Source: Pseudarthrobacter psychrotolerans (GTDB lineage: Bacteria > Actinomycetota > Actinomycetes > Actinomycetales > Micrococcaceae). From it: a DNA stretch of 64,000 nt. Shown here piece after piece: positions 1 to 64,000 of the stretch. Under the pieces are notes generated by a model, which made no database searches, was not told where the DNA came from, and was given only the letters and a program-made list of their open reading frames with translations. Position 1 is the stretch's first letter, and each line of letters starts with the position of its first letter. A program made the position numbers and the translations under genes. The stretch lies in NCBI RefSeq assembly GCF_009911795.1, contig NZ_CP047898.1:2542001-2606000 (forward strand). Reading direction: 5' to 3'.

Positions 1-1492
1 TACCGGCCTCACCCCGGACCTGGCGGGCAACGCCAAGGGCCTGCAGGCTGCCTACTTCAAGCTGCCCAAGCCCGTGCAGTCCGTCCAGAACGCACCGCTC
101 AAGGGCACGGTGACGGGTCTGACCGAAACCTTCGACACCATGAGCCCGGCCATGAAGGACAACCCCTTCTGGCAACGGCTAAACGCCAAGCTCGGCGGCG
201 ACCTGGAACTGCAGATCGCCGAGGACATCGGCGACGGCTACCCCGCCAAGTTCGCCACGGTCCTGGCCAGCAACGATCTCCCTGACATGATGTGGGTGCC
301 GCCGAACCAGGGCATCCCCAACATCGGTCCCATGCTGGAAGCCAAGTTCCAGGATCTGACCCAGTACCTCTCCGGCGACGCCGTGCTTGAGTACCCCAAC
401 CTGGCGGCCCTGAAACCGGACTCCTGGAAGACCGCCGTCGTCAACGGCAAGATCTGGGGAGCACCGATCCCGAGCACGCCGTTCGGACAGGTCTACATCG
501 GCAACCGCGAGACCTGGGCCCAGGTGGGCGGCTTCGGAGCCGGCAATGCAGAGGAATTCCTGGCGAAGGCCAAGGAAATCACCCGTCCCGGCGAGCAGAA
601 GTATGCGCTGGAACCGTCCTACATCAACGCCCTGCACATGGTGGGCGAATGGTTCGGCGCCCCCAACGGCTGGGCCGTGAACAAGGACCGCACCCTGACC
701 AACCTCTACGAGACGGACGAGTACGCGGCCAGCGTGGAATTCGTGGCCAAAATGTTCGCGGCCGGTGTGTTCTACCCGGATGCCCACGCGACGGACATCC
801 GCGCCCGCGTTGCCCACGGCAGCGTCGGCGCCCAGGTGGTCAGCGGACCGCACGACCTCGACGATTATCGTGCCCTTAACGAAACCGCCGGATTCGACAT
901 CCTGGTTCCGTTCAGCGCCGACGGCAAGGTGACTCCGACGTACGACATGGGCTACGGAACAGTGGGCTTCACACCGTTCAAGAAGGCCGACGAGGGCAAG
1001 ATCCGCGAGCTCCTCTCCCTCATGAACTACCTCTCCGCACCCTTCGGCACGGTCGAATACCTGCAGAAGAACTACGGCGAGCTGGACCAGGACTACACCC
1101 TGGACGGAAACGGCAACCCGATCCGGACCGAAACCGGCACCACCAACGCCCCGGGCCTGGTCTCGGCCCTGACCATCATGTCCAGCCCGGAGAACGTCAA
1201 TTTCAACCCCGGTTTTGACGACGACACCCGCTACGTGAACGAGCAGCAGCAAAAGCTGCTCGAGCTCGCCTGGCGCAACCCCACCAACGGGTCCTACTCG
1301 GACACCAACGCCAAGGTTGGCGCCAAGATCGGAAAGCAGCTGCGCGACAAGGTCACCGACGTTGTCACCGGCCGCGCCAAGATCAATGAACTGGAGAGCG
1401 CCGTCAAGCGCTGGAAGAGTGAAGGCGGGGACAAGATCCGCGACGAATACCAGGCAGCCCTGGCCTCCGACGCGCCCGTCTTCCGCACCTAG
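1..1492 (+). CDS. Extracellular solute-binding protein of an ABC sugar importer, 5' end outside window
   Basis: The frame is open from base 2 to the TAG at 1490-1492 with no start or signal peptide inside the window, so the N-terminus with the expected lipobox lies upstream. About 496 residues are visible. Composition and layout (a Trp/Pro/Asn-rich middle, a segment DNPFWQRLNAKLGGDLELQI, then NDLPDMMWVPP) resemble the LplA/family-1 binding proteins that deliver sugars to MalF/MalG-type permeases. It is followed after 70 bp by a LacI regulator in the same direction, which fits a sugar-uptake operon whose permeases would lie upstream, although that part cannot be seen. The substrate is unknown. 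An internal GTG at 74 is in frame but is not a credible start because the frame stays coding before it. Confidence 0.85.
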   Translation, partial: TGLTPDLAGNAKGLQAAYFKLPKPVQSVQNAPLKGTVTGLTETFDTMSPAMKDNPFWQRLNAKLGGDLELQIAEDIGDGYPAKFATVLASNDLPDMMWVPPNQGIPNIGPMLEAKFQDLTQYLSGDAVLEYPNLAALKPDSWKTAVVNGKIWGAPIPSTPFGQVYIGNRETWAQVGGFGAGNAEEFLAKAKEITRPGEQKYALEPSYINALHMVGEWFGAPNGWAVNKDRTLTNLYETDEYAASVEFVAKMFAAGVFYPDAHATDIRARVAHGSVGAQVVSGPHDLDDYRALNETAGFDILVPFSADGKVTPTYDMGYGTVGFTPFKKADEGKIRELLSLMNYLSAPFGTVEYLQKNYGELDQDYTLDGNGNPIRTETGTTNAPGLVSALTIMSSPENVNFNPGFDDDTRYVNEQQQKLLELAWRNPTNGSYSDTNAKVGAKIGKQLRDKVTDVVTGRAKINELESAVKRWKSEGGDKIRDEYQAALASDAPVFRT

Positions 1493-1562
1493 TCCGGTTC
1501 CCGCGGCGGCGGGCAAGGACCCAGCAATGACAGTCAAGCCACGGAACGATCAAGGAGAAACC

Positions 1563-2606
1563 ATGGCAATCACAACAGGCACGGGACAGCGGCCGACTAT
1601 CCGCATGGTGGCGGAACTCGCGGGGGTCTCGACGGCCACGGTGTCCTACGTTCTGTCCGGGCGCAGCGGCGACGGCGGGCCCCGGGTTTCGGACCCGACG
1701 GCGGATAAGGTCAGGTCCGCGGCCGAGAAGCTGGGTTACCGGCCGAACCAGGCGGCACGCGCCATCCGGACCGGGCGCACCAACACCGTGATCCTGTCGC
1801 TGACCATGCTCTCCGACCCGTGGTCTCTCTCGGTCATCGAGGCCGTTCAGCGGGCCGCCGCGCCGTTGGGAATCACGCCGATGATCCTGGGCGATGCCGA
1901 GTGGGTCAAGGTCCTGGGCACGCACAATGCGGACGCCGTCTTTGTGGACGCCGTGGGCGAGCGGGACCGGGATGAACCGCGCCGGCTCGCCGCCCACGGA
2001 ACCACCCTGGTTGTCTTCGACGAACTGCTGGAACCGGCCGGCTTCGATGTGATCCGCTCGATCGCCGGACCCGGCTGCGGCCTGGTCATGGCTCACTTGC
2101 TCGACGGGCACCGCAATATCGGCTGCCTGACCACCTCGACGGCGTCCGGCTCCAGAGGGGCGCCGCGTTACCTGGCCTACGTCGAGGCCCTCGGAGCCGC
2201 AGGGATTCCGGTGCAGGAGGACTACGTGGGTGTCTTCGACGGCACGTCGGCCGGAGCGTATGCGACAGCTACGCGCTTGCTCGGCCAGCGGGACCGGCCC
2301 ACTGCGCTCTACGTCACCTCGGACTACGCGGCCATCAGCGCCATCAACGCCGCCCAGCGGCTGGGCCTGACCGTGGGCCAGGACGTGGACATCATCGGTG
2401 TCGGCAACACGGTCGAAGGCGAACGGATGTCCCCGTCGCTGAGCACCGTAGGTCCCGTGGACCTGTTTGACCGGCTCGCGCGGCTGCTGCTCCAACGGGC
2501 CACAGGTACAGGGCCCGACGCCGAACCCGGTGTCCTGGACTTCCCCTGGCAGCTGTTTGTCCGGGAATCGGCACCGCACCGCGGCGCCGCAACAAGACTT
2601 TACTGA
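1563..2606 (+). CDS. LacI family transcriptional regulator
   Basis: This 347-residue repressor has the usual LacI length and layout. An N-terminal helix-turn-helix covers residues about 11-35 (MVAELAGVSTATVSYVLS), followed by the hinge-helix region (KLGYRPNQAARAI) and a periplasmic-binding-protein-like effector domain. The ATG at 1563 is chosen because AAGGAG lies 6 bases upstream; the frame continues further upstream but without a good start. It sits between the binding-protein gene and a Gfo/Idh/MocA oxidoreductase, all on the same strand, so it probably controls this local sugar locus. The loop after the recognition helix (SGRSGDGGPRVS) is longer than in LacI itself, a variation common in actinobacterial members. 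The effector is unknown. Confidence 0.93.
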   Translation: MAITTGTGQRPTIRMVAELAGVSTATVSYVLSGRSGDGGPRVSDPTADKVRSAAEKLGYRPNQAARAIRTGRTNTVILSLTMLSDPWSLSVIEAVQRAAAPLGITPMILGDAEWVKVLGTHNADAVFVDAVGERDRDEPRRLAAHGTTLVVFDELLEPAGFDVIRSIAGPGCGLVMAHLLDGHRNIGCLTTSTASGSRGAPRYLAYVEALGAAGIPVQEDYVGVFDGTSAGAYATATRLLGQRDRPTALYVTSDYAAISAINAAQRLGLTVGQDVDIIGVGNTVEGERMSPSLSTVGPVDLFDRLARLLLQRATGTGPDAEPGVLDFPWQLFVRESAPHRGAATRLY

Positions 2607-2623
2607 GAACCGACAGAAGGTAC

Positions 2624-3826
2624 ATGCACATCATGGAGAAGGATTTGAAGGTCGGCATCGTAGGGTTCGGGCTGCGTGCCGGGCTGTGGCGCCACGCGCA
2701 TAAACCGGGCCAAGGCTCGGAAGTCACCATCGTGTGTGACACGAGCGAGCGTGGCCGCGCAGATGCGGCCGAACGCATTCCCTCCGCACGGATAACGGCG
2801 GACCTTGAGGAGCTGCTGGGCAGCGGCATTGACGCCGTTCTGGTGCTCACACCGGACAACCAGCACGCCGCCGTCGCGGTCCGCACACTAAGGGCCGGAA
2901 TTGCCACGTTCTGCGAGAAGCCCCTGGACGTCACCATCGAGGCCGCGGACCTCATCCTGCAGACCGCCTATGACACCGGTACGCGGCTCTACGTTGGCCA
3001 CAACATGCGGCACATGCCGGTGGTTGTCCAGATGCGCAAGCTCATCGAGGAAGGCCGGATCGGCGAGGTCAAGGCCATTTGGTGCCGGCACTTCGTGGGC
3101 CACGGCGGAGACTACTACTTCAAGGACTGGCACTCCGAACGCAAAAACGTCACGTCCCTGCTGCTGCAAAAGGGGGCCCATGACATCGACGTTATCCACT
3201 GGCTAGCCAAGGGCTACACGCAGCGTGTGTCCGCCGTCGGGGATCTGGCCGTCTATGGCTCGGTGACCACGCGCAGCGACAACAGCGGAAAGCGGATGGG
3301 TGACTGGTACTCCCTTGCGAACTGGCCGCCCAGCGAGCAGCAGGACCTGGCCGCGACAATCGACATCGAGGACATCTCCATGATGAACATGGTGCTGGAC
3401 AACGGCGTGCTTGCTTCCTACCAGCAGTGCCACTTCACGCCCGACTACTGGCGGAACTACACCATCATCGGAACCAAGGGCAGGATCGAGAACTTCGGTG
3501 ACGGCCCCGGCGACAAGATCAAGGTCTGGACCACGCGCACCTCCGGTTTCGCGGAGCCCGACGATGTCATCGAAATCCAGGATGGCGGAGGCGGCCATGG
3601 CGGCGCCGATCCAAACCTGATCGCCGAATTCCTGCGCTTCGCAGCCGAGGGCGGCCGGACCCAGACCAGTCCCATCGCGGCCCGTCAGGCAGTGGCCGCG
3701 GGCGTCCTGGCCGCCGAGTCCCTGCGCGGCAACGGATCGGCCCGGGAAGTTCCTGCCGTGCCCGCAGACCTCATGGGCTACTTCAACGCCGGCCAGCCGG
3801 CCAAGAGCCCGGAATTGGCCCTTTGA
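2624..3826 (+). CDS. Gfo/Idh/MocA family NAD(P)-dependent oxidoreductase
   Basis: The 400-residue protein has the two-domain layout of the glucose-fructose oxidoreductase/inositol dehydrogenase/MocA family. An N-terminal Rossmann fold starts at residue 10 (VGIVGFGLRAG). The family EKP motif is at residues 98-100 (FCEKPLDV). The C-terminal alpha/beta substrate domain contains the KGAHDIDVIHW segment with the usual catalytic His. Such enzymes oxidise sugar hydroxyls or C-alpha positions. The ATG at 2624 follows AGAAGG at short spacing; a second in-frame ATG at 2633 would have a longer spacing, so the first nine bases are uncertain. It lies 17 bp after the lacI gene, probably cotranscribed. The exact substrate cannot be read from sequence. 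Confidence 0.92.
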   Translation: MHIMEKDLKVGIVGFGLRAGLWRHAHKPGQGSEVTIVCDTSERGRADAAERIPSARITADLEELLGSGIDAVLVLTPDNQHAAVAVRTLRAGIATFCEKPLDVTIEAADLILQTAYDTGTRLYVGHNMRHMPVVVQMRKLIEEGRIGEVKAIWCRHFVGHGGDYYFKDWHSERKNVTSLLLQKGAHDIDVIHWLAKGYTQRVSAVGDLAVYGSVTTRSDNSGKRMGDWYSLANWPPSEQQDLAATIDIEDISMMNMVLDNGVLASYQQCHFTPDYWRNYTIIGTKGRIENFGDGPGDKIKVWTTRTSGFAEPDDVIEIQDGGGGHGGADPNLIAEFLRFAAEGGRTQTSPIAARQAVAAGVLAAESLRGNGSAREVPAVPADLMGYFNAGQPAKSPELAL

Positions 3827-3853
3827 CCAGCCTGGCAACCGTGACACTGCCCT

Positions 3854-3944
3854 AACCCAACCCTCTCTCACATCCCGCAGGTTTCAACCCAACGCTCTCT
3901 CACATCCCGCAGGTTTCAACCCAACGCTCTCTCACCTCCCGCAG
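3854..3944 (+). repeat. 32-bp direct tandem repeat, 2.8 copies
   Basis: Units start at 3854, 3886 and 3918. Each begins AACCCAAC and contains CTCTCTCACATCCCGCAGG. Unit 2 differs from unit 1 at one base (C to G at unit position 9), and unit 3 has one further change and ends early at GCAG. The array lies between the oxidoreductase stop and a strong ribosome binding site at 3950. It may be a slipped duplication of a leader region; no protein is encoded across it. Confidence 0.9.
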
Positions 3945-3962
3945 CACCCGAAGGAGATATTC

Positions 3963-4043
3963 ATGACCATGAATACACGAATACGCATCGGACTCTCACT
4001 CCTGGCAACAGGCCGTCAACAGGAATTCGGAGACTCAGAACTG
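3963..4043 (+). pseudogene. Truncated 5' end of a lost gene (possible secreted or lipoprotein start)
   Basis: A near-perfect ribosome binding site (GAAGGAGATATTC) stands immediately before the ATG at 3963. The first codons give MTMNTRIRIGLSLLATG, a short basic n-region followed by hydrophobic residues, as at the start of an actinobacterial signal peptide. The expected hydrophobic core and lipobox do not follow: the frame turns into non-protein-like sequence that overlaps the 3' end of the convergent lipoprotein gene at 4044. I infer that a gene formerly following the oxidoreductase, possibly another binding protein, lost all but its start by recombination. The frame technically continues to 4304, but only the first 20 codons or so look coding. 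The breakpoint is not exact. Confidence 0.4.
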
Positions 4044-4796
4044 CTACCCCGCGGCGGCCAGGACTGCGCCCGCCCGTTGACCCATAGCGCCGCCGGCTGT
4101 GAAGCCAATGACCTCTATCAGGACTTCTTCTTCGTGGTGCACATCTGTGACATTCACGGAGCGGGCCGATCCCTCACGCATGCCTGCCGGGATACCGTCA
4201 ACAGCCACTCCCCACCTGTAAACCGCGGGGTCACTGGATTCCCAACTGACTCTGACCTCACTGATAGTCCCCACCGTAGAGAGAACCTCGATACGAACGT
4301 TTGAGGCCGCTGCCAGATACAGGGGCGTTGTGCTGATGCGAACGGGGGTCTCCAAAACGTCGGTGCCGCCAGCAATCCCTGTCACCCGCAGAATCATGAC
4401 TCCTTCAAACTCTGCCTCGTAAGTGTGTTTGAGGACAGGATCAGTGGTGGTCCGGTCGTAGCTTCCGTCGCCGTCCAGATCCCATTCATACTTGACCACG
4501 ACGCCTGCGGACTCTGAGGCATCGTAAGTAACTTGCGAACCCGGAGGCCCGGAAAAGCCGCTGATGGTCAGCCACGCCTCGACACCAGTCTGCTTCTGCT
4601 TGCCCAGCGGGATAGTGATCGCTTGAACCGGCGCCCCTGAGGCCTGAGCCGATGAAGTCGGACCGACAGTGGGGACGGCACTGGGCGGACTGACTTCCAG
4701 TGTGTTCGGCGTCGGATGCCCGCTGGGCACACCATCTGCGCAACCGGTCAATATCAGTAGTGCTGCCGCAGCGGCGGTCCAGGCGGATGCCTTCAT
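4044..4796 (-). CDS. PKD-domain lipoprotein
   Basis: A 250-residue secreted lipoprotein. A short signal peptide ends in the lipobox LILTGC with the lipidated Cys at residue 19. A Ser/Thr/Pro-rich linker follows, then a PKD-like beta-sandwich recognisable from GPPGSQVTYDASES, the YEWDLDGDGSYD calcium-loop-like turn and the following HTY. It would be anchored on the outer face of the membrane, and PKD domains usually serve protein or polysaccharide binding. The start at 4796 is preferred because GGGGGAG stands four bases before it; a second ATG at 4808 has no such site. It runs convergent to the broken gene at 3963 and is not obviously cotranscribed with the sugar genes. Its specific role is unknown. 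Confidence 0.75.
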   Translation of the reverse strand: MKASAWTAAAAALLILTGCADGVPSGHPTPNTLEVSPPSAVPTVGPTSSAQASGAPVQAITIPLGKQKQTGVEAWLTISGFSGPPGSQVTYDASESAGVVVKYEWDLDGDGSYDRTTTDPVLKHTYEAEFEGVMILRVTGIAGGTDVLETPVRISTTPLYLAAASNVRIEVLSTVGTISEVRVSWESSDPAVYRWGVAVDGIPAGMREGSARSVNVTDVHHEEEVLIEVIGFTAGGAMGQRAGAVLAAAG

Positions 4797-5024
4797 GTTC
4801 TCCCCCATGAATTGAATTGATCCCAGTGGACCACGCGGACCGGCACCCGTCCAGCACTCGTGGCTGCCGCGAAAGCCGGACCCAGTACACAGACCTTAAA
4901 CACCGCAGTCCCGACCGGAACCAAAGTTCCAACCGGGACGGTAGGTGCCGCCCGCCGTCGTGCGCTTCCCGCTGAAGCTTCCTACAGAAGCTGCGTCCGG
5001 AAGAGTCCGACGGCGGAGCGGTAC

Positions 5025-6383
5025 TTAGCTGATGGCGGACTTCATCTCGTCCACGGCCTTCTTGCCGGCCTCGTCTGTGGACAGGCGGTTGAAGAGGACC
5101 TCGGAGGTGTAACGCTTGACGATTTCCTGGATGGCGCCGGCGCCCTTCGGCGGCGGGGCCGGAGCCTCGCCTAGTTCGCCCTTGATCTGGTCGATGAACT
5201 TGACCACCTTGACATCGGCGGGCGTCAGCTTTGACTCGATGGCTGTCCGGACGTCGGAGTTCGGGTAGACGCCGCGGTCGGCCAGCAGGGCCTCGCCCGC
5301 CTTGGTGTTGTTGGCCAGGAAGTTGATGAACTTGGCCGTTTCCACGGGGTGCTTGGTGCGCGATGAGGCCGACCAGAACTGGGATGCCTTGTACCAGAGC
5401 TTGGCGTCGGCAGCCTTGCCGGTGGTGGACGGGAACCGCAGGATCTGCAGGTCGGTTCCCGCAGCCTTCTCCAGCGCCGGCAGCTGGTTGGACCACCAGA
5501 AGGCGAGCCCGTTCTTGCCCGTGGCAAGGCCACTCTGGTCAAGCGGCGCGGCCTCAGCTTCCACAACCTCTGATGCAGATGGCACAGCCTTCTTCTCGCT
5601 GAGCTGCTTCAGGAAAGCCCACCAGCCGGCGATGTCGGAGGGCTCGAAGCCCAGCTTGCCGTCGGACGTGTACAGGGTCTTGCCGTTCTGCCGGAGCCAG
5701 ACTCCCAGCGAGGCTTCATCCGTGCCGTAGGCAGCGGAGCCGTAAGTACCCTTCGGGGACTTCTCGGTGATTTCGGCGGAGATTCGGCCAAAGTCTTCCC
5801 AAGTCCAGGTCTTGTCGTCGGGAAGTTCAACGCCTGCGGCCTTGAAGACGGCGGGGTTGGCCAGGATGGTGGCCGCGTTGATGCCGGCGGCGATGCCGGT
5901 CAGCCCCTTTTCGCCTTTCCCGGCATTGAGGGCTGCTTCGTCCAGCTTTGAGGTGTCGATTTCGTACTTGGAGAGGTCCAGCAGCGCGCCGCGGCTTGAG
6001 TACTCCGTGATGTATTTCTCGTCCATCTGGATGATGTCCGGGGCATCGTTGGCAGCGACCTGGGTGGCCAGCTTGTCCCAGTATCCGCTCCAGTCGCCGT
6101 ACTCCGGCTTGATCTTGATGTTGGGATTCTCGGCCTCGAAAGCCGCGATGGCCGCCTGCGTCAGCTGGGCGCGCTTGTCGCTGCCCCACCAGGAGAAGCG
6201 CAGCTCAACGGGTCCGCCGTCGCTCTGCGGGGAGGCTCCCCCGCCGCAGGCACTCAGGGCAAGCACGACGGCGGCTGCCGCGGCAACCACGCCCGTCTTG
6301 CGGAAACGGCGGGGTGCGCCGGTGGATGGCGTCTCTGCCTTGCGGATCTTGGCATCTGACTCAGTGCGGTAGAAAAGCGCCAC
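5025..6383 (-). CDS. Sugar ABC transporter substrate-binding lipoprotein
   Basis: A 452-residue family-1 extracellular solute-binding protein. The signal segment VVAAAAAVVLALSACGGG carries a lipobox with the Cys at residue 46, and the mature part has the features of maltose/xylo-oligosaccharide-type binders (RFSWWGSDKRAQLTQAAI, FEAENPNIKIKPEYGDW). The start is a GTG at 6383 with GGAG six bases upstream. It lies downstream of two permease genes on the same strand but has its own promoter and LacI-type operator at 6429-6479, which would allow high expression of the binding protein relative to the permeases. The shared operator with the uronate operon at 29-35 kb suggests a uronate or uronate-containing oligosaccharide as ligand; this is inference. 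Confidence 0.93.
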   Translation of the reverse strand: MALFYRTESDAKIRKAETPSTGAPRRFRKTGVVAAAAAVVLALSACGGGASPQSDGGPVELRFSWWGSDKRAQLTQAAIAAFEAENPNIKIKPEYGDWSGYWDKLATQVAANDAPDIIQMDEKYITEYSSRGALLDLSKYEIDTSKLDEAALNAGKGEKGLTGIAAGINAATILANPAVFKAAGVELPDDKTWTWEDFGRISAEITEKSPKGTYGSAAYGTDEASLGVWLRQNGKTLYTSDGKLGFEPSDIAGWWAFLKQLSEKKAVPSASEVVEAEAAPLDQSGLATGKNGLAFWWSNQLPALEKAAGTDLQILRFPSTTGKAADAKLWYKASQFWSASSRTKHPVETAKFINFLANNTKAGEALLADRGVYPNSDVRTAIESKLTPADVKVVKFIDQIKGELGEAPAPPPKGAGAIQEIVKRYTSEVLFNRLSTDEAGKKAVDEMKSAIS

Positions 6384-6428
6384 TGGGTACTCCGATCTTC
6401 ATTGATCTGGCTATGGGGAAAGTAAACG

Positions 6429-6442
6429 AGAAAGCGTTTTCT
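6429..6442. promoter_or_regulatory. LacI-family operator AGAAAGCGTTTTCT (copy 1), start-site position
   Basis: This 14-bp near-perfect palindrome is identical at four places in the window (also 8799, 35218, 35295). Here it lies just downstream of a plausible minus-strand -10 box (TAGTAT at 6451-6456), so a bound repressor would block the start of transcription of the binding-protein gene. LacI-family operators typically have such A/T arms around a central CG. Confidence 0.8.
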
Positions 6443-6450
6443 TGACTCTC

Positions 6451-6479
6451 ATACTACAAGTCCTTGACTTGTATTACAA
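6451..6479 (-). promoter_or_regulatory. Predicted promoter of the binding-protein gene
   Basis: Read on the minus strand, TTGTAA (6474-6479) and TAGTAT (6451-6456) are separated by 17 bases, each matching four of six consensus positions. The operator at 6429-6442 follows at the expected start site. The GTG start is about 60 bases further on. Confidence 0.5.
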
Positions 6480-6480
6480 G
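6468..6480. promoter_or_regulatory. Palindrome CTTGTATTACAAG, GntR/FadR-like site over the -35 box
   Basis: A perfect 6+1+6 palindrome covering the predicted -35 box of the binding-protein promoter. It fits the TNGTNNNACNA pattern known for FadR-subfamily GntR regulators. Which regulator binds it cannot be told; the only GntR gene in the window (36580-37284) has its own, different-looking sites. Confidence 0.4.
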
Positions 6481-6628
6481 ATGTTTCTCTTGGCCCGTAC
6501 CTTGGGCCAGGGGCCAATGGGCTGGGCCTGGGCGGACGTTCCGCTCGGCCCGGCCGGCCCGGCGGGATACGCCAATGGCCCGTCCGCAGGGGACAGGCCA
6601 CCGACTGGTGCAAGGTGCTTCGCTGGAT

Positions 6629-7579
6629 CTACTTGATGCCTGTGGTGGCGATGCCCTTGATGAGGAACCGCTGGCCGAAGAGGAACACCAGGAACACCGG
6701 CAGGAGGGACACGATGGACATCGCGAACAGCGATCCCCAACTGGTGGCGGACTGCGAATCCACAAAGGCGCGCAGCGCAACGGGAACGGTGAACATGTCC
6801 GGATCCGTCAGGTAGATCAGGGCGCCGAAGAAGTCGTTCCACGTCCAGATGAAGGTGAAGATGGTGGTGGTGGCCAGTGCCGGCACCATCAGGGGCAGGA
6901 TGACCCGCAGGAAGATGCGCGGGTGGCCGGCGCCGTCGATCCTTGCCGCTTCATCCAGGTCCTTCGGGATGCCGCGGATGAACTGGACCATCAGGAACAC
7001 GAAGAACGCATCCGTGGCCAGCAGCTTGGGCACAATGAGCGGCCAGAAGGTGTTCACCCAGCCGATCTGCGAGAACAGGATGTACTGCGGCACGATCACC
7101 ACGTGGAACGGGAGCATGATGGTCAGCAGCATGATGCCGAAGAACAGCTTCTTGCCCGTGAACTGGAGCCGCGCGAATGCGTAGGCGGCCATGGAGCAGG
7201 AGATCAGGTTTCCCAGGATGGAGCCGATCACCACGATGGCCGAGTTGAGCATGTAATGGCCGAACGGGTGCGTCAGCGCGGACCAGCCGTCCGTGTAGTT
7301 GCTCATCTCCAGGCTGTTGAGCCACAGGCCCGGCTCGCGGAAGATCAGCTCATTGGCCCGGAGTGAAGAGACCACCATCCACAGCAGCGGGTAGATCATC
7401 AGGCCGCCGGCGAGGATCAGGATGGCATGTTTGACCAGTGCCCTGGTGCGGGCAGCCCTGCTGAAAGCGAGCGTGCCGCGGGACTCGCGGCGCTTCGCGG
7501 GCTTGCGGTGGTTCGTAGGCTTACCGGCGCCGGCGGTGTTTTTGTCCGGGGCGGGCAGCGTCTCAAGTTTAGTCGTCAT
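6629..7579 (-). CDS. ABC sugar transporter permease, MalG/CUT1 type
   Basis: A 316-residue inner-membrane permease with about six hydrophobic segments and the conserved cytoplasmic EAA loop near the C-terminus (EAARIDGAGHPRIFLRVILP), which contacts the ATPase subunit. The N-terminal tail of about 45 residues is long, polar and Lys/Arg-rich, as is common in Arthrobacter homologues. The ATG at 7579 overlaps the end of the upstream permease gene by 11 bases, so the two are translationally coupled. No ATPase gene is nearby; actinobacterial CUT1 importers usually share one MsiK-type ATPase encoded elsewhere. The frame extends further upstream, but that part duplicates the preceding gene and is not used. 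Confidence 0.94.
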   Translation of the reverse strand: MTTKLETLPAPDKNTAGAGKPTNHRKPAKRRESRGTLAFSRAARTRALVKHAILILAGGLMIYPLLWMVVSSLRANELIFREPGLWLNSLEMSNYTDGWSALTHPFGHYMLNSAIVVIGSILGNLISCSMAAYAFARLQFTGKKLFFGIMLLTIMLPFHVVIVPQYILFSQIGWVNTFWPLIVPKLLATDAFFVFLMVQFIRGIPKDLDEAARIDGAGHPRIFLRVILPLMVPALATTTIFTFIWTWNDFFGALIYLTDPDMFTVPVALRAFVDSQSATSWGSLFAMSIVSLLPVFLVFLFGQRFLIKGIATTGIK

Positions 7580-8513
7580 AGAAAACCCAATACTTTGCAG
7601 CGATGAAGTTGATGGCGGTGAACACGCCGATGATGACCAGCAGGAACCACGCCATTGCGGAGGCGTAGCCCATGTCGAACTGGCCAAAGCCCTTCTGGTA
7701 CAGGTACAGCGTGAAGAACATCGTGGAGTCCGAAGGGCCGCCATTGCCGCCGGAAACGATGAACGCCTGTGTGAAGGACTGGAAGGATCCGATGATCTGG
7801 AGCACCAGGTTGAAGAAAATGATGGGGCTGAGCATGGGAAGCGTGATCCGCCAGAACTGCTGGAGCGTGCTGGCTCCGTCCACCCTCGCTGCCTCGTAGT
7901 ACATCACCGGAATCTGGCGGAGGCCGGCCAGGAAAATGATCATCGGGGCGCCGAAGGTCCACACGTGCAGCAGCACGATGGAGCCCAGCGCCGTGCTCGG
8001 ATCGGAAATCCAGCCCGGACCCTGGATGCCGAACATGGCCAGGGCCTGGTTGACCAGGCCGGTGGTGCCGAAGATCTGCTTCCACAGGATGGCAACAGCC
8101 ACGGAACCGCCCAGCAGGGACGGCAGGTAGAAGATGGAGCGGTAGAACGGCAGTCCGCGCAGGCCCTTGTCCAGCACCAGCGCGATCAGCAGGGCAACAC
8201 CAAGCTGCAGCGGGACGCCGACAAAGACGTAGGTGAACGTCACGCCCAGCGAGTTGTGCAGCCGGGCGTCGCCGAACATGCGGATGAAGTTGTCCAGCCC
8301 GACCCATTCCGGCGGCTGCAGCAGGTTGTAATCGGTGAAGGACAGGTACAGGGACATCAGCATCGGACCGACGGTGATGGCAACAAGGCCCACCAGCCAC
8401 GGCAGCAGGAAGATGTAGGCGGCCTTATTGTCCCGGCCGTTGGCTTTTTTCTCTGCTGCCGTCATGGGGCCCTTGCGGCGCTTGAGGGTGCTCAGTTCGC
8501 TGATGGCACTCAT
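7569..8513 (-). CDS. ABC sugar transporter permease, MalF/CUT1 type
   Basis: A 314-residue permease with membrane segments beginning at AYIFLLPWLVGLVAITVGP, and the EAA motif EAARVDGASTLQQFWRITLP in the second half. It pairs with the downstream MalG-type permease to form the channel of a carbohydrate importer. The ATG at 8513 has GGAG eight bases upstream and overlaps by ATGA with a short leader reading frame (8510-8599) that carries a much stronger ribosome binding site, so translation is probably coupled to that leader. The transcript would start near 8770, where two LacI-type operator sequences flank the promoter. Confidence 0.94.
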   Translation of the reverse strand: MSAISELSTLKRRKGPMTAAEKKANGRDNKAAYIFLLPWLVGLVAITVGPMLMSLYLSFTDYNLLQPPEWVGLDNFIRMFGDARLHNSLGVTFTYVFVGVPLQLGVALLIALVLDKGLRGLPFYRSIFYLPSLLGGSVAVAILWKQIFGTTGLVNQALAMFGIQGPGWISDPSTALGSIVLLHVWTFGAPMIIFLAGLRQIPVMYYEAARVDGASTLQQFWRITLPMLSPIIFFNLVLQIIGSFQSFTQAFIVSGGNGGPSDSTMFFTLYLYQKGFGQFDMGYASAMAWFLLVIIGVFTAINFIAAKYWVFYDD

Positions 8514-8599
8514 TGCGGCAACTCCGTTTCACGCAGCAGACCCGCTGCAGCCGGCATTCCTGCCGGGCACGGTGTCCTGCGTATGTGTCTAGCGGCCAT
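8510..8599 (-). CDS. 29-codon leader ORF, translationally coupled to the permease operon
   Basis: On the minus strand, AAAGGAGG stands four bases before an ATG at 8599, one of the strongest ribosome binding sites in the window. The frame runs 29 codons (starting MAARHIRRTPCPAG) and ends in TGA at 8510-8512, overlapping the ATG of the MalF-type permease in an ATGA arrangement. The product is basic and has no membrane segment. I infer a leader whose translation loads ribosomes onto the permease gene or opens a structure around its start. No protein family is recognised, and it may have no function as a peptide. Confidence 0.55.
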   Translation of the reverse strand: MAARHIRRTPCPAGMPAAAGLLRETELPQ

Positions 8600-8753
8600 G
8601 TGGCCTCCTTTGGTCATCGTGGCCCTCCACGTCTGGGTTGATCGCACTGGGCGATCCATGTTTGCACCGTCTCCGGCGGCGGACTCACTTGGTGTGCAGC
8701 TGTCCGGATCCCGGCCTCCGTCACGCGGGACGTTGAAAGCGGCTCCGTACCAA

Positions 8754-8780
8754 AGTAAACGGTTTCTTGACTCCTGTATA
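8754..8780 (-). promoter_or_regulatory. Predicted permease-operon promoter with a degenerate second operator
   Basis: On the minus strand a TATACA -10-like hexamer lies at 8775-8780, and operator copy 2 at 8799-8812 covers the -35 region. The sequence AGTAAACGGTTTCT at 8754-8767 matches the 14-bp operator at 11 positions and lies just after the -10 box. Two sites flanking the promoter would suit cooperative or looping repression. Confidence 0.4.
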
Positions 8781-8798
8781 GCCCTTTGTTAGTTTTTG

Positions 8799-8812
8799 AG
8801 AAAGCGTTTTCT
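8799..8812. promoter_or_regulatory. LacI-family operator AGAAAGCGTTTTCT (copy 2)
   Basis: Identical to the copies at 6429, 35218 and 35295. It lies in the divergent region between the permease operon (minus strand, leader start 8599) and the alpha/beta hydrolase gene (plus strand, start 8903), so one bound repressor could control both directions. The region 8600-8902 holds no coding sequence of its own. Confidence 0.8.
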
Positions 8813-8902
8813 GCAACCGGATCACTTTACCCACACTTCAACATCCGGCAAGATCCGCCGCGCCTTCAACCATCCCTCTCCACCCGAACAACAGGCAGGT
8901 CA

Positions 8903-10072
8903 GTGAGCAAGGATTCCCGGCCGGTCCGGCCCAGTGCGATCGCAGGCTATGAGAACTGGCCTGCGTACGTCCGTGACCGGCCGCGCTACCAGGCAGCCAC
9001 CCCGGCGGCGCAGGAACTTTCGGACGCCCTGGGCGTTCCGGCAGTTGATCCCCCGGCCGGCGTCACCGTCCACTGGGAGGAAACGTACGACGGCGTCACC
9101 ACCTCCCAGCTCAGCTGGCAGTTGGGCTTCGGTCCCCGCACCACGGGCTGGCTGATGCGGCCGGCCGGGAGTTCCGGGCCGCTGCCCGGCGTGCTCGCCC
9201 TGCACTGCCACGGCGGAAACAAGTTCGGCGGAGCGGACCGGCTGGTCACGCTTCCTGAGCCCCATCCTTCCGCGGCGGAAGCCCGTGCCGGACACTACGG
9301 AGGGCGCGCGCTGGCTACGGATATCGCCCGCCAAGGCTTAGCCGTCCTGGCCCACGACGCCTTCGCGTGGGGCAGCAGGCGCTTCGATCTGTCCACCCCG
9401 CCGTGGCGGACGGAATCCGCACTGGAGGCGAGGAAGTCGCAATGGCGGGAGGCCGGCGTCGTACCTTCCGACGCCGAGCTGTACAACGCTGCCGCGGGAA
9501 TCCACGAGGACACCGTGGCCAAGGCCGCGGGCCTGCTGGGCACCAGCCTGGCGGGGATGGTGGCCCACGATGACCTGGCCGCCCTGGAGATCCTTGCCGG
9601 CCTGCCGGGGGTGGATGCGGACCGGCTGGGCTGCATCGGGTTCTCCGGTGGCGGCGGCCGGGCCCTTGCCCTCGCCGTCCTCAGCCCGCGGATCCGGACC
9701 TACGTGGTGACGTGCATGATGACCACGTTCCAGTCGCTGCTGCCCGCCTACCTGGATGCCCATTCCTGGCTGCTCCAGACCCCGGGCCTCTGGAAGCTGG
9801 GCGACTGGCCGGACCTGACCGGAAGATCCGGCGCAAAAGGATTCCTGGTGCAGTACGCGCTGGCCGACGAGCTGTTCCCGGAAGAAGGGATGCGCGGCGC
9901 CCACCGGATCCTGAAGTCCCTGCACGGGCCGGAAAGCTACACCGGGAGATTCTGGCCAGGAGGGCACGTCTTCACGGCGGAGATGCAGAATGAAGCAATC
10001 AGCTACCTGTCCAGGACGCTGAGTGCAGAAGGAACCACCGCCCACAGTCTTTCGTCCCTACCAACCCCTTAG
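8903..10072 (+). CDS. Alpha/beta hydrolase (acetyl-xylan-esterase or dienelactone-hydrolase-like)
   Basis: A 389-residue cytoplasmic hydrolase without a signal peptide. The nucleophile elbow is GFSGGG with Ser at about residue 248. An HCHGG oxyanion-hole segment is near residue 101, and an Asp (ALADELFPEEG) and a His (PGGHVF) complete a plausible catalytic triad near the C-terminus. Related proteins remove acyl groups from sugars or cleave ester bonds. The start is the GTG at 8903; the frame is open back to 8786, but that part covers the operator. It is divergent from a sugar importer, under the same operator, and 16 bp before the next gene, so it probably deacylates the imported substrate. 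The true ester is unknown. Confidence 0.85.
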   Translation: MSKDSRPVRPSAIAGYENWPAYVRDRPRYQAATPAAQELSDALGVPAVDPPAGVTVHWEETYDGVTTSQLSWQLGFGPRTTGWLMRPAGSSGPLPGVLALHCHGGNKFGGADRLVTLPEPHPSAAEARAGHYGGRALATDIARQGLAVLAHDAFAWGSRRFDLSTPPWRTESALEARKSQWREAGVVPSDAELYNAAAGIHEDTVAKAAGLLGTSLAGMVAHDDLAALEILAGLPGVDADRLGCIGFSGGGGRALALAVLSPRIRTYVVTCMMTTFQSLLPAYLDAHSWLLQTPGLWKLGDWPDLTGRSGAKGFLVQYALADELFPEEGMRGAHRILKSLHGPESYTGRFWPGGHVFTAEMQNEAISYLSRTLSAEGTTAHSLSSLPTP

Positions 10073-10088
10073 CCACCGAGGATCCTTG

Positions 10089-11594
10089 ATGATTCAGCAC
10101 TCCGCCCCCGCGGCACCCGCCAGCTCTGCAACGGCAGGTGAAGTTCCTGCTCCGGCAGCGCTCCCGCGCGTAGCCCTCGTAGGGGTGCACGGCTTTGGCG
10201 AATCGCACCTGGCCAACCTCGCCAGGCTCGAGGAAGCCGGCGCCCTGCACCTCGTGGCGGTGGCCGATCCCAACCCGCCGGAAACGGGCGCGCTCGGCGA
10301 TTCCGTGGCGGTCTTCAACACCCTGGACCAGATGCTGGCGGCCGGGCCGGTCCCGGACGTGGTCATCCTGGCCACCCCCATCCAGACCCACGCTCCCCTG
10401 GCGCTGGCGGCGTTGGCCGCCGGTGCCGACGTGTACACGGAGAAGCCGCCGGTGGCATCCATGGCCCAGTTCCAGGACGTGCTGGCGGCCGCCGAATCCG
10501 CCGGCCGGCTCGTTCAGGTGGGCTTCCAGAGCCTGGGCTCGCTGGCCCTGCCGGAAATCCGGAACACCATCGCGGCCGGCGGCATCGGGGACGTGCTGGG
10601 ACTCAGCGCCACCGGCATGTGGCTCCGGAGCAGTGGCTACTTCAAGCGCTCCCGGTGGGCCGGCAAACGCAGCCTGGACGGCATCGACGTGGTGGACGGT
10701 GTGGCCACCAATGCCTTGGCGCACGCCGTGGCCACCGCCCTGAACATGGCCGGCGCCCACACGGTGGCCGACGTCGCCTCCGTGGAAACGGATCTCTACC
10801 GCGCCCACGACACCCAGAGCGATGACACCTCGGTGATCCGTGTGCGCACCGCTGCCGGGACCACCCTGCTGTGCGCGCTCACGCTGTGCGCCCCCGAACA
10901 GCAGCGGCCCTCCGTCACGGTCCACGGGACGAAGGGGGACATCACGTTCTTCTACACCGAGGACAAACTGGTCATCAGCACGGCGGACGGCGAGCGCCGT
11001 GAGACGTTCGGCCGGACCGACCTGCTGGAGAACCTGCTCGCTGCCCGGGCGGCCGGCACTCCCCTGCTCAGTTCATTGCCGGATGCCGGCGCTTTTATGT
11101 GTGTGCTGGAAGCCATCCGTACCGCCCCCGCGCCCCGGGAAATCGACGCCGGCCATCTCAGCTGGGAGGGCGACGGCGATGATGCCCACCCGGTGGTCCA
11201 CGGCATTGCCGCGCTGATCGAACGCGCCACCAAGGCGCAGGCCACCTTTGCCGAGCTCGGCGTCCCCTGGGCCCGCAGCCTGCCGCCGGTCCGGACCTTC
11301 GACCTTGCCTGGCATCCCGTGGCGGACTACCAGGACGGCAGCCGCATCCGCGCCGTGTCGTCTCCCCGCCCGTACCTGCACCCCGTCCGCACCCTGGCCG
11401 GGACCGTTGTGACGGATCACCAGCCATTGGACCACGTGTGGCACCTGGGCGTGGGGTGGCCCTCCAGGATGTGGACGGCGTCAACTTCTGGGGCGGCCGC
11501 ACCTACACCCGGGCGGCCGGCGAGTACGTCTGGCGACCGGACCACGGCAGCATCGTCCGGACCGGAGAACCGTCCGCCACCGAGGGCGGACTGA
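10089..11594 (+). pseudogene. Gfo/Idh/MocA oxidoreductase half of a fusion gene, frameshifted
   Basis: From the ATG at 10089 the protein has a Rossmann fold (VALVGVHGFGESHL), the EKP motif (YTEKPPVAS) and a C-terminal Gfo/Idh/MocA domain to about residue 400. After a linker it continues as the start of a DUF6807 (PmoA-like) domain: RPYLHPVRTLAG ... LDHVWHLGVG. At the GGGG run 11453-11456 the frame is lost, and the last 47 residues to the TGA at 11594 are low-complexity and not homologous-looking. Adding one G restores the DUF6807 sequence in the next frame. I read this as one ancestral fused gene of about 690 codons (10089-12160) broken by a one-base deletion or a sequencing error. Its neighbours are a hydrolase 16 bp upstream and an M24-like gene downstream. 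Confidence 0.75.
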
Positions 11595-12160
11595 CCGAGA
11601 AACTCTCCTGGAACGGACCCGACGGTGCTCCCATCCTGACCGAGCAGCGCATCTGGACGTGGGCCGCCGTCGGGCCTTCCGCCTGGCGCCTCACGCTCGA
11701 GTTTGCGCTCTCCCCCGCCGGCAACCGGCCCATAAGCCTGGGCAGCCCGGGTTCCAACGGCCGGGTTGGGGGCGGTTACGGCGGGTTCTTCTGGCGCCTT
11801 CCCGAATGTTCCGGGGCGAGCGTTTGGACGCCTGCGGGGGTGGGTGAGTGCGCCGTGCACGGGAGTATCATGCCGTGGCTCGCCTGGTCGGGCGGTTTCA
11901 CCGGGGAAACGTCCGACGGCGGCACTCACCACAGCGGGGCCGCCACGCTCGTGTTCGTCGCCGCAGCGGATTCAACGGACCCGTGGTTCGTCCGCGTGGA
12001 CGGATACGCGGGAGTTGGCCAGTCGCTGGCCTGGGACGCACGGGTCATTGCCGAACCCGGTGCGCCGGTTCGCCGCAGCGTGACCGTGTTCATCGCCGAC
12101 GGGATTTTGGGCACCGAAGACATCGAGACATTGATCAAGACACAAGGGGACAACTCATGA
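11438..12160 (+). pseudogene. DUF6807 (PmoA-like) domain half of the frameshifted fusion gene
   Basis: Starting in this frame at about 11457, the sequence VALQDVDGVNFWGGRTYTR continues the domain begun in the other frame and runs through LTEKLSWNGPDGAPILTEQR to the TGA at 12158-12160. Nothing resembling a ribosome binding site precedes a start in this frame, so it is unlikely to be an independent gene. DUF6807 proteins occur in carbohydrate-catabolic clusters of Actinobacteria and are often fused to or beside Gfo/Idh/MocA oxidoreductases; their reaction is not established. The stop overlaps the ATG of the next gene (ATGA), showing that this frame was the original 3' end of the operon member. 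Confidence 0.75.
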
Positions 12161-13317
12161 GCCAGACCACCACCGCTGCTACACCGCCGTCGCAGCTGAC
12201 TGCAGCGGCGACGTTTGCGGACCAGGGCCGCCGCACGCCGCCCGCCTCGACAGCGGACCGTGCCATCAAGCGGCGCCGCGTCCTGGAGATCCTGGATGCC
12301 AAGGGGCAGGACTCCCTGCTCCTGACCAGCCACACGGCGCTGGCCTGGTACCTGGACGGCAGCCGTGTCCACATCAGCCTGGCCGGTGACCCCATCGCCG
12401 CGCTGCTGGTGGACCGGGACGGCGACCACCTGGTGGCGTTCAACAACGAGGCTGGCCGGATTGCGGCCGAGGAGCTCCCCGCCGGGGTCTCGCTCCACAC
12501 CGTGCCCTGGTACGGGAACCTGCACGAGGCTGCCGCCGCCGTCGGACATTCTTCCGGAGTGGGCGCCGGCACCCCGCTGGCGGAGGCCTCGGTGGCCACC
12601 GAATTGAGGGCTGCCCGGCAGCAACTCCTGCCCGGCGAGTCAGCCCGCTACGCCCGTCTCAGCGCGGAACTGGCCGGCATCATGACCGATGTGCTGTCCA
12701 CCGCCCGGCCGGACACCACGGAATTCGAACTGGTATCCGCCTTGGCCGGCCGCGTAGTTGGAGCGGGCGCGGAGCCGCTGGTACTCCTGTGCAACGGCAG
12801 CTCCCGGAGCGACTTCCGCCACCCGCTGGCCACGCACGCACCCCTCGGCCGTCGCGCCATGGCCGTGGTATGCGCGCGCCGCGACGGTCTGGTCGCGAAC
12901 ATCACCCGCTGGATAAGGTTCGACGCCGGATCCCCCGAGGAGCTCGACGCCGAGGCTCGGATCGCGGCCGTGGAAGCGGACATCTTCGACGCGACGGTTC
13001 CCGGTGCCCGGCTGGACCGCGTCTTCGGCGAGATCAAGGCGGCCTACGTCCGCCAAGGTTTCGGCGCGGAGCAGTGGGAGCAGCACCACCAGGGCGGACC
13101 GGCGGGCTATGCCGGACGGGATCCGCGCGTCACCGCGGCAGCCACCGACGCCGTGGTGCTCAACCAGCCGTTCACCTGGAACCCGTCGGGACCCGGCGTG
13201 AAGATCGAGGACACGGTCCAGCTCACCGAATCCGGCATAAAGGTCCTGACCGTGGATGACCGCTGGCCCGCTGTTACCGTGAACGGCCTCCAGCGGCCGG
13301 TCACGCTGCAGCTATAG
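12157..13317 (+). CDS. M24 family (Xaa-Pro aminopeptidase-like) protein
   Basis: A 386-residue protein with an N-terminal creatinase/prolidase-like domain (DSLLLTSHTALAWYLDG) and a C-terminal pita-bread-type M24 domain (ARLSAELAGIMTDVLS ... HHQGGPAGYAGRDPR ... VKIEDTVQLTESG). I do not see the paired-Asp metal-binding segment of true M24 peptidases: the place where it would be expected reads TRWIRFDAGSPEELDAEAR. Activity may therefore differ from proline peptidases. The ATG at 12157 overlaps the previous stop by four bases and has AAGGGGA upstream, so it is coupled to the frameshifted fusion gene and belongs to the same sugar-linked operon. Its substrate is unknown. Confidence 0.8.
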   Translation: MSQTTTAATPPSQLTAAATFADQGRRTPPASTADRAIKRRRVLEILDAKGQDSLLLTSHTALAWYLDGSRVHISLAGDPIAALLVDRDGDHLVAFNNEAGRIAAEELPAGVSLHTVPWYGNLHEAAAAVGHSSGVGAGTPLAEASVATELRAARQQLLPGESARYARLSAELAGIMTDVLSTARPDTTEFELVSALAGRVVGAGAEPLVLLCNGSSRSDFRHPLATHAPLGRRAMAVVCARRDGLVANITRWIRFDAGSPEELDAEARIAAVEADIFDATVPGARLDRVFGEIKAAYVRQGFGAEQWEQHHQGGPAGYAGRDPRVTAAATDAVVLNQPFTWNPSGPGVKIEDTVQLTESGIKVLTVDDRWPAVTVNGLQRPVTLQL

Positions 13318-13531
13318 GCGCGGGGCCGGCGCAGGGCTTCAATTGTTGAAGGAGTTGCCTGTTGGGTCTTGTGGGCACCGGCTGTCTTGAGCGAGACTCA
13401 TTTAGCACGCAATGAACTGATCGTTTGGAGTGCACGACAAAACCAGCGGGAAGGGGACGCAAAGGCGCGTCCGTTTCTGCTCCGTGGCAACGACGCCGCG
13501 GGGCGGATCCCGCAGACCGGGAGGATTTGCT

Positions 13532-13858
13532 ATGGCCGGAATGTTCGAACTGTTCGTTGACGCGGACTCGTATTTCAGGTTCCGTCTGACTGCACCGGAT
13601 GGCACCGTAATGGCAGTGTCCAAGGCTTTTGACAACAAGACCGCAGCTGTTGCCGGTATCGCCGCCGTGCGTGAGTACGCCGGCATGGGACTGATTGCCG
13701 ATGTTTCGCCGACGGAAAGGCGGTCCACGCCGCCGGAGGCACGTGATCTGACTCCCCAGGTGCGTGAAGTCCGGCGCATTCCGGCGGCCGATCTTCACGC
13801 ACGTTCCAGGGAAATGCATCGGACCACCAGCGAACGTCGATGGGCCGGCGCCGTCTGA
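13532..13858 (+). CDS. DUF1508 (YegP-like, UPF0339) protein
   Basis: A 108-residue protein with one YegP-type repeat (FELFVDADSYFRFRLTAPDG ... KAFDNKTAAVAGIAAVREYA). A divergent, charged C-terminal tail replaces a second repeat. The ATG at 13532 has GGGAGG nine bases upstream. Proteins of this family are small alpha-beta proteins of unproven role, often present in stress or accessory regions. It stands alone, 214 bp after the M24 gene, at the edge of the accessory region. Confidence 0.8.
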   Translation: MAGMFELFVDADSYFRFRLTAPDGTVMAVSKAFDNKTAAVAGIAAVREYAGMGLIADVSPTERRSTPPEARDLTPQVREVRRIPAADLHARSREMHRTTSERRWAGAV

Positions 13859-14029
13859 CGCTCTCAACTCCGACAACCCGGCGGTGCGACCAGCGGTGAC
13901 CATTCTTCTCTCTCGGCCGCCGTCCCGACGGCATCCCTTGGCAGTGGAACGGATGTGCGAAGGGCCGAGCCGTAGGATTGGGCGGATGAAGGTCAGTAAG
14001 GTCCACGGACGCTCAGAGCGGAAACTGCA

Positions 14030-14461
14030 ATGACCGGCGACAGGGATCGGGATGCTTCAAGGCGCCCGCGGCAGGCCCGGCCACGTGACGCTCTTGGACG
14101 GCCGCTGCCCTACGGAAGCGCTGGCGTGGAGCCGGTCTCCGAGGAGCCGCTGCCGCCCGCGGAAACGTTGGTCTCGGCCCGGAGCCTCGTGGAAGCGGGC
14201 CGGCCCTTCGCCGCGCATGAGGTACTTGAGGCCCGATGGAAAGCTGGGCCGGCCCAAGAACGCAACCTTTGGCAAGGTCTCGCCCAGATCTGCGTCGGGC
14301 TCACCCACGCCGCCCGGGGGAACGGCGTTGGCGCGCTCCGGCTCTTCGAGCGCGGTGCGGCCCGACTCGAGGAGTACGGTGCAGGCGCAGGGCCGACCTA
14401 CGGGCTCGATTTGTCCGCCGTTGTGAATTGCGCGCGTGATCGGATGGACGCCGCCCGCTGA
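14030..14461 (+). CDS. DUF309 domain protein
   Basis: A 143-residue protein recognisable as DUF309 from the alpha-helical motif AAHEVLEARWKAG and the later LWQGLAQICVGLTHAARGN, which are the conserved parts of the family. The first 40 residues are polar and Arg/Pro-rich. The ATG at 14030 follows GCGGAAAC. The function of DUF309 is unknown; it is widespread in actinobacteria and usually encoded alone, as here. Confidence 0.8.
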   Translation: MTGDRDRDASRRPRQARPRDALGRPLPYGSAGVEPVSEEPLPPAETLVSARSLVEAGRPFAAHEVLEARWKAGPAQERNLWQGLAQICVGLTHAARGNGVGALRLFERGAARLEEYGAGAGPTYGLDLSAVVNCARDRMDAAR

Positions 14462-14560
14462 GCTCGCGGCCAGCATCCAAGGTGCGACTGTTCCCAACAG
14501 ATTCCACGGAAGCTACGTGCTACCTTCAGCACTCCGATTGACAGTGAATTTGGGGGAATC

Positions 14561-14893
14561 ATGGGATCAAAAGTTAAACGTTCGCTTTCCATACTTGGTG
14601 TTGCAGCGTTAGTGTCGCTTGGCAGCTTCGCAGCCCATGCGGCAATGGGAGATTCGGCACCGGCAAAACCCGAGGTAGTTGCCGGCGACCCAAGTCATCC
14701 GGAATGCTATGACGCCGCAAAGATGAACGACCCCAACGATTTCTGCTATCAGACCATTGGCCCTTGGAACAGCATGCTGCTCAGCGACGATGAAGTCCGT
14801 TCAACTGTGAGCATGGAACAGATGATTGGTGCGGGTTACGCTTCGGAGGAAATTCGCCGCTTCTATCCGGCATACGAGTCAGACGCTAAGTAA
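14561..14893 (+). CDS. Small secreted protein of unknown function
   Basis: A 110-residue protein with a clear Sec signal peptide (KRSLSILGVAALVSLGSFAA, probable cleavage after AHA) and a short acidic mature part of about 80 residues containing two Cys and several Asp, Asn and Tyr residues. TGGGGGAATC precedes the ATG at 14561. Base composition is clearly lower in GC than in the sugar operons, in line with the accessory character of the region. No family is recognised. Confidence 0.65.
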   Translation: MGSKVKRSLSILGVAALVSLGSFAAHAAMGDSAPAKPEVVAGDPSHPECYDAAKMNDPNDFCYQTIGPWNSMLLSDDEVRSTVSMEQMIGAGYASEEIRRFYPAYESDAK

Positions 14894-15210
14894 AGGCCCC
14901 AAATTCGTAGCTTTCTAAACTCCAACCGGGCGGAAATTTGGTGCTCCTACGACTGTGACCGTCTTCGTTGGCCGGCAGTAGATGCGTTGCCAGCTGAGGG
15001 GTGCGCTCTCCACCGCGGGAGCACCGCCATCCCATAAGCCGAACCTCTACGGGAAACATTGAGAATTGTTCTCGAGTGAAGGCGAGTATCGGCCCCTAAT
15101 CGGCCGCAGAGCATGCCGTGGTTCGGACTCAGCACGCGTCGCAGCGTGCCCAACAGCTGGCTCAAAGAATGAATCATCTGGCTTTTAGGTTGAGATTGCA
15201 GCGATATGGC
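14894..15210. other. Non-coding stretch upstream of the IS256 element
   Basis: No credible gene is visible. It contains one copy of a short dispersed repeat at 15034-15077 (listed separately). The rest shows no recognisable structure. Confidence 0.5.
15034..15077 (+). repeat. Dispersed short repeat, copy a
   Basis: It reads ATAAGCCGAACCTCTACGGG and continues into the perfect hairpin GAGAATTGTTCTC (15061-15073). The second half is shared with the copy at 29053-29089 (GAGAAGTGTTCTC, same arms, different loop), and the first half with 21849, 22653 and 23837. Confidence 0.6.
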
Positions 15211-16610
15211 GGGACTATCTCATAAACGGTGTATCCGGCGTTTTCATTTAGTAGCTTTCGGCGGCCGGGAATCGGTCGCTGAAGGTGATGGCGAAGGCGT
15301 TCAAAGCGGGCTTCCAACGCACGGCCCATCTGGTCTTGCCGGCACCGGTCGGATCGAGGGATCGGGTGACCAGATAGAGGCACTTTAGCGCAGCCTGTTC
15401 GGTGGGGAAATGACCCCGGGCCTTCACGGCGCGCCGGTACCTGGCGTTGAGGGATTCGATCGCGTTGGTCGAGCAGATCACGCGCCGGATTTCCACGTCG
15501 TAGTCCAGGAACGGGATGAATTCCTCCCATGCGTTCTCCCAGAGCCGCACGATCGCCCCGTATTTCTTGCCCCAGCGCTCCGTGAGCTCCTCGAAAGCCG
15601 CTCTGGCCGCCGCAGCATTCACAGCGGTGTAGATGGGCTTCACATCGCGTTTGAGCGCGTCCCAGTCCTTCTTCGAGGCCAGCCGGAAGGTATTCCGGAT
15701 CAGGTGAATGATGCAGGTCTGCACGGTCGTCAGCGGCCAGACGTTGGTGACGACTTCGGGCAGGCCTTTGAGGCCGTCGCAGACCAGGAAGAAGGTGTCT
15801 TTGACGCCGCGGTTCTTGATGTCGGTGAGCACGCTCATCCAGAACTTCGCGCCCTCCCCGCCGGTCCCGGCCCACAGCCCCAGGATGTCCTTCTCACCGT
15901 CGAGGGTGACCCCGATCGCGGCGTAGACGGGCCGGTTGGCGACCTGCCCGTCCCGGATCTTGACGACGATGGCGTCGATGAAGATCGCCGCGTAGACCTC
16001 ATCCAGCGGCCGGTTCTGCCACGCGGCCATCTCCTCGAGCACCCTGTCGGTGATCCGCGAGACCGTCTCCTTCGACACCGACGCACCGTAGATCTCGGCG
16101 AAGTGCGCGCTGATTTCCCCGGTGGTCAGGCCCTTGGCGTAGAGCGAGAGGACCATCTCATCGACCCCGGTCAGGCGGCGCTGGCGCTTCTTGACGATGA
16201 CCGGCTCGAACGTTCCTTCCCGGTCCCTCGGCACGTCCACCTCCACGGGGCCGGTGGTCTCCGTCAACACCGTTTTCGGGCGCACCCCGTTGCGGGAGTT
16301 GCCGGTCTGCTTACCGGCCGTATCGTGCTTTTCATATCCGAGATGCTCGGTCATTTCCTCATCGAGCGCGGTCTCGATCACGGTCCTGGTCAGCTGCTTG
16401 AGCAGACCGTCAGGACCGGTCAGGGACAGGCCCTGTTCCTTCGCCATTCTGACCAGCTCACGGGCAGCGTCGGCCTCGGATATTTCTGTCTTCTTCTCAG
16501 CGGTTTTCGTACTCGGCACAGCCTCAAGTGTTGCGGCCATATCGGGCTCCTCCCCGCCAGGCTTACCGCCCGGCGTGTCGAGCCGGATACACCGTTAATT
16601 CCACAGTCCC
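15211..16610. mobile_element. Complete IS256 (Mutator) family insertion sequence, 1400 bp
   Basis: The element is bounded by terminal inverted repeats at 15211-15239 and 16582-16610 that match at 24 of 29 positions. Both ends start GGGACT and end in the identical AACGGTGTATCCGGC. One transposase gene fills the interior on the minus strand. The flanks (GATATGGC on the left, GGCTCACG on the right) do not match, so no target duplication survives. This suggests an old insertion, later recombination, or a rearrangement between copies. Confidence 0.9.
15248..16540 (-). CDS. IS256 family (Mutator) transposase
   Basis: A 430-residue, apparently intact DDE transposase. The N-terminal part carries GLLKQLTRTVIETALDEEM and the strongly conserved GNSRNG. 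The catalytic domain shows the first Asp in IFIDAIVVKIRDG, the second in LVCDGLKGLPE and the Glu in ENAWEEFIPF; the C-terminal STNAIESLNARYR is typical of the family. The ATG at 16540 has GGGGAGGAG seven bases upstream. It should catalyse cut-and-paste or copy-out transposition of the surrounding element. Confidence 0.95.
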   Translation of the reverse strand: MAATLEAVPSTKTAEKKTEISEADAARELVRMAKEQGLSLTGPDGLLKQLTRTVIETALDEEMTEHLGYEKHDTAGKQTGNSRNGVRPKTVLTETTGPVEVDVPRDREGTFEPVIVKKRQRRLTGVDEMVLSLYAKGLTTGEISAHFAEIYGASVSKETVSRITDRVLEEMAAWQNRPLDEVYAAIFIDAIVVKIRDGQVANRPVYAAIGVTLDGEKDILGLWAGTGGEGAKFWMSVLTDIKNRGVKDTFFLVCDGLKGLPEVVTNVWPLTTVQTCIIHLIRNTFRLASKKDWDALKRDVKPIYTAVNAAAARAAFEELTERWGKKYGAIVRLWENAWEEFIPFLDYDVEIRRVICSTNAIESLNARYRRAVKARGHFPTEQAALKCLYLVTRSLDPTGAGKTRWAVRWKPALNAFAITFSDRFPAAESY

Positions 16611-16715
16611 GGCTCACGGCACGACCGCCTCATAGAGCGCAGCGACCAGCATGTCGGCAGTTGGTGCACGCCCAATGTGTGCCCGGTTGAGGATCCTTTA
16701 CCGGGCGGCGCCTTG

Positions 16716-17390
16716 TTATTGCTCTAGGGCGGGGATTCCGAGGTGGGCGCAGACTTCAGGTCCTCCGGGGATGACGGCGACGCTGTTGTCGACGACGCAC
16801 GCGGTCAGCTGCGGGACGTAGTGGCCGATGAGTTTGTTCGACCCGGCAGGCCCGCCGAGTGGATTGCCGTACTTATCGTTTGCCGTTCCGTCGGGGTTCT
16901 TTTTGCTGGGGTCGGCCGTGGGCGCGGTTCGGACGAAACCGGTGGGGATGAGGTCGTCGGTGATTCCCTGGGGGTTCATCATGCCCAAGTCCCAGCTGCG
17001 GCTGCACTGGAGGATGGGGTCGGTGATCTGTTGCATTCCGGCGTTCGGGTCATCAGGGTTCGGGTTATTCTTCGCGTCGAATCCTGGCACGAAGTTCCCC
17101 GTGGTGATGTACGGCGGCATGATCACTTTAGGGTCTTCTTTGACGGGGTATGTGGAGGTGAGGTCGGCGCGGTAATAGCAGCGGATGTCGCGTTTGTCGT
17201 TGACCGGGGCAATGGCCGTGTAGTTTCCTGCGGCGGTGGTCCCAGCTACCGCGGTGCTGGCAACAGCGATCACCACGGGGAGGGCAAGCCATTTGCGTGC
17301 CCGTTTCGGTGTGCGGCGCGCTTCCTGGACGAGCAGGTTTCGGACGCGGTCTTTGGTGTCTTTCGGGTACGTCACTTCGGGCAGGTTCAT
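16716..17390 (-). CDS. Membrane-anchored partner of the ECF sigma factor (putative anti-sigma-like protein)
   Basis: A 224-residue protein with a basic cytoplasmic N-terminus of about 35 residues, one membrane segment (LALPVVIAVASTAVAGTTAA) and an extracytoplasmic domain with Cys residues and a Asn/Pro/Asp-rich stretch. Its ATG at 17390 overlaps the stop of the sigma factor gene by ATGA, so the two are coupled. That arrangement and topology are typical of anti-sigma factors, but I see no zinc-binding HxxxCxxC motif and the cytoplasmic part is short, so the role is inference. It could instead be a sigma-dependent surface protein. Confidence 0.6.
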   Translation of the reverse strand: MNLPEVTYPKDTKDRVRNLLVQEARRTPKRARKWLALPVVIAVASTAVAGTTAAGNYTAIAPVNDKRDIRCYYRADLTSTYPVKEDPKVIMPPYITTGNFVPGFDAKNNPNPDDPNAGMQQITDPILQCSRSWDLGMMNPQGITDDLIPTGFVRTAPTADPSKKNPDGTANDKYGNPLGGPAGSNKLIGHYVPQLTACVVDNSVAVIPGGPEVCAHLGIPALEQ

Positions 17391-18007
17391 GACAGCCTCG
17401 CTTCAACGATCGTGGTGTCCAATTGTTCGACGGGCTCGGGCGTTTGGTTCATTTTGGCCAGCTTGGCCCTTGCCCGGTGCAGTCTGGATTTCACTGTCCC
17501 GGCCCGTATGCCGAGGGTCTTGGCTGCGTCCTCCTGGCTGATCCCGTTCATCAGGCACAGGATCACGACGTCCCGTTCCCCGTAGTGCAGCCCCGCTGTT
17601 GTGTCGAGCAGTTCGCGGACTTCACGTTCCGCGTCCACCCTTGAGGTAACTGATTCGGCATGGTCTGCTGCATGTTCTCCGTGTTGGGGAGCCGAATGCG
17701 GCAGCCTGGTCAGGAAGTCGGCATACCGGCGTGATGCCCTTGCCCGGTTGAGGTTCGCGTTCGTCGCAACCCCGAGCAGCCACGGGAGGAGGCTGTCCTT
17801 CTGCGGTTTGAGCTTGGTCCGTTGCCGCCAGGCCTCTAGAAATGTGATTGAGACGAGTTCCTCGGCGTCGTGCCAGGACCCGCAGCGGGAGAGGCAGTAG
17901 CGGAAGACCGCATCGGCGTGCCTGTTGAACAGGACGCCGAAAGCGTCGGCGTCGCCGCCAACGTATGCACGCCACAGGTCTTCGTCGGATTCCCTCGTAT
18001 GCCTCAC
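17387..18007 (-). CDS. RNA polymerase ECF-type sigma factor
   Basis: A 206-residue sigma-70-family protein with region 2 (LFNRHADAVFRYCLSRCGSW, DAEELVSITFLEAWRQR) and region 4 (EDAAKTLGIRAGTVKSRLHR) separated by a short linker, as in extracytoplasmic-function sigma factors. I place the start at the GTG at 18007, because the next upstream possibility is an unlikely TTG inside unrelated sequence. No ribosome binding site precedes this GTG at a normal distance, and a promoter-like -10 box ends eight bases before it, so translation may be leaderless. It is coupled to the downstream membrane protein gene. Confidence 0.85.
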   Translation of the reverse strand: MRHTRESDEDLWRAYVGGDADAFGVLFNRHADAVFRYCLSRCGSWHDAEELVSITFLEAWRQRTKLKPQKDSLLPWLLGVATNANLNRARASRRYADFLTRLPHSAPQHGEHAADHAESVTSRVDAEREVRELLDTTAGLHYGERDVVILCLMNGISQEDAAKTLGIRAGTVKSRLHRARAKLAKMNQTPEPVEQLDTTIVEARLS

Positions 18008-18015
18008 ACCTTGTA

Positions 18016-18042
18016 GTGTCCGCAGGACCGGAAAGGGTTCCC
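18016..18042 (-). promoter_or_regulatory. Possible autoregulated ECF promoter of the sigma gene
   Basis: On the minus strand GGGAACCC (18035-18042) and GGACAC (18016-18021) have the look and spacing of ECF -35 (GGAAC) and -10 elements. The transcription start would fall at about 18008-18009, next to the GTG start codon at 18007. Autoregulation is common for ECF sigma factors. Confidence 0.45.
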
Positions 18043-18154
18043 GATCCAGGCCGCACTGTATCTGAAGTTTGGATTTATCGCTCTGGCGGCGTTCTGTGGT
18101 CGGTTGATGGCGGTCGTGCAAGAGCGACAACCCGTCGATTCCATGGCTCTGCGG

Positions 18155-18481
18155 TCAACCGAGGAGATTGACGATGAAGCGGATGCCGTAATCGAGGAGA
18201 CGCTCCGATGCCACATCAATGAGTTCCTGAGCCTCTGCAGTGGGTGGGGTCACGCAATCCAGTTGGATGCACAGAGGATGTCCGGCCGACTCTGGGTACG
18301 CGCGCAGCAGACCCTCATCGAGGACGAACATTGCGTAGTTGTTGATCTTCTCCCTCAGTTGTACGAGCTGTTCGGGTGCGTCCGACCATGGACGCCCTTC
18401 GATCATGATGAGCTTGTACTCGTCATTTGAGGCATCGCGTGTCACGAGGTCGATCACGTTCGGCTCATGGACTCCGGCCAA
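18155..18481 (-). CDS. DUF6572 domain protein
   Basis: A 108-residue acidic soluble protein whose N-terminus (VHEPNVIDLVTRDASNDEYK followed by LIMIEGRPW) matches the DUF6572 family. The start is the TTG at 18481 with GGAG seven bases upstream; no ATG is available near the conserved N-terminus. Family members are often found singly or near polymorphic-toxin immunity genes in actinobacteria, but the function is not known. The sigma factor gene follows on the same strand 147 bp downstream. Confidence 0.7.
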   Translation of the reverse strand: MAGVHEPNVIDLVTRDASNDEYKLIMIEGRPWSDAPEQLVQLREKINNYAMFVLDEGLLRAYPESAGHPLCIQLDCVTPPTAEAQELIDVASERLLDYGIRFIVNLLG

Positions 18482-18830
18482 GTCAGCGCTCCTATCGACT
18501 GAATGTGGGAATGGTGGTTGACGAAATCAATCTGGATCCCAAAACCATCGATGGGCCCCCCGCATACTACTGCCGACGGGCGACACCTCACTGGGAAACC
18601 CAGGCGTGCCACGGTGACGGATCCCTATCCGGGCGCTTGTCGCGCACTCTGAAGCCGCCGCGGGCAGGATATATTCCGACTATCGAGAAATCCTCTCGAG
18701 CTTAGGACTGAAATGAACGACTACGCACACCTCCTCGTCAAGAAGAACAGGACCTGGCCGTGGCCTGAAGCCGGAAGGTCGTTATGCACGCAGATGCCAA
18801 GTACAACGTCGTCCTTACAGTGATTGCGCG
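18482..18830. other. Low-information stretch before a small coupled ORF
   Basis: No gene is convincing. Two short frames are worth noting. One starts at an ATG at 18713 and runs 36 codons. The other ends in a TGA at 18832-18834 that overlaps the ATG of the next gene (CGATGATT), with a last in-frame stop at about 18766. The latter could be the remnant of an upstream partner gene. The sequence looks degenerate. Confidence 0.35.
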
Positions 18831-19112
18831 ATGATTATGAACGTCTACAATGCCGGCGTCGCAGCCCGCCTCGCAACGGCCATACAGGACTACGAGGCAG
18901 GATTGCTGTCACTCGCGCAGGTTCAGTCAGCCCTGCAGTCCGCGATCACACTACTTGAAAACGACGGATCCGGCATTGCTGATTCCGTCCGCCTCGCGGA
19001 GGCTGACCTAGAGGAGATTCATTTCACCGTGCTGCTGGACGAACAGCGCCCAGCAGCGATCTTCCGACTCGATGAGTTGCGTGCAACGCTTGGAAGCGCT
19101 GGCGATGGGTAG
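18831..19112 (+). CDS. Small hypothetical protein, alpha-helical
   Basis: A 93-residue acidic, probably mostly helical protein (ARLATAIQDYEAGLLSLAQV, SVRLAEADLEEIHFTVLLDE). It has no signal peptide and no recognised family. The ATG at 18831 has an alternative ATG two codons later (18837), and both overlap the end of a short upstream frame rather than following a ribosome binding site. The size, acidity and coupling to a degraded upstream frame would suit an orphan immunity or antitoxin protein, but this is speculation. The IS21-type element starts 31 bp downstream. Confidence 0.5.
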   Translation: MIMNVYNAGVAARLATAIQDYEAGLLSLAQVQSALQSAITLLENDGSGIADSVRLAEADLEEIHFTVLLDEQRPAAIFRLDELRATLGSAGDG

Positions 19113-19336
19113 CGGAATCCGGCAGCGGGTCCCCTTTCTTGTGTGTTAGCGGCCATGAAAAACTGCCCATAGGCGGCCACGGAACTGCCCACTGACGGCC
19201 ACGAAAACTGCCCGCCGGTGGCCATGAGATCTGCCCACTTCTTTTAGTTAGCCCTGCTGCTTAAGCGGCAGGAGCCTCTCCCCGGGGTTTGATGACGGTG
19301 TCTAGACGCACCAAAGTCGCTCGGGAAGAGGCCCTA

Positions 19337-20878
19337 ATGAAGTTTGACGGAGAAATCATGGAAATACTTGCTGCGTATGACCTGACCGGATCGTTGCGTG
19401 CGGCCGCGGAGCTCACCGGCTGCTCGCACCACACGGTCGCCCGGCACGTCGCTGCCCGGGACGCGGGCCAACCGATCGCCGAGCCGGTCTACCGGGGCCG
19501 GGTCACCGATGCGTTCCTGCCCAAGATCGAAGAGTGGATCGAGGCCTCCAAGGGCAAGATCCGCGCCGACAAGGCCCACGAGAAACTCCAGGCCCTCGGC
19601 TACAGGGGTTCGGAACGCTCGACCCGCCGGGCAGTCGCGCAGGTCCGCGCGGCCTGGCGGCTGGGCCATGTCCGGGTGCACCGCCCCTGGGTGACCGAGC
19701 CTGGGCAGTGGATCCAATACGATTTCGGCGACGGTCCCCTGATCGAGGGGAAGAAGACCGTGCTGTTCGTGGCGTGGCTGGCCTGGTCGAGGTTCCGGGT
19801 CGTGATCGCCCTGCGGGATCGGACGGCGCCGAGTGTGTTCGCGGCGCTGGACCGCACGTTCCGTGTCATGGGCGGCGCCCCGACCTACGTCCTGACGGAT
19901 AACGAGAAGACGGTCACCGTTTCCCATGTCGCCGGGGTCCCGGTCCGTAACCAGCAGACGGTCGACTTCGCCCGCCATTACGGTGTCACGGTGCTGACCT
20001 GCCAGCCGGCGGATCCCGCGTCCAAGGGCGGGGTGGAGGCCTCGGTGAAGATCGCCAAAGCCGACATCGTGCCCAAGGACACCAACCTGCGCGCCGATTA
20101 TGCTTCCTTCGCCGAGATCGAAGCGGCCTGCCAGGCGTTCATGGACGAGGTCAACAACCGTGAGCACCGTGCGACCCGACGCAAACCCGCCGCGATGCTG
20201 GCCGAGGAAGCGCCACGGTTGCACCGCATCCCGGACACCGCGCACACGGTCGCGTTCGGCCTCTCCCGCAGCGTCCCGGAGAACACACCGATGGTCACGT
20301 TCGAGAACGGCCAATACTCCGTCCCGGCCTATCTGCTCGGCGCGAAGGTGTTCGTCCGATCCCACGGCGCCGGAGGCGACGAGCAGGTCATCGTGGTCCA
20401 CCACGGCAGCAAGGGCCCGGTGGAAGTCGCCCGGCACCCGCGCGCCCGGCCCGGCAGCCCGGCGATCAACGACGCGCACTTCCCGGACCACCGGCCCAGG
20501 ATCCCGGGCGATTACACGGCGAAAGCCAGGACGGCCGCGGAGGTCGAGTTCCTCGCGATCGGGGACGGCGCCCGGACCTGGCTGCTCGAAGCCGCCGCGG
20601 CGGGCACGGCCCGGATGAACGTGAAGATGGCCGAAGCGGTCGCCCTGGCCAAGATCGCAGGCCAGGCAGACGTCGACCACGCACTGGGAACCGCGGCCAT
20701 CCATGGCCGCTTCGCGAACAAGGACCTCGCCTCGATCCTCAACGCCGCCCTGACCCGCACCACCACCCATGCCGCCGGGGAAACCCGGTCCCTCACCCAA
20801 GGCACGGCCGGGTGGGCCGCTATCGGCCGCCCACCCGCAACCGGCGGCGCCGCCGGCGTTCTGGAGGAGAGCGCATGA
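19337..20878 (+). CDS. istA: IS21 family transposase IstA
   Basis: A 513-residue DDE transposase. The N-terminal helix-turn-helix is AAELTGCSHHTVARHVAARD. The integrase core begins QWIQYDFGDGPLIEGKK with the first catalytic Asp, has the second in YVLTDNEKTV, and the Glu region in DPASKGGVEASVK. The C-terminal beta-barrel (YSVPAYLLGAKVFVRSHG) is typical of IstA. The ATG at 19337 is preceded by GAAGAGG at good spacing; an ATG at 19292 would add 15 residues and cannot be excluded. The stop overlaps the istB start by ATGA. Confidence 0.93.
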   Translation: MKFDGEIMEILAAYDLTGSLRAAAELTGCSHHTVARHVAARDAGQPIAEPVYRGRVTDAFLPKIEEWIEASKGKIRADKAHEKLQALGYRGSERSTRRAVAQVRAAWRLGHVRVHRPWVTEPGQWIQYDFGDGPLIEGKKTVLFVAWLAWSRFRVVIALRDRTAPSVFAALDRTFRVMGGAPTYVLTDNEKTVTVSHVAGVPVRNQQTVDFARHYGVTVLTCQPADPASKGGVEASVKIAKADIVPKDTNLRADYASFAEIEAACQAFMDEVNNREHRATRRKPAAMLAEEAPRLHRIPDTAHTVAFGLSRSVPENTPMVTFENGQYSVPAYLLGAKVFVRSHGAGGDEQVIVVHHGSKGPVEVARHPRARPGSPAINDAHFPDHRPRIPGDYTAKARTAAEVEFLAIGDGARTWLLEAAAAGTARMNVKMAEAVALAKIAGQADVDHALGTAAIHGRFANKDLASILNAALTRTTTHAAGETRSLTQGTAGWAAIGRPPATGGAAGVLEESA

Positions 20879-21654
20879 GCCCCGTCCCGGACACCGCACC
20901 CGCGCTGGCGCCGGAGCTGGAGGCGCTGATGCGGCAGCTGAAGATGCCCCATGCGAGGGCTCTGGCCCCGGAACTGATCGCGACCGCCCGCGCCCAGCGC
21001 TGGGAACCGGCCGAGGTCATCAAAGCCCTCTTCACCGAGGAAACCGCCGGACGGGCCCGGTCCATGCTCGCCACCCGGCGCAAAGCCGCGGGCTTCCCGA
21101 CCGGGAAAACCTTCGACACCTGGGACCCCGCCGCCTCCTCGATCCCCGCCCCGACACAGCAGGCACTGCGGACGCTGGAATGGATCGGACGCAAGGAGAA
21201 CGTCGTGATCTGCGGCCCCTCCGGCACAGGCAAGACATTCTTCCTCGAGGCCCTCGGGCAGCAGGCCGTCGAGGCCGGGATGCGGGTCGCATGGTTCCGC
21301 CTCGAGGACCTCGGTGCCCTTATGCGCGCCCACCGCTCCGATGACAGCGTCACCAAAGTCGTCGCCCGGATCCTGCGCGCAGATTTAGTGGTGGTCGATG
21401 ACATAGGACTTTTGCCGGTGGGCACCGACGCGGCCGAGGGCCTCTACCGCCTCGTCGACGCCGCCTACGAGAAGCGCTCCATCGCGGTGTCCTCAAACTT
21501 GCATCCCGCCGGCTTTGACGAGCTCATGCCCAAAACCCTCGCCACGGCAACCGTGGACCGGCTGCTGCACCACGCCCACCTCTGCCAGACCTCAGGGGAT
21601 TCAATCCGCCTCAGCCAGGCCCTGGCCGGAAAAGGAGTCACACCAATGAACTAA
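20875..21654 (+). CDS. istB: IS21 family helper ATPase IstB
   Basis: A 259-residue AAA+ ATPase of the IstB/DnaC type that assists IstA in target selection and strand transfer. The Walker A motif is GPSGTGKT and the Walker B motif LVVVDDIGLLP; a sensor-like SSNLHP follows. GGAGGAGAGCGC stands before the ATG at 20875, which overlaps the istA stop. Full family length with no damage visible, so the element may be active. Confidence 0.95.
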   Translation: MSPVPDTAPALAPELEALMRQLKMPHARALAPELIATARAQRWEPAEVIKALFTEETAGRARSMLATRRKAAGFPTGKTFDTWDPAASSIPAPTQQALRTLEWIGRKENVVICGPSGTGKTFFLEALGQQAVEAGMRVAWFRLEDLGALMRAHRSDDSVTKVVARILRADLVVVDDIGLLPVGTDAAEGLYRLVDAAYEKRSIAVSSNLHPAGFDELMPKTLATATVDRLLHHAHLCQTSGDSIRLSQALAGKGVTPMN

Positions 21655-21848
21655 AACCACAACCCAACATGGCCAACGCCACCAAACACCTGGTGGGCAG
21701 ATCTGGTGGCCATGAATGGGCAGTTTTCATGGCCACCAGCGGGCATTTCTGCTGGCCGTCCATGGGCACAAACTATTGGCCATTGACACTTGTGACTGTT
21801 AGCCCAGAATGGCGGTTAATTCGCAGCTTGAAATGGCGGTTTGCCGTT

Positions 21849-21875
21849 CCGTATGGGGAACCCTCTACGGGACAG
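21849..21875 (+). repeat. Dispersed short repeat, copy b
   Basis: CCGTATGGGGAACCCTCTAC followed by GGGACAG. It shares the GGGGAACCCTC-ACGGGACA core with copy d at 22653 and the AACCCTATACGGGACA core with the copy at 29053. It lies in the non-coding stretch 21789-21929 between the IS21 element and the next gene. Confidence 0.55.
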
Positions 21876-21929
21876 TCATCGCCTAATGGAGCGCGAATCG
21901 TGGTTTCGTATTCTTTGTGCGGCCTCGGA

Positions 21930-22553
21930 TCAGTCAGATAAGCGTGCCAAAATCCTCAAGGCTGCTAGCTGAGGGTATTCATCTCGTGCCATTTCGGAGC
22001 GGTAATCATCCAGCCAATAGCTCGCTGCTCTCTGCTCCGTCAGTCTGATGAACTGAGGGTTCTCATTGGAAAATTGCTTGTAAGCCCTTTGGAGAACCGG
22101 TCTGCCTGGCAGGTCCCGGTTCAGGAAGGCCAACACATCCTTCCCCAATTCGATGACATATTCGCCGCAGAGTTGAACAACGAAGGGTATGGTCCACGAG
22201 GCATCTGAGGCAAAGATCAGCGAAAGTGCCCTTTGCCGTACCCGCCCATCGTGGTGGCGCGACATCCAGCAGGCCAGGACGAGATGCTCAGCTGGTGTGA
22301 GCTGCGAAGTTATGTCCTCGTCGGGCCAGGAGTAGTACATGCGGTAGGGGATCTGCATCAGCTCCCCAGCGACGTGGATCTCCGGGTAGTCGGCCACGTG
22401 CCAGTTAGTGTCTTGGATCAAGCCTGCAGACGTGGAGATCTCGGGTCGTTCCAGCAACCTCATCGTCTGCTGGGCAGCGGGACGGGCACCCACGGGAATC
22501 GCACGTAGCAGAAGTGGGTCTTTGAACGAGGACACTTTCACCGGCTCATTCAA
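21930..22553 (-). CDS. Hypothetical protein
   Basis: A 207-residue soluble protein with no recognised family. It is rich in aromatic and acidic residues (YPEIHVAGELMQIPYRMYYS, WPDEDITSQLTPAEHLVLAC) and has no signal peptide or membrane segment. The helical middle (HLVLACWMSRHHDGRVRQRA) resembles HEAT-like helices in composition only. The start is a TTG at 22553; ribosome binding is weak, and a GTG a few codons in would also fit. Lower GC than the flanking core genes. Neighbours suggest cargo of an accessory region rather than an operon. Confidence 0.6.
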   Translation of the reverse strand: MNEPVKVSSFKDPLLLRAIPVGARPAAQQTMRLLERPEISTSAGLIQDTNWHVADYPEIHVAGELMQIPYRMYYSWPDEDITSQLTPAEHLVLACWMSRHHDGRVRQRALSLIFASDASWTIPFVVQLCGEYVIELGKDVLAFLNRDLPGRPVLQRAYKQFSNENPQFIRLTEQRAASYWLDDYRSEMARDEYPQLAALRILARLSD

Positions 22554-22597
22554 TCATCTCTGCAGCATTCGGTTGCTGCGATTCATTGGGCCAGCTC

Positions 22598-22619
22598 GGG
22601 GCACCTCTACCGGGACGAC
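22598..22619 (+). repeat. Dispersed short repeat, degenerate copy c
   Basis: GGGGCACCTCTACCGGGACGAC, a degenerate match to the core of copies b and d, in the same gap as copy d. It may be chance on its own; it is listed because the two occur 55 bp apart. Confidence 0.3.
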
Positions 22620-22652
22620 GTCTCACGGCTCCGCTGAATTCGCGTTGCATTT

Positions 22653-22675
22653 GGGGAACCCTCAACGGGACACTC
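22653..22675 (+). repeat. Dispersed short repeat, copy d
   Basis: GGGGAACCCTCAACGGGACA followed by CTC. It lies in the gap between the hypothetical gene and the lipoprotein gene, in the same orientation as the copies at 15034, 21849, 23837 and 29053. Confidence 0.55.
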
Positions 22676-22700
22676 TCGTCTCCCGACGGCGAGTTTGGCG

Positions 22701-23159
22701 TTATGGAACCCTTGGCATTGGTTCTGGAGAGGCACTTCTCATACGTTCGGAAGTCCACTGTCGCTGCTCTCCCTCTTTCGGCGTCGTGTCCTGCGAATCC
22801 GCCGAGGTCCCTTCGGACCTGGCGGTTGGTTGAAGGGGCATCGGTAAAGGAGTGGCGTTGCGCATCTGTTCTTCGGTCAACGGGAAGAATCTTGTGCCGC
22901 AGCTGGATGCAGTCGCAGAATCAGCGGAAGGAGCGATTGATTCTGTTGAATTGGTTGGAAGCCGGACGGTCTCCCGGCACTCGCTTCGGTCGGCTATTTC
23001 TATACCCACAGTGACTTCGGGGGAAGGCTCTGCAGTTGGCAGTGGGGGCTTCTGGCGCCATTCTCCCTGCCCGCTATTGCCAGCGCTTCCGCAGGCGGTG
23101 ATGGAGAAAATCAGGACGCATGCAGCCGTGAACCCGCGGATCCCTCTCGAACGTCCCAT
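22701..23159 (-). CDS. Small lipoprotein of unknown function
   Basis: A 152-residue lipoprotein with the signal sequence GFTAACVLIFSITACGSAG, lipidated Cys at about residue 23. The mature part is disordered-looking, rich in Pro, Ser, Thr and Glu, with no domain recognised. The ATG at 23159 is the only reasonable start before the signal peptide. It was probably acquired with its accessory neighbours; base composition is lower in GC than the core. Confidence 0.6.
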   Translation of the reverse strand: MGRSRGIRGFTAACVLIFSITACGSAGNSGQGEWRQKPPLPTAEPSPEVTVGIEIADRSECRETVRLPTNSTESIAPSADSATASSCGTRFFPLTEEQMRNATPLPMPLQPTARSEGTSADSQDTTPKEGEQRQWTSERMRSASPEPMPRVP

Positions 23160-23247
23160 GCCCTGATTGTCCCGATAAGCAGGTCACAAAAATAGCGGTC
23201 CAGTCTGGACCTCTAGTTTCGATCCGATCAATATTTCGGCTTTGCTT

Positions 23248-23814
23248 TCAACGGAAAGGCTGGAGCTGATATTCGTCTGCTCCGCTGTCCCATTTGGAGA
23301 ACCTCTGTCGGGCCTCGAGATGTACTCCGAGGACTGTCCGGATTGCGATGGTGCCGCCACGATCATCTTCGATGTGGTGCATCCCGATTTTTTCGGCAAC
23401 ACGGCGTGATGCCATATTGTCAGGATGAATGATGGCGACGAGCTGTTGCGCTTTGAGTTCTACGCGGGCGAAGTCCTTGCATGCCGCCGCTGCTTCGGTT
23501 GCGTATCCCTGTCCTTGAACGTCGGCGCGCACGTGGTAGCCAACTTCCAGCACGGGGCGGCCATTGACTTCCTGCCAAGTGAGGCCACAGTCGCCCAAGA
23601 AAGTGCCATCGAGGGTTTCCACGATCCAAAGGCCGTACCCGTGCTCGGCGTAGTTCGCTTCATTCCAGGCAATCCACTGGGCCGCCTCGTCTCGGGTTTT
23701 GGGTGCGGGGTAATACGTCATGACAACTGGATCACCGAGTAGCGCAGCCATGTTGTCGAGGTCTGCTGTCGTCATCTGCCGGAATCGAAGTCGAGCTGTT
23801 CCTTTGGGAATCAC
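23248..23814 (-). CDS. GNAT family N-acetyltransferase (RimJ/RimL type)
   Basis: A 188-residue acetyltransferase. The N-terminal GTARLRFRQMTTADLDNMAA is typical of RimJ/RimL-like enzymes. The acetyl-CoA loop is in VRADVQGQGYATEAAAACKD (Q-x-x-G-x-A core), and NMASRRVAEKIGMHH is the conserved C-terminal helix. The start is the GTG at 23814; no strong ribosome binding site is visible. It would acetylate a small molecule or a protein N-terminus; the substrate cannot be predicted. Confidence 0.85.
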   Translation of the reverse strand: MIPKGTARLRFRQMTTADLDNMAALLGDPVVMTYYPAPKTRDEAAQWIAWNEANYAEHGYGLWIVETLDGTFLGDCGLTWQEVNGRPVLEVGYHVRADVQGQGYATEAAAACKDFARVELKAQQLVAIIHPDNMASRRVAEKIGMHHIEDDRGGTIAIRTVLGVHLEARQRFSKWDSGADEYQLQPFR

Positions 23815-23836
23815 CCACGAAGTTTACAGGCGCGCC

Positions 23837-23861
23837 GTAAGCCGAACCCCTTGCGGGCAGC
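23837..23861 (+). repeat. Dispersed short repeat, copy f
   Basis: GTAAGCCGAACCCCTTGCGG followed by GCAGC. It shares the TAAGCCGAACC start with copy a at 15034. It lies between the divergent acetyltransferase and the next small gene. Confidence 0.45.
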
Positions 23862-23974
23862 CCGCAGACCGAGCGAGATGCGGCCACGAAAAGCCTTGTC
23901 TGGGTGCGGAACGACGAGTAGCGTTCTGCGCAGTGGGCCTGCGGACCGTTGGCCCCTCGTCGAGAGGACGCGCT

Positions 23975-24238
23975 ATGCCAACCGTGATCGGCCACCACGA
24001 TGTGAAGGACAAGGATCATTGGCTTGCCTCACCGAAACGCGAAGAGATCTTCGGACCCCTCGGCGTCACCAACATCCGGACGTTCGTCAACCCAGAGAAC
24101 CCGACGCAAGTGGCGGTGCTGATGGACGTTGCCGACATGGATGCCGTCATGGCCTTGATGCAATCCGAGGCAGGGGCCGAGGCGATGGCGTATGACGGCG
24201 TGCTGCCCGAGACCTTGGTGATTCTCGTCGAGGCGTAG
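23975..24238 (+). CDS. Small conserved hypothetical protein, dimeric ferredoxin-like (ABM-type) candidate
   Basis: An 87-residue protein (VIGHHDVKDKDHWLASPKRE, VAVLMDVADMDAVMALMQSE). The alternation of short strands with a helix after the Met-rich segment resembles the ferredoxin-like fold of antibiotic-biosynthesis-monooxygenase-type proteins. No catalytic residues can be assigned. GAGAGGACG precedes the ATG at 23975 at good spacing. It stands alone. Confidence 0.65.
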   Translation: MPTVIGHHDVKDKDHWLASPKREEIFGPLGVTNIRTFVNPENPTQVAVLMDVADMDAVMALMQSEAGAEAMAYDGVLPETLVILVEA

Positions 24239-24784
24239 TTCTTTTCTCGGAAGCGCGGATGCGCGAAAACTGCATATCGGCCGTGAACGGCCTCACCTCG
24301 TGTCGCGGTGAAGGATCCCTCAGCGTGCACCGGATTGCATCTAAGACATCGGTCCTCAAGCATGCCAGCGCAAGTGCCAGGGGACGGACCTTTCACAGGG
24401 ATTGTCGACCTTGCTTTCCCCTCGGATCCTGGATCCGACCCTGGTTCACCGCTTACTCTCGCCTCGGAGAACACTCGACTGACTTTCCAGTTCTGAGCGG
24501 GCGCGCGAATGGGGCTCTCGGCTCAAATAGGCCGGGAGCCCCTTGTCCGTCATTCCGTAGGTGTTCCCGCCCCGGCGATTCGCGACAATGCGGCCTCGCA
24601 GAGCCAGCAACCGATGAGCCGGCCATACCAACGGGGAACTTGGCTACCCCAGGCTGGAGGACCGGACACGGACTCTAGAGAAGTGGCTTAATGAACACCA
24701 GGTAGCGCGATGTCAAGGCATCAAGGATCGACAGACACGGTCAGTGATGCGCTGCCGTCGGTTGCCAGCCGCCGGCGGCAGGGG
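24239..24784. other. Long gap with a gene remnant and a hairpin
   Basis: No intact gene is visible. The only structured parts are the winged-helix remnant at 24446-24631 (minus strand) and, inside it, an inverted repeat GGGGCTC ... GAGCCCC at 24511-24542 that could act as a terminator. The remainder shows nothing recognisable. Confidence 0.45.
24446..24631 (-). pseudogene. Remnant of a winged-helix transcriptional regulator
   Basis: On the minus strand the codons around 24520-24600 read LLALRGRIVANRRGGNTYGM followed by TDKGLP, which looks like the wing and following helix of a PadR/MarR-type winged-helix protein (the NRRGGNTY...TDKG pattern). No recognition-helix region precedes it and the sequence after it is not protein-like. 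I read it as a decayed fragment; the match is short. Confidence 0.3.
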
Positions 24785-26482
24785 TCAGAACGTGCCGCCT
24801 CCCGTTTCGCCGAGCGGGTACTCGCGCTGGAGGTCGGCGACTTTGGGGTCGTTCTCGTCCGCTCCGTAGTCGGAGTTTCGCGTGATGTCCTTTCCGTCTG
24901 GGAGCTTCATCGCACGGAAGAGCAGCGACAGGATAGCGGCAACAATCAGGTTGATCGCGAATGCCACCACGGCGATATAGACCTGCACGTTAGTGCCGGG
25001 GATGGCAGCGATGGAGCCGCCGAAGTTGGCCTTCGTCACCGGGTTGACCACGTTGTAAGCCGCGACCGTTCCGTAGATGATTCCGGCTGCCCAGCCTGCG
25101 AAGAGCGCCCAGCGGTGGAACCAGCGGGTGTAAAGTCCTGCCACAATCGCCGGGAAGGTCTGCAGGATCCAGATACCGCCGAGAAGCTGCATGTTGATGG
25201 CGGCCGACTGGTCCATCGCGATGACGAAGATCAGTGCCCCGAACTTCACCACGAGCGAGGCGATCTTGGAGACCTTCGCTTCCTGCCGCGGGTCGGCGTC
25301 GGGCCGGATCAGGTCGCGGTAGATGTTGCGGGTAACCAAGTTGGCAGCTGCGATCGACATGATGGCTGCCGGGACCAGGGCGCCGATCGCGATGGCGGCC
25401 AAGGCGATCCCTGCAAACCATGCGGGGAAGTTGTCCAAGAACAACTGCGGAACCACCAGTTGCGGATTGACGGCACCGTTGAGGTCAACGGGTTTGGTGC
25501 CCGCAGCGATGGCCGCGTAGCCCAGGAGGGCAAGGAATCCCAGCATCAGCGAGTACAGCGGAAGCACTGCCGCATTCTTGCGGATCGTGTTCCTGCTCTT
25601 GGTCGCCAGGACCCCGGTCACCGAGTGCGGGTACATGAACAGGGCCATGGCCGAGCCAAGAGCCAGTGTCCAATATGCCGAGTAGCTGGCCGCGCCTGGG
25701 ATGAAGACGCCAGCCGGCTTGCCAGTGGCCGGACTGATGGCGTCGAGCTTCGTCTGGGCGGCACCAAAGATGTTGTCCCAGCCCCCGAACTTGATCGGCA
25801 GATAGATCACCGCGACGATGACGGCCAGATAGATCAAGAGATCCTTCACGACGGCGATAAGCGCCGGGGCGCGTAGGCCCGAGGTGTAGGTGTAGGCGGC
25901 CAGGACCACGAAAGCGATGATCAGCGGCAAGTCAGTCAGCAGCACATTCTCCGCGCTGCCGAGGCCTAACACCGTGAGCACGGCTTTGATACCAACCAAT
26001 TGCAGCGCGATGTACGGCATGGTCGCGACAATGCCAGTGAGTGCCACGACAACCGTCAGCACCCTGCTGCCATAGCGCCCGCCAACGAAGTCCGCCGGCG
26101 TGACGAACCCATGCCGGTGCGAGACCGACCACAGCCGGCTCATCAGCAGGAACACAATCGGGTACAGCACGATCGTGTATGGCACCGCGAAGAAGCCGCT
26201 CACTGCTCCGGTGGCCCACATTGCCGCCGGGACGGCCACGAACGTGTAGGCCGTGTAGAGGTCGCCACCGAGGAGGAACCACGTCACCCACGTTCCAAAA
26301 CCGCGGCCACCCAGACCCCACTCATCGAGACTGTGCAAGCCGGTCTCGCTGCCCGCGCGCCACCGTGCGGCGAAGAAACCCAAAACCGCCACCAGGATAA
26401 AGAGGACGACGACGATGGTGAGCGCGACGCCGTTGACGGGACGATCGACTGTGGTCGCCACCGGTACGGCGAGCCCGCTCAT
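24785..26482 (-). CDS. Sodium:solute symporter family transporter
   Basis: A 565-residue integral membrane protein with about 13 hydrophobic segments, from VVLFILVAVLGFFAARW to VVAFAINLIVAAILSLLF. The SSSF features include LGGRGFGTWVTWFLLGGDLY near the N-terminus and GALVPAAIMSIAAANLVTRN in the middle. Length and pairing with a DUF3311 gene are typical of actinobacterial importers of monocarboxylates (acetate, pyruvate or propionate) or similar small acids; the substrate is inferred only at class level. The ATG at 26482 overlaps the stop of the DUF3311 gene by four bases. Confidence 0.9.
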   Translation of the reverse strand: MSGLAVPVATTVDRPVNGVALTIVVVLFILVAVLGFFAARWRAGSETGLHSLDEWGLGGRGFGTWVTWFLLGGDLYTAYTFVAVPAAMWATGAVSGFFAVPYTIVLYPIVFLLMSRLWSVSHRHGFVTPADFVGGRYGSRVLTVVVALTGIVATMPYIALQLVGIKAVLTVLGLGSAENVLLTDLPLIIAFVVLAAYTYTSGLRAPALIAVVKDLLIYLAVIVAVIYLPIKFGGWDNIFGAAQTKLDAISPATGKPAGVFIPGAASYSAYWTLALGSAMALFMYPHSVTGVLATKSRNTIRKNAAVLPLYSLMLGFLALLGYAAIAAGTKPVDLNGAVNPQLVVPQLFLDNFPAWFAGIALAAIAIGALVPAAIMSIAAANLVTRNIYRDLIRPDADPRQEAKVSKIASLVVKFGALIFVIAMDQSAAINMQLLGGIWILQTFPAIVAGLYTRWFHRWALFAGWAAGIIYGTVAAYNVVNPVTKANFGGSIAAIPGTNVQVYIAVVAFAINLIVAAILSLLFRAMKLPDGKDITRNSDYGADENDPKVADLQREYPLGETGGGTF

Positions 26483-26760
26483 TGTTCCTGCTCCTCGGCG
26501 CGTGCGCCCCGCGCGGCCGCGCGGCGGCGGCGGTCCTCCTTGGCAACCAGCAGGTAGGAGACGCCCACCAAGCCCGCGGTGATCGGGACCCAGAGCATTT
26601 GGTACCAGTAGAAGAACGGCATACCGGCCAGCCGCGGCTTATCAATCGAGTACGCCGGGACGAACAAGGGAACCAGAACGGCGATGGCTAGCAGGATTCC
26701 GGCCACAATATACGGACCGGACCTTGCTGGCCCCCGGGTCGGCACATCGGGAGTTGACAT
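26479..26760 (-). CDS. DUF3311 family small membrane protein, symporter partner
   Basis: A 93-residue protein with two membrane helices (YIVAGILLAIAVLVPLFVP and a second after FFYWYQMLW) and a charged Arg/Glu-rich tail. DUF3311 proteins are encoded directly before SSSF symporters, and probably help their assembly or function; here the genes overlap by ATGA. AAGGAGG stands before the ATG at 26760, so it heads the two-gene operon. Confidence 0.88.
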   Translation of the reverse strand: MSTPDVPTRGPARSGPYIVAGILLAIAVLVPLFVPAYSIDKPRLAGMPFFYWYQMLWVPITAGLVGVSYLLVAKEDRRRRAAARGARAEEQEQ

Positions 26761-27187
26761 GGACGCCTCCTTATAGAGACGGCCCCCGGATCGGGATGGC
26801 TTCCCGGGACGTGCCGGCGGCCTGACGGACCGTGAATATAACGATCCATCAACAGAATAGATTCTGGACTAATTCCTTGACAGGGGAAAGGCCCCTTGTT
26901 TTCGTCTGTCTGGTAACGGAATAACGCGACTCCCGGCATACCGTTTCCACGTCGGGACTGACACCCGTGGAGGGGCGGCCCTCCTGTCGCTGATCCCAAC
27001 AATGGATGGGATCAACGCTCACAGATGGCTACCATTCAAGCCGTCAGTAGGTCTGGCATGTCTGCCCGTTAGCCGGTCCTTCACCGACGCAAGCGCCAGC
27101 CAAAATTTCCGGATCACGATCGCCGCGTTTCCGGGGGTCTGTCGATTCCCGTAAGACCCGCCCGCAAAAATGCCCGGTGAAGGAACT
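26761..27187. other. Non-coding stretch between symporter operon and IS30 element
   Basis: Upstream region of the symporter operon, presumably holding its promoter; no hexamer pair was convincing. It is comparatively AT-rich at 26840-26885. No gene, repeat or RNA structure was recognised. Confidence 0.4.
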
Positions 27188-29052
27188 GCGGATTCCATTG
27201 GTCGACGCAACAGTTGAATGAAATGGGTGCGTTGTCCCGGCGTTTTGAGGCTACCCCAAAATGGCGGTTGGCGCGTTGCGTTCGGCCTTGAAGCGTGCGG
27301 CCGGGGTGTCGTAGGCCATGGTCTTTCTGGGCCGCGTGTTCAGTTCTCGCATGACCTGGGAGACGTGCTCGGAACTATGAACGGCGAGGTTGGTTCCTTT
27401 GGGGAAGTATTGGCGGACGAGTCCGTTGAAGTTCTCGTTGGCGCCGCGTTGCCAGGGGCTGGATCGCTCGGCGAAGTATACCGGGACCCCGGTTTCCTTG
27501 GTGAGTTCTTCGTGCCTGGCCATTTCGATTCCTTGGTCCCACGTCAGTGTTCGCTTCAAAGCAGGCGGCAGTTTGGCGAATGCGCCGATGATGGCGTCGT
27601 TGACGCTTGCAGCCGTGTGGTCGCGGGGCAGATTGACGATGATTCCATACTGGGTTTTCCGTTCCCTCAGGGTCACCATCGCCGAGACGGAACCGACCCC
27701 GATCACGAGATCCCCTTCCCAGTGGCCGGCTTCCAATCGTGTTTCGACTTCTGCTGGCCGTTGGTCGATCATGGTCATGTTGCGGATCCGTGAGCCCTGC
27801 CCTGTGCGGGTGCGCCAGCGGGTCTTGCGAATTCTTCGACCGGTGCGCAGTTTGGTGGCGTAGCGCTTGTGCAGTCCTCGGCTCTCGCGCAGCAGCAAGG
27901 CCCGGTAGATCGTCTCGGGGCAGAGCCGCAGGCTCTGGTCGTCGGGGTAGGTTTTCTTCATCCATCCGCTGATTTCATCCGGAGACCAGCATCGGTTGAG
28001 CTTACGTTGCACGAGCCCGCGCAGGCGGGGGTTCGTGGCGAGTTTATGGGTCTTGGGCCGTGCCCGTTGCGCCCGGGCGTCGTGATCGGCCGTGCGGGGC
28101 AGATAGCGGCCTTCAACGTCTCGATGGCGGTCCAACTCTCGTTTGATGGTGGAGGCGTGTCGGCCCAGTTCCCGGGCCACTGCCCGCATTGAATGTCCCA
28201 GCTCCAGGAGGTCGGCGATCTGTAGCCGTTCTCGGGACTGGAGGTAGCGGCCCGTCGCTGCTGGCACAGGTGTAAGGGAGGGGATCTGGTAGTTGTTGGC
28301 GCGCCGGAGTACCGTGCCTGTTCGTCTGTGCATACCGAGGAGTCTGCATGCTTCGGCGTTGCTTTTGCCCTCGCGCATCAGCTGCCAGTACTTCGTGTCC
28401 CGTTCCGTGCGGCGTCGTTGCGCTTCGGAAACTGTTGAGGCCGCTACCTGATCTGCATAGCGGCTCGAGGACAAGATGGCTGCGTGCTGGGCAGCTATTG
28501 CCGTATTCCGTTCCTTTGCCAGCCGGGCGAGGCGTTCGCGTTCGAAACTGTGGCAGCGCTGATCAGTCAGCCGCAGAAGCGCTTGGCAACGCTTCGGGGT
28601 GACCTTCTGGCTCCGGAGCTTCTCGAACCGCTCGCGAAGCCATCGATACGCCGTGGAACGGCCAACCCCGGCCAGTAGAGCCGACTGGGACGGGCTTTGG
28701 CCGCGGTCGAAGGCCTCCCAAAATATGGCTTCGTCCTCAATGTTTGCTTGTAGATGGTGGCGACTCGTAGTTTCGGCTACTGCTGCTTCCCACGCTGGGA
28801 GCTTGGCGGTGGTGAACCCAAGTAACGCCGTCACCTCCGCGGGACTTGATCCATCCTGGCGTAACTGCAAATATCTCTCACGCAACCAGCGGTAACCGAC
28901 CTCCTTATGGATGCCGGACGCCCGGGCGGAAGAATTGAGACTATTTCCTTGCTTGATCGAGGCAAGAAAGCGGACCCCTGCTGAAGACGAAGAACGAGGA
29001 AGCATATCGAACCACCTTGAAGAAGGTGTTGCTTCGATCGATAGAATCCCGC
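27188..29052. mobile_element. Complete IS30 family insertion sequence with 4-bp target duplication GAAC
   Basis: The left end at 27188 starts TGCGGATTCCATTGGTCGAC and continues GCAACAG, clearly related to the IS30 terminal repeat. The inverted match on the right runs from 29026 to 29052 (GTGTTGCTTCGATCGATAGA then ATCCCGC), 20 of 27 positions. GAAC flanks both ends (27184-27187 and 29053-29056). The element is 1865 bp with one transposase gene on the minus strand. Its target lies inside a dispersed repeat: removing the element restores GAACCCTATACGGGACA. Confidence 0.85.
27251..29005 (-). CDS. IS30 family transposase with extended N-terminus
   Basis: A 584-residue transposase, longer than the 380 or so residues of IS30. 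Residues 1-220 add three helix-turn-helix-like segments (SLNSSARASGIHKEVGYRWL, SQSALLAGVGRSTAYRWLRE). The IS30-type HTH follows (SMRAVARELGRHASTIKREL), then the catalytic core: the first Asp region is HWEGDLVIGVG, the second TWDQGIEMARHEE, and the Glu is in PWQRGANENFNGL. The ATG at 29005 has AAGGTGG upstream and lies inside the terminal repeats; the frame extends beyond the element and is not used. Apparently intact. Confidence 0.92.
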   Translation of the reverse strand: MLPRSSSSAGVRFLASIKQGNSLNSSARASGIHKEVGYRWLRERYLQLRQDGSSPAEVTALLGFTTAKLPAWEAAVAETTSRHHLQANIEDEAIFWEAFDRGQSPSQSALLAGVGRSTAYRWLRERFEKLRSQKVTPKRCQALLRLTDQRCHSFERERLARLAKERNTAIAAQHAAILSSSRYADQVAASTVSEAQRRRTERDTKYWQLMREGKSNAEACRLLGMHRRTGTVLRRANNYQIPSLTPVPAATGRYLQSRERLQIADLLELGHSMRAVARELGRHASTIKRELDRHRDVEGRYLPRTADHDARAQRARPKTHKLATNPRLRGLVQRKLNRCWSPDEISGWMKKTYPDDQSLRLCPETIYRALLLRESRGLHKRYATKLRTGRRIRKTRWRTRTGQGSRIRNMTMIDQRPAEVETRLEAGHWEGDLVIGVGSVSAMVTLRERKTQYGIIVNLPRDHTAASVNDAIIGAFAKLPPALKRTLTWDQGIEMARHEELTKETGVPVYFAERSSPWQRGANENFNGLVRQYFPKGTNLAVHSSEHVSQVMRELNTRPRKTMAYDTPAARFKAERNAPTAILG

Positions 29053-29089
29053 GAACCCTATACGGGACACATGGAGAAGTGTTCTCGGG
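29053..29089 (+). repeat. Dispersed short repeat, copy g, interrupted by the IS30 element
   Basis: GAACCCTATACGGGACACAT followed by the hairpin GAGAAGTGTTCTC (29074-29086). The first bases GAAC are duplicated on the other side of the IS30 element (27184-27187), showing that the repeat was the insertion target. Confidence 0.6.
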
Positions 29090-29118
29090 CGACGACCCCA
29101 AGCGTGAAGTTCGAACAG

Positions 29119-30570
29119 TTACGGAAGAACCAGCTCACCGTCCACGCGGCGCGGGATGCCCAGCGGGTTGCCTTCGCGCAGTGCCGGGTGCAGGACCGTT
29201 TCCGGAGCGTCCTGGTAGGCGACAGGGCGCTGGAAGCGGCGGACCGCCGTCGCGCCCACCGAGGTGAACAGGGACGTGGTGGCCGGGTACGGGCCGCCAT
29301 GCTGCTGCGCCCAGTTCACTGCGACGCCGGTGGGCCAGCCGTCGAACAGGACCCGCCCGGCGAGGCCGGACAGCTGCTCCACGAGGTCCCCGACGTCCTC
29401 GCCCGGCTGGGCGTGGACTGTGGCAGTCAGGCTGCCGGGAACCTTGGCCAAGACAGCGGAGAGTTCTTCCTGGTCCGAGTATTCGATGAGCATCGTCGTG
29501 GGGCCGAAGCACTCCTCCAGCAGCTCGTCCGGGCGCTCCAGGACATTCGCGGCCGAGGTGGAGAACACTACGGGGGCGGCGCCGTTGAGGGTGGCGTCCT
29601 GGTCCGCCGTACCGCTGACGATGGTCACGTCGGGCAGCGAAGCCACGCTGCGCAGGCCCTCCGGGTAGGCGTCGGAGATCCGTGTGGTGAGCATGGCCGC
29701 CGTCGGCTTGTCCTTGCTGGCCTCAGCCAGCTCCGCGGCGAATCCTGTGCCCGCCGGGATGAAGACCAGGCCGGGTTTGGTGCAGAACTGGCCGGCGCCC
29801 ATGGTGAACGAGGCTGCAAGTCCCGCCGCGAGCTGGCCGGAACGCTCGGCCAGCGCGGCCGCGGTGATGACCACCGGGTTCAGGCTGCCCAGCTCGCCGT
29901 AGAACGGGATGGGGTCCGGCCGGGAAACCGCGAGGTCAAACAGCGCCCGGCCGCCGGGGATGGAACCTGTGAAGCCCACGGCCTTGATGGCGGGATCCTG
30001 CACCAGCGCGGTGCCCACCTCGCGGCCTGCCACAAGCGCGAACAGTCCCTCCGGCGCTCCGGCGGAACGCAGGGCTTCGGTGACCACTTCGGCCGTCCGC
30101 TCGGACAGCTTCAGGTGGCCCGAGTGGGCCTTGACGATCACCGAGGAGCCCACGGCCAGCGCCGACGCGGTGTCGCCGCCGGCCACTGAAAACGCGAACG
30201 GGAAGTTGGAGGCCGAGAAAACGGCCACCGGCCCGATGGGACGCAGGATGCGGCGAAGGTCCGGCTTGGGCGGCGCAGCGGACGGGTCAGCGTGGTCAAT
30301 CACGGCTTCAAGGTAGGAGCCTTCGGTGATCACTCGGGCGAACAGCCGCAGCTGCCCGGACGTGCGGGCCACCTCGCCGGTCAGGCGAACGGTGCCGAGG
30401 CTGGTCTCCGAATCGGCGATCTCCACCAGTTCGGCCACGTCGGCGTCCAACGCGTCGGCGACGGCGTTGAGCCAGCCTGCGCGTTCGGCGTCCGACGCGG
30501 CAGCCGCGATGGCGGCCGCCCGGGTAGCGGCGGCCGTGAGCTCGGAGAGGGAAAGGGTTGCAGTTGTCAC
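29119..30570 (-). CDS. Aldehyde dehydrogenase, probable alpha-ketoglutarate semialdehyde dehydrogenase
   Basis: A 483-residue NAD(P)-dependent dehydrogenase of the KGSADH-like branch of the aldehyde dehydrogenases. Visible features are the cofactor segment ASNFPFAFSVAGGDTASALA, KAHSGHLKLSE, the general-base Glu in YGELGSLNPV and the catalytic Cys in MGAGQFCTKPGL. The likely reaction is oxidation of 2,5-dioxopentanoate to 2-oxoglutarate, the last step of oxidative uronate/aldarate degradation, which fits its place at the end of this operon (61 bp after the enolase-type gene). The start is the GTG at 30570, just before the conserved N-terminus; the frame is open further up but overlaps the preceding gene. 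Confidence 0.88.
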   Translation of the reverse strand: MTTATLSLSELTAAATRAAAIAAAASDAERAGWLNAVADALDADVAELVEIADSETSLGTVRLTGEVARTSGQLRLFARVITEGSYLEAVIDHADPSAAPPKPDLRRILRPIGPVAVFSASNFPFAFSVAGGDTASALAVGSSVIVKAHSGHLKLSERTAEVVTEALRSAGAPEGLFALVAGREVGTALVQDPAIKAVGFTGSIPGGRALFDLAVSRPDPIPFYGELGSLNPVVITAAALAERSGQLAAGLAASFTMGAGQFCTKPGLVFIPAGTGFAAELAEASKDKPTAAMLTTRISDAYPEGLRSVASLPDVTIVSGTADQDATLNGAAPVVFSTSAANVLERPDELLEECFGPTTMLIEYSDQEELSAVLAKVPGSLTATVHAQPGEDVGDLVEQLSGLAGRVLFDGWPTGVAVNWAQQHGGPYPATTSLFTSVGATAVRRFQRPVAYQDAPETVLHPALREGNPLGIPRRVDGELVLP

Positions 30571-30631
30571 TGGAGGTACCTGATTTTCGTCGGGAGTGGT
30601 GGTGTCTGCGGTCAGTCGTGATTGCAAGCTG

Positions 30632-31756
30632 TCAGGCTTGTGTGGGTCCGGCTGAGGGTGCGTCCGTGAACCGGAAGCCAAGTCCCGGCTGGTCTGTGAG
30701 GGTCAGGCGGCTGTTGCTGAAACGGACCGGTGACGGCCCTGCCAGGATGCCCAGCTGTTCGAAGGACGCGTCCTCCACGTCTTCCACCAGGGTGGGTTCC
30801 GCCAGCGTGAGGGCCAGCTGTCCGGACAGCTCCGGCAGCAGGTGCGGCATCACGCGGATGCTGTTGGTCCGCGCCAGCTCCACGATCCGCCGGAACGGCG
30901 TGATGCCGCCAATCCGGATGATGTTGGGCTGGATGATGTCCACCGCCTCCGCCTCAATGAAATCGCGGAACCGGTAGACGGTGTGCAGGTTTTCGCCCAG
31001 GGCGATTGGCACGGGTGAATGCTTCCGCAGCCTGCGGTAGGCCCAGAGGTCGTCCGCGCGGATGGGCTCCTCAAGCCATTCCAGCCCATATTCCGCGAGC
31101 ACGTCCAAAGCCTTGAAAGTGGTGGGCAGGTCCCACCGCTGGTTGGCGTCGATCATCAGCTTGCGGTCCGGGCCGAGGACGGACCGAACTGCCGCCACGC
31201 GCTCGGCGTCCTCGCGGATATCGGGCTTGCCCACCTTGATCTTGACTGCCCTGTGCCCTGTTGCCATCCAACGCTCGGTCTGGGCGACCAACTCCTCCAG
31301 CGTGTAGTGCAGGTTCACGCCGGACCCGTACACTTCAGCGGACTCCTGCCGCTGGCCAAGCAGGCCCGTGACTGACGTATCGGCCCGCCGAGCCTGGAAG
31401 TCCCAGAGGGCAAGGTCGACGCCGGCCATGGCGATGGTGGTCAGTCCCCCGCCGCCGGCCTCATGCAGCCGCTTCCACAACGCGTCCCATACCGTCTCGG
31501 GATTGGCGGGCAGCCCCGTAATGAAAGGCGCGATGTCGTAGTCGAGGAGGGCCTTGACGGCCTGCGGGCCGATGGTGGGGGTCCAGGAAAAACCGTGCCC
31601 CGCGCCGCCGTCGTCCGTCTGGATTTGCGTGACGATCACGTGGTTTTCCGGTGCCTCTGCACCCCAGCTGCGGCGCAGCGGGACGGTCAGGAGTCGGGTG
31701 GTCAGTCCGGTGATGACCGGCGCGGTCCGGACGGTTTCGACGGCGGGCGCACCCAT
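30632..31756 (-). CDS. Enolase-superfamily (mandelate racemase/muconate lactonizing type) sugar-acid dehydratase
   Basis: A 374-residue enolase-superfamily enzyme. It has a capping domain followed by a barrel with KIKVGK (the general base Lys pair), the metal ligands Asp in LMIDANQRW, Glu in LEWLEEP and Glu in ALGENLH, and a His in RVMPHLLPE. It should abstract the alpha proton of an aldonic or aldaric acid and eliminate water. In this operon glucarate, galactarate or a galactaro-lactone are the best substrate guesses. The ATG at 31756 overlaps the preceding stop by one base (TGATG). Confidence 0.88.
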   Translation of the reverse strand: MGAPAVETVRTAPVITGLTTRLLTVPLRRSWGAEAPENHVIVTQIQTDDGGAGHGFSWTPTIGPQAVKALLDYDIAPFITGLPANPETVWDALWKRLHEAGGGGLTTIAMAGVDLALWDFQARRADTSVTGLLGQRQESAEVYGSGVNLHYTLEELVAQTERWMATGHRAVKIKVGKPDIREDAERVAAVRSVLGPDRKLMIDANQRWDLPTTFKALDVLAEYGLEWLEEPIRADDLWAYRRLRKHSPVPIALGENLHTVYRFRDFIEAEAVDIIQPNIIRIGGITPFRRIVELARTNSIRVMPHLLPELSGQLALTLAEPTLVEDVEDASFEQLGILAGPSPVRFSNSRLTLTDQPGLGFRFTDAPSAGPTQA

Positions 31757-32661
31757 CAGCGGCCGGCCAGCTCGTAGCCCTTGGCCAGGATGGATTTCAG
31801 CTGGAGCAGCTGGTCCTCGGTGGGGTCCACCAGCGGCGGCCGGACCGGGCCAACAGGAAGTCCGCCCAGCCGCAGGCCGGCCTTGACCAGCGAGACGCCG
31901 AAGCCGGGGGTCTGGTCCCGGAGCCGCACCAGCGGGGCGTAGAAACCCTCCAGCAGGGCGTTGCGGCGCTCCTCATCGCCGGAGACATAGGCGTCGTAGT
32001 ACGCCTTGGCGATCTCCGGTGCCATGGCGAACGCCGCCGAGGAGTAGAGCGGAATGCCGAGGCCCCGGTAGGCGCCCTGGGTCAGTTCGGCGGTCAGGAG
32101 CCCGTTGAAGAAGGCGAAGTCCTCGCGTCCCGTGGCGCGGACCGCGGACACGATCTCCTGGGCCAGGCCAACATCGCCCAGCCCGTCCTTGAAGCCGATC
32201 ACCTTCGGGTTGGCGGCAAGGCGGACCATGGCGGCGGCGGTGAACTTGGCGTTGCCGCGGTGGTACACAATCACCGGGAGGCTGCTGGCATCGGCCACCG
32301 CCTCGACGTACGCCACCAGGCCATCGGTGGGTCCGGTGACCAGGTACGGCGGCAGGACCAGGAGTGCGTCGGCGCCGGCTTCCTCGGCAACACGTGCGGC
32401 GGCAAGGGCATGCCCCAGCGGCCCGCCGGCGCCGGCCACCACCGGCACCTTGCCTGCCACAACCTCGACGGCGGCGGTCACCACGGTGCGCACCTCATCG
32501 ATGCTCAGGGCGTGGAACTCACCGGTGCCGCAGGCAGGAAACACGCCGCCGGGCCCGAACGGCAGCCGCGAGCCGATGTGCTCTTTGAGGAGCTCCACGT
32601 CAACGGTGCCTTCCGGCGTGAACGGGGTGGCGGGAAAGAACAAAACGCCGTCGAATTTCAT
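31756..32661 (-). CDS. kdgD: Dihydrodipicolinate-synthase family, probable 5-dehydro-4-deoxyglucarate dehydratase
   Basis: A 301-residue (beta/alpha)8 aldolase-type protein. The conserved active-site features are GTGEFHALSIDE (in place of GTTGE), the Tyr in VIVYHRGN and the Schiff-base Lys in VIGFKDGLGD. GTGEF-type members are 5-keto-4-deoxyglucarate dehydratase/decarboxylases that form 2,5-dioxopentanoate, exactly the substrate of the dehydrogenase encoded downstream. The ATG at 32661 has AGGAG five bases upstream and overlaps the stop of the upstream epimerase gene by ATGA. The frame is open further back but duplicates that gene. Confidence 0.88.
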   Translation of the reverse strand: MKFDGVLFFPATPFTPEGTVDVELLKEHIGSRLPFGPGGVFPACGTGEFHALSIDEVRTVVTAAVEVVAGKVPVVAGAGGPLGHALAAARVAEEAGADALLVLPPYLVTGPTDGLVAYVEAVADASSLPVIVYHRGNAKFTAAAMVRLAANPKVIGFKDGLGDVGLAQEIVSAVRATGREDFAFFNGLLTAELTQGAYRGLGIPLYSSAAFAMAPEIAKAYYDAYVSGDEERRNALLEGFYAPLVRLRDQTPGFGVSLVKAGLRLGGLPVGPVRPPLVDPTEDQLLQLKSILAKGYELAGR

Positions 32662-33626
32662 GATGTCTCCTTGGCACCGCTGCCGGCGCTTACCAGCCGG
32701 GCGGATGTCTCGTCGTTGAGGGTGGTTGCTGTCTTCAGTTCTGTCCGCCAGCTGCGCTTGGGTTCCCAGCCAAGCAGTTGGCGGGCCTTCGCGATGGAGA
32801 AGGCGGGGCTGGTGCCGGTCAGGCCGGCGGCCAGGGCCTCGCTTCCGGGCAGGAAGCGGGGCATCAGTTCGGCCAGCGGTGCGGTGGCGAGGGCATCCGC
32901 GGCGCCCACAAAGAACGTTTCGCCGTTCGGGATGGTGTCCATTTTCTGCAGGAGCACTTCCAGGAAGTCGGCCACATCGCGGGCGTCCACGTAGTTGAAC
33001 AGTGCGGGCGCGGACAGGGCAGGATCGGCCAGGCGTTCGGCCAGGGTGTGGCCCTGCTGTGTGGGCGCGCCTTCCCATTCCTCCGGTGAGATGACGTAGC
33101 ACGGGCGGAAGGCGGCGTACCGGATCTTCGTACCCTGCGCCGCGGCAAACATCGCCACTGTCTGCTCGGCGATCAGCTTGGACAGCGCGTAGGCGTTCCA
33201 GGGCTTCGGCGTGCTGCGCTCATCCAGCGGGAAGCTGTCCGGCAGCCAGCCGGCCGGCGACCCGTAACCCAGTACCGTGGGGCTGCTCGCCGTGACGATC
33301 TTACCGATCCCCAGTTCCGTGGCCGCGCTGATGACAGCGAAGGCCATGCGGGTGTTCGTGGCGAAGATGACGTCCTCCGGCGCGCTGAACGGAACAGCGA
33401 TCGCGGCCAGGTGGATGACGGCGTCGGGCCCGGTCTCCCGGAGGAGGCGCAGCGCTTCGCCCGGGGCCAGCAGGTCGCCGGTTTCCTGCACAACGCCGGC
33501 GGGCAGCTGGTCCGCCGGGATGGCGTCGCGGTCCACCGAGACGACCTCGTGGCCCGCTGCCGCGAGCCCCGCCACAACGCTGCGCCCCAGCCGGCCGGAG
33601 CCGCCGGTGACAAAGATCCTGCTCAT
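32658..33626 (-). CDS. NAD-dependent epimerase/dehydratase family, probable uronate dehydrogenase
   Basis: A 322-residue extended short-chain dehydrogenase. It begins with the cofactor motif VTGGSGRLGRSVV, has the acidic DRDAIP after strand 2, NAG-equivalent HLAAIAVP, the SSPT segment and the catalytic YALSK. The operon context (aldarate dehydratase, KdgD, KGSADH) makes uronate dehydrogenase, which oxidises galacturonate or glucuronate to the aldaro-lactone, the most economical reading; a sugar epimerase remains possible. AAAGGAACCAAC precedes the ATG at 33626. Confidence 0.8.
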   Translation of the reverse strand: MSRIFVTGGSGRLGRSVVAGLAAAGHEVVSVDRDAIPADQLPAGVVQETGDLLAPGEALRLLRETGPDAVIHLAAIAVPFSAPEDVIFATNTRMAFAVISAATELGIGKIVTASSPTVLGYGSPAGWLPDSFPLDERSTPKPWNAYALSKLIAEQTVAMFAAAQGTKIRYAAFRPCYVISPEEWEGAPTQQGHTLAERLADPALSAPALFNYVDARDVADFLEVLLQKMDTIPNGETFFVGAADALATAPLAELMPRFLPGSEALAAGLTGTSPAFSIAKARQLLGWEPKRSWRTELKTATTLNDETSARLVSAGSGAKETS

Positions 33627-33653
33627 GTTGGTTCCTTTTGAATTTCGGGCGGA

Positions 33654-35078
33654 CTAGGCGTCGCGGCGAAGGTCTGCGCCGAGGTTCAGATCCTCGATGC
33701 GGACGGGAAGGGAGGACTCCAGCGAAAGGTTGCCGGCAATGCCCACGGACACGGAGCGGAGGCCGTCGAGGTAGCCGGACGGACGGCCCAGCGGGTCCTC
33801 GCCGGGGCCGTTGAAGAGGTCCGAGAGGAGCAGGTCGTCGCCGCCGCCGTGGCCTCCCTCGCCGTTGACGATGGGCACCTCGTAGGCTGCTTCCCAGTGG
33901 CGCTGGACCACCAGGCGTTCGCCGTTGCGGCGGACGGCGTCTTCCTCCTCGACGGGGGTGGCGCTCGGGTCAACCACGGTCTTTTTGTCCGTGCTGTTGA
34001 GGACGGCGGCGCGTTCCACCACTTCGAGTTCGGCCCGGCCTTCGGTGCCGTTGACGGCCACCCGGTAGCCTTCCCACGGGCTGTGCGCGTTCAGGGAGTA
34101 GCTCAGCCGCGGGCCGCCCTGGTACTCCACCACGAGTGCCAGGTTGTCCTCGATGGTGATGCCGCCGGTGAAGACGTCCTGGTCACGGCGGTAACCGTCG
34201 TAGTGCTCGTTGTCCAGGAACAGGGCCTTCAGGCGCTCATCCTCACGCAGGTCCAGCGCAAACGGATCCTTTTCGGCACCTGCCGGAGCGCCGGCGTCGG
34301 GCGTTCCACGCTCCGGACGGGGACCCAGGCCGCGCTCGGCCGCATTCTTGTCGCCATAGAACTTGAGGCCGCCGGAAGCGAACACCCGCTCCGGGACGTC
34401 GTTGATCCACCAGTTGACCAGGTCAAAGTGGTGTGATGACTTGTGGATCAGCAGGCCGCCGGAGTTCTTCTTCTCGCGGTGCCAGCGGCGGAAGTAGTCG
34501 GCGCCGTGGACGGTGTCCAGGACCCAGCTGAAGTCGATGGAGGTGACCTTGCCGATCACGCCGCTCTGGATGATCTCCTTCAGGGCACTGTTCCGCGGTG
34601 AGTAGCGGTAGTTGAAGGTGACCACCACGTTGCGGCCGGTCTCCGCCACGGCCCTGGTGATGCGGCGGCAGCCTTCGGCGTCGATGGTGAGGGGTTTTTC
34701 GACGACGACGTCGGCCCCCGCCTCGAGTGCCTCCACGATGTAGTCCGCGTGGGTATAGTCCGGCGTGGTCACCACAACGCGGTCGATGCTGTTGGCCTGA
34801 ATGAAGGCGGTGAGGTCTGCGGGGTCAAAGGAAGCGACGGGTCCGGGCGCACCGAGTTCCTGGATGAGCTTCTGGTAGAACTCGACGCGGCCGGGGTTGA
34901 CGTCGGAGAAAGCCAGCAGTTCCGCGGTGTCCGCGTGCTTGCCGAAGATGGCGCGGATGTACATCTCGGAGCGCCCACCGGTGCCGATGAGGGCGATGCG
35001 GGCCTTGGTGCGCGCTCCTGCCTCCGGAGCGGAGGTGGAGGCAGCGGTAGCAGAACTCGATTCGGCTGTGTTGACCAT
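33654..35078 (-). CDS. Gfo/Idh/MocA family oxidoreductase, first gene of the uronate operon
   Basis: A 474-residue member, longer than the usual 330-400, with an N-terminal extension of about 25 Ala/Ser/Thr-rich residues, a Rossmann motif (IALIGTGGRSEMYI), the EKP motif (VVVEKPLTID) and the His-containing IHKSSHHFDLVNWW. A long charged insertion (ERGLGPRPERGTPDAGAPAG) separates parts of the C-terminal domain. It may oxidise or isomerise the imported uronate or its glycoside. The ATG at 35078 is preferred over an upstream GTG-type possibility at 35102 because it follows AAGGGACC. It lies directly behind the doubly operator-controlled promoter. Confidence 0.88.
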   Translation of the reverse strand: MVNTAESSSATAASTSAPEAGARTKARIALIGTGGRSEMYIRAIFGKHADTAELLAFSDVNPGRVEFYQKLIQELGAPGPVASFDPADLTAFIQANSIDRVVVTTPDYTHADYIVEALEAGADVVVEKPLTIDAEGCRRITRAVAETGRNVVVTFNYRYSPRNSALKEIIQSGVIGKVTSIDFSWVLDTVHGADYFRRWHREKKNSGGLLIHKSSHHFDLVNWWINDVPERVFASGGLKFYGDKNAAERGLGPRPERGTPDAGAPAGAEKDPFALDLREDERLKALFLDNEHYDGYRRDQDVFTGGITIEDNLALVVEYQGGPRLSYSLNAHSPWEGYRVAVNGTEGRAELEVVERAAVLNSTDKKTVVDPSATPVEEEDAVRRNGERLVVQRHWEAAYEVPIVNGEGGHGGGDDLLLSDLFNGPGEDPLGRPSGYLDGLRSVSVGIAGNLSLESSLPVRIEDLNLGADLRRDA

Positions 35079-35217
35079 GAGGGTCCCTTTCGAAGGCTTC
35101 AATGCTCGGCCGGGCTGCGGCCGCTGGTGGTGCGCTGGGCTGTGGTGCTCTGGACTTTAGTGCCCTGTGCGGGTGGTGCTCTGGACCGTGGTCCGGAAAG
35201 TCGCTGACCGGCAGGCG

Positions 35218-35231
35218 AGAAAGCGTTTTCT
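35218..35231. promoter_or_regulatory. LacI-family operator AGAAAGCGTTTTCT (copy 3)
   Basis: Identical to copies 1, 2 and 4. It lies about 20 bases downstream of the predicted -10 box of the uronate operon promoter (minus strand). Confidence 0.8.
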
Positions 35232-35247
35232 CAGCGCCGCTACATGA

Positions 35248-35277
35248 TTTCTATCAATAGACGAGCGGTCCCGTCAA
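35248..35277 (-). promoter_or_regulatory. Predicted promoter of the uronate operon
   Basis: On the minus strand TTGACG (35272-35277) and TAGAAA (35248-35253) with an 18-base spacer, lying between operator copies 3 and 4. This geometry fits repression by steric block plus looping between two bound LacI-family dimers. Confidence 0.5.
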
Positions 35278-35294
35278 CCCTTATCCTCTCTAAG

Positions 35295-35308
35295 AGAAAG
35301 CGTTTTCT
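35295..35308. promoter_or_regulatory. LacI-family operator AGAAAGCGTTTTCT (copy 4)
   Basis: Fourth identical copy, 77 bp from copy 3 (about seven helical turns), on the upstream side of the operon promoter and also upstream of the divergent lacI-type gene. Confidence 0.8.
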
Positions 35309-35364
35309 GATTGAAAGGCCCTTTCGGTGGCGGCACGGCCCCGGCCCGGCGCGACTGAACGAAT

Positions 35365-35378
35365 GGAAACCGGTTTCC
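35365..35378. promoter_or_regulatory. Palindrome GGAAACCGGTTTCC before the LacI-type gene
   Basis: A perfect 14-bp palindrome centred on CCGG, typical of LacI-family operators, 69 bases before the ATG of the regulator gene. It resembles but is not the AGAAAGCGTTTTCT site, so it may be a second site class for the same regulator (autoregulation) or the site of another regulator. Confidence 0.6.
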
Positions 35379-35446
35379 CAGAGCGTTGTATGCTGTCCCA
35401 CGGGAGCCGGTACCTACTGGGACCGCGACTTATGAAAGGCAGGGCC

Positions 35447-36481
35447 ATGGCCAGGAAATCGGCAACCGGCAGGATCGGCATTGCGGACGTTGCCGTGAAG
35501 GCAGGGGTATCGCACGCCACTGTTTCGCGCGTAATGAACGGCAACTTCACCGTGGACCCGGACATCGCGGCAAGGGTGCGGGCGGCCGCCGTCGAGCTCA
35601 AGTACCAACCCAATCCAGTGGGGCGCAGCCTCGCGCTGGGAAAGACGGACACCATCGGCATTGTGGTGCCGGACCTCGCCAACCCCACGTTCCAGGCGAT
35701 TCTGCGCGGATTGAGCCGTGCTGCGGCGGAGGACGGCTACCGCGTCCTGATTGCCGATTCCTTCGAAGTCTCCAGCGAGGAAGCCATCCTGGCCGGCGAG
35801 GCCCGCCGGCGCTGCGACGGCCTGGTGCTCTGCGCCCCGCGTATGAGCGATGCCGAGCTCGAGGAAATCGCGCCGTCGCTGCACCCGCTGGTCCTGATCA
35901 ACCGGACGACGGCGGCTGCCGGGATTCCGAGCCTCGTGGTGGACTACGGGCAGGGAGTCCAGGACCTCGCCGAGTATCTGGTGGGCCTCGGCCATACGCG
36001 CCTGGCCTTCCTGGCCGGCCCGGCAGGCAGTGCCTCCAACGGCCTCCGGCTCGAGGGCCTGGAGGCGTTCAAGGCCAGGCACCCGCAGGTCGAGGTCACC
36101 ATGCTCGACGGCGGCTCGGACTTCGATACCGGCCACGGGGCCGTGGACTCGGTCCTTGCCAGCGGCGCCACGGGCATCCTGGCCTTCAACGACCTCGTGG
36201 CCATGGGCCTGATGAGCGGACTGCACGAACGCGGCGTGGACGTTCCGGGCGACATTTCCGTCACCGGCTTCGACGACATCCCGTTCGCCCGCTACACCAC
36301 ACCCACCCTGACCACCGCGGCGGTTCCCATTGCCGAACTCGGCGGCCAGGCCTGGCGTGAACTGCGGGCACTCATCCGCAAGGAAGACCACGACGCCCCG
36401 GGCAGCCGGTACCAGCCGCGCCTGGAAATCCGGGCCAGCAGCGGCCCCGCCAAGGCACCGCGTACGGCCGCGCACGGCTGA
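35447..36481 (+). CDS. LacI family repressor of the uronate regulon (inferred)
   Basis: A 344-residue LacI-family protein: helix-turn-helix IADVAVKAGVSHATVSRVMN, hinge YQPNPVGRSLALGKTDTIGI, and a sugar-binding-type effector domain (TIGIVVPDLANPTFQAILRG ... SVTGFDDIPFARYTTPTLTT). It starts at the ATG at 35447, behind AAAGGCAGGG. It is transcribed divergently from the uronate catabolic operon, and identical operators stand before that operon and before the ABC importer at 5-8.5 kb. It is therefore the best candidate for the common repressor, presumably released by a uronate-derived inducer. Binding is not proven: the other LacI-type gene at 1563 is an alternative. Confidence 0.9.
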   Translation: MARKSATGRIGIADVAVKAGVSHATVSRVMNGNFTVDPDIAARVRAAAVELKYQPNPVGRSLALGKTDTIGIVVPDLANPTFQAILRGLSRAAAEDGYRVLIADSFEVSSEEAILAGEARRRCDGLVLCAPRMSDAELEEIAPSLHPLVLINRTTAAAGIPSLVVDYGQGVQDLAEYLVGLGHTRLAFLAGPAGSASNGLRLEGLEAFKARHPQVEVTMLDGGSDFDTGHGAVDSVLASGATGILAFNDLVAMGLMSGLHERGVDVPGDISVTGFDDIPFARYTTPTLTTAAVPIAELGGQAWRELRALIRKEDHDAPGSRYQPRLEIRASSGPAKAPRTAAHG

Positions 36482-36511
36482 CCCGCCGCCGAATCCCCCG
36501 CGAGATGACAT

Positions 36512-36546
36512 TTCGCGGCAGTGTTATTCGCTGACATTGCCGCGAA
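36512..36546. terminator. Inverted repeat between convergent lacI-type and gntR-type genes
   Basis: TTCGCGGCA (36512-36520) and TGCCGCGAA (36538-36546) form a 9-bp perfect stem with a 17-base loop, lying between two genes that end facing each other. A bidirectional terminator is plausible, although no T-run follows. The surrounding GACAT-containing flanks are also partly inverted, so it may instead be an intergenic palindromic repeat. Confidence 0.45.
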
Positions 36547-36579
36547 CTGCCATGTCGATCCGCCGTCAGCGCTCCGCCG

Positions 36580-37284
36580 TCAGCGTTCCGCCGGCCGCCC
36601 AACCCCGCCCTCGCGGTAGTACCCCTCGATGTGCGCAGCCACCAGCGTGGCCGCGCGCGCGCCGTCGTCGTTCCTGATGGCGGCCAGAATGTCACGGTGC
36701 TCCGCCTGCAGGCGCGACGCCGTGGCATCCCAATCCTGAAGATTGGCCGTAAACCGGGCGGTATACCCCTGGATGGATTCGCGCAGCGAGCCCATCATGG
36801 CGCTGACCACGGCATTGCCGGCGGCGTCTGCGAGTGCCAGATGGAACCTGATGTCCAGGGCCAGGAAGTCATCCGCCGGGGCAGCGCGCTCGACGGCGTC
36901 CATCTCGCCCAGGAGGGTGGCGGCCAGTTCCAGCTGCGGAGCGTCCGGCTTTGCCCGGGCAGCCGCCCAGGTCTCCAGCAGGATGCGCGTTTCCACGATG
37001 TCGGACACGGGCAGGTGCTGAGTGGCAACGTGGAGCCGAAGCGCCGAGCCGAGCGCCGCCGTCGGATCCGAAATCACCACAGTCCCTGCTTCCGGGCCGG
37101 AGCCAACCCCGGCCCGGACCACGCCCATGGCCTCCAGGATGCGGATCGCCTCCCGCACCGAGGTTCTTGACACGGCAAGTTGCTCGGCGAGGGTCCGTTC
37201 CGCGGGCAGGCGTCCGCCCACGCTCAGCTGGCCGTCGGAGAGCTGCTTTTCGATCCACGTCAGGACAAGTTGGTGCGTACGCAT
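36580..37284 (-). CDS. lldR: GntR family (FadR subfamily) regulator of L-lactate utilization
   Basis: A 234-residue regulator. The winged-helix N-terminus (RLPAERTLAEQLAVSRTSVR, EAIRILEAMGVVR) is followed by an all-helical FCD effector domain with the Asp/His metal ligands expected from FLALDIRFHLALADAAGN. I start it at the ATG at 37284, because earlier in-frame starts fall inside the operator. It is divergent from lldD, and two sites of the form TGGT-N3-ACCA lie between them, matching the LldR/FadR-type pattern. It should release the promoter when L-lactate is present. Confidence 0.85.
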   Translation of the reverse strand: MRTHQLVLTWIEKQLSDGQLSVGGRLPAERTLAEQLAVSRTSVREAIRILEAMGVVRAGVGSGPEAGTVVISDPTAALGSALRLHVATQHLPVSDIVETRILLETWAAARAKPDAPQLELAATLLGEMDAVERAAPADDFLALDIRFHLALADAAGNAVVSAMMGSLRESIQGYTARFTANLQDWDATASRLQAEHRDILAAIRNDDGARAATLVAAHIEGYYREGGVGRPAER

Positions 37285-37300
37285 ATCGCTATCGTAGTTG

Positions 37301-37342
37301 ATGTGGTTGGACCACATAGCCTAGAGTGTGGTTAGACCACAC
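37301..37342. promoter_or_regulatory. Two LldR-type operators
   Basis: Two 7+3+7 palindromes: ATGTGGT-TGG-ACCACAT at 37301-37317 and GTGTGGT-TAG-ACCACAC at 37326-37342, spaced 25 bp centre to centre. Both contain TGGTNNNACCA, the FadR/LldR half-site arrangement. They lie between lldR and lldD, so both genes are likely under LldR control. Confidence 0.75.
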
Positions 37343-37380
37343 CCCGATCCCCTGCGCCAGGCCCACCAACGGAGGCAGCC

Positions 37381-38712
37381 ATGACCCACACCATCCAGCC
37401 GAACAATCCCGAGGTCACCGCGGCCCTGGATGCCGCGGACATCCCGGCCTCCACCGCGCCGAGGCCTGCCGCCGCCGGAGTCCCGGCTGCGCTGAAGCGC
37501 CGCATCCCCAAGTACGCGGACCTGGCCCCGCTGATGCAGTTCAAGAAACCCGAATTCAGCAAGGAAGCCCGGCTCAAGCGTGCCAACACCATTTGGGACC
37601 TGCGCGACATGGCCAAGCGCCGCACGCCGCAGGCCCCGTTCGACTACACCGACGGCGCAGCCGAGGGCGAGATCACCCTGCGCCGCGCCCGCGAAGCCTT
37701 CCTGGACATCGAGTTCCGGCCGGGCATCCTGCGCAACGTCTCCAGCATCGACCTCAGCACTAACATCCTGGGCAAGCCTTCCCGGCTGCCCGTGGGCATC
37801 GCCCCCACCGGATTCACCCGCATGATGCAGTCCGAGGGCGAATACGCCGGCTCGCAGGCAGCCGAAGCCGCCGGCATTCCGTACACCCTTTCCACCATGG
37901 GCACCGCCTCCATCGAGGACGTTGCCGCCGCCGCCCCGAACGGCCGCAACTGGTTCCAGCTGTACCTGTGGACGGACCGCGACCGCTCGCTGGAACTGAT
38001 CGAGCGCGCCGCCAAGGCCGGCAACGACACACTTATGGTCACTGTGGACACCGCCGTCGCCGGCGCCCGCCTGCGCGACGTCCGCAACGGCATGACCATC
38101 CCGCCGGCGCTGACCATCAAGACCGTCCTGGACGCGTCCTACCGCCCGGCCTGGTGGTTCAACTTCCTCACCCACGAGCCGCTGACCTTCGCCTCGCTGT
38201 CCCGCTACACCGGAACCGTGGCCGACCTTATCAACTCCATGTTCGACCCCACGCTGACGTTCGAGGACCTGGACTGGCTGCGCGAAACCTGGAAGGGAAA
38301 GCTCGTGGTCAAGGGCATCCAGACCGTTGAGGACGCCCGCAAGGTGGTGGACCATGGCGCCGACGGCGTGGTGCTCTCCAACCACGGCGGCCGCCAGCTG
38401 GACCGCGCCCCCATCCCGTTCCACCTGCTCCCCGGCGTCAAGGAAGCCTTCACCAAGGACAACTCGGACGCGGCCATCATGCTGGACACGGGCATCATGA
38501 GCGGCGCAGACATCATCGCAGCTCTGGCCCTGGGCGCCGACTTCACGCTGATCGGCCGCGCGTACCTCTACGGCCTGATGGCCGGCGGCCGGGCTGGCGT
38601 GGACCGCACCCTGCAGATCCTCGAGAAGGACATGGCCCGCACCATGGCGCTGCTCGGCGTCAGCAAGATCTCAGAGCTGACCCCGGACCACGTGCGCCTG
38701 CTCACCAAGTAG
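37381..38712 (+). CDS. lldD: L-lactate dehydrogenase (FMN-dependent, quinone-linked)
   Basis: A 443-residue alpha-hydroxy-acid dehydrogenase of the LldD/glycolate-oxidase family. The FMN barrel shows [30 protein letters not shown], the [10 protein letters not shown] segment and the catalytic [11 protein letters not shown] with the His base; [14 protein letters not shown] binds the FMN phosphate. It oxidises L-lactate to pyruvate, passing electrons to menaquinone. GGAGGCAGCC precedes the ATG at 37381. The N-terminal 40 residues are an Ala/Pro-rich extension. The neighbouring regulator and operators support lactate over other hydroxy acids. Confidence 0.92.
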
Positions 38713-38755
38713 CGCCGATGTTCGGTGGCCCCGGGCTCAACCACCGGGCCGGGGG

Positions 38756-39298
38756 TTACTTTTTGCGGCCGAACTTGGGGAGATTCGGGAGGTTGGCCAG
38801 CAGGTCCGCGGCCTTCGTGGCGGCGCGGCCCACAGTGCGGCCGATCTGCTGCGGCACGGTGTCGTCACTGAGCGGGGCTGAGGTGCCGCCGGGAATCACG
38901 ACGGCGGGACTCAGCTCGGCGCCCGGGCGCTCGAGGACGGCGGCGATGGCTTCGTTGTCCGGCAGCGGGGTAGCCACAGCTCGCCCGGTGCCGGCTTCCG
39001 CCGCAGCACGGGGGGATTTGGCGACAGCGGCCGCCGGGCCGACGTCGAACGTCTCCAGCCAGCTGACGATCCCCTCAAGCGGTTTGGGGTTCAGCGCGTA
39101 ATAGCGCTTCTGGCCCTGCGCCCGCATGCTGACCAGCTGCGCCTCGCGGAGGACTTTCAGGTGCTTGGAAATGGTGGGCTGGCTCGCGGAGAGTTCCTCC
39201 ACCAGCTCGCCCACTGCCTTGTCCCCGGCGCGCAGGGATACCAAAATGTCGCGCCGGGTTGCTTCCGCAATGACGGCAAATACGTCGTCTGTCACCAT
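38756..39298 (-). CDS. ArsR family transcriptional regulator with extended C-terminus
   Basis: A 180-residue regulator. The first 90 residues form an ArsR winged helix (VIAEATRRDILVSLRAGDKA, LSASQPTISKHLKVLREAQL). The remaining 90 are Ala/Pro-rich and end in a basic tail (LPNLPKFGRKK); they carry no known domain. No Cys metal site of ArsR/SmtB type is present in the recognition helix. The start at 39298 (ATG) has GGGAGG close upstream; the GTG one codon later has better spacing. It is convergent with lldD and separate in function. Confidence 0.85.
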   Translation of the reverse strand: MVTDDVFAVIAEATRRDILVSLRAGDKAVGELVEELSASQPTISKHLKVLREAQLVSMRAQGQKRYYALNPKPLEGIVSWLETFDVGPAAAVAKSPRAAAEAGTGRAVATPLPDNEAIAAVLERPGAELSPAVVIPGGTSAPLSDDTVPQQIGRTVGRAATKAADLLANLPNLPKFGRKK

Positions 39299-39378
39299 GC
39301 CTCCCACCCTAGCGACATATACGCCGCACGGCATCAACTATTTCGCCTGTGACCGGCCCGTGCGGGGTGATGGAAGGA

Positions 39379-40590
39379 TCAGTCGAACCAGGGATCAAGG
39401 CCGTGCAGCGGGAAAACGGCTTTGCGGGTGGCCATGACGGTCCGGTCCACGGCGTCGTTGGGGTCGAACCCCACTTCCCAGGACCGCCACCAGAGCTCCA
39501 CGTCGTCGCCCATCAGGCCCGGGGCGTCCCTGCCGAACTTGCCCGATACGTAGGTGCGCCAGTCCTCCGGCACCGGGGTCCGGAGCGGAACGGGGCGCCC
39601 GGCGGCAATGGCGATCAGGTGGCTCCAGGACCGCGGCACAACGTCCGTGACGCTGTATCCGCCGCCACCGGTGGCGATCCAGCGGCCTTCACAGTGCCGG
39701 GCGGCGAGATTCCCGACGGCGGTGGCCGCCTCGCGCTGCCCGTCAACGGTGATGTTCAGATGGGCCAGCGGGTCAAGGCGGTGCGAGTCGCAGCCGTGCT
39801 GACTGACGATGACTTCCGGCTGGAACGCACCCACGAGCTGCGGCACTACGGCATGGAAAGCACGCAGCCAGCCGGCATCGCCGGTGCCCGCCGGCAGGGC
39901 AACGTTGACCGCGTTGCCCTCAGCCTGGGGGCCGCCTATCTCGTTCGCGAAGCCGGTACCCGGGAACAGCGTGAGTCCGCTTTCATGCAGGGAAATGGTC
40001 AGGACGCGGGGGTCGTCCCAGAAGATGCTTTCCGTCCCATCGCCGTGGTGCGCATCGACGTCGATGTACGCCACGCGCCGGATGCCGCCGTCGAGCAGCC
40101 GCTGGACCGCCAAGGCAGCGTCGTTGTAGATGCAGAAGCCGCTGGCGCGGTCACGGGCCGCGTGGTGCATTCCCCCGCCGAAGTTCACGGCGTGGAGCGC
40201 GGATCCGTCCAGGATGGCGGATGCGGCGAGCAGCGATCCGCCCGCCAGCCTCGCGGCGGCCTCATGCATACCGGCGAAGGCCGGATCGTCGTCGGTGCCC
40301 AGTCCGCGGGCTTCATCCGGCGAGGCCGGATCGTCACTGACCCGGCGGACCGCGGCCACAAACTCGGGTGAGTGCACGGTTTCCAGTTCGGCATCGGAAG
40401 CAACCTCCGGCGCCTCCACGGACACATGCGCCAGGTCCAGCAGGCCCAGGCTCCGGGCCAAGCGGGCCGTCAGGTCCATGCGCTCAGGAGCCATCGGGTG
40501 GCCCGGGCCGAAATTGTAGGCCGTCATGGCGGAATTCCACACCACCATCGTTGGCGGCGCGGGCTGGCTGAGACCGGGCAGGAATGTCAT
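39379..40590 (-). CDS. acuC: Acetoin utilization protein AcuC-like histone-deacetylase family enzyme
   Basis: A 403-residue zinc hydrolase of the arginase/deacetylase fold. Signature segments are YNFGPGHPMAPERM, NFGGGMHHAARDRASGFCIY with the His pair, VAYIDVDAHHGDGTE with the metal-binding Asp and His, and SQHGCDSHRLDPLAHL with the second metal Asp. It is expected to deacetylate protein lysines such as on acetyl-CoA synthetase. The ATG at 40590 is chosen; a later ATG before VVWNSAM is also possible since the conserved domain begins there. Single gene. Confidence 0.85.
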   Translation of the reverse strand: MTFLPGLSQPAPPTMVVWNSAMTAYNFGPGHPMAPERMDLTARLARSLGLLDLAHVSVEAPEVASDAELETVHSPEFVAAVRRVSDDPASPDEARGLGTDDDPAFAGMHEAAARLAGGSLLAASAILDGSALHAVNFGGGMHHAARDRASGFCIYNDAALAVQRLLDGGIRRVAYIDVDAHHGDGTESIFWDDPRVLTISLHESGLTLFPGTGFANEIGGPQAEGNAVNVALPAGTGDAGWLRAFHAVVPQLVGAFQPEVIVSQHGCDSHRLDPLAHLNITVDGQREAATAVGNLAARHCEGRWIATGGGGYSVTDVVPRSWSHLIAIAAGRPVPLRTPVPEDWRTYVSGKFGRDAPGLMGDDVELWWRSWEVGFDPNDAVDRTVMATRKAVFPLHGLDPWFD

Positions 40591-40693
40591 CAATGACAGG
40601 CTACCGGAGGACGCCACTGCCCCGGCCCGGCCATTACGCGGGCATTAGTGGTTTACTACTTGAGGAAACAGTTTCAACCGAGGAAAAGCCCCC

Positions 40694-42127
40694 ATGACGC
40701 AACGCCAGTCGAGGCCCCGGAGCCCGGCCAGCTGGCACCCCGCCGCACCGGAGCGCGAAGGCCTCTGGATCTTCACCCGCGTACGCGACTTCGTTGACGA
40801 TATTGCCAACACGTCGCCCGCCCGGCTTGCCCTGAGCGCCTTCGGCGCGGTCTGCCTGGTGTTCACGTTTCTCCTGTCCTTGCCAGTCTCCTCTGCCACC
40901 GGCACAGCCACGCCAGTACACCAAGCCCTCTTCACCGCGGTGTCCGCTGTCTGTGTGACCGGCCTGACGGTTGTTTCGACGGCGGTGCACTGGTCCTTCT
41001 TCGGCCAGCTGGTCATCCTGATCGGCATCTTCGTGGGCGGCTTGGGAACCCTAACGCTCGCGTCGCTGCTGGCCCTCATGGTGAGCAAGAAGCTTGGTGT
41101 CCGCGGCAAGCTCATCGCGCAGGAAGCCATGAACAACGCCGGCCGGCTCGGTGAAGTGGGTACGCTGCTGCGGATCGTCATCGTGACCTCCGTGGTGATC
41201 GAGGGTGTCCTGGCGCTGGCGCTGATCCCCCGGTTTATGACGTTGGGCGAGCCCTTCTGGCAGTCGGTGTGGCATGGAGCCTTCTACGCAATTTCCTCCT
41301 TCAACAACGCCGGCTTCACCCCGCATTCGGACGGTATTGTGCCCTACGAGACCGACCTGTGGATCCTCATCCCGCTGATGCTCGGTGTGTTCCTCGGCAG
41401 CCTGGGTTTTCCTGTTGTGATGGTCCTGCAGCAGAACGGGCTCAACTGGAAGAAGTGGAATCTCCACACCAAGCTGACCATCCAGGTGTCCTTCATCCTG
41501 CTGGCCGCCGGTACGGTCCTGTGGGCGCTGATGGAGTGGGACAACGCCCGGACCATCGCCCACATGGACCTCGGCGACAAGATCACGCACTCCCTGTTCG
41601 CCTCCGTCATGACCCGCTCCGGCGGGTTCAACCTGGTGGAGCAGAACCACATGGAGTCCACCACCATGCTGCTGACAGACGCGCTGATGTTCGCCGGCGG
41701 CGGCTCGGCGTCGACGGCGGGCGGCATAAAGGTCACCACCATCGCCGTGATGTTCCTGGCCATCGCGGCGGAGGCCCGCGGCGATTCCGACGTCAAGGTG
41801 TACGGCAGGACCATTCCCCAGGGCACCATGCGGGTGGCCATTTCAGTGATCGTCGCCGGCGCCACACTGGTGTCGGTATCGGCTTTCCTGCTCCTGCAGA
41901 TCAGCGGCGCGTCCCTGGACCGCGTGCTGTTCGAAACCATCTCCGCCTTTGCCACCGTGGGCCTGAGCACAAACCTCAGTGCCGAACTGCCGCCGTCGGG
42001 CGTCTACGTCCTTACCGTCCTGATGTTCGCTGGCCGCGTGGGTACCGTCACCCTTGCCGCCGGCCTGGCCCTGCGCCAACGCAGCCAGCTGTACCACTAC
42101 CCGGAAGAGAGGCCCATCATTGGCTAA
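40694..42127 (+). CDS. TrkH/KtrB family potassium uptake channel subunit
   Basis: A 477-residue membrane protein with four pore loops of the Trk/Ktr type, each with the selectivity Gly in a recognisable context: SAVCVTGLTV, SSFNNAGFTP, SVMTRSGGFNL and SAFATVGLSTN. The N-terminal cytoplasmic 40 residues are polar. It forms the potassium (probably sodium-coupled) pathway and is regulated by the RCK subunit encoded just downstream. AGGAAAAGCCCCC precedes the ATG at 40694. Its stop overlaps the next start. Confidence 0.93.
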   Translation: MTQRQSRPRSPASWHPAAPEREGLWIFTRVRDFVDDIANTSPARLALSAFGAVCLVFTFLLSLPVSSATGTATPVHQALFTAVSAVCVTGLTVVSTAVHWSFFGQLVILIGIFVGGLGTLTLASLLALMVSKKLGVRGKLIAQEAMNNAGRLGEVGTLLRIVIVTSVVIEGVLALALIPRFMTLGEPFWQSVWHGAFYAISSFNNAGFTPHSDGIVPYETDLWILIPLMLGVFLGSLGFPVVMVLQQNGLNWKKWNLHTKLTIQVSFILLAAGTVLWALMEWDNARTIAHMDLGDKITHSLFASVMTRSGGFNLVEQNHMESTTMLLTDALMFAGGGSASTAGGIKVTTIAVMFLAIAAEARGDSDVKVYGRTIPQGTMRVAISVIVAGATLVSVSAFLLLQISGASLDRVLFETISAFATVGLSTNLSAELPPSGVYVLTVLMFAGRVGTVTLAAGLALRQRSQLYHYPEERPIIG

Positions 42128-42806
42128 TTCCTCAGGAGCCCCCAACCGCCCCGCCCACAACGCACCCGTACTGGTGATCGGTCTGGGCCGCTTCGGTTCG
42201 TCCACCGCCGAGCAACTCGTGAAACAGGGGCGCGAGGTGCTGGCGATCGAACGCGACCGGAACCTGGTCCAGAAGTGGGCGCCGCTCCTCACCCACGTGG
42301 TGGAGGCCGACGCGACCAACATCGATGCGCTGCGTCAACTCGGCGCTCAGGAGTTCAGCTCCGCCGTTTGCGGCGTGGGCACCTCGATCGAGTCCTCCGT
42401 GCTGATCACCGTGAACCTGGTGGACCTGGGCATCGAGCACCTCTGGGTCAAGGCCATCACGCCGTCGCACGGCAAGATCCTCACCCGGATCGGCGCGAAC
42501 CACGTGATCTATCCCGAGGCCGACGCCGGAGTCCGCGCCGCGCACCTGGTCTCCGGCCGCATGCTCGACTTCATTGAGTTCGACGACGATTTCGCCATCG
42601 TGAAAATGTATCCGCCGCGCGAGACCGTGGGCTTCACACTGGATGAGTCCAAGGTGCGCTCCAAGTACGGCGTGACGATTGTGGGCGTGAAGTCGCCCGG
42701 CGAGGACTTCACCTACGCCCGCCCTGAAACCAAGGTGTCCGCCCGCGACATGCTGATCGTGTCCGGGCACGTGGACCTGCTGGAACGGTTCGCTGCGCGG
42801 CCTTAA
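42120..42806 (+). CDS. TrkA/KtrA family potassium channel regulatory (RCK) subunit
   Basis: A 228-residue cytoplasmic NAD(H)/ATP-binding regulator. The Rossmann motif is VLVIGLGRFGSSTAEQL, with the following acidic VEADATN. The C-terminal TrkA-C domain (RETVGFTLDESKVRSKYGVT) is present. The start is the TTG at 42120, overlapping the TrkH stop by eight bases, with GAGAGG seven bases before it; no ATG is available nearby. It gates the TrkH-like pore in response to nucleotides. Confidence 0.92.
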   Translation: MANSSGAPNRPAHNAPVLVIGLGRFGSSTAEQLVKQGREVLAIERDRNLVQKWAPLLTHVVEADATNIDALRQLGAQEFSSAVCGVGTSIESSVLITVNLVDLGIEHLWVKAITPSHGKILTRIGANHVIYPEADAGVRAAHLVSGRMLDFIEFDDDFAIVKMYPPRETVGFTLDESKVRSKYGVTIVGVKSPGEDFTYARPETKVSARDMLIVSGHVDLLERFAARP

Positions 42807-42870
42807 TGCGGTGGGCCCACGCCCGCCGGGTTCCCTGGCCGAGCTTGCGAGGTTAGGGAGCGGGTGGGGA

Positions 42871-43704
42871 CTAGCCGAGCTGCCGTGTGATCTCTGCGGA
42901 GCGGTCCGCGGCGGCACGGGCGCCTGCGGCGATGATGGCCGGAATGCCGCGGTCGTCGAAGGTGGCGATGGCGCGTTCGGTGGTGCCGTTAGGGCTGGTC
43001 ACTCCCTTGCGCAGGGCCGAGGGATCGGCGCCCGGTTCGGCCAGCATAAACCCCGCACCGGCTACTGTCTCCCGGGCCAGGAGAAGCGACAACTCGGGAT
43101 CCAGGCCCAGTTCGACGCCCGCCGCTGCCATGGCCTCGGCCAGGTAGAACGCGTAGGCAGGACCCGAGCCGCTGATGGCCGACAACGCGTCCACCTGCTC
43201 CTCCGGCACCTCCACCACGGTGCCCGCGGCCCGCAGGATGTCCTTCACGGTCTGGAGCTGTTCCGGTGTGCAGTTGGTTCCGGGTGAGACGGAGACGACG
43301 CCGCGGCCCAGCTTGGCAGGGGTGTTCGGCATGGTGCGGATGACCGGCTGTCCGGGAGGCAGGGCAGCTTCCAGTTGTGCCAGCGATACGGCTGCGGCGA
43401 CGCTGACTACGATGGCGTTCGGAGACAGGGAGCCGCTGATTTCGCGGGCCAGGTCCACGATGCCCACGGGCTTTACGCCAAGGATTACGACGGCGGATCC
43501 CTTGGCTGCGTCCTTGTTGTTGTCCGGTTCTTCTTCGCCGGCGACGGCCGTAATGCCGTGGTGGCGCAACGCCAGCTCCTCGGCGCGTTCGGCACGCCTG
43601 ACCGTTGCTATGACGTCGGCGGGGTCGGTCCCGGCGGCCAGGAGGCCGGAGAGGATGGCTTCGTTCATGGATCCACAGCCGAGGAAGGCGATTCGGTTAC
43701 TCAT
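42871..43704 (-). CDS. proC: Pyrroline-5-carboxylate reductase
   Basis: A 277-residue NADPH-dependent enzyme that reduces pyrroline-5-carboxylate to proline, the last step of proline synthesis. The cofactor motif is IAFLGCGSMNEAILSGLL, the hallmark VIRTMPNTPAKLGRG is present, and the C-terminal domain has the conserved SAISGSGPAYAFYLAEAM. The ATG at 43704 is preceded by GGAACC. Normal family length, single gene. Confidence 0.95.
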   Translation of the reverse strand: MSNRIAFLGCGSMNEAILSGLLAAGTDPADVIATVRRAERAEELALRHHGITAVAGEEEPDNNKDAAKGSAVVILGVKPVGIVDLAREISGSLSPNAIVVSVAAAVSLAQLEAALPPGQPVIRTMPNTPAKLGRGVVSVSPGTNCTPEQLQTVKDILRAAGTVVEVPEEQVDALSAISGSGPAYAFYLAEAMAAAGVELGLDPELSLLLARETVAGAGFMLAEPGADPSALRKGVTSPNGTTERAIATFDDRGIPAIIAAGARAAADRSAEITRQLG

Positions 43705-43994
43705 GGTTCCATCATTGCAGTTCGGGTGGGCGGCTGCAGAAATGGAACGAATCGGAAAAGCGGGAACCCGCCGAAACCGATTCACAGCGGGCTCCCATGT
43801 TCGCTGCAGCTTGCACACAACTTCGCCGCCTAACGTAGTTATTACCTCATTGAGGGTGCGAGTGATGCGGCAAGCATGGGGATGTTTGCCCGAGGCGCCG
43901 GTGGTCTGCAACAGGTTTTCCCCCATTTTCCTGTTGCGGACGCCGGCGCTTTCGCGTTAACGCAGCTTTCAGGCAGGCCCCAGGCAGACAGCCC
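43705..43994. other. Intergenic region with an 8-bp hairpin
   Basis: GCAACAGG (43908-43915) and CCTGTTGC (43930-43937) form a perfect stem around a T/C-rich loop of 14 bases. It lies 58 bases beyond the ppx stop and could serve as the ppx terminator. No coding frame or tRNA is visible in the rest. Confidence 0.45.
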
Positions 43995-44999
43995 TCAGGC
44001 GGGTGTGGCCTCGATCGCCGGACATGCCCGGGCGGGCTCTACGATATGCGGGGCCGGATCCAGCGGACCGGCGAAGACCAGCTGGTCGAGCCGGCGCAGG
44101 ATCAGCCCTTCACGCAGCGCCCAGGGGCAGATCCTGACCTTCTTGAACTTGAACATTTCCAAAGCGGCCTCAGCAACCAGGGCTCCGGCGAGCAGCTGGT
44201 GCGCTCGGGCCTCTGACACGCCCGGCAGAAAGAGCCGGTCCTCGGACTTCATGGCTGAAATGCGCTGCGCCCAGACGCCCAGATCCGTGGCGTTAAGGGT
44301 GCGCTTCACGTAGGGGCCTGCGCCGCTCGGGGCTGCCCCGGCGACCCTGGCGAGCGAACGGAAGGTCTTGGAGGTGCCGGCCACAACATTGGCGCGGCCC
44401 AGGCCGTCGAACTGCCTCACCGCGGGGGCGAGCGTGGCCCGGATGTAGCGGCGCAGCTCCTTGACGCTCTTGGCCGAAGGCGGGTCCTCAGCCAGCCAGT
44501 CGCGGGTGAGGCGGCTGGCGCCCAGCGGCACCGAGGTGGCCACCTCGGGCAGCTCATCCTGGCCAAAGGCCATTTCGAAGGAGCCGCCGCCGATGTCCAG
44601 GTTAAGGATGGGTCCGGCACCCCAGCCGTACCAGCGGCGGACGGCGAAGAACGTCATGGACGCTTCTTCGCTGCCGGTCAGCTCCTGCAGGGTGACAGTG
44701 GTTTCGTGTTTGACCCTGGCCAGCACCGCAGGGCCGTTGGTGGCTTCGCGGATGGCCGACGTACAGAAAGCCAGCAGGTCGTCCGCCTTGTGCCTGGCCG
44801 CAAACTCCCAGGCTTCAAGGACGAATTCGGTGAGCTCGTGCTGGCCAGCGTCCGTGATATTACCGTCAGCGTCCAGGTACTGGACCAGGGATAACGGCCG
44901 TTTGTGCGACGCGAAAGGCACTGGACGCGCGCCAGGGTGGGCATCCACCAGGAGAAGGTGGACAGTGTTTGACCCGATATCGAGAACGCCTAGCCGCAT
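43995..44999 (-). CDS. ppx: Ppx/GppA family phosphatase (exopolyphosphatase-like)
   Basis: A 334-residue ASKHA-fold phosphatase. It starts with the phosphate-1 motif MRLGVLDIGSNTVHLLLVDA, has the second at ILNLDIGGGSFEMAFG and the catalytic Glu region CTSAIREATNG. It hydrolyses polyphosphate or pppGpp. The protein is of the short actinobacterial type, lacking the C-terminal helical domain of the E. coli enzyme. It is followed by proC on the same strand, as in several actinobacteria. Confidence 0.92.
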   Translation of the reverse strand: MRLGVLDIGSNTVHLLLVDAHPGARPVPFASHKRPLSLVQYLDADGNITDAGQHELTEFVLEAWEFAARHKADDLLAFCTSAIREATNGPAVLARVKHETTVTLQELTGSEEASMTFFAVRRWYGWGAGPILNLDIGGGSFEMAFGQDELPEVATSVPLGASRLTRDWLAEDPPSAKSVKELRRYIRATLAPAVRQFDGLGRANVVAGTSKTFRSLARVAGAAPSGAGPYVKRTLNATDLGVWAQRISAMKSEDRLFLPGVSEARAHQLLAGALVAEAALEMFKFKKVRICPWALREGLILRRLDQLVFAGPLDPAPHIVEPARACPAIEATPA

Positions 45000-45051
45000 C
45001 CTGCCATTATTGCCCCGCCCGGGCCCTCACTCACAACCTGCGCGGAAAATG

Positions 45052-45504
45052 TCAGTTTGCGGAGGCGTCCCCGGGTGCACCGTCCGGAAGCTCATCGGCG
45101 CGCTTGAAGTCGCGCTTGATGTTGGCGACGCCCTCCGGGTTGATCTCGAAACCGTACGCGGCGCCGGGGTTGATCACCATGCCCAGTTCCTCGCCAATGT
45201 TGGCGATGATGGCTGCCCCCTGGGTCCCCAGGACGTTCGGGGCCGCCTCAAGGTACTGCTCATCAACCCTGCTGGGGTGCGAGAACACCGCAAGGACGGG
45301 CTCGCCGTCGGCGTTCGCCAGTACCAGCGGCTCCACCTGGGAATCCTCCCCCTCGATCCCGTCGGTGCTGATGACGTAGACCTCGCTGTTGAGGAAGGTC
45401 AGGATGACATCCACCGGGCTGCCCTCCGGCTGGCCGCCCAGGGCGAGCTTCTCTTCGAGGTCATTAAGCGGCGTGAGATCGGCGGTGCCGGGCTGTTCAG
45501 TCAT
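45052..45504 (-). CDS. SseB family protein
   Basis: A 150-residue acidic cytoplasmic protein with the SseB N-terminal domain (LTFLNSEVYVISTDGIEGED, EPVLAVFSHPSRVDEQYLEA, GMVINPGAAYGFEINPEGV). The function is unproven; the family includes enhancers of serine sensitivity and type III secretion regulators. It lies between topA and ppx on the same strand. The ATG at 45504 has a weak ribosome binding site. Confidence 0.88.
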   Translation of the reverse strand: MTEQPGTADLTPLNDLEEKLALGGQPEGSPVDVILTFLNSEVYVISTDGIEGEDSQVEPLVLANADGEPVLAVFSHPSRVDEQYLEAAPNVLGTQGAAIIANIGEELGMVINPGAAYGFEINPEGVANIKRDFKRADELPDGAPGDASAN

Positions 45505-45551
45505 GTATCTACTCGACCACGTTGAAGAGCCCGGCGCAATTCCGGCCGTAC

Positions 45552-48281
45552 TTACTTCTTGGCCGGAGCCTTCTTCTTGACCGGGGCCTTGCGGGCCGTT
45601 GTGGTGCGTTTGACCGGACCCTTGGCCCGCTTCTCGGCGAGGAGTTCGACGGCCTGTTCCCGGGTCAGTTCCTCCAGGGACGTGGACCTCGGGACGGTGA
45701 TGTTGGTGATGCCGTCGGTGATGTACGGGCCGAAGCGGCCTTCCTTCACCACGATGTTCTTCTCGGAAACGGGGTCCGGTCCAAACTCGGCCAGCGGCGC
45801 CACCGCGGCACGGGCGCCGCGCTGCTTGGGCTGGGAGTAGATCTCCAGGGCCTGCTCCAGCGTGATGGTGAAGATTTCCTCTTCGGTGCCGATGGAGCGG
45901 GAATCCGTGCCCTTCTTCAGGTACGGACCGAAGCGGCCGTTCTGCACCGTGATGAGGTTGCCTTCGGCGTCCTCGCCCAGGGCGCGGGGCAGGCTCATCA
46001 GCTGCAGCGCTTCGTCCAGGGTCACGGAATCCACGGTCATGGACGCGAACAGCGAACCGGTGCGCGGCTTGGCCTTGACGGGCTTCTTCGGCGGCTTCGG
46101 CTTGCCGTTCTTGTAGTACTCAACGGGCTGGTTGGCCAGCTGCTCCTCGGTCATCTCCGGGATGACCTCGGTGACGTAGGCGCCGTAACGGCCGTTTTTG
46201 GCGACAACGCTGTGCCCGGTGTGCGGGTCGTCGCCCAGGACACGTTCTTCCGGTGCCGCGGTCTCCATGAGTTCGATGGCCTTCGCGGCCGTCAGCTCAT
46301 CCGGCGCCAGGTCTTCGGGGACGTTGGCGCGGGAGTTCTCCACGATTTCGCCGGTCTTGGCGTCCACCGTGGCGGCAGAGCTTTCCAGGTACGGGCCGAA
46401 TTTGCCCACCCGCAGCGTGATCTCATCCGTGATGGGGATGGAGTTGATCTCGCGGGCATCGATCTCGCCCAGGTTGTTCACGATGCTGAGCAGGCCCGGA
46501 TCGGAGTCTTCGCCGTAATAGAAGTGCTTGAGCCAGGCGGACCCAACGGCCTGGCCGTTGGCGATCTTGTCCAGGTCGCCTTCCATGTCCGCCGTGAACT
46601 CGTAGTCCACGTAGTCCGTGAAGTGCTGCTCGAGCAGGCGGATCACGGAGAACGCGATCCAGCTGGGCACCAGGGCGGAACCCTGCTTCCGGACGTAGCC
46701 GCGGTCCTGGATGGTGGAGATGGTGGAGGCGTAGGTCGACGGGCGGCCGATGCCCTTCTTCTCCAGCTCGGCGGTCAGCGATGCTTCGGTGAAGCGCGGC
46801 GGCGGCGAGGTCTCGTGGCCCACAGCCACAATGTCCGACGCCGTGAGGGCATCGTCCTTGGCCACGTTCGGCAGCCGGCGGGCTTCGTCGGAGTCGTCGT
46901 CCCCGCGGCTTTCGTCCTTGCCTTCTTCATAGGCGGCCAGGAAGCCCGGGAAGGTGATGACGGTTCCGGACGCGGAGAATTCCGCGTCCCGGCCATCGGT
47001 AGCCACGGCACCCAGACGGATGGTCGCCGTCGAACCCTTGGCGTCACCCATCTGGGAGGCGACCGTGCGCTTCCAGATCAGCTCGTACAGGCGGAACTCG
47101 TCGCCGGAGAGCTGCTTGGCTACCTGTGCCGGGGTGCGGAACGAGTCACCGGCGGGGCGGATGGCCTCGTGGGCTTCCTGCGCGTTCGCGGCCTTGCTCG
47201 TGTACACGCGGGGCGACGCCGGAATGTATTCCGGGCCGTACAGCTCGGAGGCCTGGCGGCGGGCGGCCGTGACGGCTTCGTCGCTCAGCGCCGAGGAGTC
47301 GGTACGCATATAGGTGATGTAGCCGTTTTCGTACAGCCGCTGGGCCACCTGCATGGTGCTCTTGGAGGTAAACCGGAGCTTGCGGCCGGCCTCCTGCTGC
47401 AGCGTGGAGGTGGTGAACGGCGCTGCGGGACGGCGGGTGTACGGCTTGGTGTCCACGGACCGGACGCGGAAGTCCGCATCCTGGAGTCCTGCGGCCAGCG
47501 ACGTGGCGAGTTCCTCGTTGAGGTGCGCCGCGTTGCGCGAGGTGAGGACGCCGTCGTCGTTAAAGTCCCGGCCCGAAGCGACCTTGGCGCCGTCAACAGA
47601 CGCGAGCTTCGCCTTGAACGAAGCGGAACCGGCACCGAACTGGCCCGTGAGGTCCCAATAGGAGGCGGCTTTGAAGGCCATGCGTTCGCGTTCACGGTCC
47701 ACCACCATGCGGGTGACCACGGACTGCACGCGGCCGGCGGACAGGCCGCGGGCCACCTTGCGCCACAGCACGGGGGAAATCTCGTAACCGTAGAGGCGGT
47801 CCAGGACGCGGCGGGTTTCCTGCGCGTCCACCAGGGCCGTATCAACATCGCGCAGGTTGTCCATGGCGCGGTGGATGGCTTCCTTGGTGATTTCGCCGAA
47901 CGTCATCCGGTAGACCGGAACCTTGGGCTTGAGCACTTCCAGCAGGTGCCACGCGATGGCCTCGCCCTCGCGGTCCCCATCGGTTGCGAGATAGAGGGCG
48001 TCGGCATCCTTGAGCGCGGCCTTCAGCTCGGTGACCTTTTTCCGTTTGTCCGCGGACACCACGTAATAGGGTTTGAAGTCGTTTTCGATGTCGACGGCGA
48101 ACTTGCCCACCGAGGTTTTCTTCAGTTCTGCAGGGAGCTCAGACGGCTGCGGCAGGTCGCGGATGTGACCAATGGAGGCCTCTACGATGAAGCCCTCGCC
48201 GAGGTACTTGGCGATGGTCTTGCTCTTGGCCGGAGACTCCACAATCACGAGTTTCTTGCCTGTTTTGGCCTTGCTTGGCAC
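45552..48281 (-). CDS. topA: DNA topoisomerase I
   Basis: A 909-residue type IA topoisomerase, the usual actinobacterial length. The Toprim domain is at the start (KKLVIVESPAKSKTIAKYLG, ATDGDREGEAIAWHLLEVL), and the catalytic Tyr is in NGYITYMRTDSSALSDEAV at about residue 330. C-terminal repeats of the topo_C type (GRFGPYLKKGTDSRS, GRFGPYITDGI) replace zinc fingers, and the protein ends in a Lys/Arg-rich tail as in other actinobacterial TopA proteins. The start is the GTG at 48281 with AGGAG five bases upstream. It relaxes negative supercoils behind RNA polymerase. Confidence 0.97.
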   Translation of the reverse strand: MPSKAKTGKKLVIVESPAKSKTIAKYLGEGFIVEASIGHIRDLPQPSELPAELKKTSVGKFAVDIENDFKPYYVVSADKRKKVTELKAALKDADALYLATDGDREGEAIAWHLLEVLKPKVPVYRMTFGEITKEAIHRAMDNLRDVDTALVDAQETRRVLDRLYGYEISPVLWRKVARGLSAGRVQSVVTRMVVDRERERMAFKAASYWDLTGQFGAGSASFKAKLASVDGAKVASGRDFNDDGVLTSRNAAHLNEELATSLAAGLQDADFRVRSVDTKPYTRRPAAPFTTSTLQQEAGRKLRFTSKSTMQVAQRLYENGYITYMRTDSSALSDEAVTAARRQASELYGPEYIPASPRVYTSKAANAQEAHEAIRPAGDSFRTPAQVAKQLSGDEFRLYELIWKRTVASQMGDAKGSTATIRLGAVATDGRDAEFSASGTVITFPGFLAAYEEGKDESRGDDDSDEARRLPNVAKDDALTASDIVAVGHETSPPPRFTEASLTAELEKKGIGRPSTYASTISTIQDRGYVRKQGSALVPSWIAFSVIRLLEQHFTDYVDYEFTADMEGDLDKIANGQAVGSAWLKHFYYGEDSDPGLLSIVNNLGEIDAREINSIPITDEITLRVGKFGPYLESSAATVDAKTGEIVENSRANVPEDLAPDELTAAKAIELMETAAPEERVLGDDPHTGHSVVAKNGRYGAYVTEVIPEMTEEQLANQPVEYYKNGKPKPPKKPVKAKPRTGSLFASMTVDSVTLDEALQLMSLPRALGEDAEGNLITVQNGRFGPYLKKGTDSRSIGTEEEIFTITLEQALEIYSQPKQRGARAAVAPLAEFGPDPVSEKNIVVKEGRFGPYITDGITNITVPRSTSLEELTREQAVELLAEKRAKGPVKRTTTARKAPVKKKAPAKK

Positions 48282-48437
48282 GGTGCTCCTACAGAAAAAG
48301 GTTGCGTGGGCAGATGAGCCCATATTGGCCTAGTTCACCATATTTTGGACAATCGTGCGCATTCATGTGGAAAACCCGCCGACTCATCAGGCACGTCCGG
48401 GACCCCGTCTTGGGGTGTTCCGGAGCCCGCCGAACCA

Positions 48438-50192
48438 CTATTCAGCAGGCTCGGAAGGAACCAGGAAACCGTCGCTGACCAGGTTCGCGACGTCGCCGAG
48501 CAGCCTTGTCCGGAACGCGCCGGCGTCGAACCCGTCCTCGCCGGCGAGGCTACCGCCGAGCAGCGCCGCGAGGGCGCCAATGATCTGACCGACGGAAAGG
48601 TCGCCGTCGCAGGCGGAGACAAATCCAGCGAGTTGGGTGCTGAGCAGATTGGTCCGGCGCAGGCCCGCACCCTGGCGCAGCAGGATCACGCCGGGGTGCT
48701 CGGCGCCGGGGCGCTGATGGCGTTCCTCGGTGACGTCGTCCGCGACGAGCAGGTGCGCGTCCGCCAGGCTGTTGGCGGCCAGCCAGTCGGAACGCTCGAC
48801 GGCGGCGCCCAGGTGGGGCCCGATGGGCTGCTCAATGGGGTACGTGATTTCCTCGAAACGGCTGATGGAGGCGGTGCCGCGCCCCGCGTCCGGTCCGGCA
48901 ACCTGTCCTGTGACCGGCGGCCGGCGCAGCCAGATCATCCCGAAACCGATCCCTGCCACGTTCCGCGACGCGAAGTCCGCCAGGTAGGCGGCGTAGGCGT
49001 CCCGGTAATGCTTCCGGTCACGGGATTCCGACGCGTCCTGCAGCCACGTTTCGGCGTACTGTTCGGGGCCCACCTGCTCGCGCTGGATGAACCAGGCATC
49101 CGAGCCGGGACCGATCCAGCTTTTGGGCCGCTCGTGCCACTCGGTCCCGGCGGGAATTTCCCAGTTGCCCAGCAACTGCGCGGTGCCGCCGGGGGCCAGG
49201 GCACCGGGAAGTGCGGCCACGAGCGAGGACACAATGTCATCGCCGGGCAGGCCGCCGTCGCGGTAGGTGAACTGCCCGGACGCGTGCTCGCCCAGGGTCC
49301 GGGGCGTGATGACAAACGGCGGGTTGGACACCACCAGCTCGAATTCCTCCCCGGCCACGGGCTCCAGGAGCGACCCCAGCCTCAGGCTGACCCGGTCCTC
49401 CAGCCTGTCCGGGTCCAGGTGCAGGGCCTCGGCATTCAGGAGCAGGTTGAAACGGGTGAAGGCCAGCGCCCGCGCCGAGATGTCCGTTGCCGTCACGTGT
49501 TCGGCATGGTGCAGGAGGTGGAAGGACTGGATGCCGCAGCCCGTTCCCAGGTCCAGGGCCTTGGCCACGTGGCGGCGGACGGTGGTCTGCACCAGCGTGG
49601 TGGACGCCTGCCCGATCCCGAGCACGTGATCGTGCCGCAGGACGCCGGCCTGCTGGTGCGCGGCGAGGTCGCTGGCAACCCAGAGCTCGGCGCCGCCGCT
49701 GCTGACTGTATCTTCCCCTTCGGTCCCCTCCCAGCCGTACGGCCGCAGATCCGCTTTTGCCTGCATCAGGTCCTGCGCCGACTGGTCAGGGCCGGGCAGA
49801 TCAGCGCCGGGCACGGGCTCAAGCAGCCCCAGCTCGACCAGGCCGGCGGCCCGGATCCCCGGCAGGGCGGCGTCGAGCGCTTCCCGCTTTTGCGGTTCCG
49901 CCAGGAGCCAGAGGCCTACGACGGCGGCGAGCGCCGCCGTCGTACTCTCACCGTTCGCCGTGCCACCCTTCGCCGCATCATTCTGAAGGGCATTTTCGGT
50001 GGCGAGCAGCGCCGGGATGAGCTGGTCCCGGTTCAGCGCACGGTAAGCCGACTCGCCCAGGAGCGTGGCCACGCCGTCGAGCGTGTACTCCACCCGGCGC
50101 AGGTCCGCGGCGAGCGCCGTCAGCAGCCCGGGGAGGTCGCTGCGCGGGGCATCGGGGGTGTTGCCGGCCAGGAAAAGCGTGGAATCAGTCAC
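48438..50192 (-). CDS. N5/N6-type class I SAM-dependent methyltransferase with DUF7059/DUF7782-like flanks
   Basis: A 584-residue protein with three parts. An N-terminal helical region (residues 1-150) precedes a central methyltransferase core with the SAM motif ALDLGTGCGIQSFHLLHH and the catalytic ELVVSNPPFVITPRTLG of the HemK/RsmC type. A C-terminal winged-helix-like region (DGDLSVGQIIGALAALLG) follows. NPPF-type enzymes methylate Gln, Asn or nucleobase amino groups. It is widespread beside topA in actinobacteria, but its target is unknown. The start is the GTG at 50192 and the stop is 157 bp before the topA start. Confidence 0.88.
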   Translation of the reverse strand: MTDSTLFLAGNTPDAPRSDLPGLLTALAADLRRVEYTLDGVATLLGESAYRALNRDQLIPALLATENALQNDAAKGGTANGESTTAALAAVVGLWLLAEPQKREALDAALPGIRAAGLVELGLLEPVPGADLPGPDQSAQDLMQAKADLRPYGWEGTEGEDTVSSGGAELWVASDLAAHQQAGVLRHDHVLGIGQASTTLVQTTVRRHVAKALDLGTGCGIQSFHLLHHAEHVTATDISARALAFTRFNLLLNAEALHLDPDRLEDRVSLRLGSLLEPVAGEEFELVVSNPPFVITPRTLGEHASGQFTYRDGGLPGDDIVSSLVAALPGALAPGGTAQLLGNWEIPAGTEWHERPKSWIGPGSDAWFIQREQVGPEQYAETWLQDASESRDRKHYRDAYAAYLADFASRNVAGIGFGMIWLRRPPVTGQVAGPDAGRGTASISRFEEITYPIEQPIGPHLGAAVERSDWLAANSLADAHLLVADDVTEERHQRPGAEHPGVILLRQGAGLRRTNLLSTQLAGFVSACDGDLSVGQIIGALAALLGGSLAGEDGFDAGAFRTRLLGDVANLVSDGFLVPSEPAE

Positions 50193-50231
50193 CGCCCAAG
50201 TCTATTGGCGGGCCGGCTTCCTCCTGACGGT

Positions 50232-51023
50232 CTACAGGTTCTGCTCCGCGTAGATCTTCAGGGCATCCCGGACGAAGCCGGCACCCTCCACCCCGCCGTA
50301 GTTCTTGGCGAACCGGGGGTCCGCAACGTACATTTCACCGAGCCCGGCGACGTATGCCTTGACGTCACGCGTGCCTGTGTTGCCTTCGCCGTCCCGCGTG
50401 CCACGGGCGTCCGACGCCGGCGTGCCCGGGATACCTGTCAGCCATTCGACGTGCCGCCTGGCGATGCCCTGGGCCTCCGGGCTGTCCGGTGCGATACCCG
50501 ACGTGGCGGCGGCGATCCAGTCCTCGCCCAGCTGCTGCGAGCGCTGCTTCCACGCTGTCTTCTCGTCGGCGCTCATGCCCCGCCACCACGAATCCCCCTT
50601 CGCGTAGGCGTCCTTGCCCCAGCGTTCCTCCACTTCGTCCTTGTACTGCGTGTGGTCGAAACCGTTGAACATGTCTTCTGCCATGATTTCGCCGCCTCCT
50701 TTCACTGCATCGATGGTTTGTGTGACCGACGCGATCTGCCGCGCCAGCCTTTGCTGTTCCTGTTTGAGCCATTCGAGATGCCCGGTAAGCGCCTTGGCTG
50801 CGTCCGTTTCGTCGTCGAGCACCTGGCTGATCACCGGCAGGCCCAGCCCGAGCCCGCGCAGGAGCAGGATGCGCTGGAGCTGCACCAGCGCCGCCTGGTT
50901 GTAGTAGCGGTAGCCGTTGTGGCCGGTGCGGCTGGGCTTGAGCAGGCCGATGTCGTCGTAGTGGCGCAGCGTCCTGCTGGTGGTGCCTGCGATCCTGGCA
51001 ATGTCCTGGATGGACCAGTCCAT
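50232..51023 (-). CDS. MerR family regulator with TipAS antibiotic-recognition domain
   Basis: A 263-residue TipA-like protein. The MerR winged helix is at the N-terminus (IQDIARIAGTTSRTLRHYDD, HNGYRYYNQAALVQLQRILL), then a coiled-coil linker, then the TipAS domain from about residue 115 (FNGFDHTQYKDEVEERWG, DARRHVEWL-type helices; DPRFAKNYGGVEGAGFVRDA). TipAS domains capture thiopeptides and other cyclic compounds and switch MerR to activation. AAGGAGG stands before the ATG at 51023. A suitable MerR operator lies in its own promoter. Confidence 0.92.
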   Translation of the reverse strand: MDWSIQDIARIAGTTSRTLRHYDDIGLLKPSRTGHNGYRYYNQAALVQLQRILLLRGLGLGLPVISQVLDDETDAAKALTGHLEWLKQEQQRLARQIASVTQTIDAVKGGGEIMAEDMFNGFDHTQYKDEVEERWGKDAYAKGDSWWRGMSADEKTAWKQRSQQLGEDWIAAATSGIAPDSPEAQGIARRHVEWLTGIPGTPASDARGTRDGEGNTGTRDVKAYVAGLGEMYVADPRFAKNYGGVEGAGFVRDALKIYAEQNL

Positions 51024-51086
51024 GTGTTCCTCCTTCCCGGTCTGTTGGCGGGGTGGTCCGGGGTTTCTGGTCCGACTGATGCTTCA

Positions 51087-51117
51087 ACGATAAATGTTGA
51101 CGTAGCGTCAAGGTCAA
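51087..51117 (-). promoter_or_regulatory. MerR-type promoter with 19-base spacer and dyad
   Basis: On the minus strand TTGACC (51112-51117) and TATCGT (51087-51092) are separated by 19 bases, the over-long spacer that MerR proteins correct by DNA distortion. Within the spacer the dyad TTGACG-CTA-CGTCAA lies at 51097-51111. It drives the MerR-TipAS gene itself, indicating autoactivation. Confidence 0.6.
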
Positions 51118-51162
51118 GGTCCGGAATCACAGTGCGCAGATGGGGCCGGGTAAGTTGGAAGC

Positions 51163-51600
51163 ATGGTTCTGTTTCCTTCCTCAATACGGCGCGCCCTCTC
51201 CGCCTTTGCTGCAGCCGCTGTACTCCTGGGCGTCTCCGGCTGCGCGCAGCAGCTATCGGTGGAGAACTCCGATGTGCCGGCCTGGAAAGCCACGGCGATG
51301 CCGTCGGCCAGCGGCATTGTTACCGAGGATGCCGGCAAGATTCTCAACGCCCAGCCCATTGACCATACGGAGAACGTGCCGGCAGGCACTTACACGCTGA
51401 CACTCGTCTGCGACGGCGGCGGCAAGGCCTTCCTGGCGGTGCGTTCCGGCGGCAAGGAACTCGCCGACCTCGGAGCGGCCTGCTACGGCACGCGGGAGTC
51501 CGTCAAAATCACTCTCCCGGAAACCGGACCGCTGGAGCTCAGCGTCTCCAGCGTTGACGCGCCGCTGATCTACGCCTATCAGCTGGTAACCGCAGGTTAG
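51163..51600 (+). CDS. Small lipoprotein, first of three tandem related genes
   Basis: A 145-residue lipoprotein: signal peptide ALSAFAAAAVLLGVSGCAQQ with the lipobox VSGC (Cys at residue 27). The mature domain carries ENVPAGTYTLTLVCDGGGKA and a disulfide-capable second Cys (LGAACYGTRES). The VPAGTYTLTLVC strand recurs in the third gene of the series, and a similar all-beta layout in the second. No family is recognised. It would be on the outer membrane face. GGAAGC precedes the ATG at 51163, which diverges from the MerR gene. Confidence 0.7.
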   Translation: MVLFPSSIRRALSAFAAAAVLLGVSGCAQQLSVENSDVPAWKATAMPSASGIVTEDAGKILNAQPIDHTENVPAGTYTLTLVCDGGGKAFLAVRSGGKELADLGAACYGTRESVKITLPETGPLELSVSSVDAPLIYAYQLVTAG

Positions 51601-51630
51601 TTGCCGGCCACTCGCCGGTAGGCTCGGGGA

Positions 51631-52326
51631 ATGGCATTTCTTGGGAGAAAGTCCGTTGCGCGCCGATCCCTGCCGCGGGAAGGGTCCGTGCGGACGGGCT
51701 CCGGGCGGACGGGTTCCGGGCACGGCGTGGCGGCGGCCGCCTGCATGCTGGTGGCAGCTTGCGGGCTGAGTGCGTGCGAGTACGCGGATGCCGAACCCCT
51801 GCCGGGCGCGAGCACCGCGGCGCTGCAATCGGTTCCTGGCGATGGACCAGCCGGCCCCAGCGCGCAGGAGCAGGCCCGCCAGCTTGAGCTGATCGCCGAG
51901 GTGGAGGCGCAGCTGGGACCGGAATCGGACCGCCGGGTGGCGTCGATGCTGGGCGGCATCGGAATCTCCGGCGCGAGCCTGATGGGTCAAGTGCCGGACC
52001 ACGGCTCCTATCTCATCCGGGCAGCCTGCAGCCCCGGACGCGGACCCGGACCCGGACCCGGACCCGCGGCGATACTCACCGTTTCGCAGGGCAGCGGCCA
52101 GCTCCTTGACCTTGAGGTTCCCTGCGGCGATCCCTTCGAATCCACCCTGCAGCTGGGTGCCGGACGGGTGACGGTTACGTTGTCGCCCACCAGCCGCGGA
52201 GAATCCTCGGTGGCCGCCCTTCGCATCGAGACGGTTCCTGCCGAAGTGCGGCCGGTCCAACCCCCGCTGCCCCAAGCAGCAGCCCCTAACGCCCTCCCCC
52301 TGACCGGCCTTCCCTCACTTACTTGA
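51631..52326 (+). CDS. Lipoprotein, second of three tandem related genes
   Basis: A 231-residue lipoprotein. The signal segment AAAACMLVAACGLSACEYAD ends in the lipobox LSAC followed by EYA, a start shared with the third gene (AGCEYAY). The mature region has a YLIRAAC strand matching the YTLTLVC strand of its neighbours and contains a Gly-Pro run (GRGPGPGPGPA) encoded by four tandem GGACCC units near 52042. The C-terminus is Pro-rich. It starts 31 bp after the first gene, so cotranscription is likely. Function unknown. Confidence 0.65.
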   Translation: MAFLGRKSVARRSLPREGSVRTGSGRTGSGHGVAAAACMLVAACGLSACEYADAEPLPGASTAALQSVPGDGPAGPSAQEQARQLELIAEVEAQLGPESDRRVASMLGGIGISGASLMGQVPDHGSYLIRAACSPGRGPGPGPGPAAILTVSQGSGQLLDLEVPCGDPFESTLQLGAGRVTVTLSPTSRGESSVAALRIETVPAEVRPVQPPLPQAAAPNALPLTGLPSLT

Positions 52327-52366
52327 GGCTCTGGCTTGGGGTCCGTGCCGGGCATAGAGTCGGAGT

Positions 52367-52963
52367 ATGCCCGCAACGCAGGGGGCGCCCCCGCCCCGCA
52401 GGGCGGTACTTCGTCCGGGCGCTTGCCCTCCCCGGTCAGATTCCGTGCGCACCCGGGTGCGGGCCGCCGTCGTACTCTGGACGGCGGGCGCCCTGGTGGC
52501 CGGATCTGCGCTCGCCGGATGTGAATACGCGTACGACGAAGGGTGGCGGCCAGCCGAGAACGCCCCGGCCGCGCCGGCAGTGACCGAGGCGGGGCCGCGC
52601 GCTGAACTGTGGCAGAAGGATCCCGTCAGCGAGGCCGAAATGGAGGCCTGGCTGACGGAGTCCCAAGTGGGGCCGGGGCTGCAGGTGGCGCACAGGACCT
52701 TCGGTCTGTTGCGCGCGGAGGAAATCCGCACGGAAGCCACGGCGCCCCTCCCGGCCGGAACCTACGTTCTGGCGCTGGTGTGCCGGAGTCAACGGCGCGT
52801 CGACTTCAAAGTCCGCAATGACGAATTCACCATGGTGGACCTCAGCCTGCGCTGCGGATCCCGGCGCGAAAGCGTGATCTATCTGTCCAAGGAAACGGTG
52901 ATGTATTTCCAGGTTGCAGCGCAGTCCCCCGCCAATTTCGCTTACCGGCTGTCACGGCTCTGA
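52367..52963 (+). CDS. Lipoprotein, third of three tandem related genes
   Basis: A 198-residue lipoprotein with an unusually long basic N-terminus before the signal core (VLWTAGALVAGSALAGCEYA, lipobox LAGC). The mature protein ends in the beta-domain shared with the first gene: LPAGTYVLALVCRSQRRVDF ... LSLRCGSRRESVIYLSKETV. An ATG at 52367 with GGAG directly before it is used; a GTG nearer the signal core is possible. The three genes (51163-52963) look like a tandem duplication whose copies have diverged. Function unknown. Confidence 0.65.
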   Translation: MPATQGAPPPRRAVLRPGACPPRSDSVRTRVRAAVVLWTAGALVAGSALAGCEYAYDEGWRPAENAPAAPAVTEAGPRAELWQKDPVSEAEMEAWLTESQVGPGLQVAHRTFGLLRAEEIRTEATAPLPAGTYVLALVCRSQRRVDFKVRNDEFTMVDLSLRCGSRRESVIYLSKETVMYFQVAAQSPANFAYRLSRL

Positions 52964-53033
52964 ACTTTTGTGCCTGCCGGCCCTGAACCGGCCGTACACT
53001 TCAGGCCACGTTCTATTCAGGCCGCGTACGATT

Positions 53034-53927
53034 TCAGGCCGCGCAGCCTTCGGGGCACCGCAGCGTCTCCGGGCTGGCGGCACACTCCGCGCAGTACAGC
53101 GTCAGCGTGCGGCAGCTCGGGTTGGAGCAGTTCTCGAACTTACTCGTGGGCGAGGCACAGCGGACACACGCACCGATCGTCTTGGCGTCCTCGCTGAATT
53201 CCAGGTGCATACGCTTGTCAAACACGTAGAGCGAGCCTTCCCAGAGGCCCTGGTCCTTGAATGTTTCGCCGTAGCGGACAATGCCGCCGTCGAGCTGGTA
53301 CACCTGCTTGAAACCGCGGTTCACCATCAGGCTGGAGAGCACCTCGCAGCGGATGCCGCCGGTACAGTATGTGACCACGGGTTTGTCCTTGAGGGCGTCG
53401 TATTTGCCGGAGTCGAGCTCCTTGATGAAATCGTGGGTGGTGGCCACGTCGGGGACGATCGCGTCCTTGAACTTGCCGATCTGGGCTTCGAAGGCGTTGC
53501 GGCCGTCGAAGAACACCACGTCCTCGCCTGCCTGTTTTGTGGTCTCCACCAGTTCGTGCAGCTCTTCGGGCTTGAGGTGCGTGCCGCCGCCCACCACGCC
53601 GTGCTCATCCACTTTGAGTTCGCCGGGCGCGCCGAAGGAAACGATCTCGTCGCGGACCTTAACGCTCAGCCGCGGGAAGTCCTCCGCGCCTCCGTCGGAC
53701 CATTTCACGTCGATGCCGTGGAAGCCCTTGTATTCGCGCGTGGTCTTGACGTATTGCTTGACCGCGCCGATCTCGCCGCCCACCGTGGCGTTGATGCCGT
53801 CCTTGGAAAGGAGGATGCGCCCGGTCAGCCCGAGTTTTTCGCACAGGGCACGCTGCCAGAGCCGCACCGCGTCGGGATCAGGGATGGGGGTAAAGCCGTA
53901 AAAGAGCACAATTCGGTTCAAAGCCAC
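53034..53927 (-). CDS. trhO: tRNA uridine(34) hydroxylase, rhodanese-like (TrhO)
   Basis: A 297-residue protein of the YceA/TrhO family, which hydroxylates U34 of certain tRNAs without added cofactors. An N-terminal ferredoxin-like domain ([20 protein letters not shown]) is followed by a rhodanese domain with the active-site loop [18 protein letters not shown]. The C-terminal Cys-rich tail ([20 protein letters not shown]) probably binds zinc. The start is the GTG at 53927. Monocistronic; the upstream 347 bp contain only a doubtful small ORF. Confidence 0.93.
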
Positions 53928-54274
53928 GTATTTAAGGGTACTGGGTTGCCGGGGATCGGGCCCGCCGGTTGGCCGGGGCTAAGGGTTGCCCGCTGCGCTG
54001 GCGGCGTCGAGCCTGTTCAGTGCGGTTTCAGCCGCCCGGTACAAGCCAGGCCCAATAGCCCAGTCCGGTGGCTGCCTCCCAGTGCCTTGTACCGCCCACC
54101 ACAGCGACCGTAGCGGCGGCGCAGACCAGCAAGGACAAAGGAAAAGAGTACGGAGCGGGTCCTTCTGTGGCGGCGGCCATTCGGTCAGTCTTGTCCGGTC
54201 ACGATTGCATAAGCAAGTCACATGGGGGCACCCTACCCCTGTTGCTTGTGTCGGGGCTGGAATACTCTCATGAC
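53928..54274. other. Divergent intergenic region with a doubtful small ORF
   Basis: It separates trhO (minus) and the GNAT gene (plus). Apart from the small minus-strand frame at 54028-54180 there is no recognisable gene or element. GC content drops around 54190-54240, which may mark the promoters. Confidence 0.4.
54028..54180 (-). CDS. Possible small membrane protein, perhaps frameshifted
   Basis: A 50-codon frame from the ATG at 54180 gives a soluble start followed by a hydrophobic segment (FPLSLLVCAAATVAVVGG) and an aromatic stretch (GLGYWAWLVP). Just before its stop the next frame continues with protein-like sequence to a TAG at 53979-53981 (LYRAAETALNRLDAASAAGN). Removing one T near 54040 would join them into a 65- to 70-residue single-pass membrane protein. 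There is no ribosome binding site, so this may also be chance. Confidence 0.3.
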   Translation of the reverse strand: MAAATEGPAPYSFPLSLLVCAAATVAVVGGTRHWEAATGLGYWAWLVPGG

Positions 54275-54967
54275 ATGAGTCCGGACGCCTTGGTTGAAGA
54301 CATCACACGCCTTCTTGAAGTCTGGGTAGCTGGCTGGGCCGGCTGCCGCGGTTACGACACATCAGTCGAGGGCCGCTTCCCCGCTGCGCTGCGGGCCGAC
54401 ACCACCGGGGAGTGGGAATACTTCGCCCATGACCCCTCCGATGACGAGTTCGCTGCCCTGGCTGCGAAGACTGCCGAGGCTTCGGCCCGGGTCCTGACCA
54501 TCCTCACCAATGACGTTGCCCGCTTTACGGCGCTGGCCCAAAAACACGGACTGAACGTCACCTCTGCATCGCAGGCCATGATGATTGTGGACATGGCCAC
54601 CCAGGATACGGAAGATCCGTGGCTCTCCGACGACGACCTGAACCTGGTTACCTCCGAACTCGACCGCGTCCACCACGCGGTGGTCCGCTCGGGTGACACA
54701 GTGGCGGCGAGCGGCAGGGTTTTTGTGGTGGGCGAGACAGCAGTGTTCGACAAGATTGTCGTCCAACCGACGTTCCAGCGCCGCGGCCTGGGCAGTTTCA
54801 TCATGAAGGCCCTGGCCGCGCAGGCTATCGGACCGGATGTGGAGAACGGCCTGCTGCTGGCCTCTCTCGACGGTCAGAAGCTGTACTCCCACCTGGGCTG
54901 GTCCGTTGTTTGCCGCGTGCTGATGCTGTCCACGTCCGACGAAGGTGCAGACCTTTCCGTGGGGTGA
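54275..54967 (+). CDS. GNAT family N-acetyltransferase
   Basis: A 230-residue protein with an N-terminal helical region (LVEDITRLLEVWVAGWAGCR) and a C-terminal GNAT domain: GRVFVVGETAVFDKIVVQPT followed by FQRRGLGSFIMKALAAQA, the acetyl-CoA binding loop (R-R-G-L-G), and SLDGQKLYSHLGW. The ATG at 54275 is used, since the frame upstream is not protein-like. It would acetylate a small molecule or protein amine; the substrate is unknown. The helicase gene begins 27 bp downstream. Confidence 0.85.
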   Translation: MSPDALVEDITRLLEVWVAGWAGCRGYDTSVEGRFPAALRADTTGEWEYFAHDPSDDEFAALAAKTAEASARVLTILTNDVARFTALAQKHGLNVTSASQAMMIVDMATQDTEDPWLSDDDLNLVTSELDRVHHAVVRSGDTVAASGRVFVVGETAVFDKIVVQPTFQRRGLGSFIMKALAAQAIGPDVENGLLLASLDGQKLYSHLGWSVVCRVLMLSTSDEGADLSVG

Positions 54968-54994
54968 TTTTTCCCCGGGTGAAAGAATGTTGGG

Positions 54995-57424
54995 GTGAAC
55001 CCCCATGACTCCCTGATTCCATTGCTGGGCCGAGGCCCGGACCCGGAGCAGCTGCGTCATGTCCGCACCATCCCTGCCCGCCAGGCCGTCCACGAGCCGT
55101 GGCCGGCGTGGGCGCACCCGGATCTTGTGGCCGCTTATGGCTCCCTGGGCATCCACGAGCCCTACCGGCACCAGATCCAGGCCGCCAACCTGGCCCACGG
55201 CGGCGAGCATGTGGTCATCGCCACCGGCACCGCCTCCGGAAAGTCCCTGGCCTACCAACTGCCGGCGCTTGACGCCATCCACCGCTCCGAACTGCGCGTC
55301 CTCTCGGAACCGGGAAAGATCCACGACGACGGCGCCGTGACCCTGTATCTTTCCCCCACGAAGGCGCTCGCCGCTGACCAGCTGGCAGCCATCCGTGCGC
55401 TGAAACTGCCCACCGTGCGGGCCGAGACATACGACGGCGATACCGACCCCGCATCCCGCCGGTGGATCCGGGACCACGCCAATTTCATCCTCGCGAATCC
55501 GGACATGCTCCACTTCGGCATCCTTCCCAATCACGCCTGGTGGGCCAGCTTCTTCCGGCGGCTGCGGTACGTGATTGTGGACGAGGCCCACAGCTACCGC
55601 GGGGTGTTCGGCTCGCACGTGGCCAACCTGATGCGCCGGCTGCGCCGCATCTGCGCGTACTACGGTGCCGGGACTTCCCATCCCGGTCCGGTGTTCATCG
55701 CCGCCTCTGCCACGGCATCGGAGCCGGGCACATCGTTCGGACGCCTGATCGGGGCGCCGGTCCGGGCCGTTGCCGAGGACTGCTCGCCGCACGGCTCCAC
55801 CACCGTCGCATTCTGGGAACCCGCGTTGACCGAGCTCAAGGGCGAGAACGGCGCCAAGGAACGCCGCACCGCCGTTGCTGAAACGGCTGATCTGCTGGCG
55901 AACCTGGTTTCGTCCCGGGTCCGGACCATTGCTTTCATTAAGTCCCGCCGCGGTGCGGAGACGATCGCTTCGATCACCAAGCGCCTTCTGGACGAAGTGG
56001 ATCCCAGCCTGCCGCAACGCGTGGCCGCCTACCGTTCCGGGTACCTTCCGGAAGAACGCCGGGCCTTGGAAAAGGCCCTCCGCTCCGGTGAACTGCTGGG
56101 TGTCTCCAGTACGTCCGCCCTTGAGTTGGGGATCGACATTTCCGGGCTGGACGCCGTCCTGGTGGCGGGCTGGCCAGGCACCAGGGCGTCGCTGTTCCAG
56201 CAGATCGGCCGCGCAGGGCGCGCGGGCCAGGATGCCATCGCCGCGTTTGTGGCCAGCGATGATCCGCTCGACACCTACCTGGTGAACCATCCGGAGGCGA
56301 TTTTCGACGTGTCGGTGGAGGCCACGGTCTTTGATCCGTCCAATCCGTACGTGCTGGGGCCCCACCTCTGCGCCGCCGCCGCCGAGCTTCCGCTGGGCGT
56401 GGCAGAACTGGGCCTTTTCGGCGCCACAGCAGAGAAGCTGCTGGGGCAGCTCGTGACGCAGGGCTACCTGCGCCGCCGGCCGGCGGGCTGGTTCTGGACC
56501 CACTCCCAGAGCGCTGCGGCCATGGTGAACCTTCGCGCCGACGGAGGCGGACCGGTGAGCATCGTCGACGCCGACACCGGTTCCCTGCTCGGGACCATGG
56601 ACTCGCCCCAGACGCACTACCAGGCGCATACAGGGGCCATCTACGTACACCAGGGCGACAGCTACGTGGTGGAGGAGCTGAACGAAGACGACCACTGTGT
56701 GGTGGTCCGGCGCGCCAACCCTGACTACTACACAACGGCCCGGGACGTGACCCAGATCGAAGTGCTCGAAACTCTCCGGACGGAGCACTGGGGCGATGTT
56801 GCCGTGCACTTCGGCGATGTGAAAGTGACAACGCAGGTGGTTTCCTTTCAGCGCAAGGCCTTGATCTCGAATGAAATCCTGGGTGAGGAGCCGCTGGAGC
56901 TGGGCGCCCGGGACCTGTTCACGAAGGCCGTGTGGTTCGGGGTGGAGAACCGTTCGCTGACGGGTGCCGGGCTCATCGAGGCGCAGTTCCCGGGCGCCCT
57001 GCACGCGGCCGAGCACGCAGCGATCGGCCTCCTGCCGCTGGTGGCCTCCAGCGACCGCTGGGACATCGGCGGAGTGTCCACCGCCATCCACGCCGACACC
57101 GGCGTGCCCACCATCTTTGTGTATGACGGGCACCCAGGCGGTGCGGGCTTTGCCGAACGTGGTTTCGACAAGGCAAAGGTGTGGCTCTCGGCGACGCGGG
57201 ACGCCATCAAGGCGTGTGAGTGCGAGTCGGGCTGCCCGTCCTGCGTCCAGTCCCCTAAATGCGGGAACAAGAACAATCCGCTGGACAAGGCTGCCGCCGT
57301 CACGCTCATCGACGTCCTCCTCAAAGACGCCCGTGAAATGCCTCCCCTCGGTGCGGAATTCCTGGCCAGCACGGAGCCGTTCAGCACCACAGCCGCTCAG
57401 GGCGGCGGCCCGGCCCGCGCCTGA
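54995..57424 (+). CDS. DEAD/DEAH-box helicase of the MrfA / helicase-secretion-neighbourhood type
   Basis: An 809-residue superfamily 2 helicase. Motifs in order are VVIATGTASGKSLAYQLPAL (Walker A), LYLSPTKALAADQ, IVDEAHSYRGVFG (DEAH), FIAASATASEPGTSFGRLIG (SAT), and LFQQIGRAGRAGQD (motif VI). The C-terminal DUF1998-like domain ends in the Cys cluster CECESGCPSCVQSPKCGNKN, the zinc site of MrfA-type DNA-repair helicases. The start is the GTG at 54995. It converges with and overlaps by 28 bases the tad-type operon, the known actinobacterial helicase/secretion neighbourhood. Confidence 0.93.
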   Translation: MNPHDSLIPLLGRGPDPEQLRHVRTIPARQAVHEPWPAWAHPDLVAAYGSLGIHEPYRHQIQAANLAHGGEHVVIATGTASGKSLAYQLPALDAIHRSELRVLSEPGKIHDDGAVTLYLSPTKALAADQLAAIRALKLPTVRAETYDGDTDPASRRWIRDHANFILANPDMLHFGILPNHAWWASFFRRLRYVIVDEAHSYRGVFGSHVANLMRRLRRICAYYGAGTSHPGPVFIAASATASEPGTSFGRLIGAPVRAVAEDCSPHGSTTVAFWEPALTELKGENGAKERRTAVAETADLLANLVSSRVRTIAFIKSRRGAETIASITKRLLDEVDPSLPQRVAAYRSGYLPEERRALEKALRSGELLGVSSTSALELGIDISGLDAVLVAGWPGTRASLFQQIGRAGRAGQDAIAAFVASDDPLDTYLVNHPEAIFDVSVEATVFDPSNPYVLGPHLCAAAAELPLGVAELGLFGATAEKLLGQLVTQGYLRRRPAGWFWTHSQSAAAMVNLRADGGGPVSIVDADTGSLLGTMDSPQTHYQAHTGAIYVHQGDSYVVEELNEDDHCVVVRRANPDYYTTARDVTQIEVLETLRTEHWGDVAVHFGDVKVTTQVVSFQRKALISNEILGEEPLELGARDLFTKAVWFGVENRSLTGAGLIEAQFPGALHAAEHAAIGLLPLVASSDRWDIGGVSTAIHADTGVPTIFVYDGHPGGAGFAERGFDKAKVWLSATRDAIKACECESGCPSCVQSPKCGNKNNPLDKAAAVTLIDVLLKDAREMPPLGAEFLASTEPFSTTAAQGGGPARA

Positions 57425-57756
57425 CCGGTGGCGGCGCCAACCAGTGTGCGTGCATTCAGCTCCGTTCGGACCATGACGGTCTGGCCGGCCTCTTCCGTGC
57501 AGCTGACGAGTGCTGCGGCATGGCGGGCCGCTACCTCGGCGGCCACCGTGCAGGGGTCTCCGGACGTGATCCCGCGCAGGGCATCGGCCGCGGCCAGGGC
57601 GGCGAGGTCCGCCGCTGCCGCAGCCCTGGTGGCCATCACCGCGGACTGCGCGAACAACAGCATCAGGGCCATCGCCATGATGACCACCAATGCCAGTCCC
57701 GCGGCCAGAACTGTTCCCGAACCGCGCTCCGGGTTGTCCCGGAATTCCCTGTTCAC
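57397..57756 (-). CDS. Rv3654c-type TadE-like secretion/pilus protein
   Basis: A 119-residue protein with an N-terminal membrane helix (GSGTVLAAGLALVVIMAMAL followed by MLLF) preceded by a charged ERGSGT segment like a pilin processing site. A helical, Ala-rich mature part follows (AAAAADLAALAAADALRG) and one disulfide-capable pair. It is the last gene of the tad-like operon. The GTG at 57756 overlaps the TadE stop (GTGA), showing coupling. Its 3' end overlaps the convergent helicase gene. Members are thought to be pseudopilin-like parts of the Tad apparatus. Confidence 0.88.
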   Translation of the reverse strand: MNREFRDNPERGSGTVLAAGLALVVIMAMALMLLFAQSAVMATRAAAAADLAALAAADALRGITSGDPCTVAAEVAARHAAALVSCTEEAGQTVMVRTELNARTLVGAATGQARAGPPP

Positions 57757-58265
57757 GCCGCTGCCTCCGGGACCCGGACGTGTTCCGCCCGTTCATCCGC
57801 AGAATGTGCCGGCCTGAAAGAGTACCCGTGCATCGTGGCTGACATTGGCGGTACCTCTGGCAGTGGATCGCCAATGGCAGCTGGCGTTTCGCTCCGCGTC
57901 GTGGCCTTGGCTGTGAGCATCCAGGGCACTGTTGCCCCCAGCGGCCCGCCCACACCGTCGGCCACCGTAACGCTGAGCCACTCGCCGTCAGCCCCAACGG
58001 ACGCCGTTGCCGACGTCCCCGCCAAGGTCCTGACGATCCCCTGCACTGCCGCCGGATCCTCGCCGCGGGCCAGCGCCCTGGCGCCGGCCCGCGCCGCCTC
58101 CTCAAGCCTGAGCTGGGTGACGCCCGCGGAGGCTCCGGCCAAAAGCAGTGCGAGGAGCAACAGTACCGCCGGCAGCGCCACCGCGAACTCCGCCGTCACG
58201 GCGCCTTGGGCATTCCCCGGCCCACGGCGCCGGCGACGATACGAGGCCGCCGGCCCAAGCAACAT
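57753..58265 (-). CDS. TadE family pilus assembly protein
   Basis: A 170-residue protein with the TadE signature: a short basic N-terminus, then GAVTAEFAVALPAVLLLLAL as processing and membrane segment with the conserved Glu, then an extracytoplasmic domain starting LRLEEAARAGARALARGE. It would act as a minor pseudopilin. The ATG at 58265 is chosen; the frame is open far upstream without protein-like sequence. It is followed directly by the Rv3654c-like gene. Confidence 0.85.
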   Translation of the reverse strand: MLLGPAASYRRRRRGPGNAQGAVTAEFAVALPAVLLLLALLLAGASAGVTQLRLEEAARAGARALARGEDPAAVQGIVRTLAGTSATASVGADGEWLSVTVADGVGGPLGATVPWMLTAKATTRSETPAAIGDPLPEVPPMSATMHGYSFRPAHSADERAEHVRVPEAAA

Positions 58266-58348
58266 GCGGGTGTCCTTGCCCTGGCCCCGGCAGTGGCCCC
58301 TGCCGTTGCTGTGGTCATTGGCCCGCCGCAGCGCTGCCGGCGCCAGGA

Positions 58349-58711
58349 TCATGGCAAAGCCAGCGCCGTGCGGATGAGGTTCAACAGGAATCCGCGTACT
58401 TCGTCGCTGCGGAGAATGAAGACCAGAAGTCCGGCGAAGCCCACGGCGGCGAGGGTGGCGATGGCGTATTCTGCCGTTGCCATTCCGGCCTCGGAACCTG
58501 GGAGCCGGCGGCGGCGCTCCTTCCGCTCGCTGGCACCGGGGTATAGCTCCACAACGTTGCCAGCGAGCTCGGGGGACTCCTGTCGTTGGCAGGTACACGC
58601 GCCCAATCCTGCCTCGGAGCGTGTTCCCGAGTCCCGTGGTGCGGCGCCCGTTGCTCCGGTACTGAACTCCGGTGCGGGCGCGGCGGAAAGGCTGTTTTGG
58701 ATGATGGTCAT
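58349..58711 (-). CDS. DUF4244 family Flp-type pilin
   Basis: A 120-residue protein. The last 45 residues are the pilin-like part: GSEAGMATAEYAIATLAAVG followed by FAGLLVFIL, in which EAGM-ATAEYA resembles a Flp prepilin cleavage site and the helix forms the fibre core. The long polar N-terminal region (residues 1-70, Ser/Pro/Glu-rich) is unusual for Flp pilins; an internal start nearer to GSEAGM would give a more typical length. It lies between tadC and tadE in the operon. Confidence 0.85.
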   Translation of the reverse strand: MTIIQNSLSAAPAPEFSTGATGAAPRDSGTRSEAGLGACTCQRQESPELAGNVVELYPGASERKERRRRLPGSEAGMATAEYAIATLAAVGFAGLLVFILRSDEVRGFLLNLIRTALALP

Positions 58712-58866
58712 GTGACGTTTCCCTTCTGTGCTCCGGCCGAGTTGCCGGCTGATTCGACTCTTCCCGGCTCAGCAGGTCTCGGTAAGGGCCAACATCCTGT
58801 AAGTGGATAAGCGCTGCTTTGAGCGGATTGTGGAGGACGGGACGGGTGTGGAGGAATGGACGGGAG

Positions 58867-59475
58867 TCAGGACCCGGACGGCACCAGTGCCAGCAGGACC
58901 GGGACAACGCCCAGACATATGAAGGCCGGGAGCGAGCACAGACCCAGTGGGATGACCAGCTTCACGCCGAGGGAAGCGGCCCGTTTCTCGGCAGCGCGGA
59001 ATCTTTCCCGGCGCAGCCTGGCGGCCTGCGCATAGAGGATGGCCGACGACGGCGCTCCAGTCAGGGCAGCAAATCCCAGTGCGTCACGCAATTCCAGGAT
59101 TTCAGGAAGCCGGACTTCGGAATTGCGCCAGGCTGTCTCCCAGTCAGCGCCGATGGCGAGCGCAGACACCACCGGACGCAGCGCTTTGCCGTAGTCCGTG
59201 GAGGCCGATGCCGCGACGAGTTCCAGGGACCGGCCAATGCCTGACCCTGCGTCCAGCATCGCGGCCACGAGCTCAAGCATCATGGCGGTGTCCCGCAATC
59301 CGTGCAGGCGGCCGACTTGAGTGAGTGCTTCCTGAAGCCCGCGCGATCCGGCGCCCCCTTCCCGTTGCAGTCTGAGGAGTCGGTTTCGGACCCGGCTTGG
59401 CTGCGAAAGGGCAAGGCAGGCGGCAGCAGCCAGCACAACTGCCAGGGCAAGGCCCGGCACAAGGATGTCCGTCAT
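58867..59475 (-). CDS. tadC: Type II secretion system F family protein, TadC-like
   Basis: A 202-residue inner-membrane platform protein. It opens with a membrane helix (LALAVVLAAAACLALSQPSR), has the GspF-type cytoplasmic domain (ALTQVGRLHGLRDTAMMLEL, SGIGRSLELVAASASTDYGK) and ends in two hydrophobic segments (KLVIPLGLCSLPAFICLGV). The ATG at 59475 overlaps the TadB stop by ATGA. With TadB it forms the membrane base on which the TadA ATPase acts. Confidence 0.88.
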   Translation of the reverse strand: MTDILVPGLALAVVLAAAACLALSQPSRVRNRLLRLQREGGAGSRGLQEALTQVGRLHGLRDTAMMLELVAAMLDAGSGIGRSLELVAASASTDYGKALRPVVSALAIGADWETAWRNSEVRLPEILELRDALGFAALTGAPSSAILYAQAARLRRERFRAAEKRAASLGVKLVIPLGLCSLPAFICLGVVPVLLALVPSGS

Positions 59476-60353
59476 GGCACACCGGCCCCCGCAGCAGCTC
59501 GAACCAGACGGGCGGACCAGATTCTCCCGACGATGGTGAGGCCCACGCCCGCGGCGAGCGCTGCCATTCCCAGCGGGGTCCCGATCAGGATTGCCAGGGG
59601 ATCCACGCCCAGGGCTATTCCCAGGCCCAGTCCCATGAGCGGGAGCCACGTCAGGAGACTGACCGTCGCTTTTGGTCCGGCGAGGGCGGTCTGCCGTGCG
59701 GCCTCGGCGTCGTCTTCCACCTCGAGCTGCGCCGCAAACCGTGCCAGGACATCGGCCAGCGGACAGCCGCTGGCTTCGGCAATGTCAAAGCAGGCGGCCA
59801 GCTCAGACCAGATCCGTAGCTCCCGGCTGTCGGCGCGCGAAAACTCCGCTTGTGCGGCCTTCCTGATCGCCTCAGACACAGGTGCGCCCCGCAACGCTGC
59901 TGCCCGGACGGCGCCAAGCATCACCAGGGAGCCTGCGCTCAGGCTCGGACCGCTACGCCCGGCCGCTGATCCACGGGATGGTTCCGCTCTTCCTGCGTGG
60001 TCCTGCGACGCGCCTGAGCCTGCGTCCGTTGTTGCTGAACGTGACTCCGCACGGCCGCCGTGGACCAGCCACAGTTCATCCCATAGCCGTGCCGGAGTGC
60101 GGCCGCCTTTCAGCAGCGCAGCAAGCTGCTGCACCACAAGGGTCAGGGACAGGTCACCCTGTTCCCGTCCGGCACCGTGCACTTTGCGCCACGAGCGGCC
60201 TGTTCTGGTGCGACCAGACCCGGGGCGATCCCGACCGGCGAAGCCTGGGCCCGCACTCCCCACGGCGCGCCGGAGGCGGCCGGTGGCACCACCGGGCGGG
60301 CTGAAAACCAGCACGACCGCCAGCCCGAGGAGTACGGCCAGCAGAAGTGTCAT
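59472..60353 (-). CDS. tadB: Type II secretion system F family protein, TadB-like
   Basis: A 293-residue membrane protein with a helix at the start (LLLAVLLGLAVVLVFSPPGG), a cytoplasmic GspF domain (LTLVVQQLAALLKGGRTPAR, REL-IWSELAACFDIAEASG) and two C-terminal helices (VSLLTWLPLMGLGLGIALGV). A long Gly/Ser/Arg-rich linker separates the helix from the domain. The ATG at 60353 overlaps the TadA stop. The frame continues far upstream but that part only shadows tadA. Confidence 0.88.
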   Translation of the reverse strand: MTLLLAVLLGLAVVLVFSPPGGATGRLRRAVGSAGPGFAGRDRPGSGRTRTGRSWRKVHGAGREQGDLSLTLVVQQLAALLKGGRTPARLWDELWLVHGGRAESRSATTDAGSGASQDHAGRAEPSRGSAAGRSGPSLSAGSLVMLGAVRAAALRGAPVSEAIRKAAQAEFSRADSRELRIWSELAACFDIAEASGCPLADVLARFAAQLEVEDDAEAARQTALAGPKATVSLLTWLPLMGLGLGIALGVDPLAILIGTPLGMAALAAGVGLTIVGRIWSARLVRAAAGAGVP

Positions 60354-61603
60354 GCCGCGGCGCCCGCTGCGGCGGACAGTCCCAGCCTCGAGCTCAGCGA
60401 CTCCCAGGCAGGACCGGTGCCGAGCTGGCCGCGCCTGGTCTCCAGGGCCGGAACCACGGCAAGCCCGCCGGGACCGTCCTGCACCACGCCGACACAGGCA
60501 ACCTGGCGCCCCTGGCTGGACCGCTCCACGTGGACCACAACGTCCAAGGCGCTGGCTGCCTGGAGACGGACGGCGTCCTGGCCCATGCCCGCGAGTGCCC
60601 CCAGGGCTGTCAGGCGGGCCGGGACAGCGGTGGCAGCGTTCGCGTGGATGGTCCCTCCTCCGCCGGCGTGGCCGGTGTTCATGGCGGTCAGGAGCTCCCG
60701 GACCTCGGCACCGCGGCATTCCCCCACCACCAGCCGGTCCGGCCGCATCCGCAGCGCCTGCCGGACGAGTTCGCCCAGGTCCACTTCGCCGCCGCCTTCG
60801 AGGTTTCCGTGCCGGGACTCGAGCGACACAATGTGCGGATGGACGGGGTTCAGTTCGGACGCGTCCTCGATCAGGACCAGGCGTTCGGCCGGGGAACACA
60901 GCCCCAGCAGGGTGGAGAGCAGAGTGGTTTTCCCGGAACCCGTGGCTCCGCTGATCAGGAAACTCAGCCGCTGAGCAACAACGCGTTCAAGGACCTCGCG
61001 GACCACGTTGCCGAACATGCCGCCGGCCCGGAGTTCGTCCATGGAGAAGACCTGCTCCCGCCGGATGCGGACGCTCAGCAATGTGCCGGCTGTTGAAATC
61101 GGCGGCAGGACAGCGTGGACGCGGTAGCCGCCGTCGAGCCTGACATCAACGCACGGTGACCCGTCGTCCAGCCGCCTGCCGCCCGCAGCCACCAGCCGCG
61201 ATGCCAAAGCACGCACCTGCGCCTCCCCGGAAAACGACACCCCTGCCGGTTCGATGCCCTGGCCCCGGTCGATCCACACCGAATCCGGGGCGTTGACGAA
61301 GATGTCCGTGACGTGGACGTCCCGCGTCAGCTCCTGGAGCGGGCCAAGCCCGTTCAGTTCGGCGCTGATCCGTTCCACGGCGGCGAGGGAGCCGGCAGTC
61401 CCCAGCAGCCGCCCAGTGGCCTGGACCGCGGCGGCGACCCGGGACGGGGTGACAGGTCCGGCGTCGGCCATGACCGATTCACGCACCGTTTCCAACAGCG
61501 CCGAATCCAGGAAACGCGGATCCAATACACGGGCCTGCCGACGGCGCGCCCCGGTCCGCCGGTCCGCGGGCGACGGCGGCGGGGCTGGCTGCCGCGGGTT
61601 CAC
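60350..61603 (-). CDS. tadA: TadA/CpaF family secretion ATPase
   Basis: A 417-residue hexameric ATPase of the type II/IV secretion superfamily. The N-terminal domain has the conserved LGPLQELTRDVHVTDIFVNA. The Walker A motif is LISGATGSGKTTLLSTLLGL, followed by LVLIEDASELNPVHPHIVSL (Asp box) and GEVDLGELVRQALRMRPDRL with VVGECRGAE (Walker B). TIHAN is the His box. It powers assembly of Flp-type pili. The ATG at 61603 overlaps the previous gene by ATGA. Confidence 0.95.
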   Translation of the reverse strand: MNPRQPAPPPSPADRRTGARRRQARVLDPRFLDSALLETVRESVMADAGPVTPSRVAAAVQATGRLLGTAGSLAAVERISAELNGLGPLQELTRDVHVTDIFVNAPDSVWIDRGQGIEPAGVSFSGEAQVRALASRLVAAGGRRLDDGSPCVDVRLDGGYRVHAVLPPISTAGTLLSVRIRREQVFSMDELRAGGMFGNVVREVLERVVAQRLSFLISGATGSGKTTLLSTLLGLCSPAERLVLIEDASELNPVHPHIVSLESRHGNLEGGGEVDLGELVRQALRMRPDRLVVGECRGAEVRELLTAMNTGHAGGGGTIHANAATAVPARLTALGALAGMGQDAVRLQAASALDVVVHVERSSQGRQVACVGVVQDGPGGLAVVPALETRRGQLGTGPAWESLSSRLGLSAAAGAAA

Positions 61604-62840
61604 GGCAGGTCTCCGACGGGGACGTCGCCGTCCAGCAGATCGAGCACCGAGGCGGCGAAATGCCTGACGCTCCGCCGTTTGCCCACGTCAAGGAGCCGTC
61701 CGTTTTCCCCGGCCGCTGTGACGCCCCGCAGCTCCGGAACCCGGCCGTGGACCGGCAGCCCGACGGCGTCCGCAATCAGCCCGCAGTCCAGCGCGGCACC
61801 GGCCTTGCCCCGGACCAGGATGGCCGCCTCAACCGGCGGCAGCTCGTGCAGCAGCCTGGCCGTAGCCACCGCGGCCTTGAGCTGCGCCGGCACGACCACC
61901 AGGATGCGGTCACAGTCCCAGGCAAACGTGCGCACAGGCTCGGCGCCCCGACCGATGTCCACCACCACCAGTTCATAGCCCCGGCGGGCCGCATCCAGCA
62001 CGCCGCCGGTGGTGGCGGCATCCACCGGTGCGTGGCGGTCGCGGCTGCCGGGCCAGGACAGGAAGGAAAACCCGCCGGCGACCGGGAGTGAGTCGGCCAG
62101 CTGCTCGGGATCGATGCTTCCGCTCGCGTCGGACAGGTCGGGCCAGCGCAGCCCCGGCGCCTCTTCAGCTGCCAGCGCCAGTTCCAGGCCACCACCCCAG
62201 GGGTCCCCGTCAACCAGCAATACCCGCACACCCAGCCCGGCCGCCGCCTGGGCGATCCAGATTGCCGCGGTGGTGGCGCCGGCACCGCCGCAGCCGCCTG
62301 TTATCCCAAGGACGAGCCCTCCCGCTTCGGGCGACCGCGACCGGCTCAGGTACTCTGCCAGCCAGGCCGAGGCATCCGGAAGCACCGCCACCCGCTCCGC
62401 CCCGAGGGCTGTAGCCAGGTGCCAGAGACTGTCCCCTCCCCGTTCAGGCCCACCAACACGGCAGGGGCCCGCCGCCGCGGCGGCAGCTCACTGACATCGC
62501 TCCCCACCAACACTGCGGCCGCTGCGTCCCAGTACTTGGCGGCATCAGCCACGTCCGCCACCACTCGCAACTGGCCGCCAGCAGCAGCCACAATCCGTTC
62601 CACTTCGCCTTGCAGAAAGTCGTAGCCGGTGACCAGGAGAACCTCGGCACCAGCGGGGTCCGGCAGCCAGGCTCCCGCGGCCCGTCTCGAGGCAGGCGCA
62701 CGGGACGTGGAACCACCGGACCTGGAATCACGGGCCTGGGAACCACCGGAGTCAGATCCGTGGGGAGGGGAGGGCCGGGCGCGGGCCAACTGCGTGGAAG
62801 GCCGCTCGGAAGGAGGTGGAGATAGCTGGTGCCTGCTCAT
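61600..62840 (-). pseudogene. CpaE/septum-site-determining (Ssd-like) protein, frameshifted
   Basis: The gene starts at the ATG at 62840 (GGTGGAGAG upstream). The N-terminal part contains the receiver-like segment AEVLLVTGYDFLQGEVERIV, then RRRAPAVLVGLNGEG. At the GGGG run (62433-62436 on the plus strand as CCCC) the frame is lost. In the next frame the protein continues with SLWHLATALGAERVAVLPDA, then VLGITGGCGGAGATTAAIWI (a deviant Walker A of the MinD/CpaE type) and LLVDGDPWGGGLELALAAEE, to the TGA at 61600. Inserting one G restores a protein of about 413 residues, the actinobacterial CpaE homologue expected before tadA. A downstream start at 62391 could express the ATPase half alone. Confidence 0.8.
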
Positions 62841-62920
62841 GCAGCAACTCTCCACCGGACTCAACGGCGGGAAACAGTGGCATTCCACCGTATGTGGACA
62901 ACTCCCCGGCCGGACCCCGG

Positions 62921-63121
62921 TTACTGCTTCCCGTATTTGCGGTGGACGGCCTGCTTGCTCACCCCAAGGCACAGGGCAATCGCTTCCCAAGACAGACCGG
63001 CCTGCCTCGCCTTTCGGACCAGCGACGCTTCGGTGCGGCCAACTTCCTTCTGCAGTTCCGCTACTGCGTACAGCGCTTCAGCAGGGCCTTTCCCGTCCAT
63101 TGACGCGACCAGTGTTTTCAT
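62921..63121 (-). CDS. Small helix-turn-helix DNA-binding protein
   Basis: A 66-residue protein (71 if the ATG at 63136 is used). The N-terminal half is helical (DGKGPAEALYAVAELQKEVG), the C-terminal half is a helix-turn-helix (VRKARQAGLSWEAIALCLGV followed by SKQAVHRKYGKQ). The start at 63121 is preferred because GGAGGTGGAGCGG stands before it, and because 63136 falls at the predicted transcription start. Two perfect palindromes lie on its own promoter. It is small, lacks any effector domain and is therefore probably a simple autorepressor or nucleoid-type factor. Confidence 0.8.
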   Translation of the reverse strand: MKTLVASMDGKGPAEALYAVAELQKEVGRTEASLVRKARQAGLSWEAIALCLGVSKQAVHRKYGKQ

Positions 63122-63138
63122 CCGCTCCACCTCCATTC

Positions 63139-63182
63139 GTCAACTTTAGTTGACGCCGGAGGGTCCGTCAACATAGGTTGAC
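63139..63182. promoter_or_regulatory. Promoter of the small HTH gene overlaid by two palindromes
   Basis: GTCAAC-TTTA-GTTGAC (63139-63154) and GTCAAC-ATAG-GTTGAC (63167-63182) share identical 6-base arms, 28 bp apart. On the minus strand TTGACG (63166-63171) and TAAAGT (63143-63148) form -35 and -10 boxes with a 17-base spacer, and each box lies within one palindrome. Binding of the HTH protein here would shut its own promoter. Confidence 0.7.
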
Positions 63183-63306
63183 AAGCCCCAAAACACCGGC
63201 GCTCACACCACGGCTCACACCAGAGCCCACGTCACAGCCCAGGCCGTGCCTCCCGCCCCCGCTGCCCGGTCCACACGCACCCCCGCCACAGGGCAGAATT
63301 GGACCT

Positions 63307-64000
63307 ATGTATCTGCTGCTCGCCGCCCACGCCCACGGCGCAGCCCTCCAGCAGGTCACCCAGGCCGGCGATCCGCACCCCGACCGCCCCGAACCGCGCC
63401 TCATCAGCGCAAGCGAGCTGGCCGGCGTCGTACGCCACCTGGAAAACCGGCCCCGCGAGGCGCCGCCCCGTTGGATCTGGCACCGGACCCAGGACTGGTA
63501 CCCCGCGCTGCTGGCGGCGGGCGTGGAAGTGGACCGCTGCTATGACCTCAGCCTGCGCGGCAATATCCTGGCGTATTCGCAGTTCGCCGCCCACACGGAG
63601 TACGCCCGGAACGCCGAAAAGGAACCGCTCGACGATCCCCAGGAGCTGCCCCGCACCCTCCAGCCGCCGCCCCCGCCAGCGGACCAGGGCGCGCTCTTTG
63701 ACGACGTCCGCCAACGGACACCGCGCCACACCCTGGCGGAGCTCCGCGCCGAATACGCCGCCCAGCAGGCTGCACTGGCCGATGCGGCTCCGGAGGAAAA
63801 CAAGCGGAAGCGGCTCCAGCTGCTGCTGGCCGCCGAATCCGCCGGCGCCATGATCGCCGCGGAGATGCAGCACACCGGTGTCCCGTGGCGCGAGGACCTG
63901 CATGAGCAGATCCTCGCCGACTACCTCGGGCCGCGCCCTCCGTCAGGCCACCGCCCCGCGAAGCTGGAGGCCCTGAACACCGAACTGCGGGGGCTGCTCA
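63307..64000 (+). CDS. Bifunctional 3'-5' exonuclease/DNA polymerase (PolA-like), 3' end outside window
   Basis: An open frame from the ATG at 63307 to the end of the window (231 codons, no stop). The visible part begins MYLLLAAHAHGAALQQV and contains WIWHRTQDWYPALLAAGVEV, VDRCYDLSLRGNILAYSQFA and, near residue 180, LLLAAESAGAMIAAEMQHTG, which matches the start of the actinobacterial PolA-like proteins annotated as bifunctional exonuclease/polymerase. The degraded exonuclease domain comes first; the polymerase palm and fingers would follow outside. A Pro-rich linker (QPPPPPADQGALFDD) lies in between. The start is 125 bp from the divergent HTH promoter. Confidence 0.8.
   Translation, partial: MYLLLAAHAHGAALQQVTQAGDPHPDRPEPRLISASELAGVVRHLENRPREAPPRWIWHRTQDWYPALLAAGVEVDRCYDLSLRGNILAYSQFAAHTEYARNAEKEPLDDPQELPRTLQPPPPPADQGALFDDVRQRTPRHTLAELRAEYAAQQAALADAAPEENKRKRLQLLLAAESAGAMIAAEMQHTGVPWREDLHEQILADYLGPRPPSGHRPAKLEALNTELRGLL

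Follow-up and report, generated by a model that had tools for sequence, protein, structure and literature searches.

Local sugar regulons controlled by LacI-family regulators share several features in the survey of Ravcheev et al. 2014 (PMC4052901), in which operators tend to be even palindromes centred on CG, the regulator adjoins its operon and most local regulators control their own gene. These features recur at the locus described here, control of the regulator's own gene as a likely one. Under glucuronate/galacturonate, the table of that survey gives six orthologous groups (ExuR, KdgR, UxaR, UxuR), and a term search of its main text returned neither 'Arthrobacter' nor 'Micrococcineae'. 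Bacillus subtilis IolQ (DegA) is a repressor of the LacI family with a footprinted low-affinity site, AGAGAAAACGCTTTCTCAAAG, in which the 14-mer studied here is found as its reverse complement, and two sites lie within one promoter region, as they do at this locus; IolQ differs in its target, scyllo-inositol dehydrogenase, and belongs to a different phylum (PMC5504672). The cre boxes of CcpA have a near-identical core (...AAARCGYTTT...), but CcpA is a global, HPr-Ser-P-dependent regulator of degenerate, T/A-flanked sites, whereas the regulon proposed here is small and linked (PMC3463425). On the side of uptake, the nearest solved relative of the solute-binding protein at this locus is YesO of a Bacillus importer (5z6b, E 1.6e-61), whose operon and regulator differ. 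We found no paper on such a regulon in Arthrobacter relatives in searches of open-licence PMC papers, and the terms 'LacI', 'uronate' and 'operon' were absent from the main text of a paper on pectin-degrading Paenarthrobacter in a term search (PMC12844168). The operator code is of the ordinary LacI type; the regulon itself seems to be new.

Palindromic sites at the importer and uronate genes

The window, by which we mean the whole 64-kb stretch of DNA analysed (C1:2542001-2606000 of a 5.17-Mb genome in 3 contigs), contains AGAAAGCGTTTTCT exactly at the four positions named in the original prediction, 6429, 8799, 35218 and 35295. Allowing up to two mismatches to this 14-mer gave nine matches, counted per strand, where 100 shuffles gave 0.15 on average and 3 at most, in agreement with the earlier claim that the recurrence exceeds chance. 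A degenerate fifth site had also been named at 8754, and it differs from the exact 14-mer at two positions and from the palindrome NGAAANCGNTTTCN at one. These five sites stand, but the list was incomplete, as GGAAACCGGTTTCC at 35365, preceding the LacI-B gene, is a sixth. All sites in the window are intergenic: one (6429) precedes the binding-protein gene, a pair (8754 and 8799) lies in the gap from which the permease and hydrolase genes diverge, and the remaining three (35218, 35295 and 35365) separate the uronate operon from the divergent LacI gene (Table 1). Like LacI/GalR operators in general, AGAAAGCGTTTTCT and GGAAACCGGTTTCC are even palindromes with a central CG, and the outer bases in the window are A...T or G...C. 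At 6469, TTGTATTACAA, which we take to resemble a GntR/FadR-type palindrome, was considered as a site for a second regulator and rejected, one match being expected in roughly a quarter of shuffles (23/100).

Table 1 Predicted operators and genes of the two clusters (positions in the window).
Feature	Position	Strand	Remarks
Predicted operator AGAAAGCGTTTTCT	6429..6442		Upstream of binding-protein gene; exact copy
Weaker predicted operator AGTAAACGGTTTCT	8754..8767		Adjoins TTGACT; 1 mismatch to palindrome
Predicted operator	8799..8812		Between divergent permease/hydrolase genes; exact copy
Predicted operator, proximal to uronate operon	35218..35231		Exact copy
Predicted distal operator	35295..35308		77 bp from proximal site; exact copy
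Predicted operator, likely autoregulatory, GGAAACCGGTTTCC	35365..35378		In front of LacI gene
ABC importer solute-binding protein	5025..6383	-	PF13416
ABC permease	6629..7744	-	PF00528; mechanical ORF, start unrefined
ABC permease	7569..8513	-	PF00528
Alpha/beta hydrolase, distantly like acetyl xylan esterase	8903..10072	+	PF05448
Gfo/Idh/MocA-DUF6807 fusion	10023..12160	+	Two frames in window
M24-like protein	11848..13317	+	PF00557 below cut-off; mechanical ORF, start unrefined
Aldehyde dehydrogenase, probably for alpha-ketoglutaric semialdehyde	29119..30681	-	PF00171; ORF start unrefined
Enolase-superfamily sugar-acid dehydratase or cycloisomerase	30632..31756	-	PF13378, PF02746
5-dehydro-4-deoxyglucarate dehydratase, KdgD type	31756..32670	-	NF002958; start approximate
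SDR/epimerase-type protein, probable uronate dehydrogenase (by context)	32658..33626	-	PF01370
Gfo/Idh/MocA oxidoreductase, first gene of uronate operon	33654..35078	-	PF01408, PF02894; start by eye
LacI-family regulator LacI-B, likely repressor	35447..36481	+	PF00356, PF13377, PF00532

The domains of LacI-B score 51.5 bits for PF00356 (cut-off 27), 100.7 bits for PF13377 and 87.5 bits for PF00532, giving the N-terminal LacI helix-turn-helix and periplasmic-binding-protein-like sensor domain of the LacI/GalR family. A GntR-FCD gene is present at 36580. Within the uronate operon, the predicted KdgD-type dehydratase is a firm assignment for one of two models (NF002958, 398 bits, cut-off 278; TIGR03249, 274 bits, below cut-off). 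Assignments are tentative and at the family level, drawn from family and context, for the SDR protein, the enolase-superfamily enzyme and the aldehyde dehydrogenase: the SDR protein matches solved uronate dehydrogenases weakly (3rft, E 9.7e-5), the closest NCBIfam model of the enolase-superfamily enzyme is L-talarate/galactarate dehydratase, below cut-off, and no NCBIfam model exceeds its cut-off for the aldehyde dehydrogenase. In the importer cluster, the Gfo/Idh/MocA-DUF6807 fusion is a single open frame in one relative (L101), and a frame similar to the M24-like one occurs in 65 of 80 relatives' LacI-B loci. The hydrolase aligns to 47 of the 321 positions of the AXE1 profile PF05448; of the three functions originally assigned to the regulon, deacylation is weak on account of this partial match.

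Promoter elements in the window were assigned by eye, namely TTGACT (8767-8772) with TAGTTT (8790-8795), and TTGACG on the minus strand near 35278; a strict sigma-70 scan returned no promoter-like and no terminator-like match in each of the three window regions. Of 75 relatives' loci, 73 have TTGAC on the operon strand at a distance of 39-41 bp to the first site (40 bp in 62), where about 0.04 would be expected per 70-bp stretch, and it is from this conserved offset that the putative -35/-10 reading draws its support. The offset suggests that the proximal site lies downstream and the distal site upstream of the uronate promoter, a two-sided layout that would suit repression.

Placement of the sites and their co-occurrence with LacI-B and the uronate operon

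In 80 named loci around LacI-B from Pseudarthrobacter, Arthrobacter and Paenarthrobacter, the core GAAANCGNTTTC was counted 157 times where 0.44 would be expected, and permuted half-site controls 0-12 times. The outer bases at the relatives' sites are A/G first and T/C last, in a count whose pattern itself required these bases. The first gene of the operon is present in 72 of the loci, every one of which has AGAAANCGNTTTCT between this gene and LacI-B (72/72), with the exact 14-mer on either strand of this intergenic region in 66. Two such sites are seen in 23 relatives' loci, spaced 75, 76 and 77 bp apart in 2, 16 and 5 loci, respectively, and many relatives have the proximal site alone, with the distal one absent. 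A site before the regulator's own gene is likewise not confined to the window, variants of 35365 such as AGAAATCGCTTTCC being found at the same place near LacI-B in many relatives; several have only one shared site, and there is no full match to this type in L166, L168, L170, L174 and L176.

The importer side shows the same retention of position. Arthrobacter sp. M4 (L155) has the 6429-type site in the corresponding position, as do six loci that had been fetched by the motif itself. Five LacI-B-anchored relatives reach the permease/hydrolase region; the 8799-type site is present in four of them (L112, L146, L152 and L155; not L144) and the weaker 8754-type site in all five. In 9 of 11 loci, the window among them, the permease/hydrolase intergenic region has this weaker site, AGTAAACGNTTTCT, with TTGAC directly attached and a distance of exactly 45 bp to the 8799-type site; of these loci, L051, L057, L063, L065 and the L206 stretch had been selected for holding the motif. 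Because this exact spacing is kept, the degenerate site predicted at 8754 looks real.

Over the whole 5.17-Mb genome, matches to the 14-mer with at most one mismatch comprise the four exact places together with 982060 and 2515933, each of the latter 20-36 bp upstream of a gene; there is no other exact copy, and the reversed-pattern control gave 0 matches at the same threshold. Exact copies are thus not scattered in coding sequence, an outcome that had been named as one that would speak against the regulon. The core GAAANCGNTTTC is found at 10 places, where the base composition of the relatives' loci predicts about 1.4. The window accounts for half of the ten, with its four exact copies and 35366. 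Outside it, 1461160 and 3317082 are inside genes, whereas 982061, 2515934 and 3844680 are 20-55 bp upstream of a gene, 982061 falling also inside a mechanical ORF that overlaps from the other side. Besides the window's five, two core sites in the genome are at or near pectin-type or hydrolase genes. Such a small set of sites, near the regulator and conserved with the target operon, is characteristic of a local regulon, and chance recurrence of the 14-mer is rejected on the shuffle, genome-wide and relatives' site counts.

Of 150 congeneric genomes, 94 contain the exact motif (277 copies, hand-summed, vs 1 for the reversed control) and 116 a LacI-B orthologue. The motif occurs in 94 of the 116 genomes with LacI-B and in 0 of the 34 without (Fisher p 3.8e-19, a value that overstates independence, the genomes being related). 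The first uronate-operon gene is likewise found in 94 genomes, all of them LacI-B-positive, and 92 of these carry the motif. Exceptions exist in both directions, with the operon gene but no exact motif in G069 and G074, and the motif but an operon gene unmatched at the cut-off used in G109 and G138. Of the 22 LacI-B genomes without the operon gene, 20 are also without the exact motif. The motif tracks the pathway no less than the LacI-B protein, and these co-occurrence counts suggest that it needs both regulator and pathway, matching what a local regulon predicts. Of 80 LacI-B orthologues, 76 share the recognition segment GVSHATVSRVMN without change. LacI-B, the protein at 35447 that had been put forward for this role, is likely the regulator of the sites.

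Regulator and substrate

Two other regulators were weighed against LacI-B. The LacI-family protein encoded at 1563, LacI-A, sits beside the importer, about 4.9 kb from the 6429 site and nearer to it than LacI-B is. Its presence in 40 of the 150 genomes shows no association with the motif, which is found in 26 of 40 genomes with LacI-A and in 68 of 110 without (p 0.85), and in G066, G076 and G039, among others, the motif cluster and LacI-B are more than 1 Mb away from it; in G042 the distance is 23 kb. Control by this gene, which the original prediction had listed as a refuting case, is rejected since motif presence is independent of it, and we regard it as extremely improbable. An unlinked LacI-family regulator of carbon use, acting globally as CcpA does in Bacillus, could be drawn from the 24 LacI-domain proteins encoded in the genome, and CcpA is among the best solved relatives of LacI-B. 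The reverse complement of the 14-mer is even a listed B. subtilis CcpA cre box (yisS, AGAAAACGCTTTCT; PMC3463425). However, the cre consensus given there, WTGNNARCGNWWWCAW, has T first and A last, and the window sites, with A/G first and T/C last, do not fit it. Ten core sites genome-wide, five of them in the window, are far too few for a global regulator, and all 34 genomes without LacI-B are also without the motif. Given the small site number and the different outer bases, we consider this explanation very unlikely, and retain LacI-B.

The nature of the substrate can be approached through the genes that the motif precedes elsewhere. We hand-picked 29 stretches (including L190) with the exact motif away from LacI-B from the listing for the relatives. 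In 15 the motif precedes a binding-protein gene of one type (that of L201 just 56% alike) and in three a binding-protein gene of a second type. Another six precede pectinase-type genes, with a pectate lyase in L208, rhamnogalacturonan lyase 11 in L204, pectate-lyase/GH28-like genes in L050, L193 and L209, and L197 counted here solely by its likeness to L193. In L191 and L199, counted apart from these six, the motif stands before a similar protein, that of L199 giving no Pfam match in a profile scan. The L206 stretch is the importer cluster itself, and in L200 the motif precedes an MFS_2 sugar transporter (symporter) gene and has an AXE1 gene on its other side. In the host genome, the one-mismatch site at 2515933 precedes a binding-protein gene that adjoins GH78 rhamnosidase, rhamnogalacturonan-lyase-type, GH42 and DUF624 genes.

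LacI-B could also act as the regulator with a glucuronate-containing sugar, such as xylan fragments, as the substrate in place of pectin. The partial AXE1 match of the hydrolase and the arrangement in L200 would fit this, as would the fact that uronate dehydrogenases often take both uronates. On the other hand, the motif-linked extracellular enzymes of relatives are pectinases and one rhamnogalacturonan lyase, the window's binding protein resembles YesO, whose substrate we take to be rhamnogalacturonan fragments, and the 2515933 neighbours point the same way. On these grounds pectin or rhamnogalacturonan is the likelier substrate and xylan a rather unlikely one, which refines the uronate-containing sugar of the original prediction. 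The targets of KdgR/UxaR/ExuR-type regulators have their comparative counterparts in the KdgD-type gene behind the site here and the pectinases of the relatives.

The proposed regulon

The comparative evidence supports the earlier view that the sites join the importer and the uronate operon in one regulon, and we think it very probable that LacI-B represses both through the shared palindromes in response to a pectin-derived inducer. From sequence comparison, we infer that LacI-B binds the sites, that it represses rather than activates, and what its inducer may be. LacI-B would be a dimeric LacI-family repressor recognising palindromes in which GAAANCGNTTTC is preceded by A/G and followed by C/T. 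Without inducer, three transcription units, namely the binding protein, the divergent permeases and hydrolase, and the uronate operon, would be blocked by LacI-B sitting on operators at their starts or close to them, and the protein would also occupy the operator before its own gene. Pectin-derived oligogalacturonides or rhamnogalacturonan fragments would be imported and then broken down, with uronate converted to aldarate and, via KdgD, to alpha-ketoglutarate. A metabolite of the galacturonate pathway would release LacI-B, such that import, trimming and oxidative breakdown are switched on together.

The two clusters appear to have been parted by mobile DNA. In 65 of 80 relatives' loci, the M24-like gene, which ends the hydrolase operon, is 57 bp to 3.4 kb from the uronate operon; in the window this distance is 15.8 kb, and the interval contains a Mutator-family transposase, an IS21-type istA/istB pair and an rve-domain integrase, as well as an ECF sigma factor and a sodium:solute symporter. 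Where the fetched DNA reaches the permease (L112, L144, L146, L152 and L155), importer and uronate genes form one cluster; in most other LacI-B loci it ends before the permease gene. In a close relative, G143, the sites are ~23 kb apart, implying that this strain is not alone in having the insertion. The cluster has been broken, yet its parts appear still linked through the shared operators.

With somewhat less assurance, we favour a broader role for LacI-B as the master repressor of pectin and rhamnogalacturonan use in Arthrobacter, Pseudarthrobacter and Paenarthrobacter, corresponding to that of KdgR in soft-rot enterobacteria. If so, secreted pectinases, several alternative importers of oligogalacturonides and the oxidative uronate pathway would be tied together by a single 14-bp code, species would swap the outer enzymes while retaining the code, and in this genome the code would have kept the cluster co-regulated after mobile DNA split it. 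The result is a testable regulon for the use of pectin sugars in soil bacteria of a very common group; it specifies both the regulator and the exact operator code, which may allow transporters and enzymes of unknown function to be assigned to pectin use in ~100 related genomes.

Interval splitting the cluster

In the window, the M24-like and aldehyde-dehydrogenase genes are separated by a 15.8-kb interval (13318-29118), as against a distance of 126 bp in L101, a relative's locus for the LacI-family regulator LacI-B.

Features annotated within the 13318-29118 interval
Feature	Window coordinates
Mutator-family transposase	15248-16540
ECF sigma factor	
IS21-type istA/istB pair	19289-21654
SSF symporter with DUF3311	24785-26760
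rve-domain gene	27251-29101

The Gfo/Idh/MocA-DUF6807 gene (window 10023-12160) is divided between two reading frames, one containing DUF6807 positions 10-58 and the other positions 56-269; the corresponding stretch of L101 is a single open frame.

Variation among relatives

At two relatives' loci fetched by motif, L063 and L065, a second binding-protein-like gene, with 40-41% identity to the SBP-b type, replaces the hydrolase gene downstream of the permease-side operator. Separately, LacI-B is retained without the uronate operon in L166, L168, L170, L174, L176 and other LacI-B genomes. At these operon-less loci LacI-B adjoins GntR and FMN-dehydrogenase genes, and only a degraded palindrome, e.g. 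GGGAAACCGTTTCCC, lies upstream of it.

In the window, a GntR-FCD gene (36580-37317) adjoins LacI-B, and the promoter region of the binding-protein gene contains TTGTATTACAA (6469-6479), which is similar to a FadR-type GntR palindrome; this is one match, within chance expectation.

Palindromes elsewhere in the genome

Outside the window, a perfect palindrome, AGAAAGCGCTTTCT, was found at C1:982060 (L005). It precedes a gene of the beta-lactamase family (PF00144) by 20 bp and is distant from every sugar cluster seen in this analysis. Two one-mismatch palindromes, at C1:2509505 and C1:2509614 (L210 13506 and 13615), sit between divergent gene sets, DUF624/GH42/rhamnogalacturonan-lyase-type on one side and Gfo/GH78 on the other, and are possibly weak members of the LacI-B regulon.
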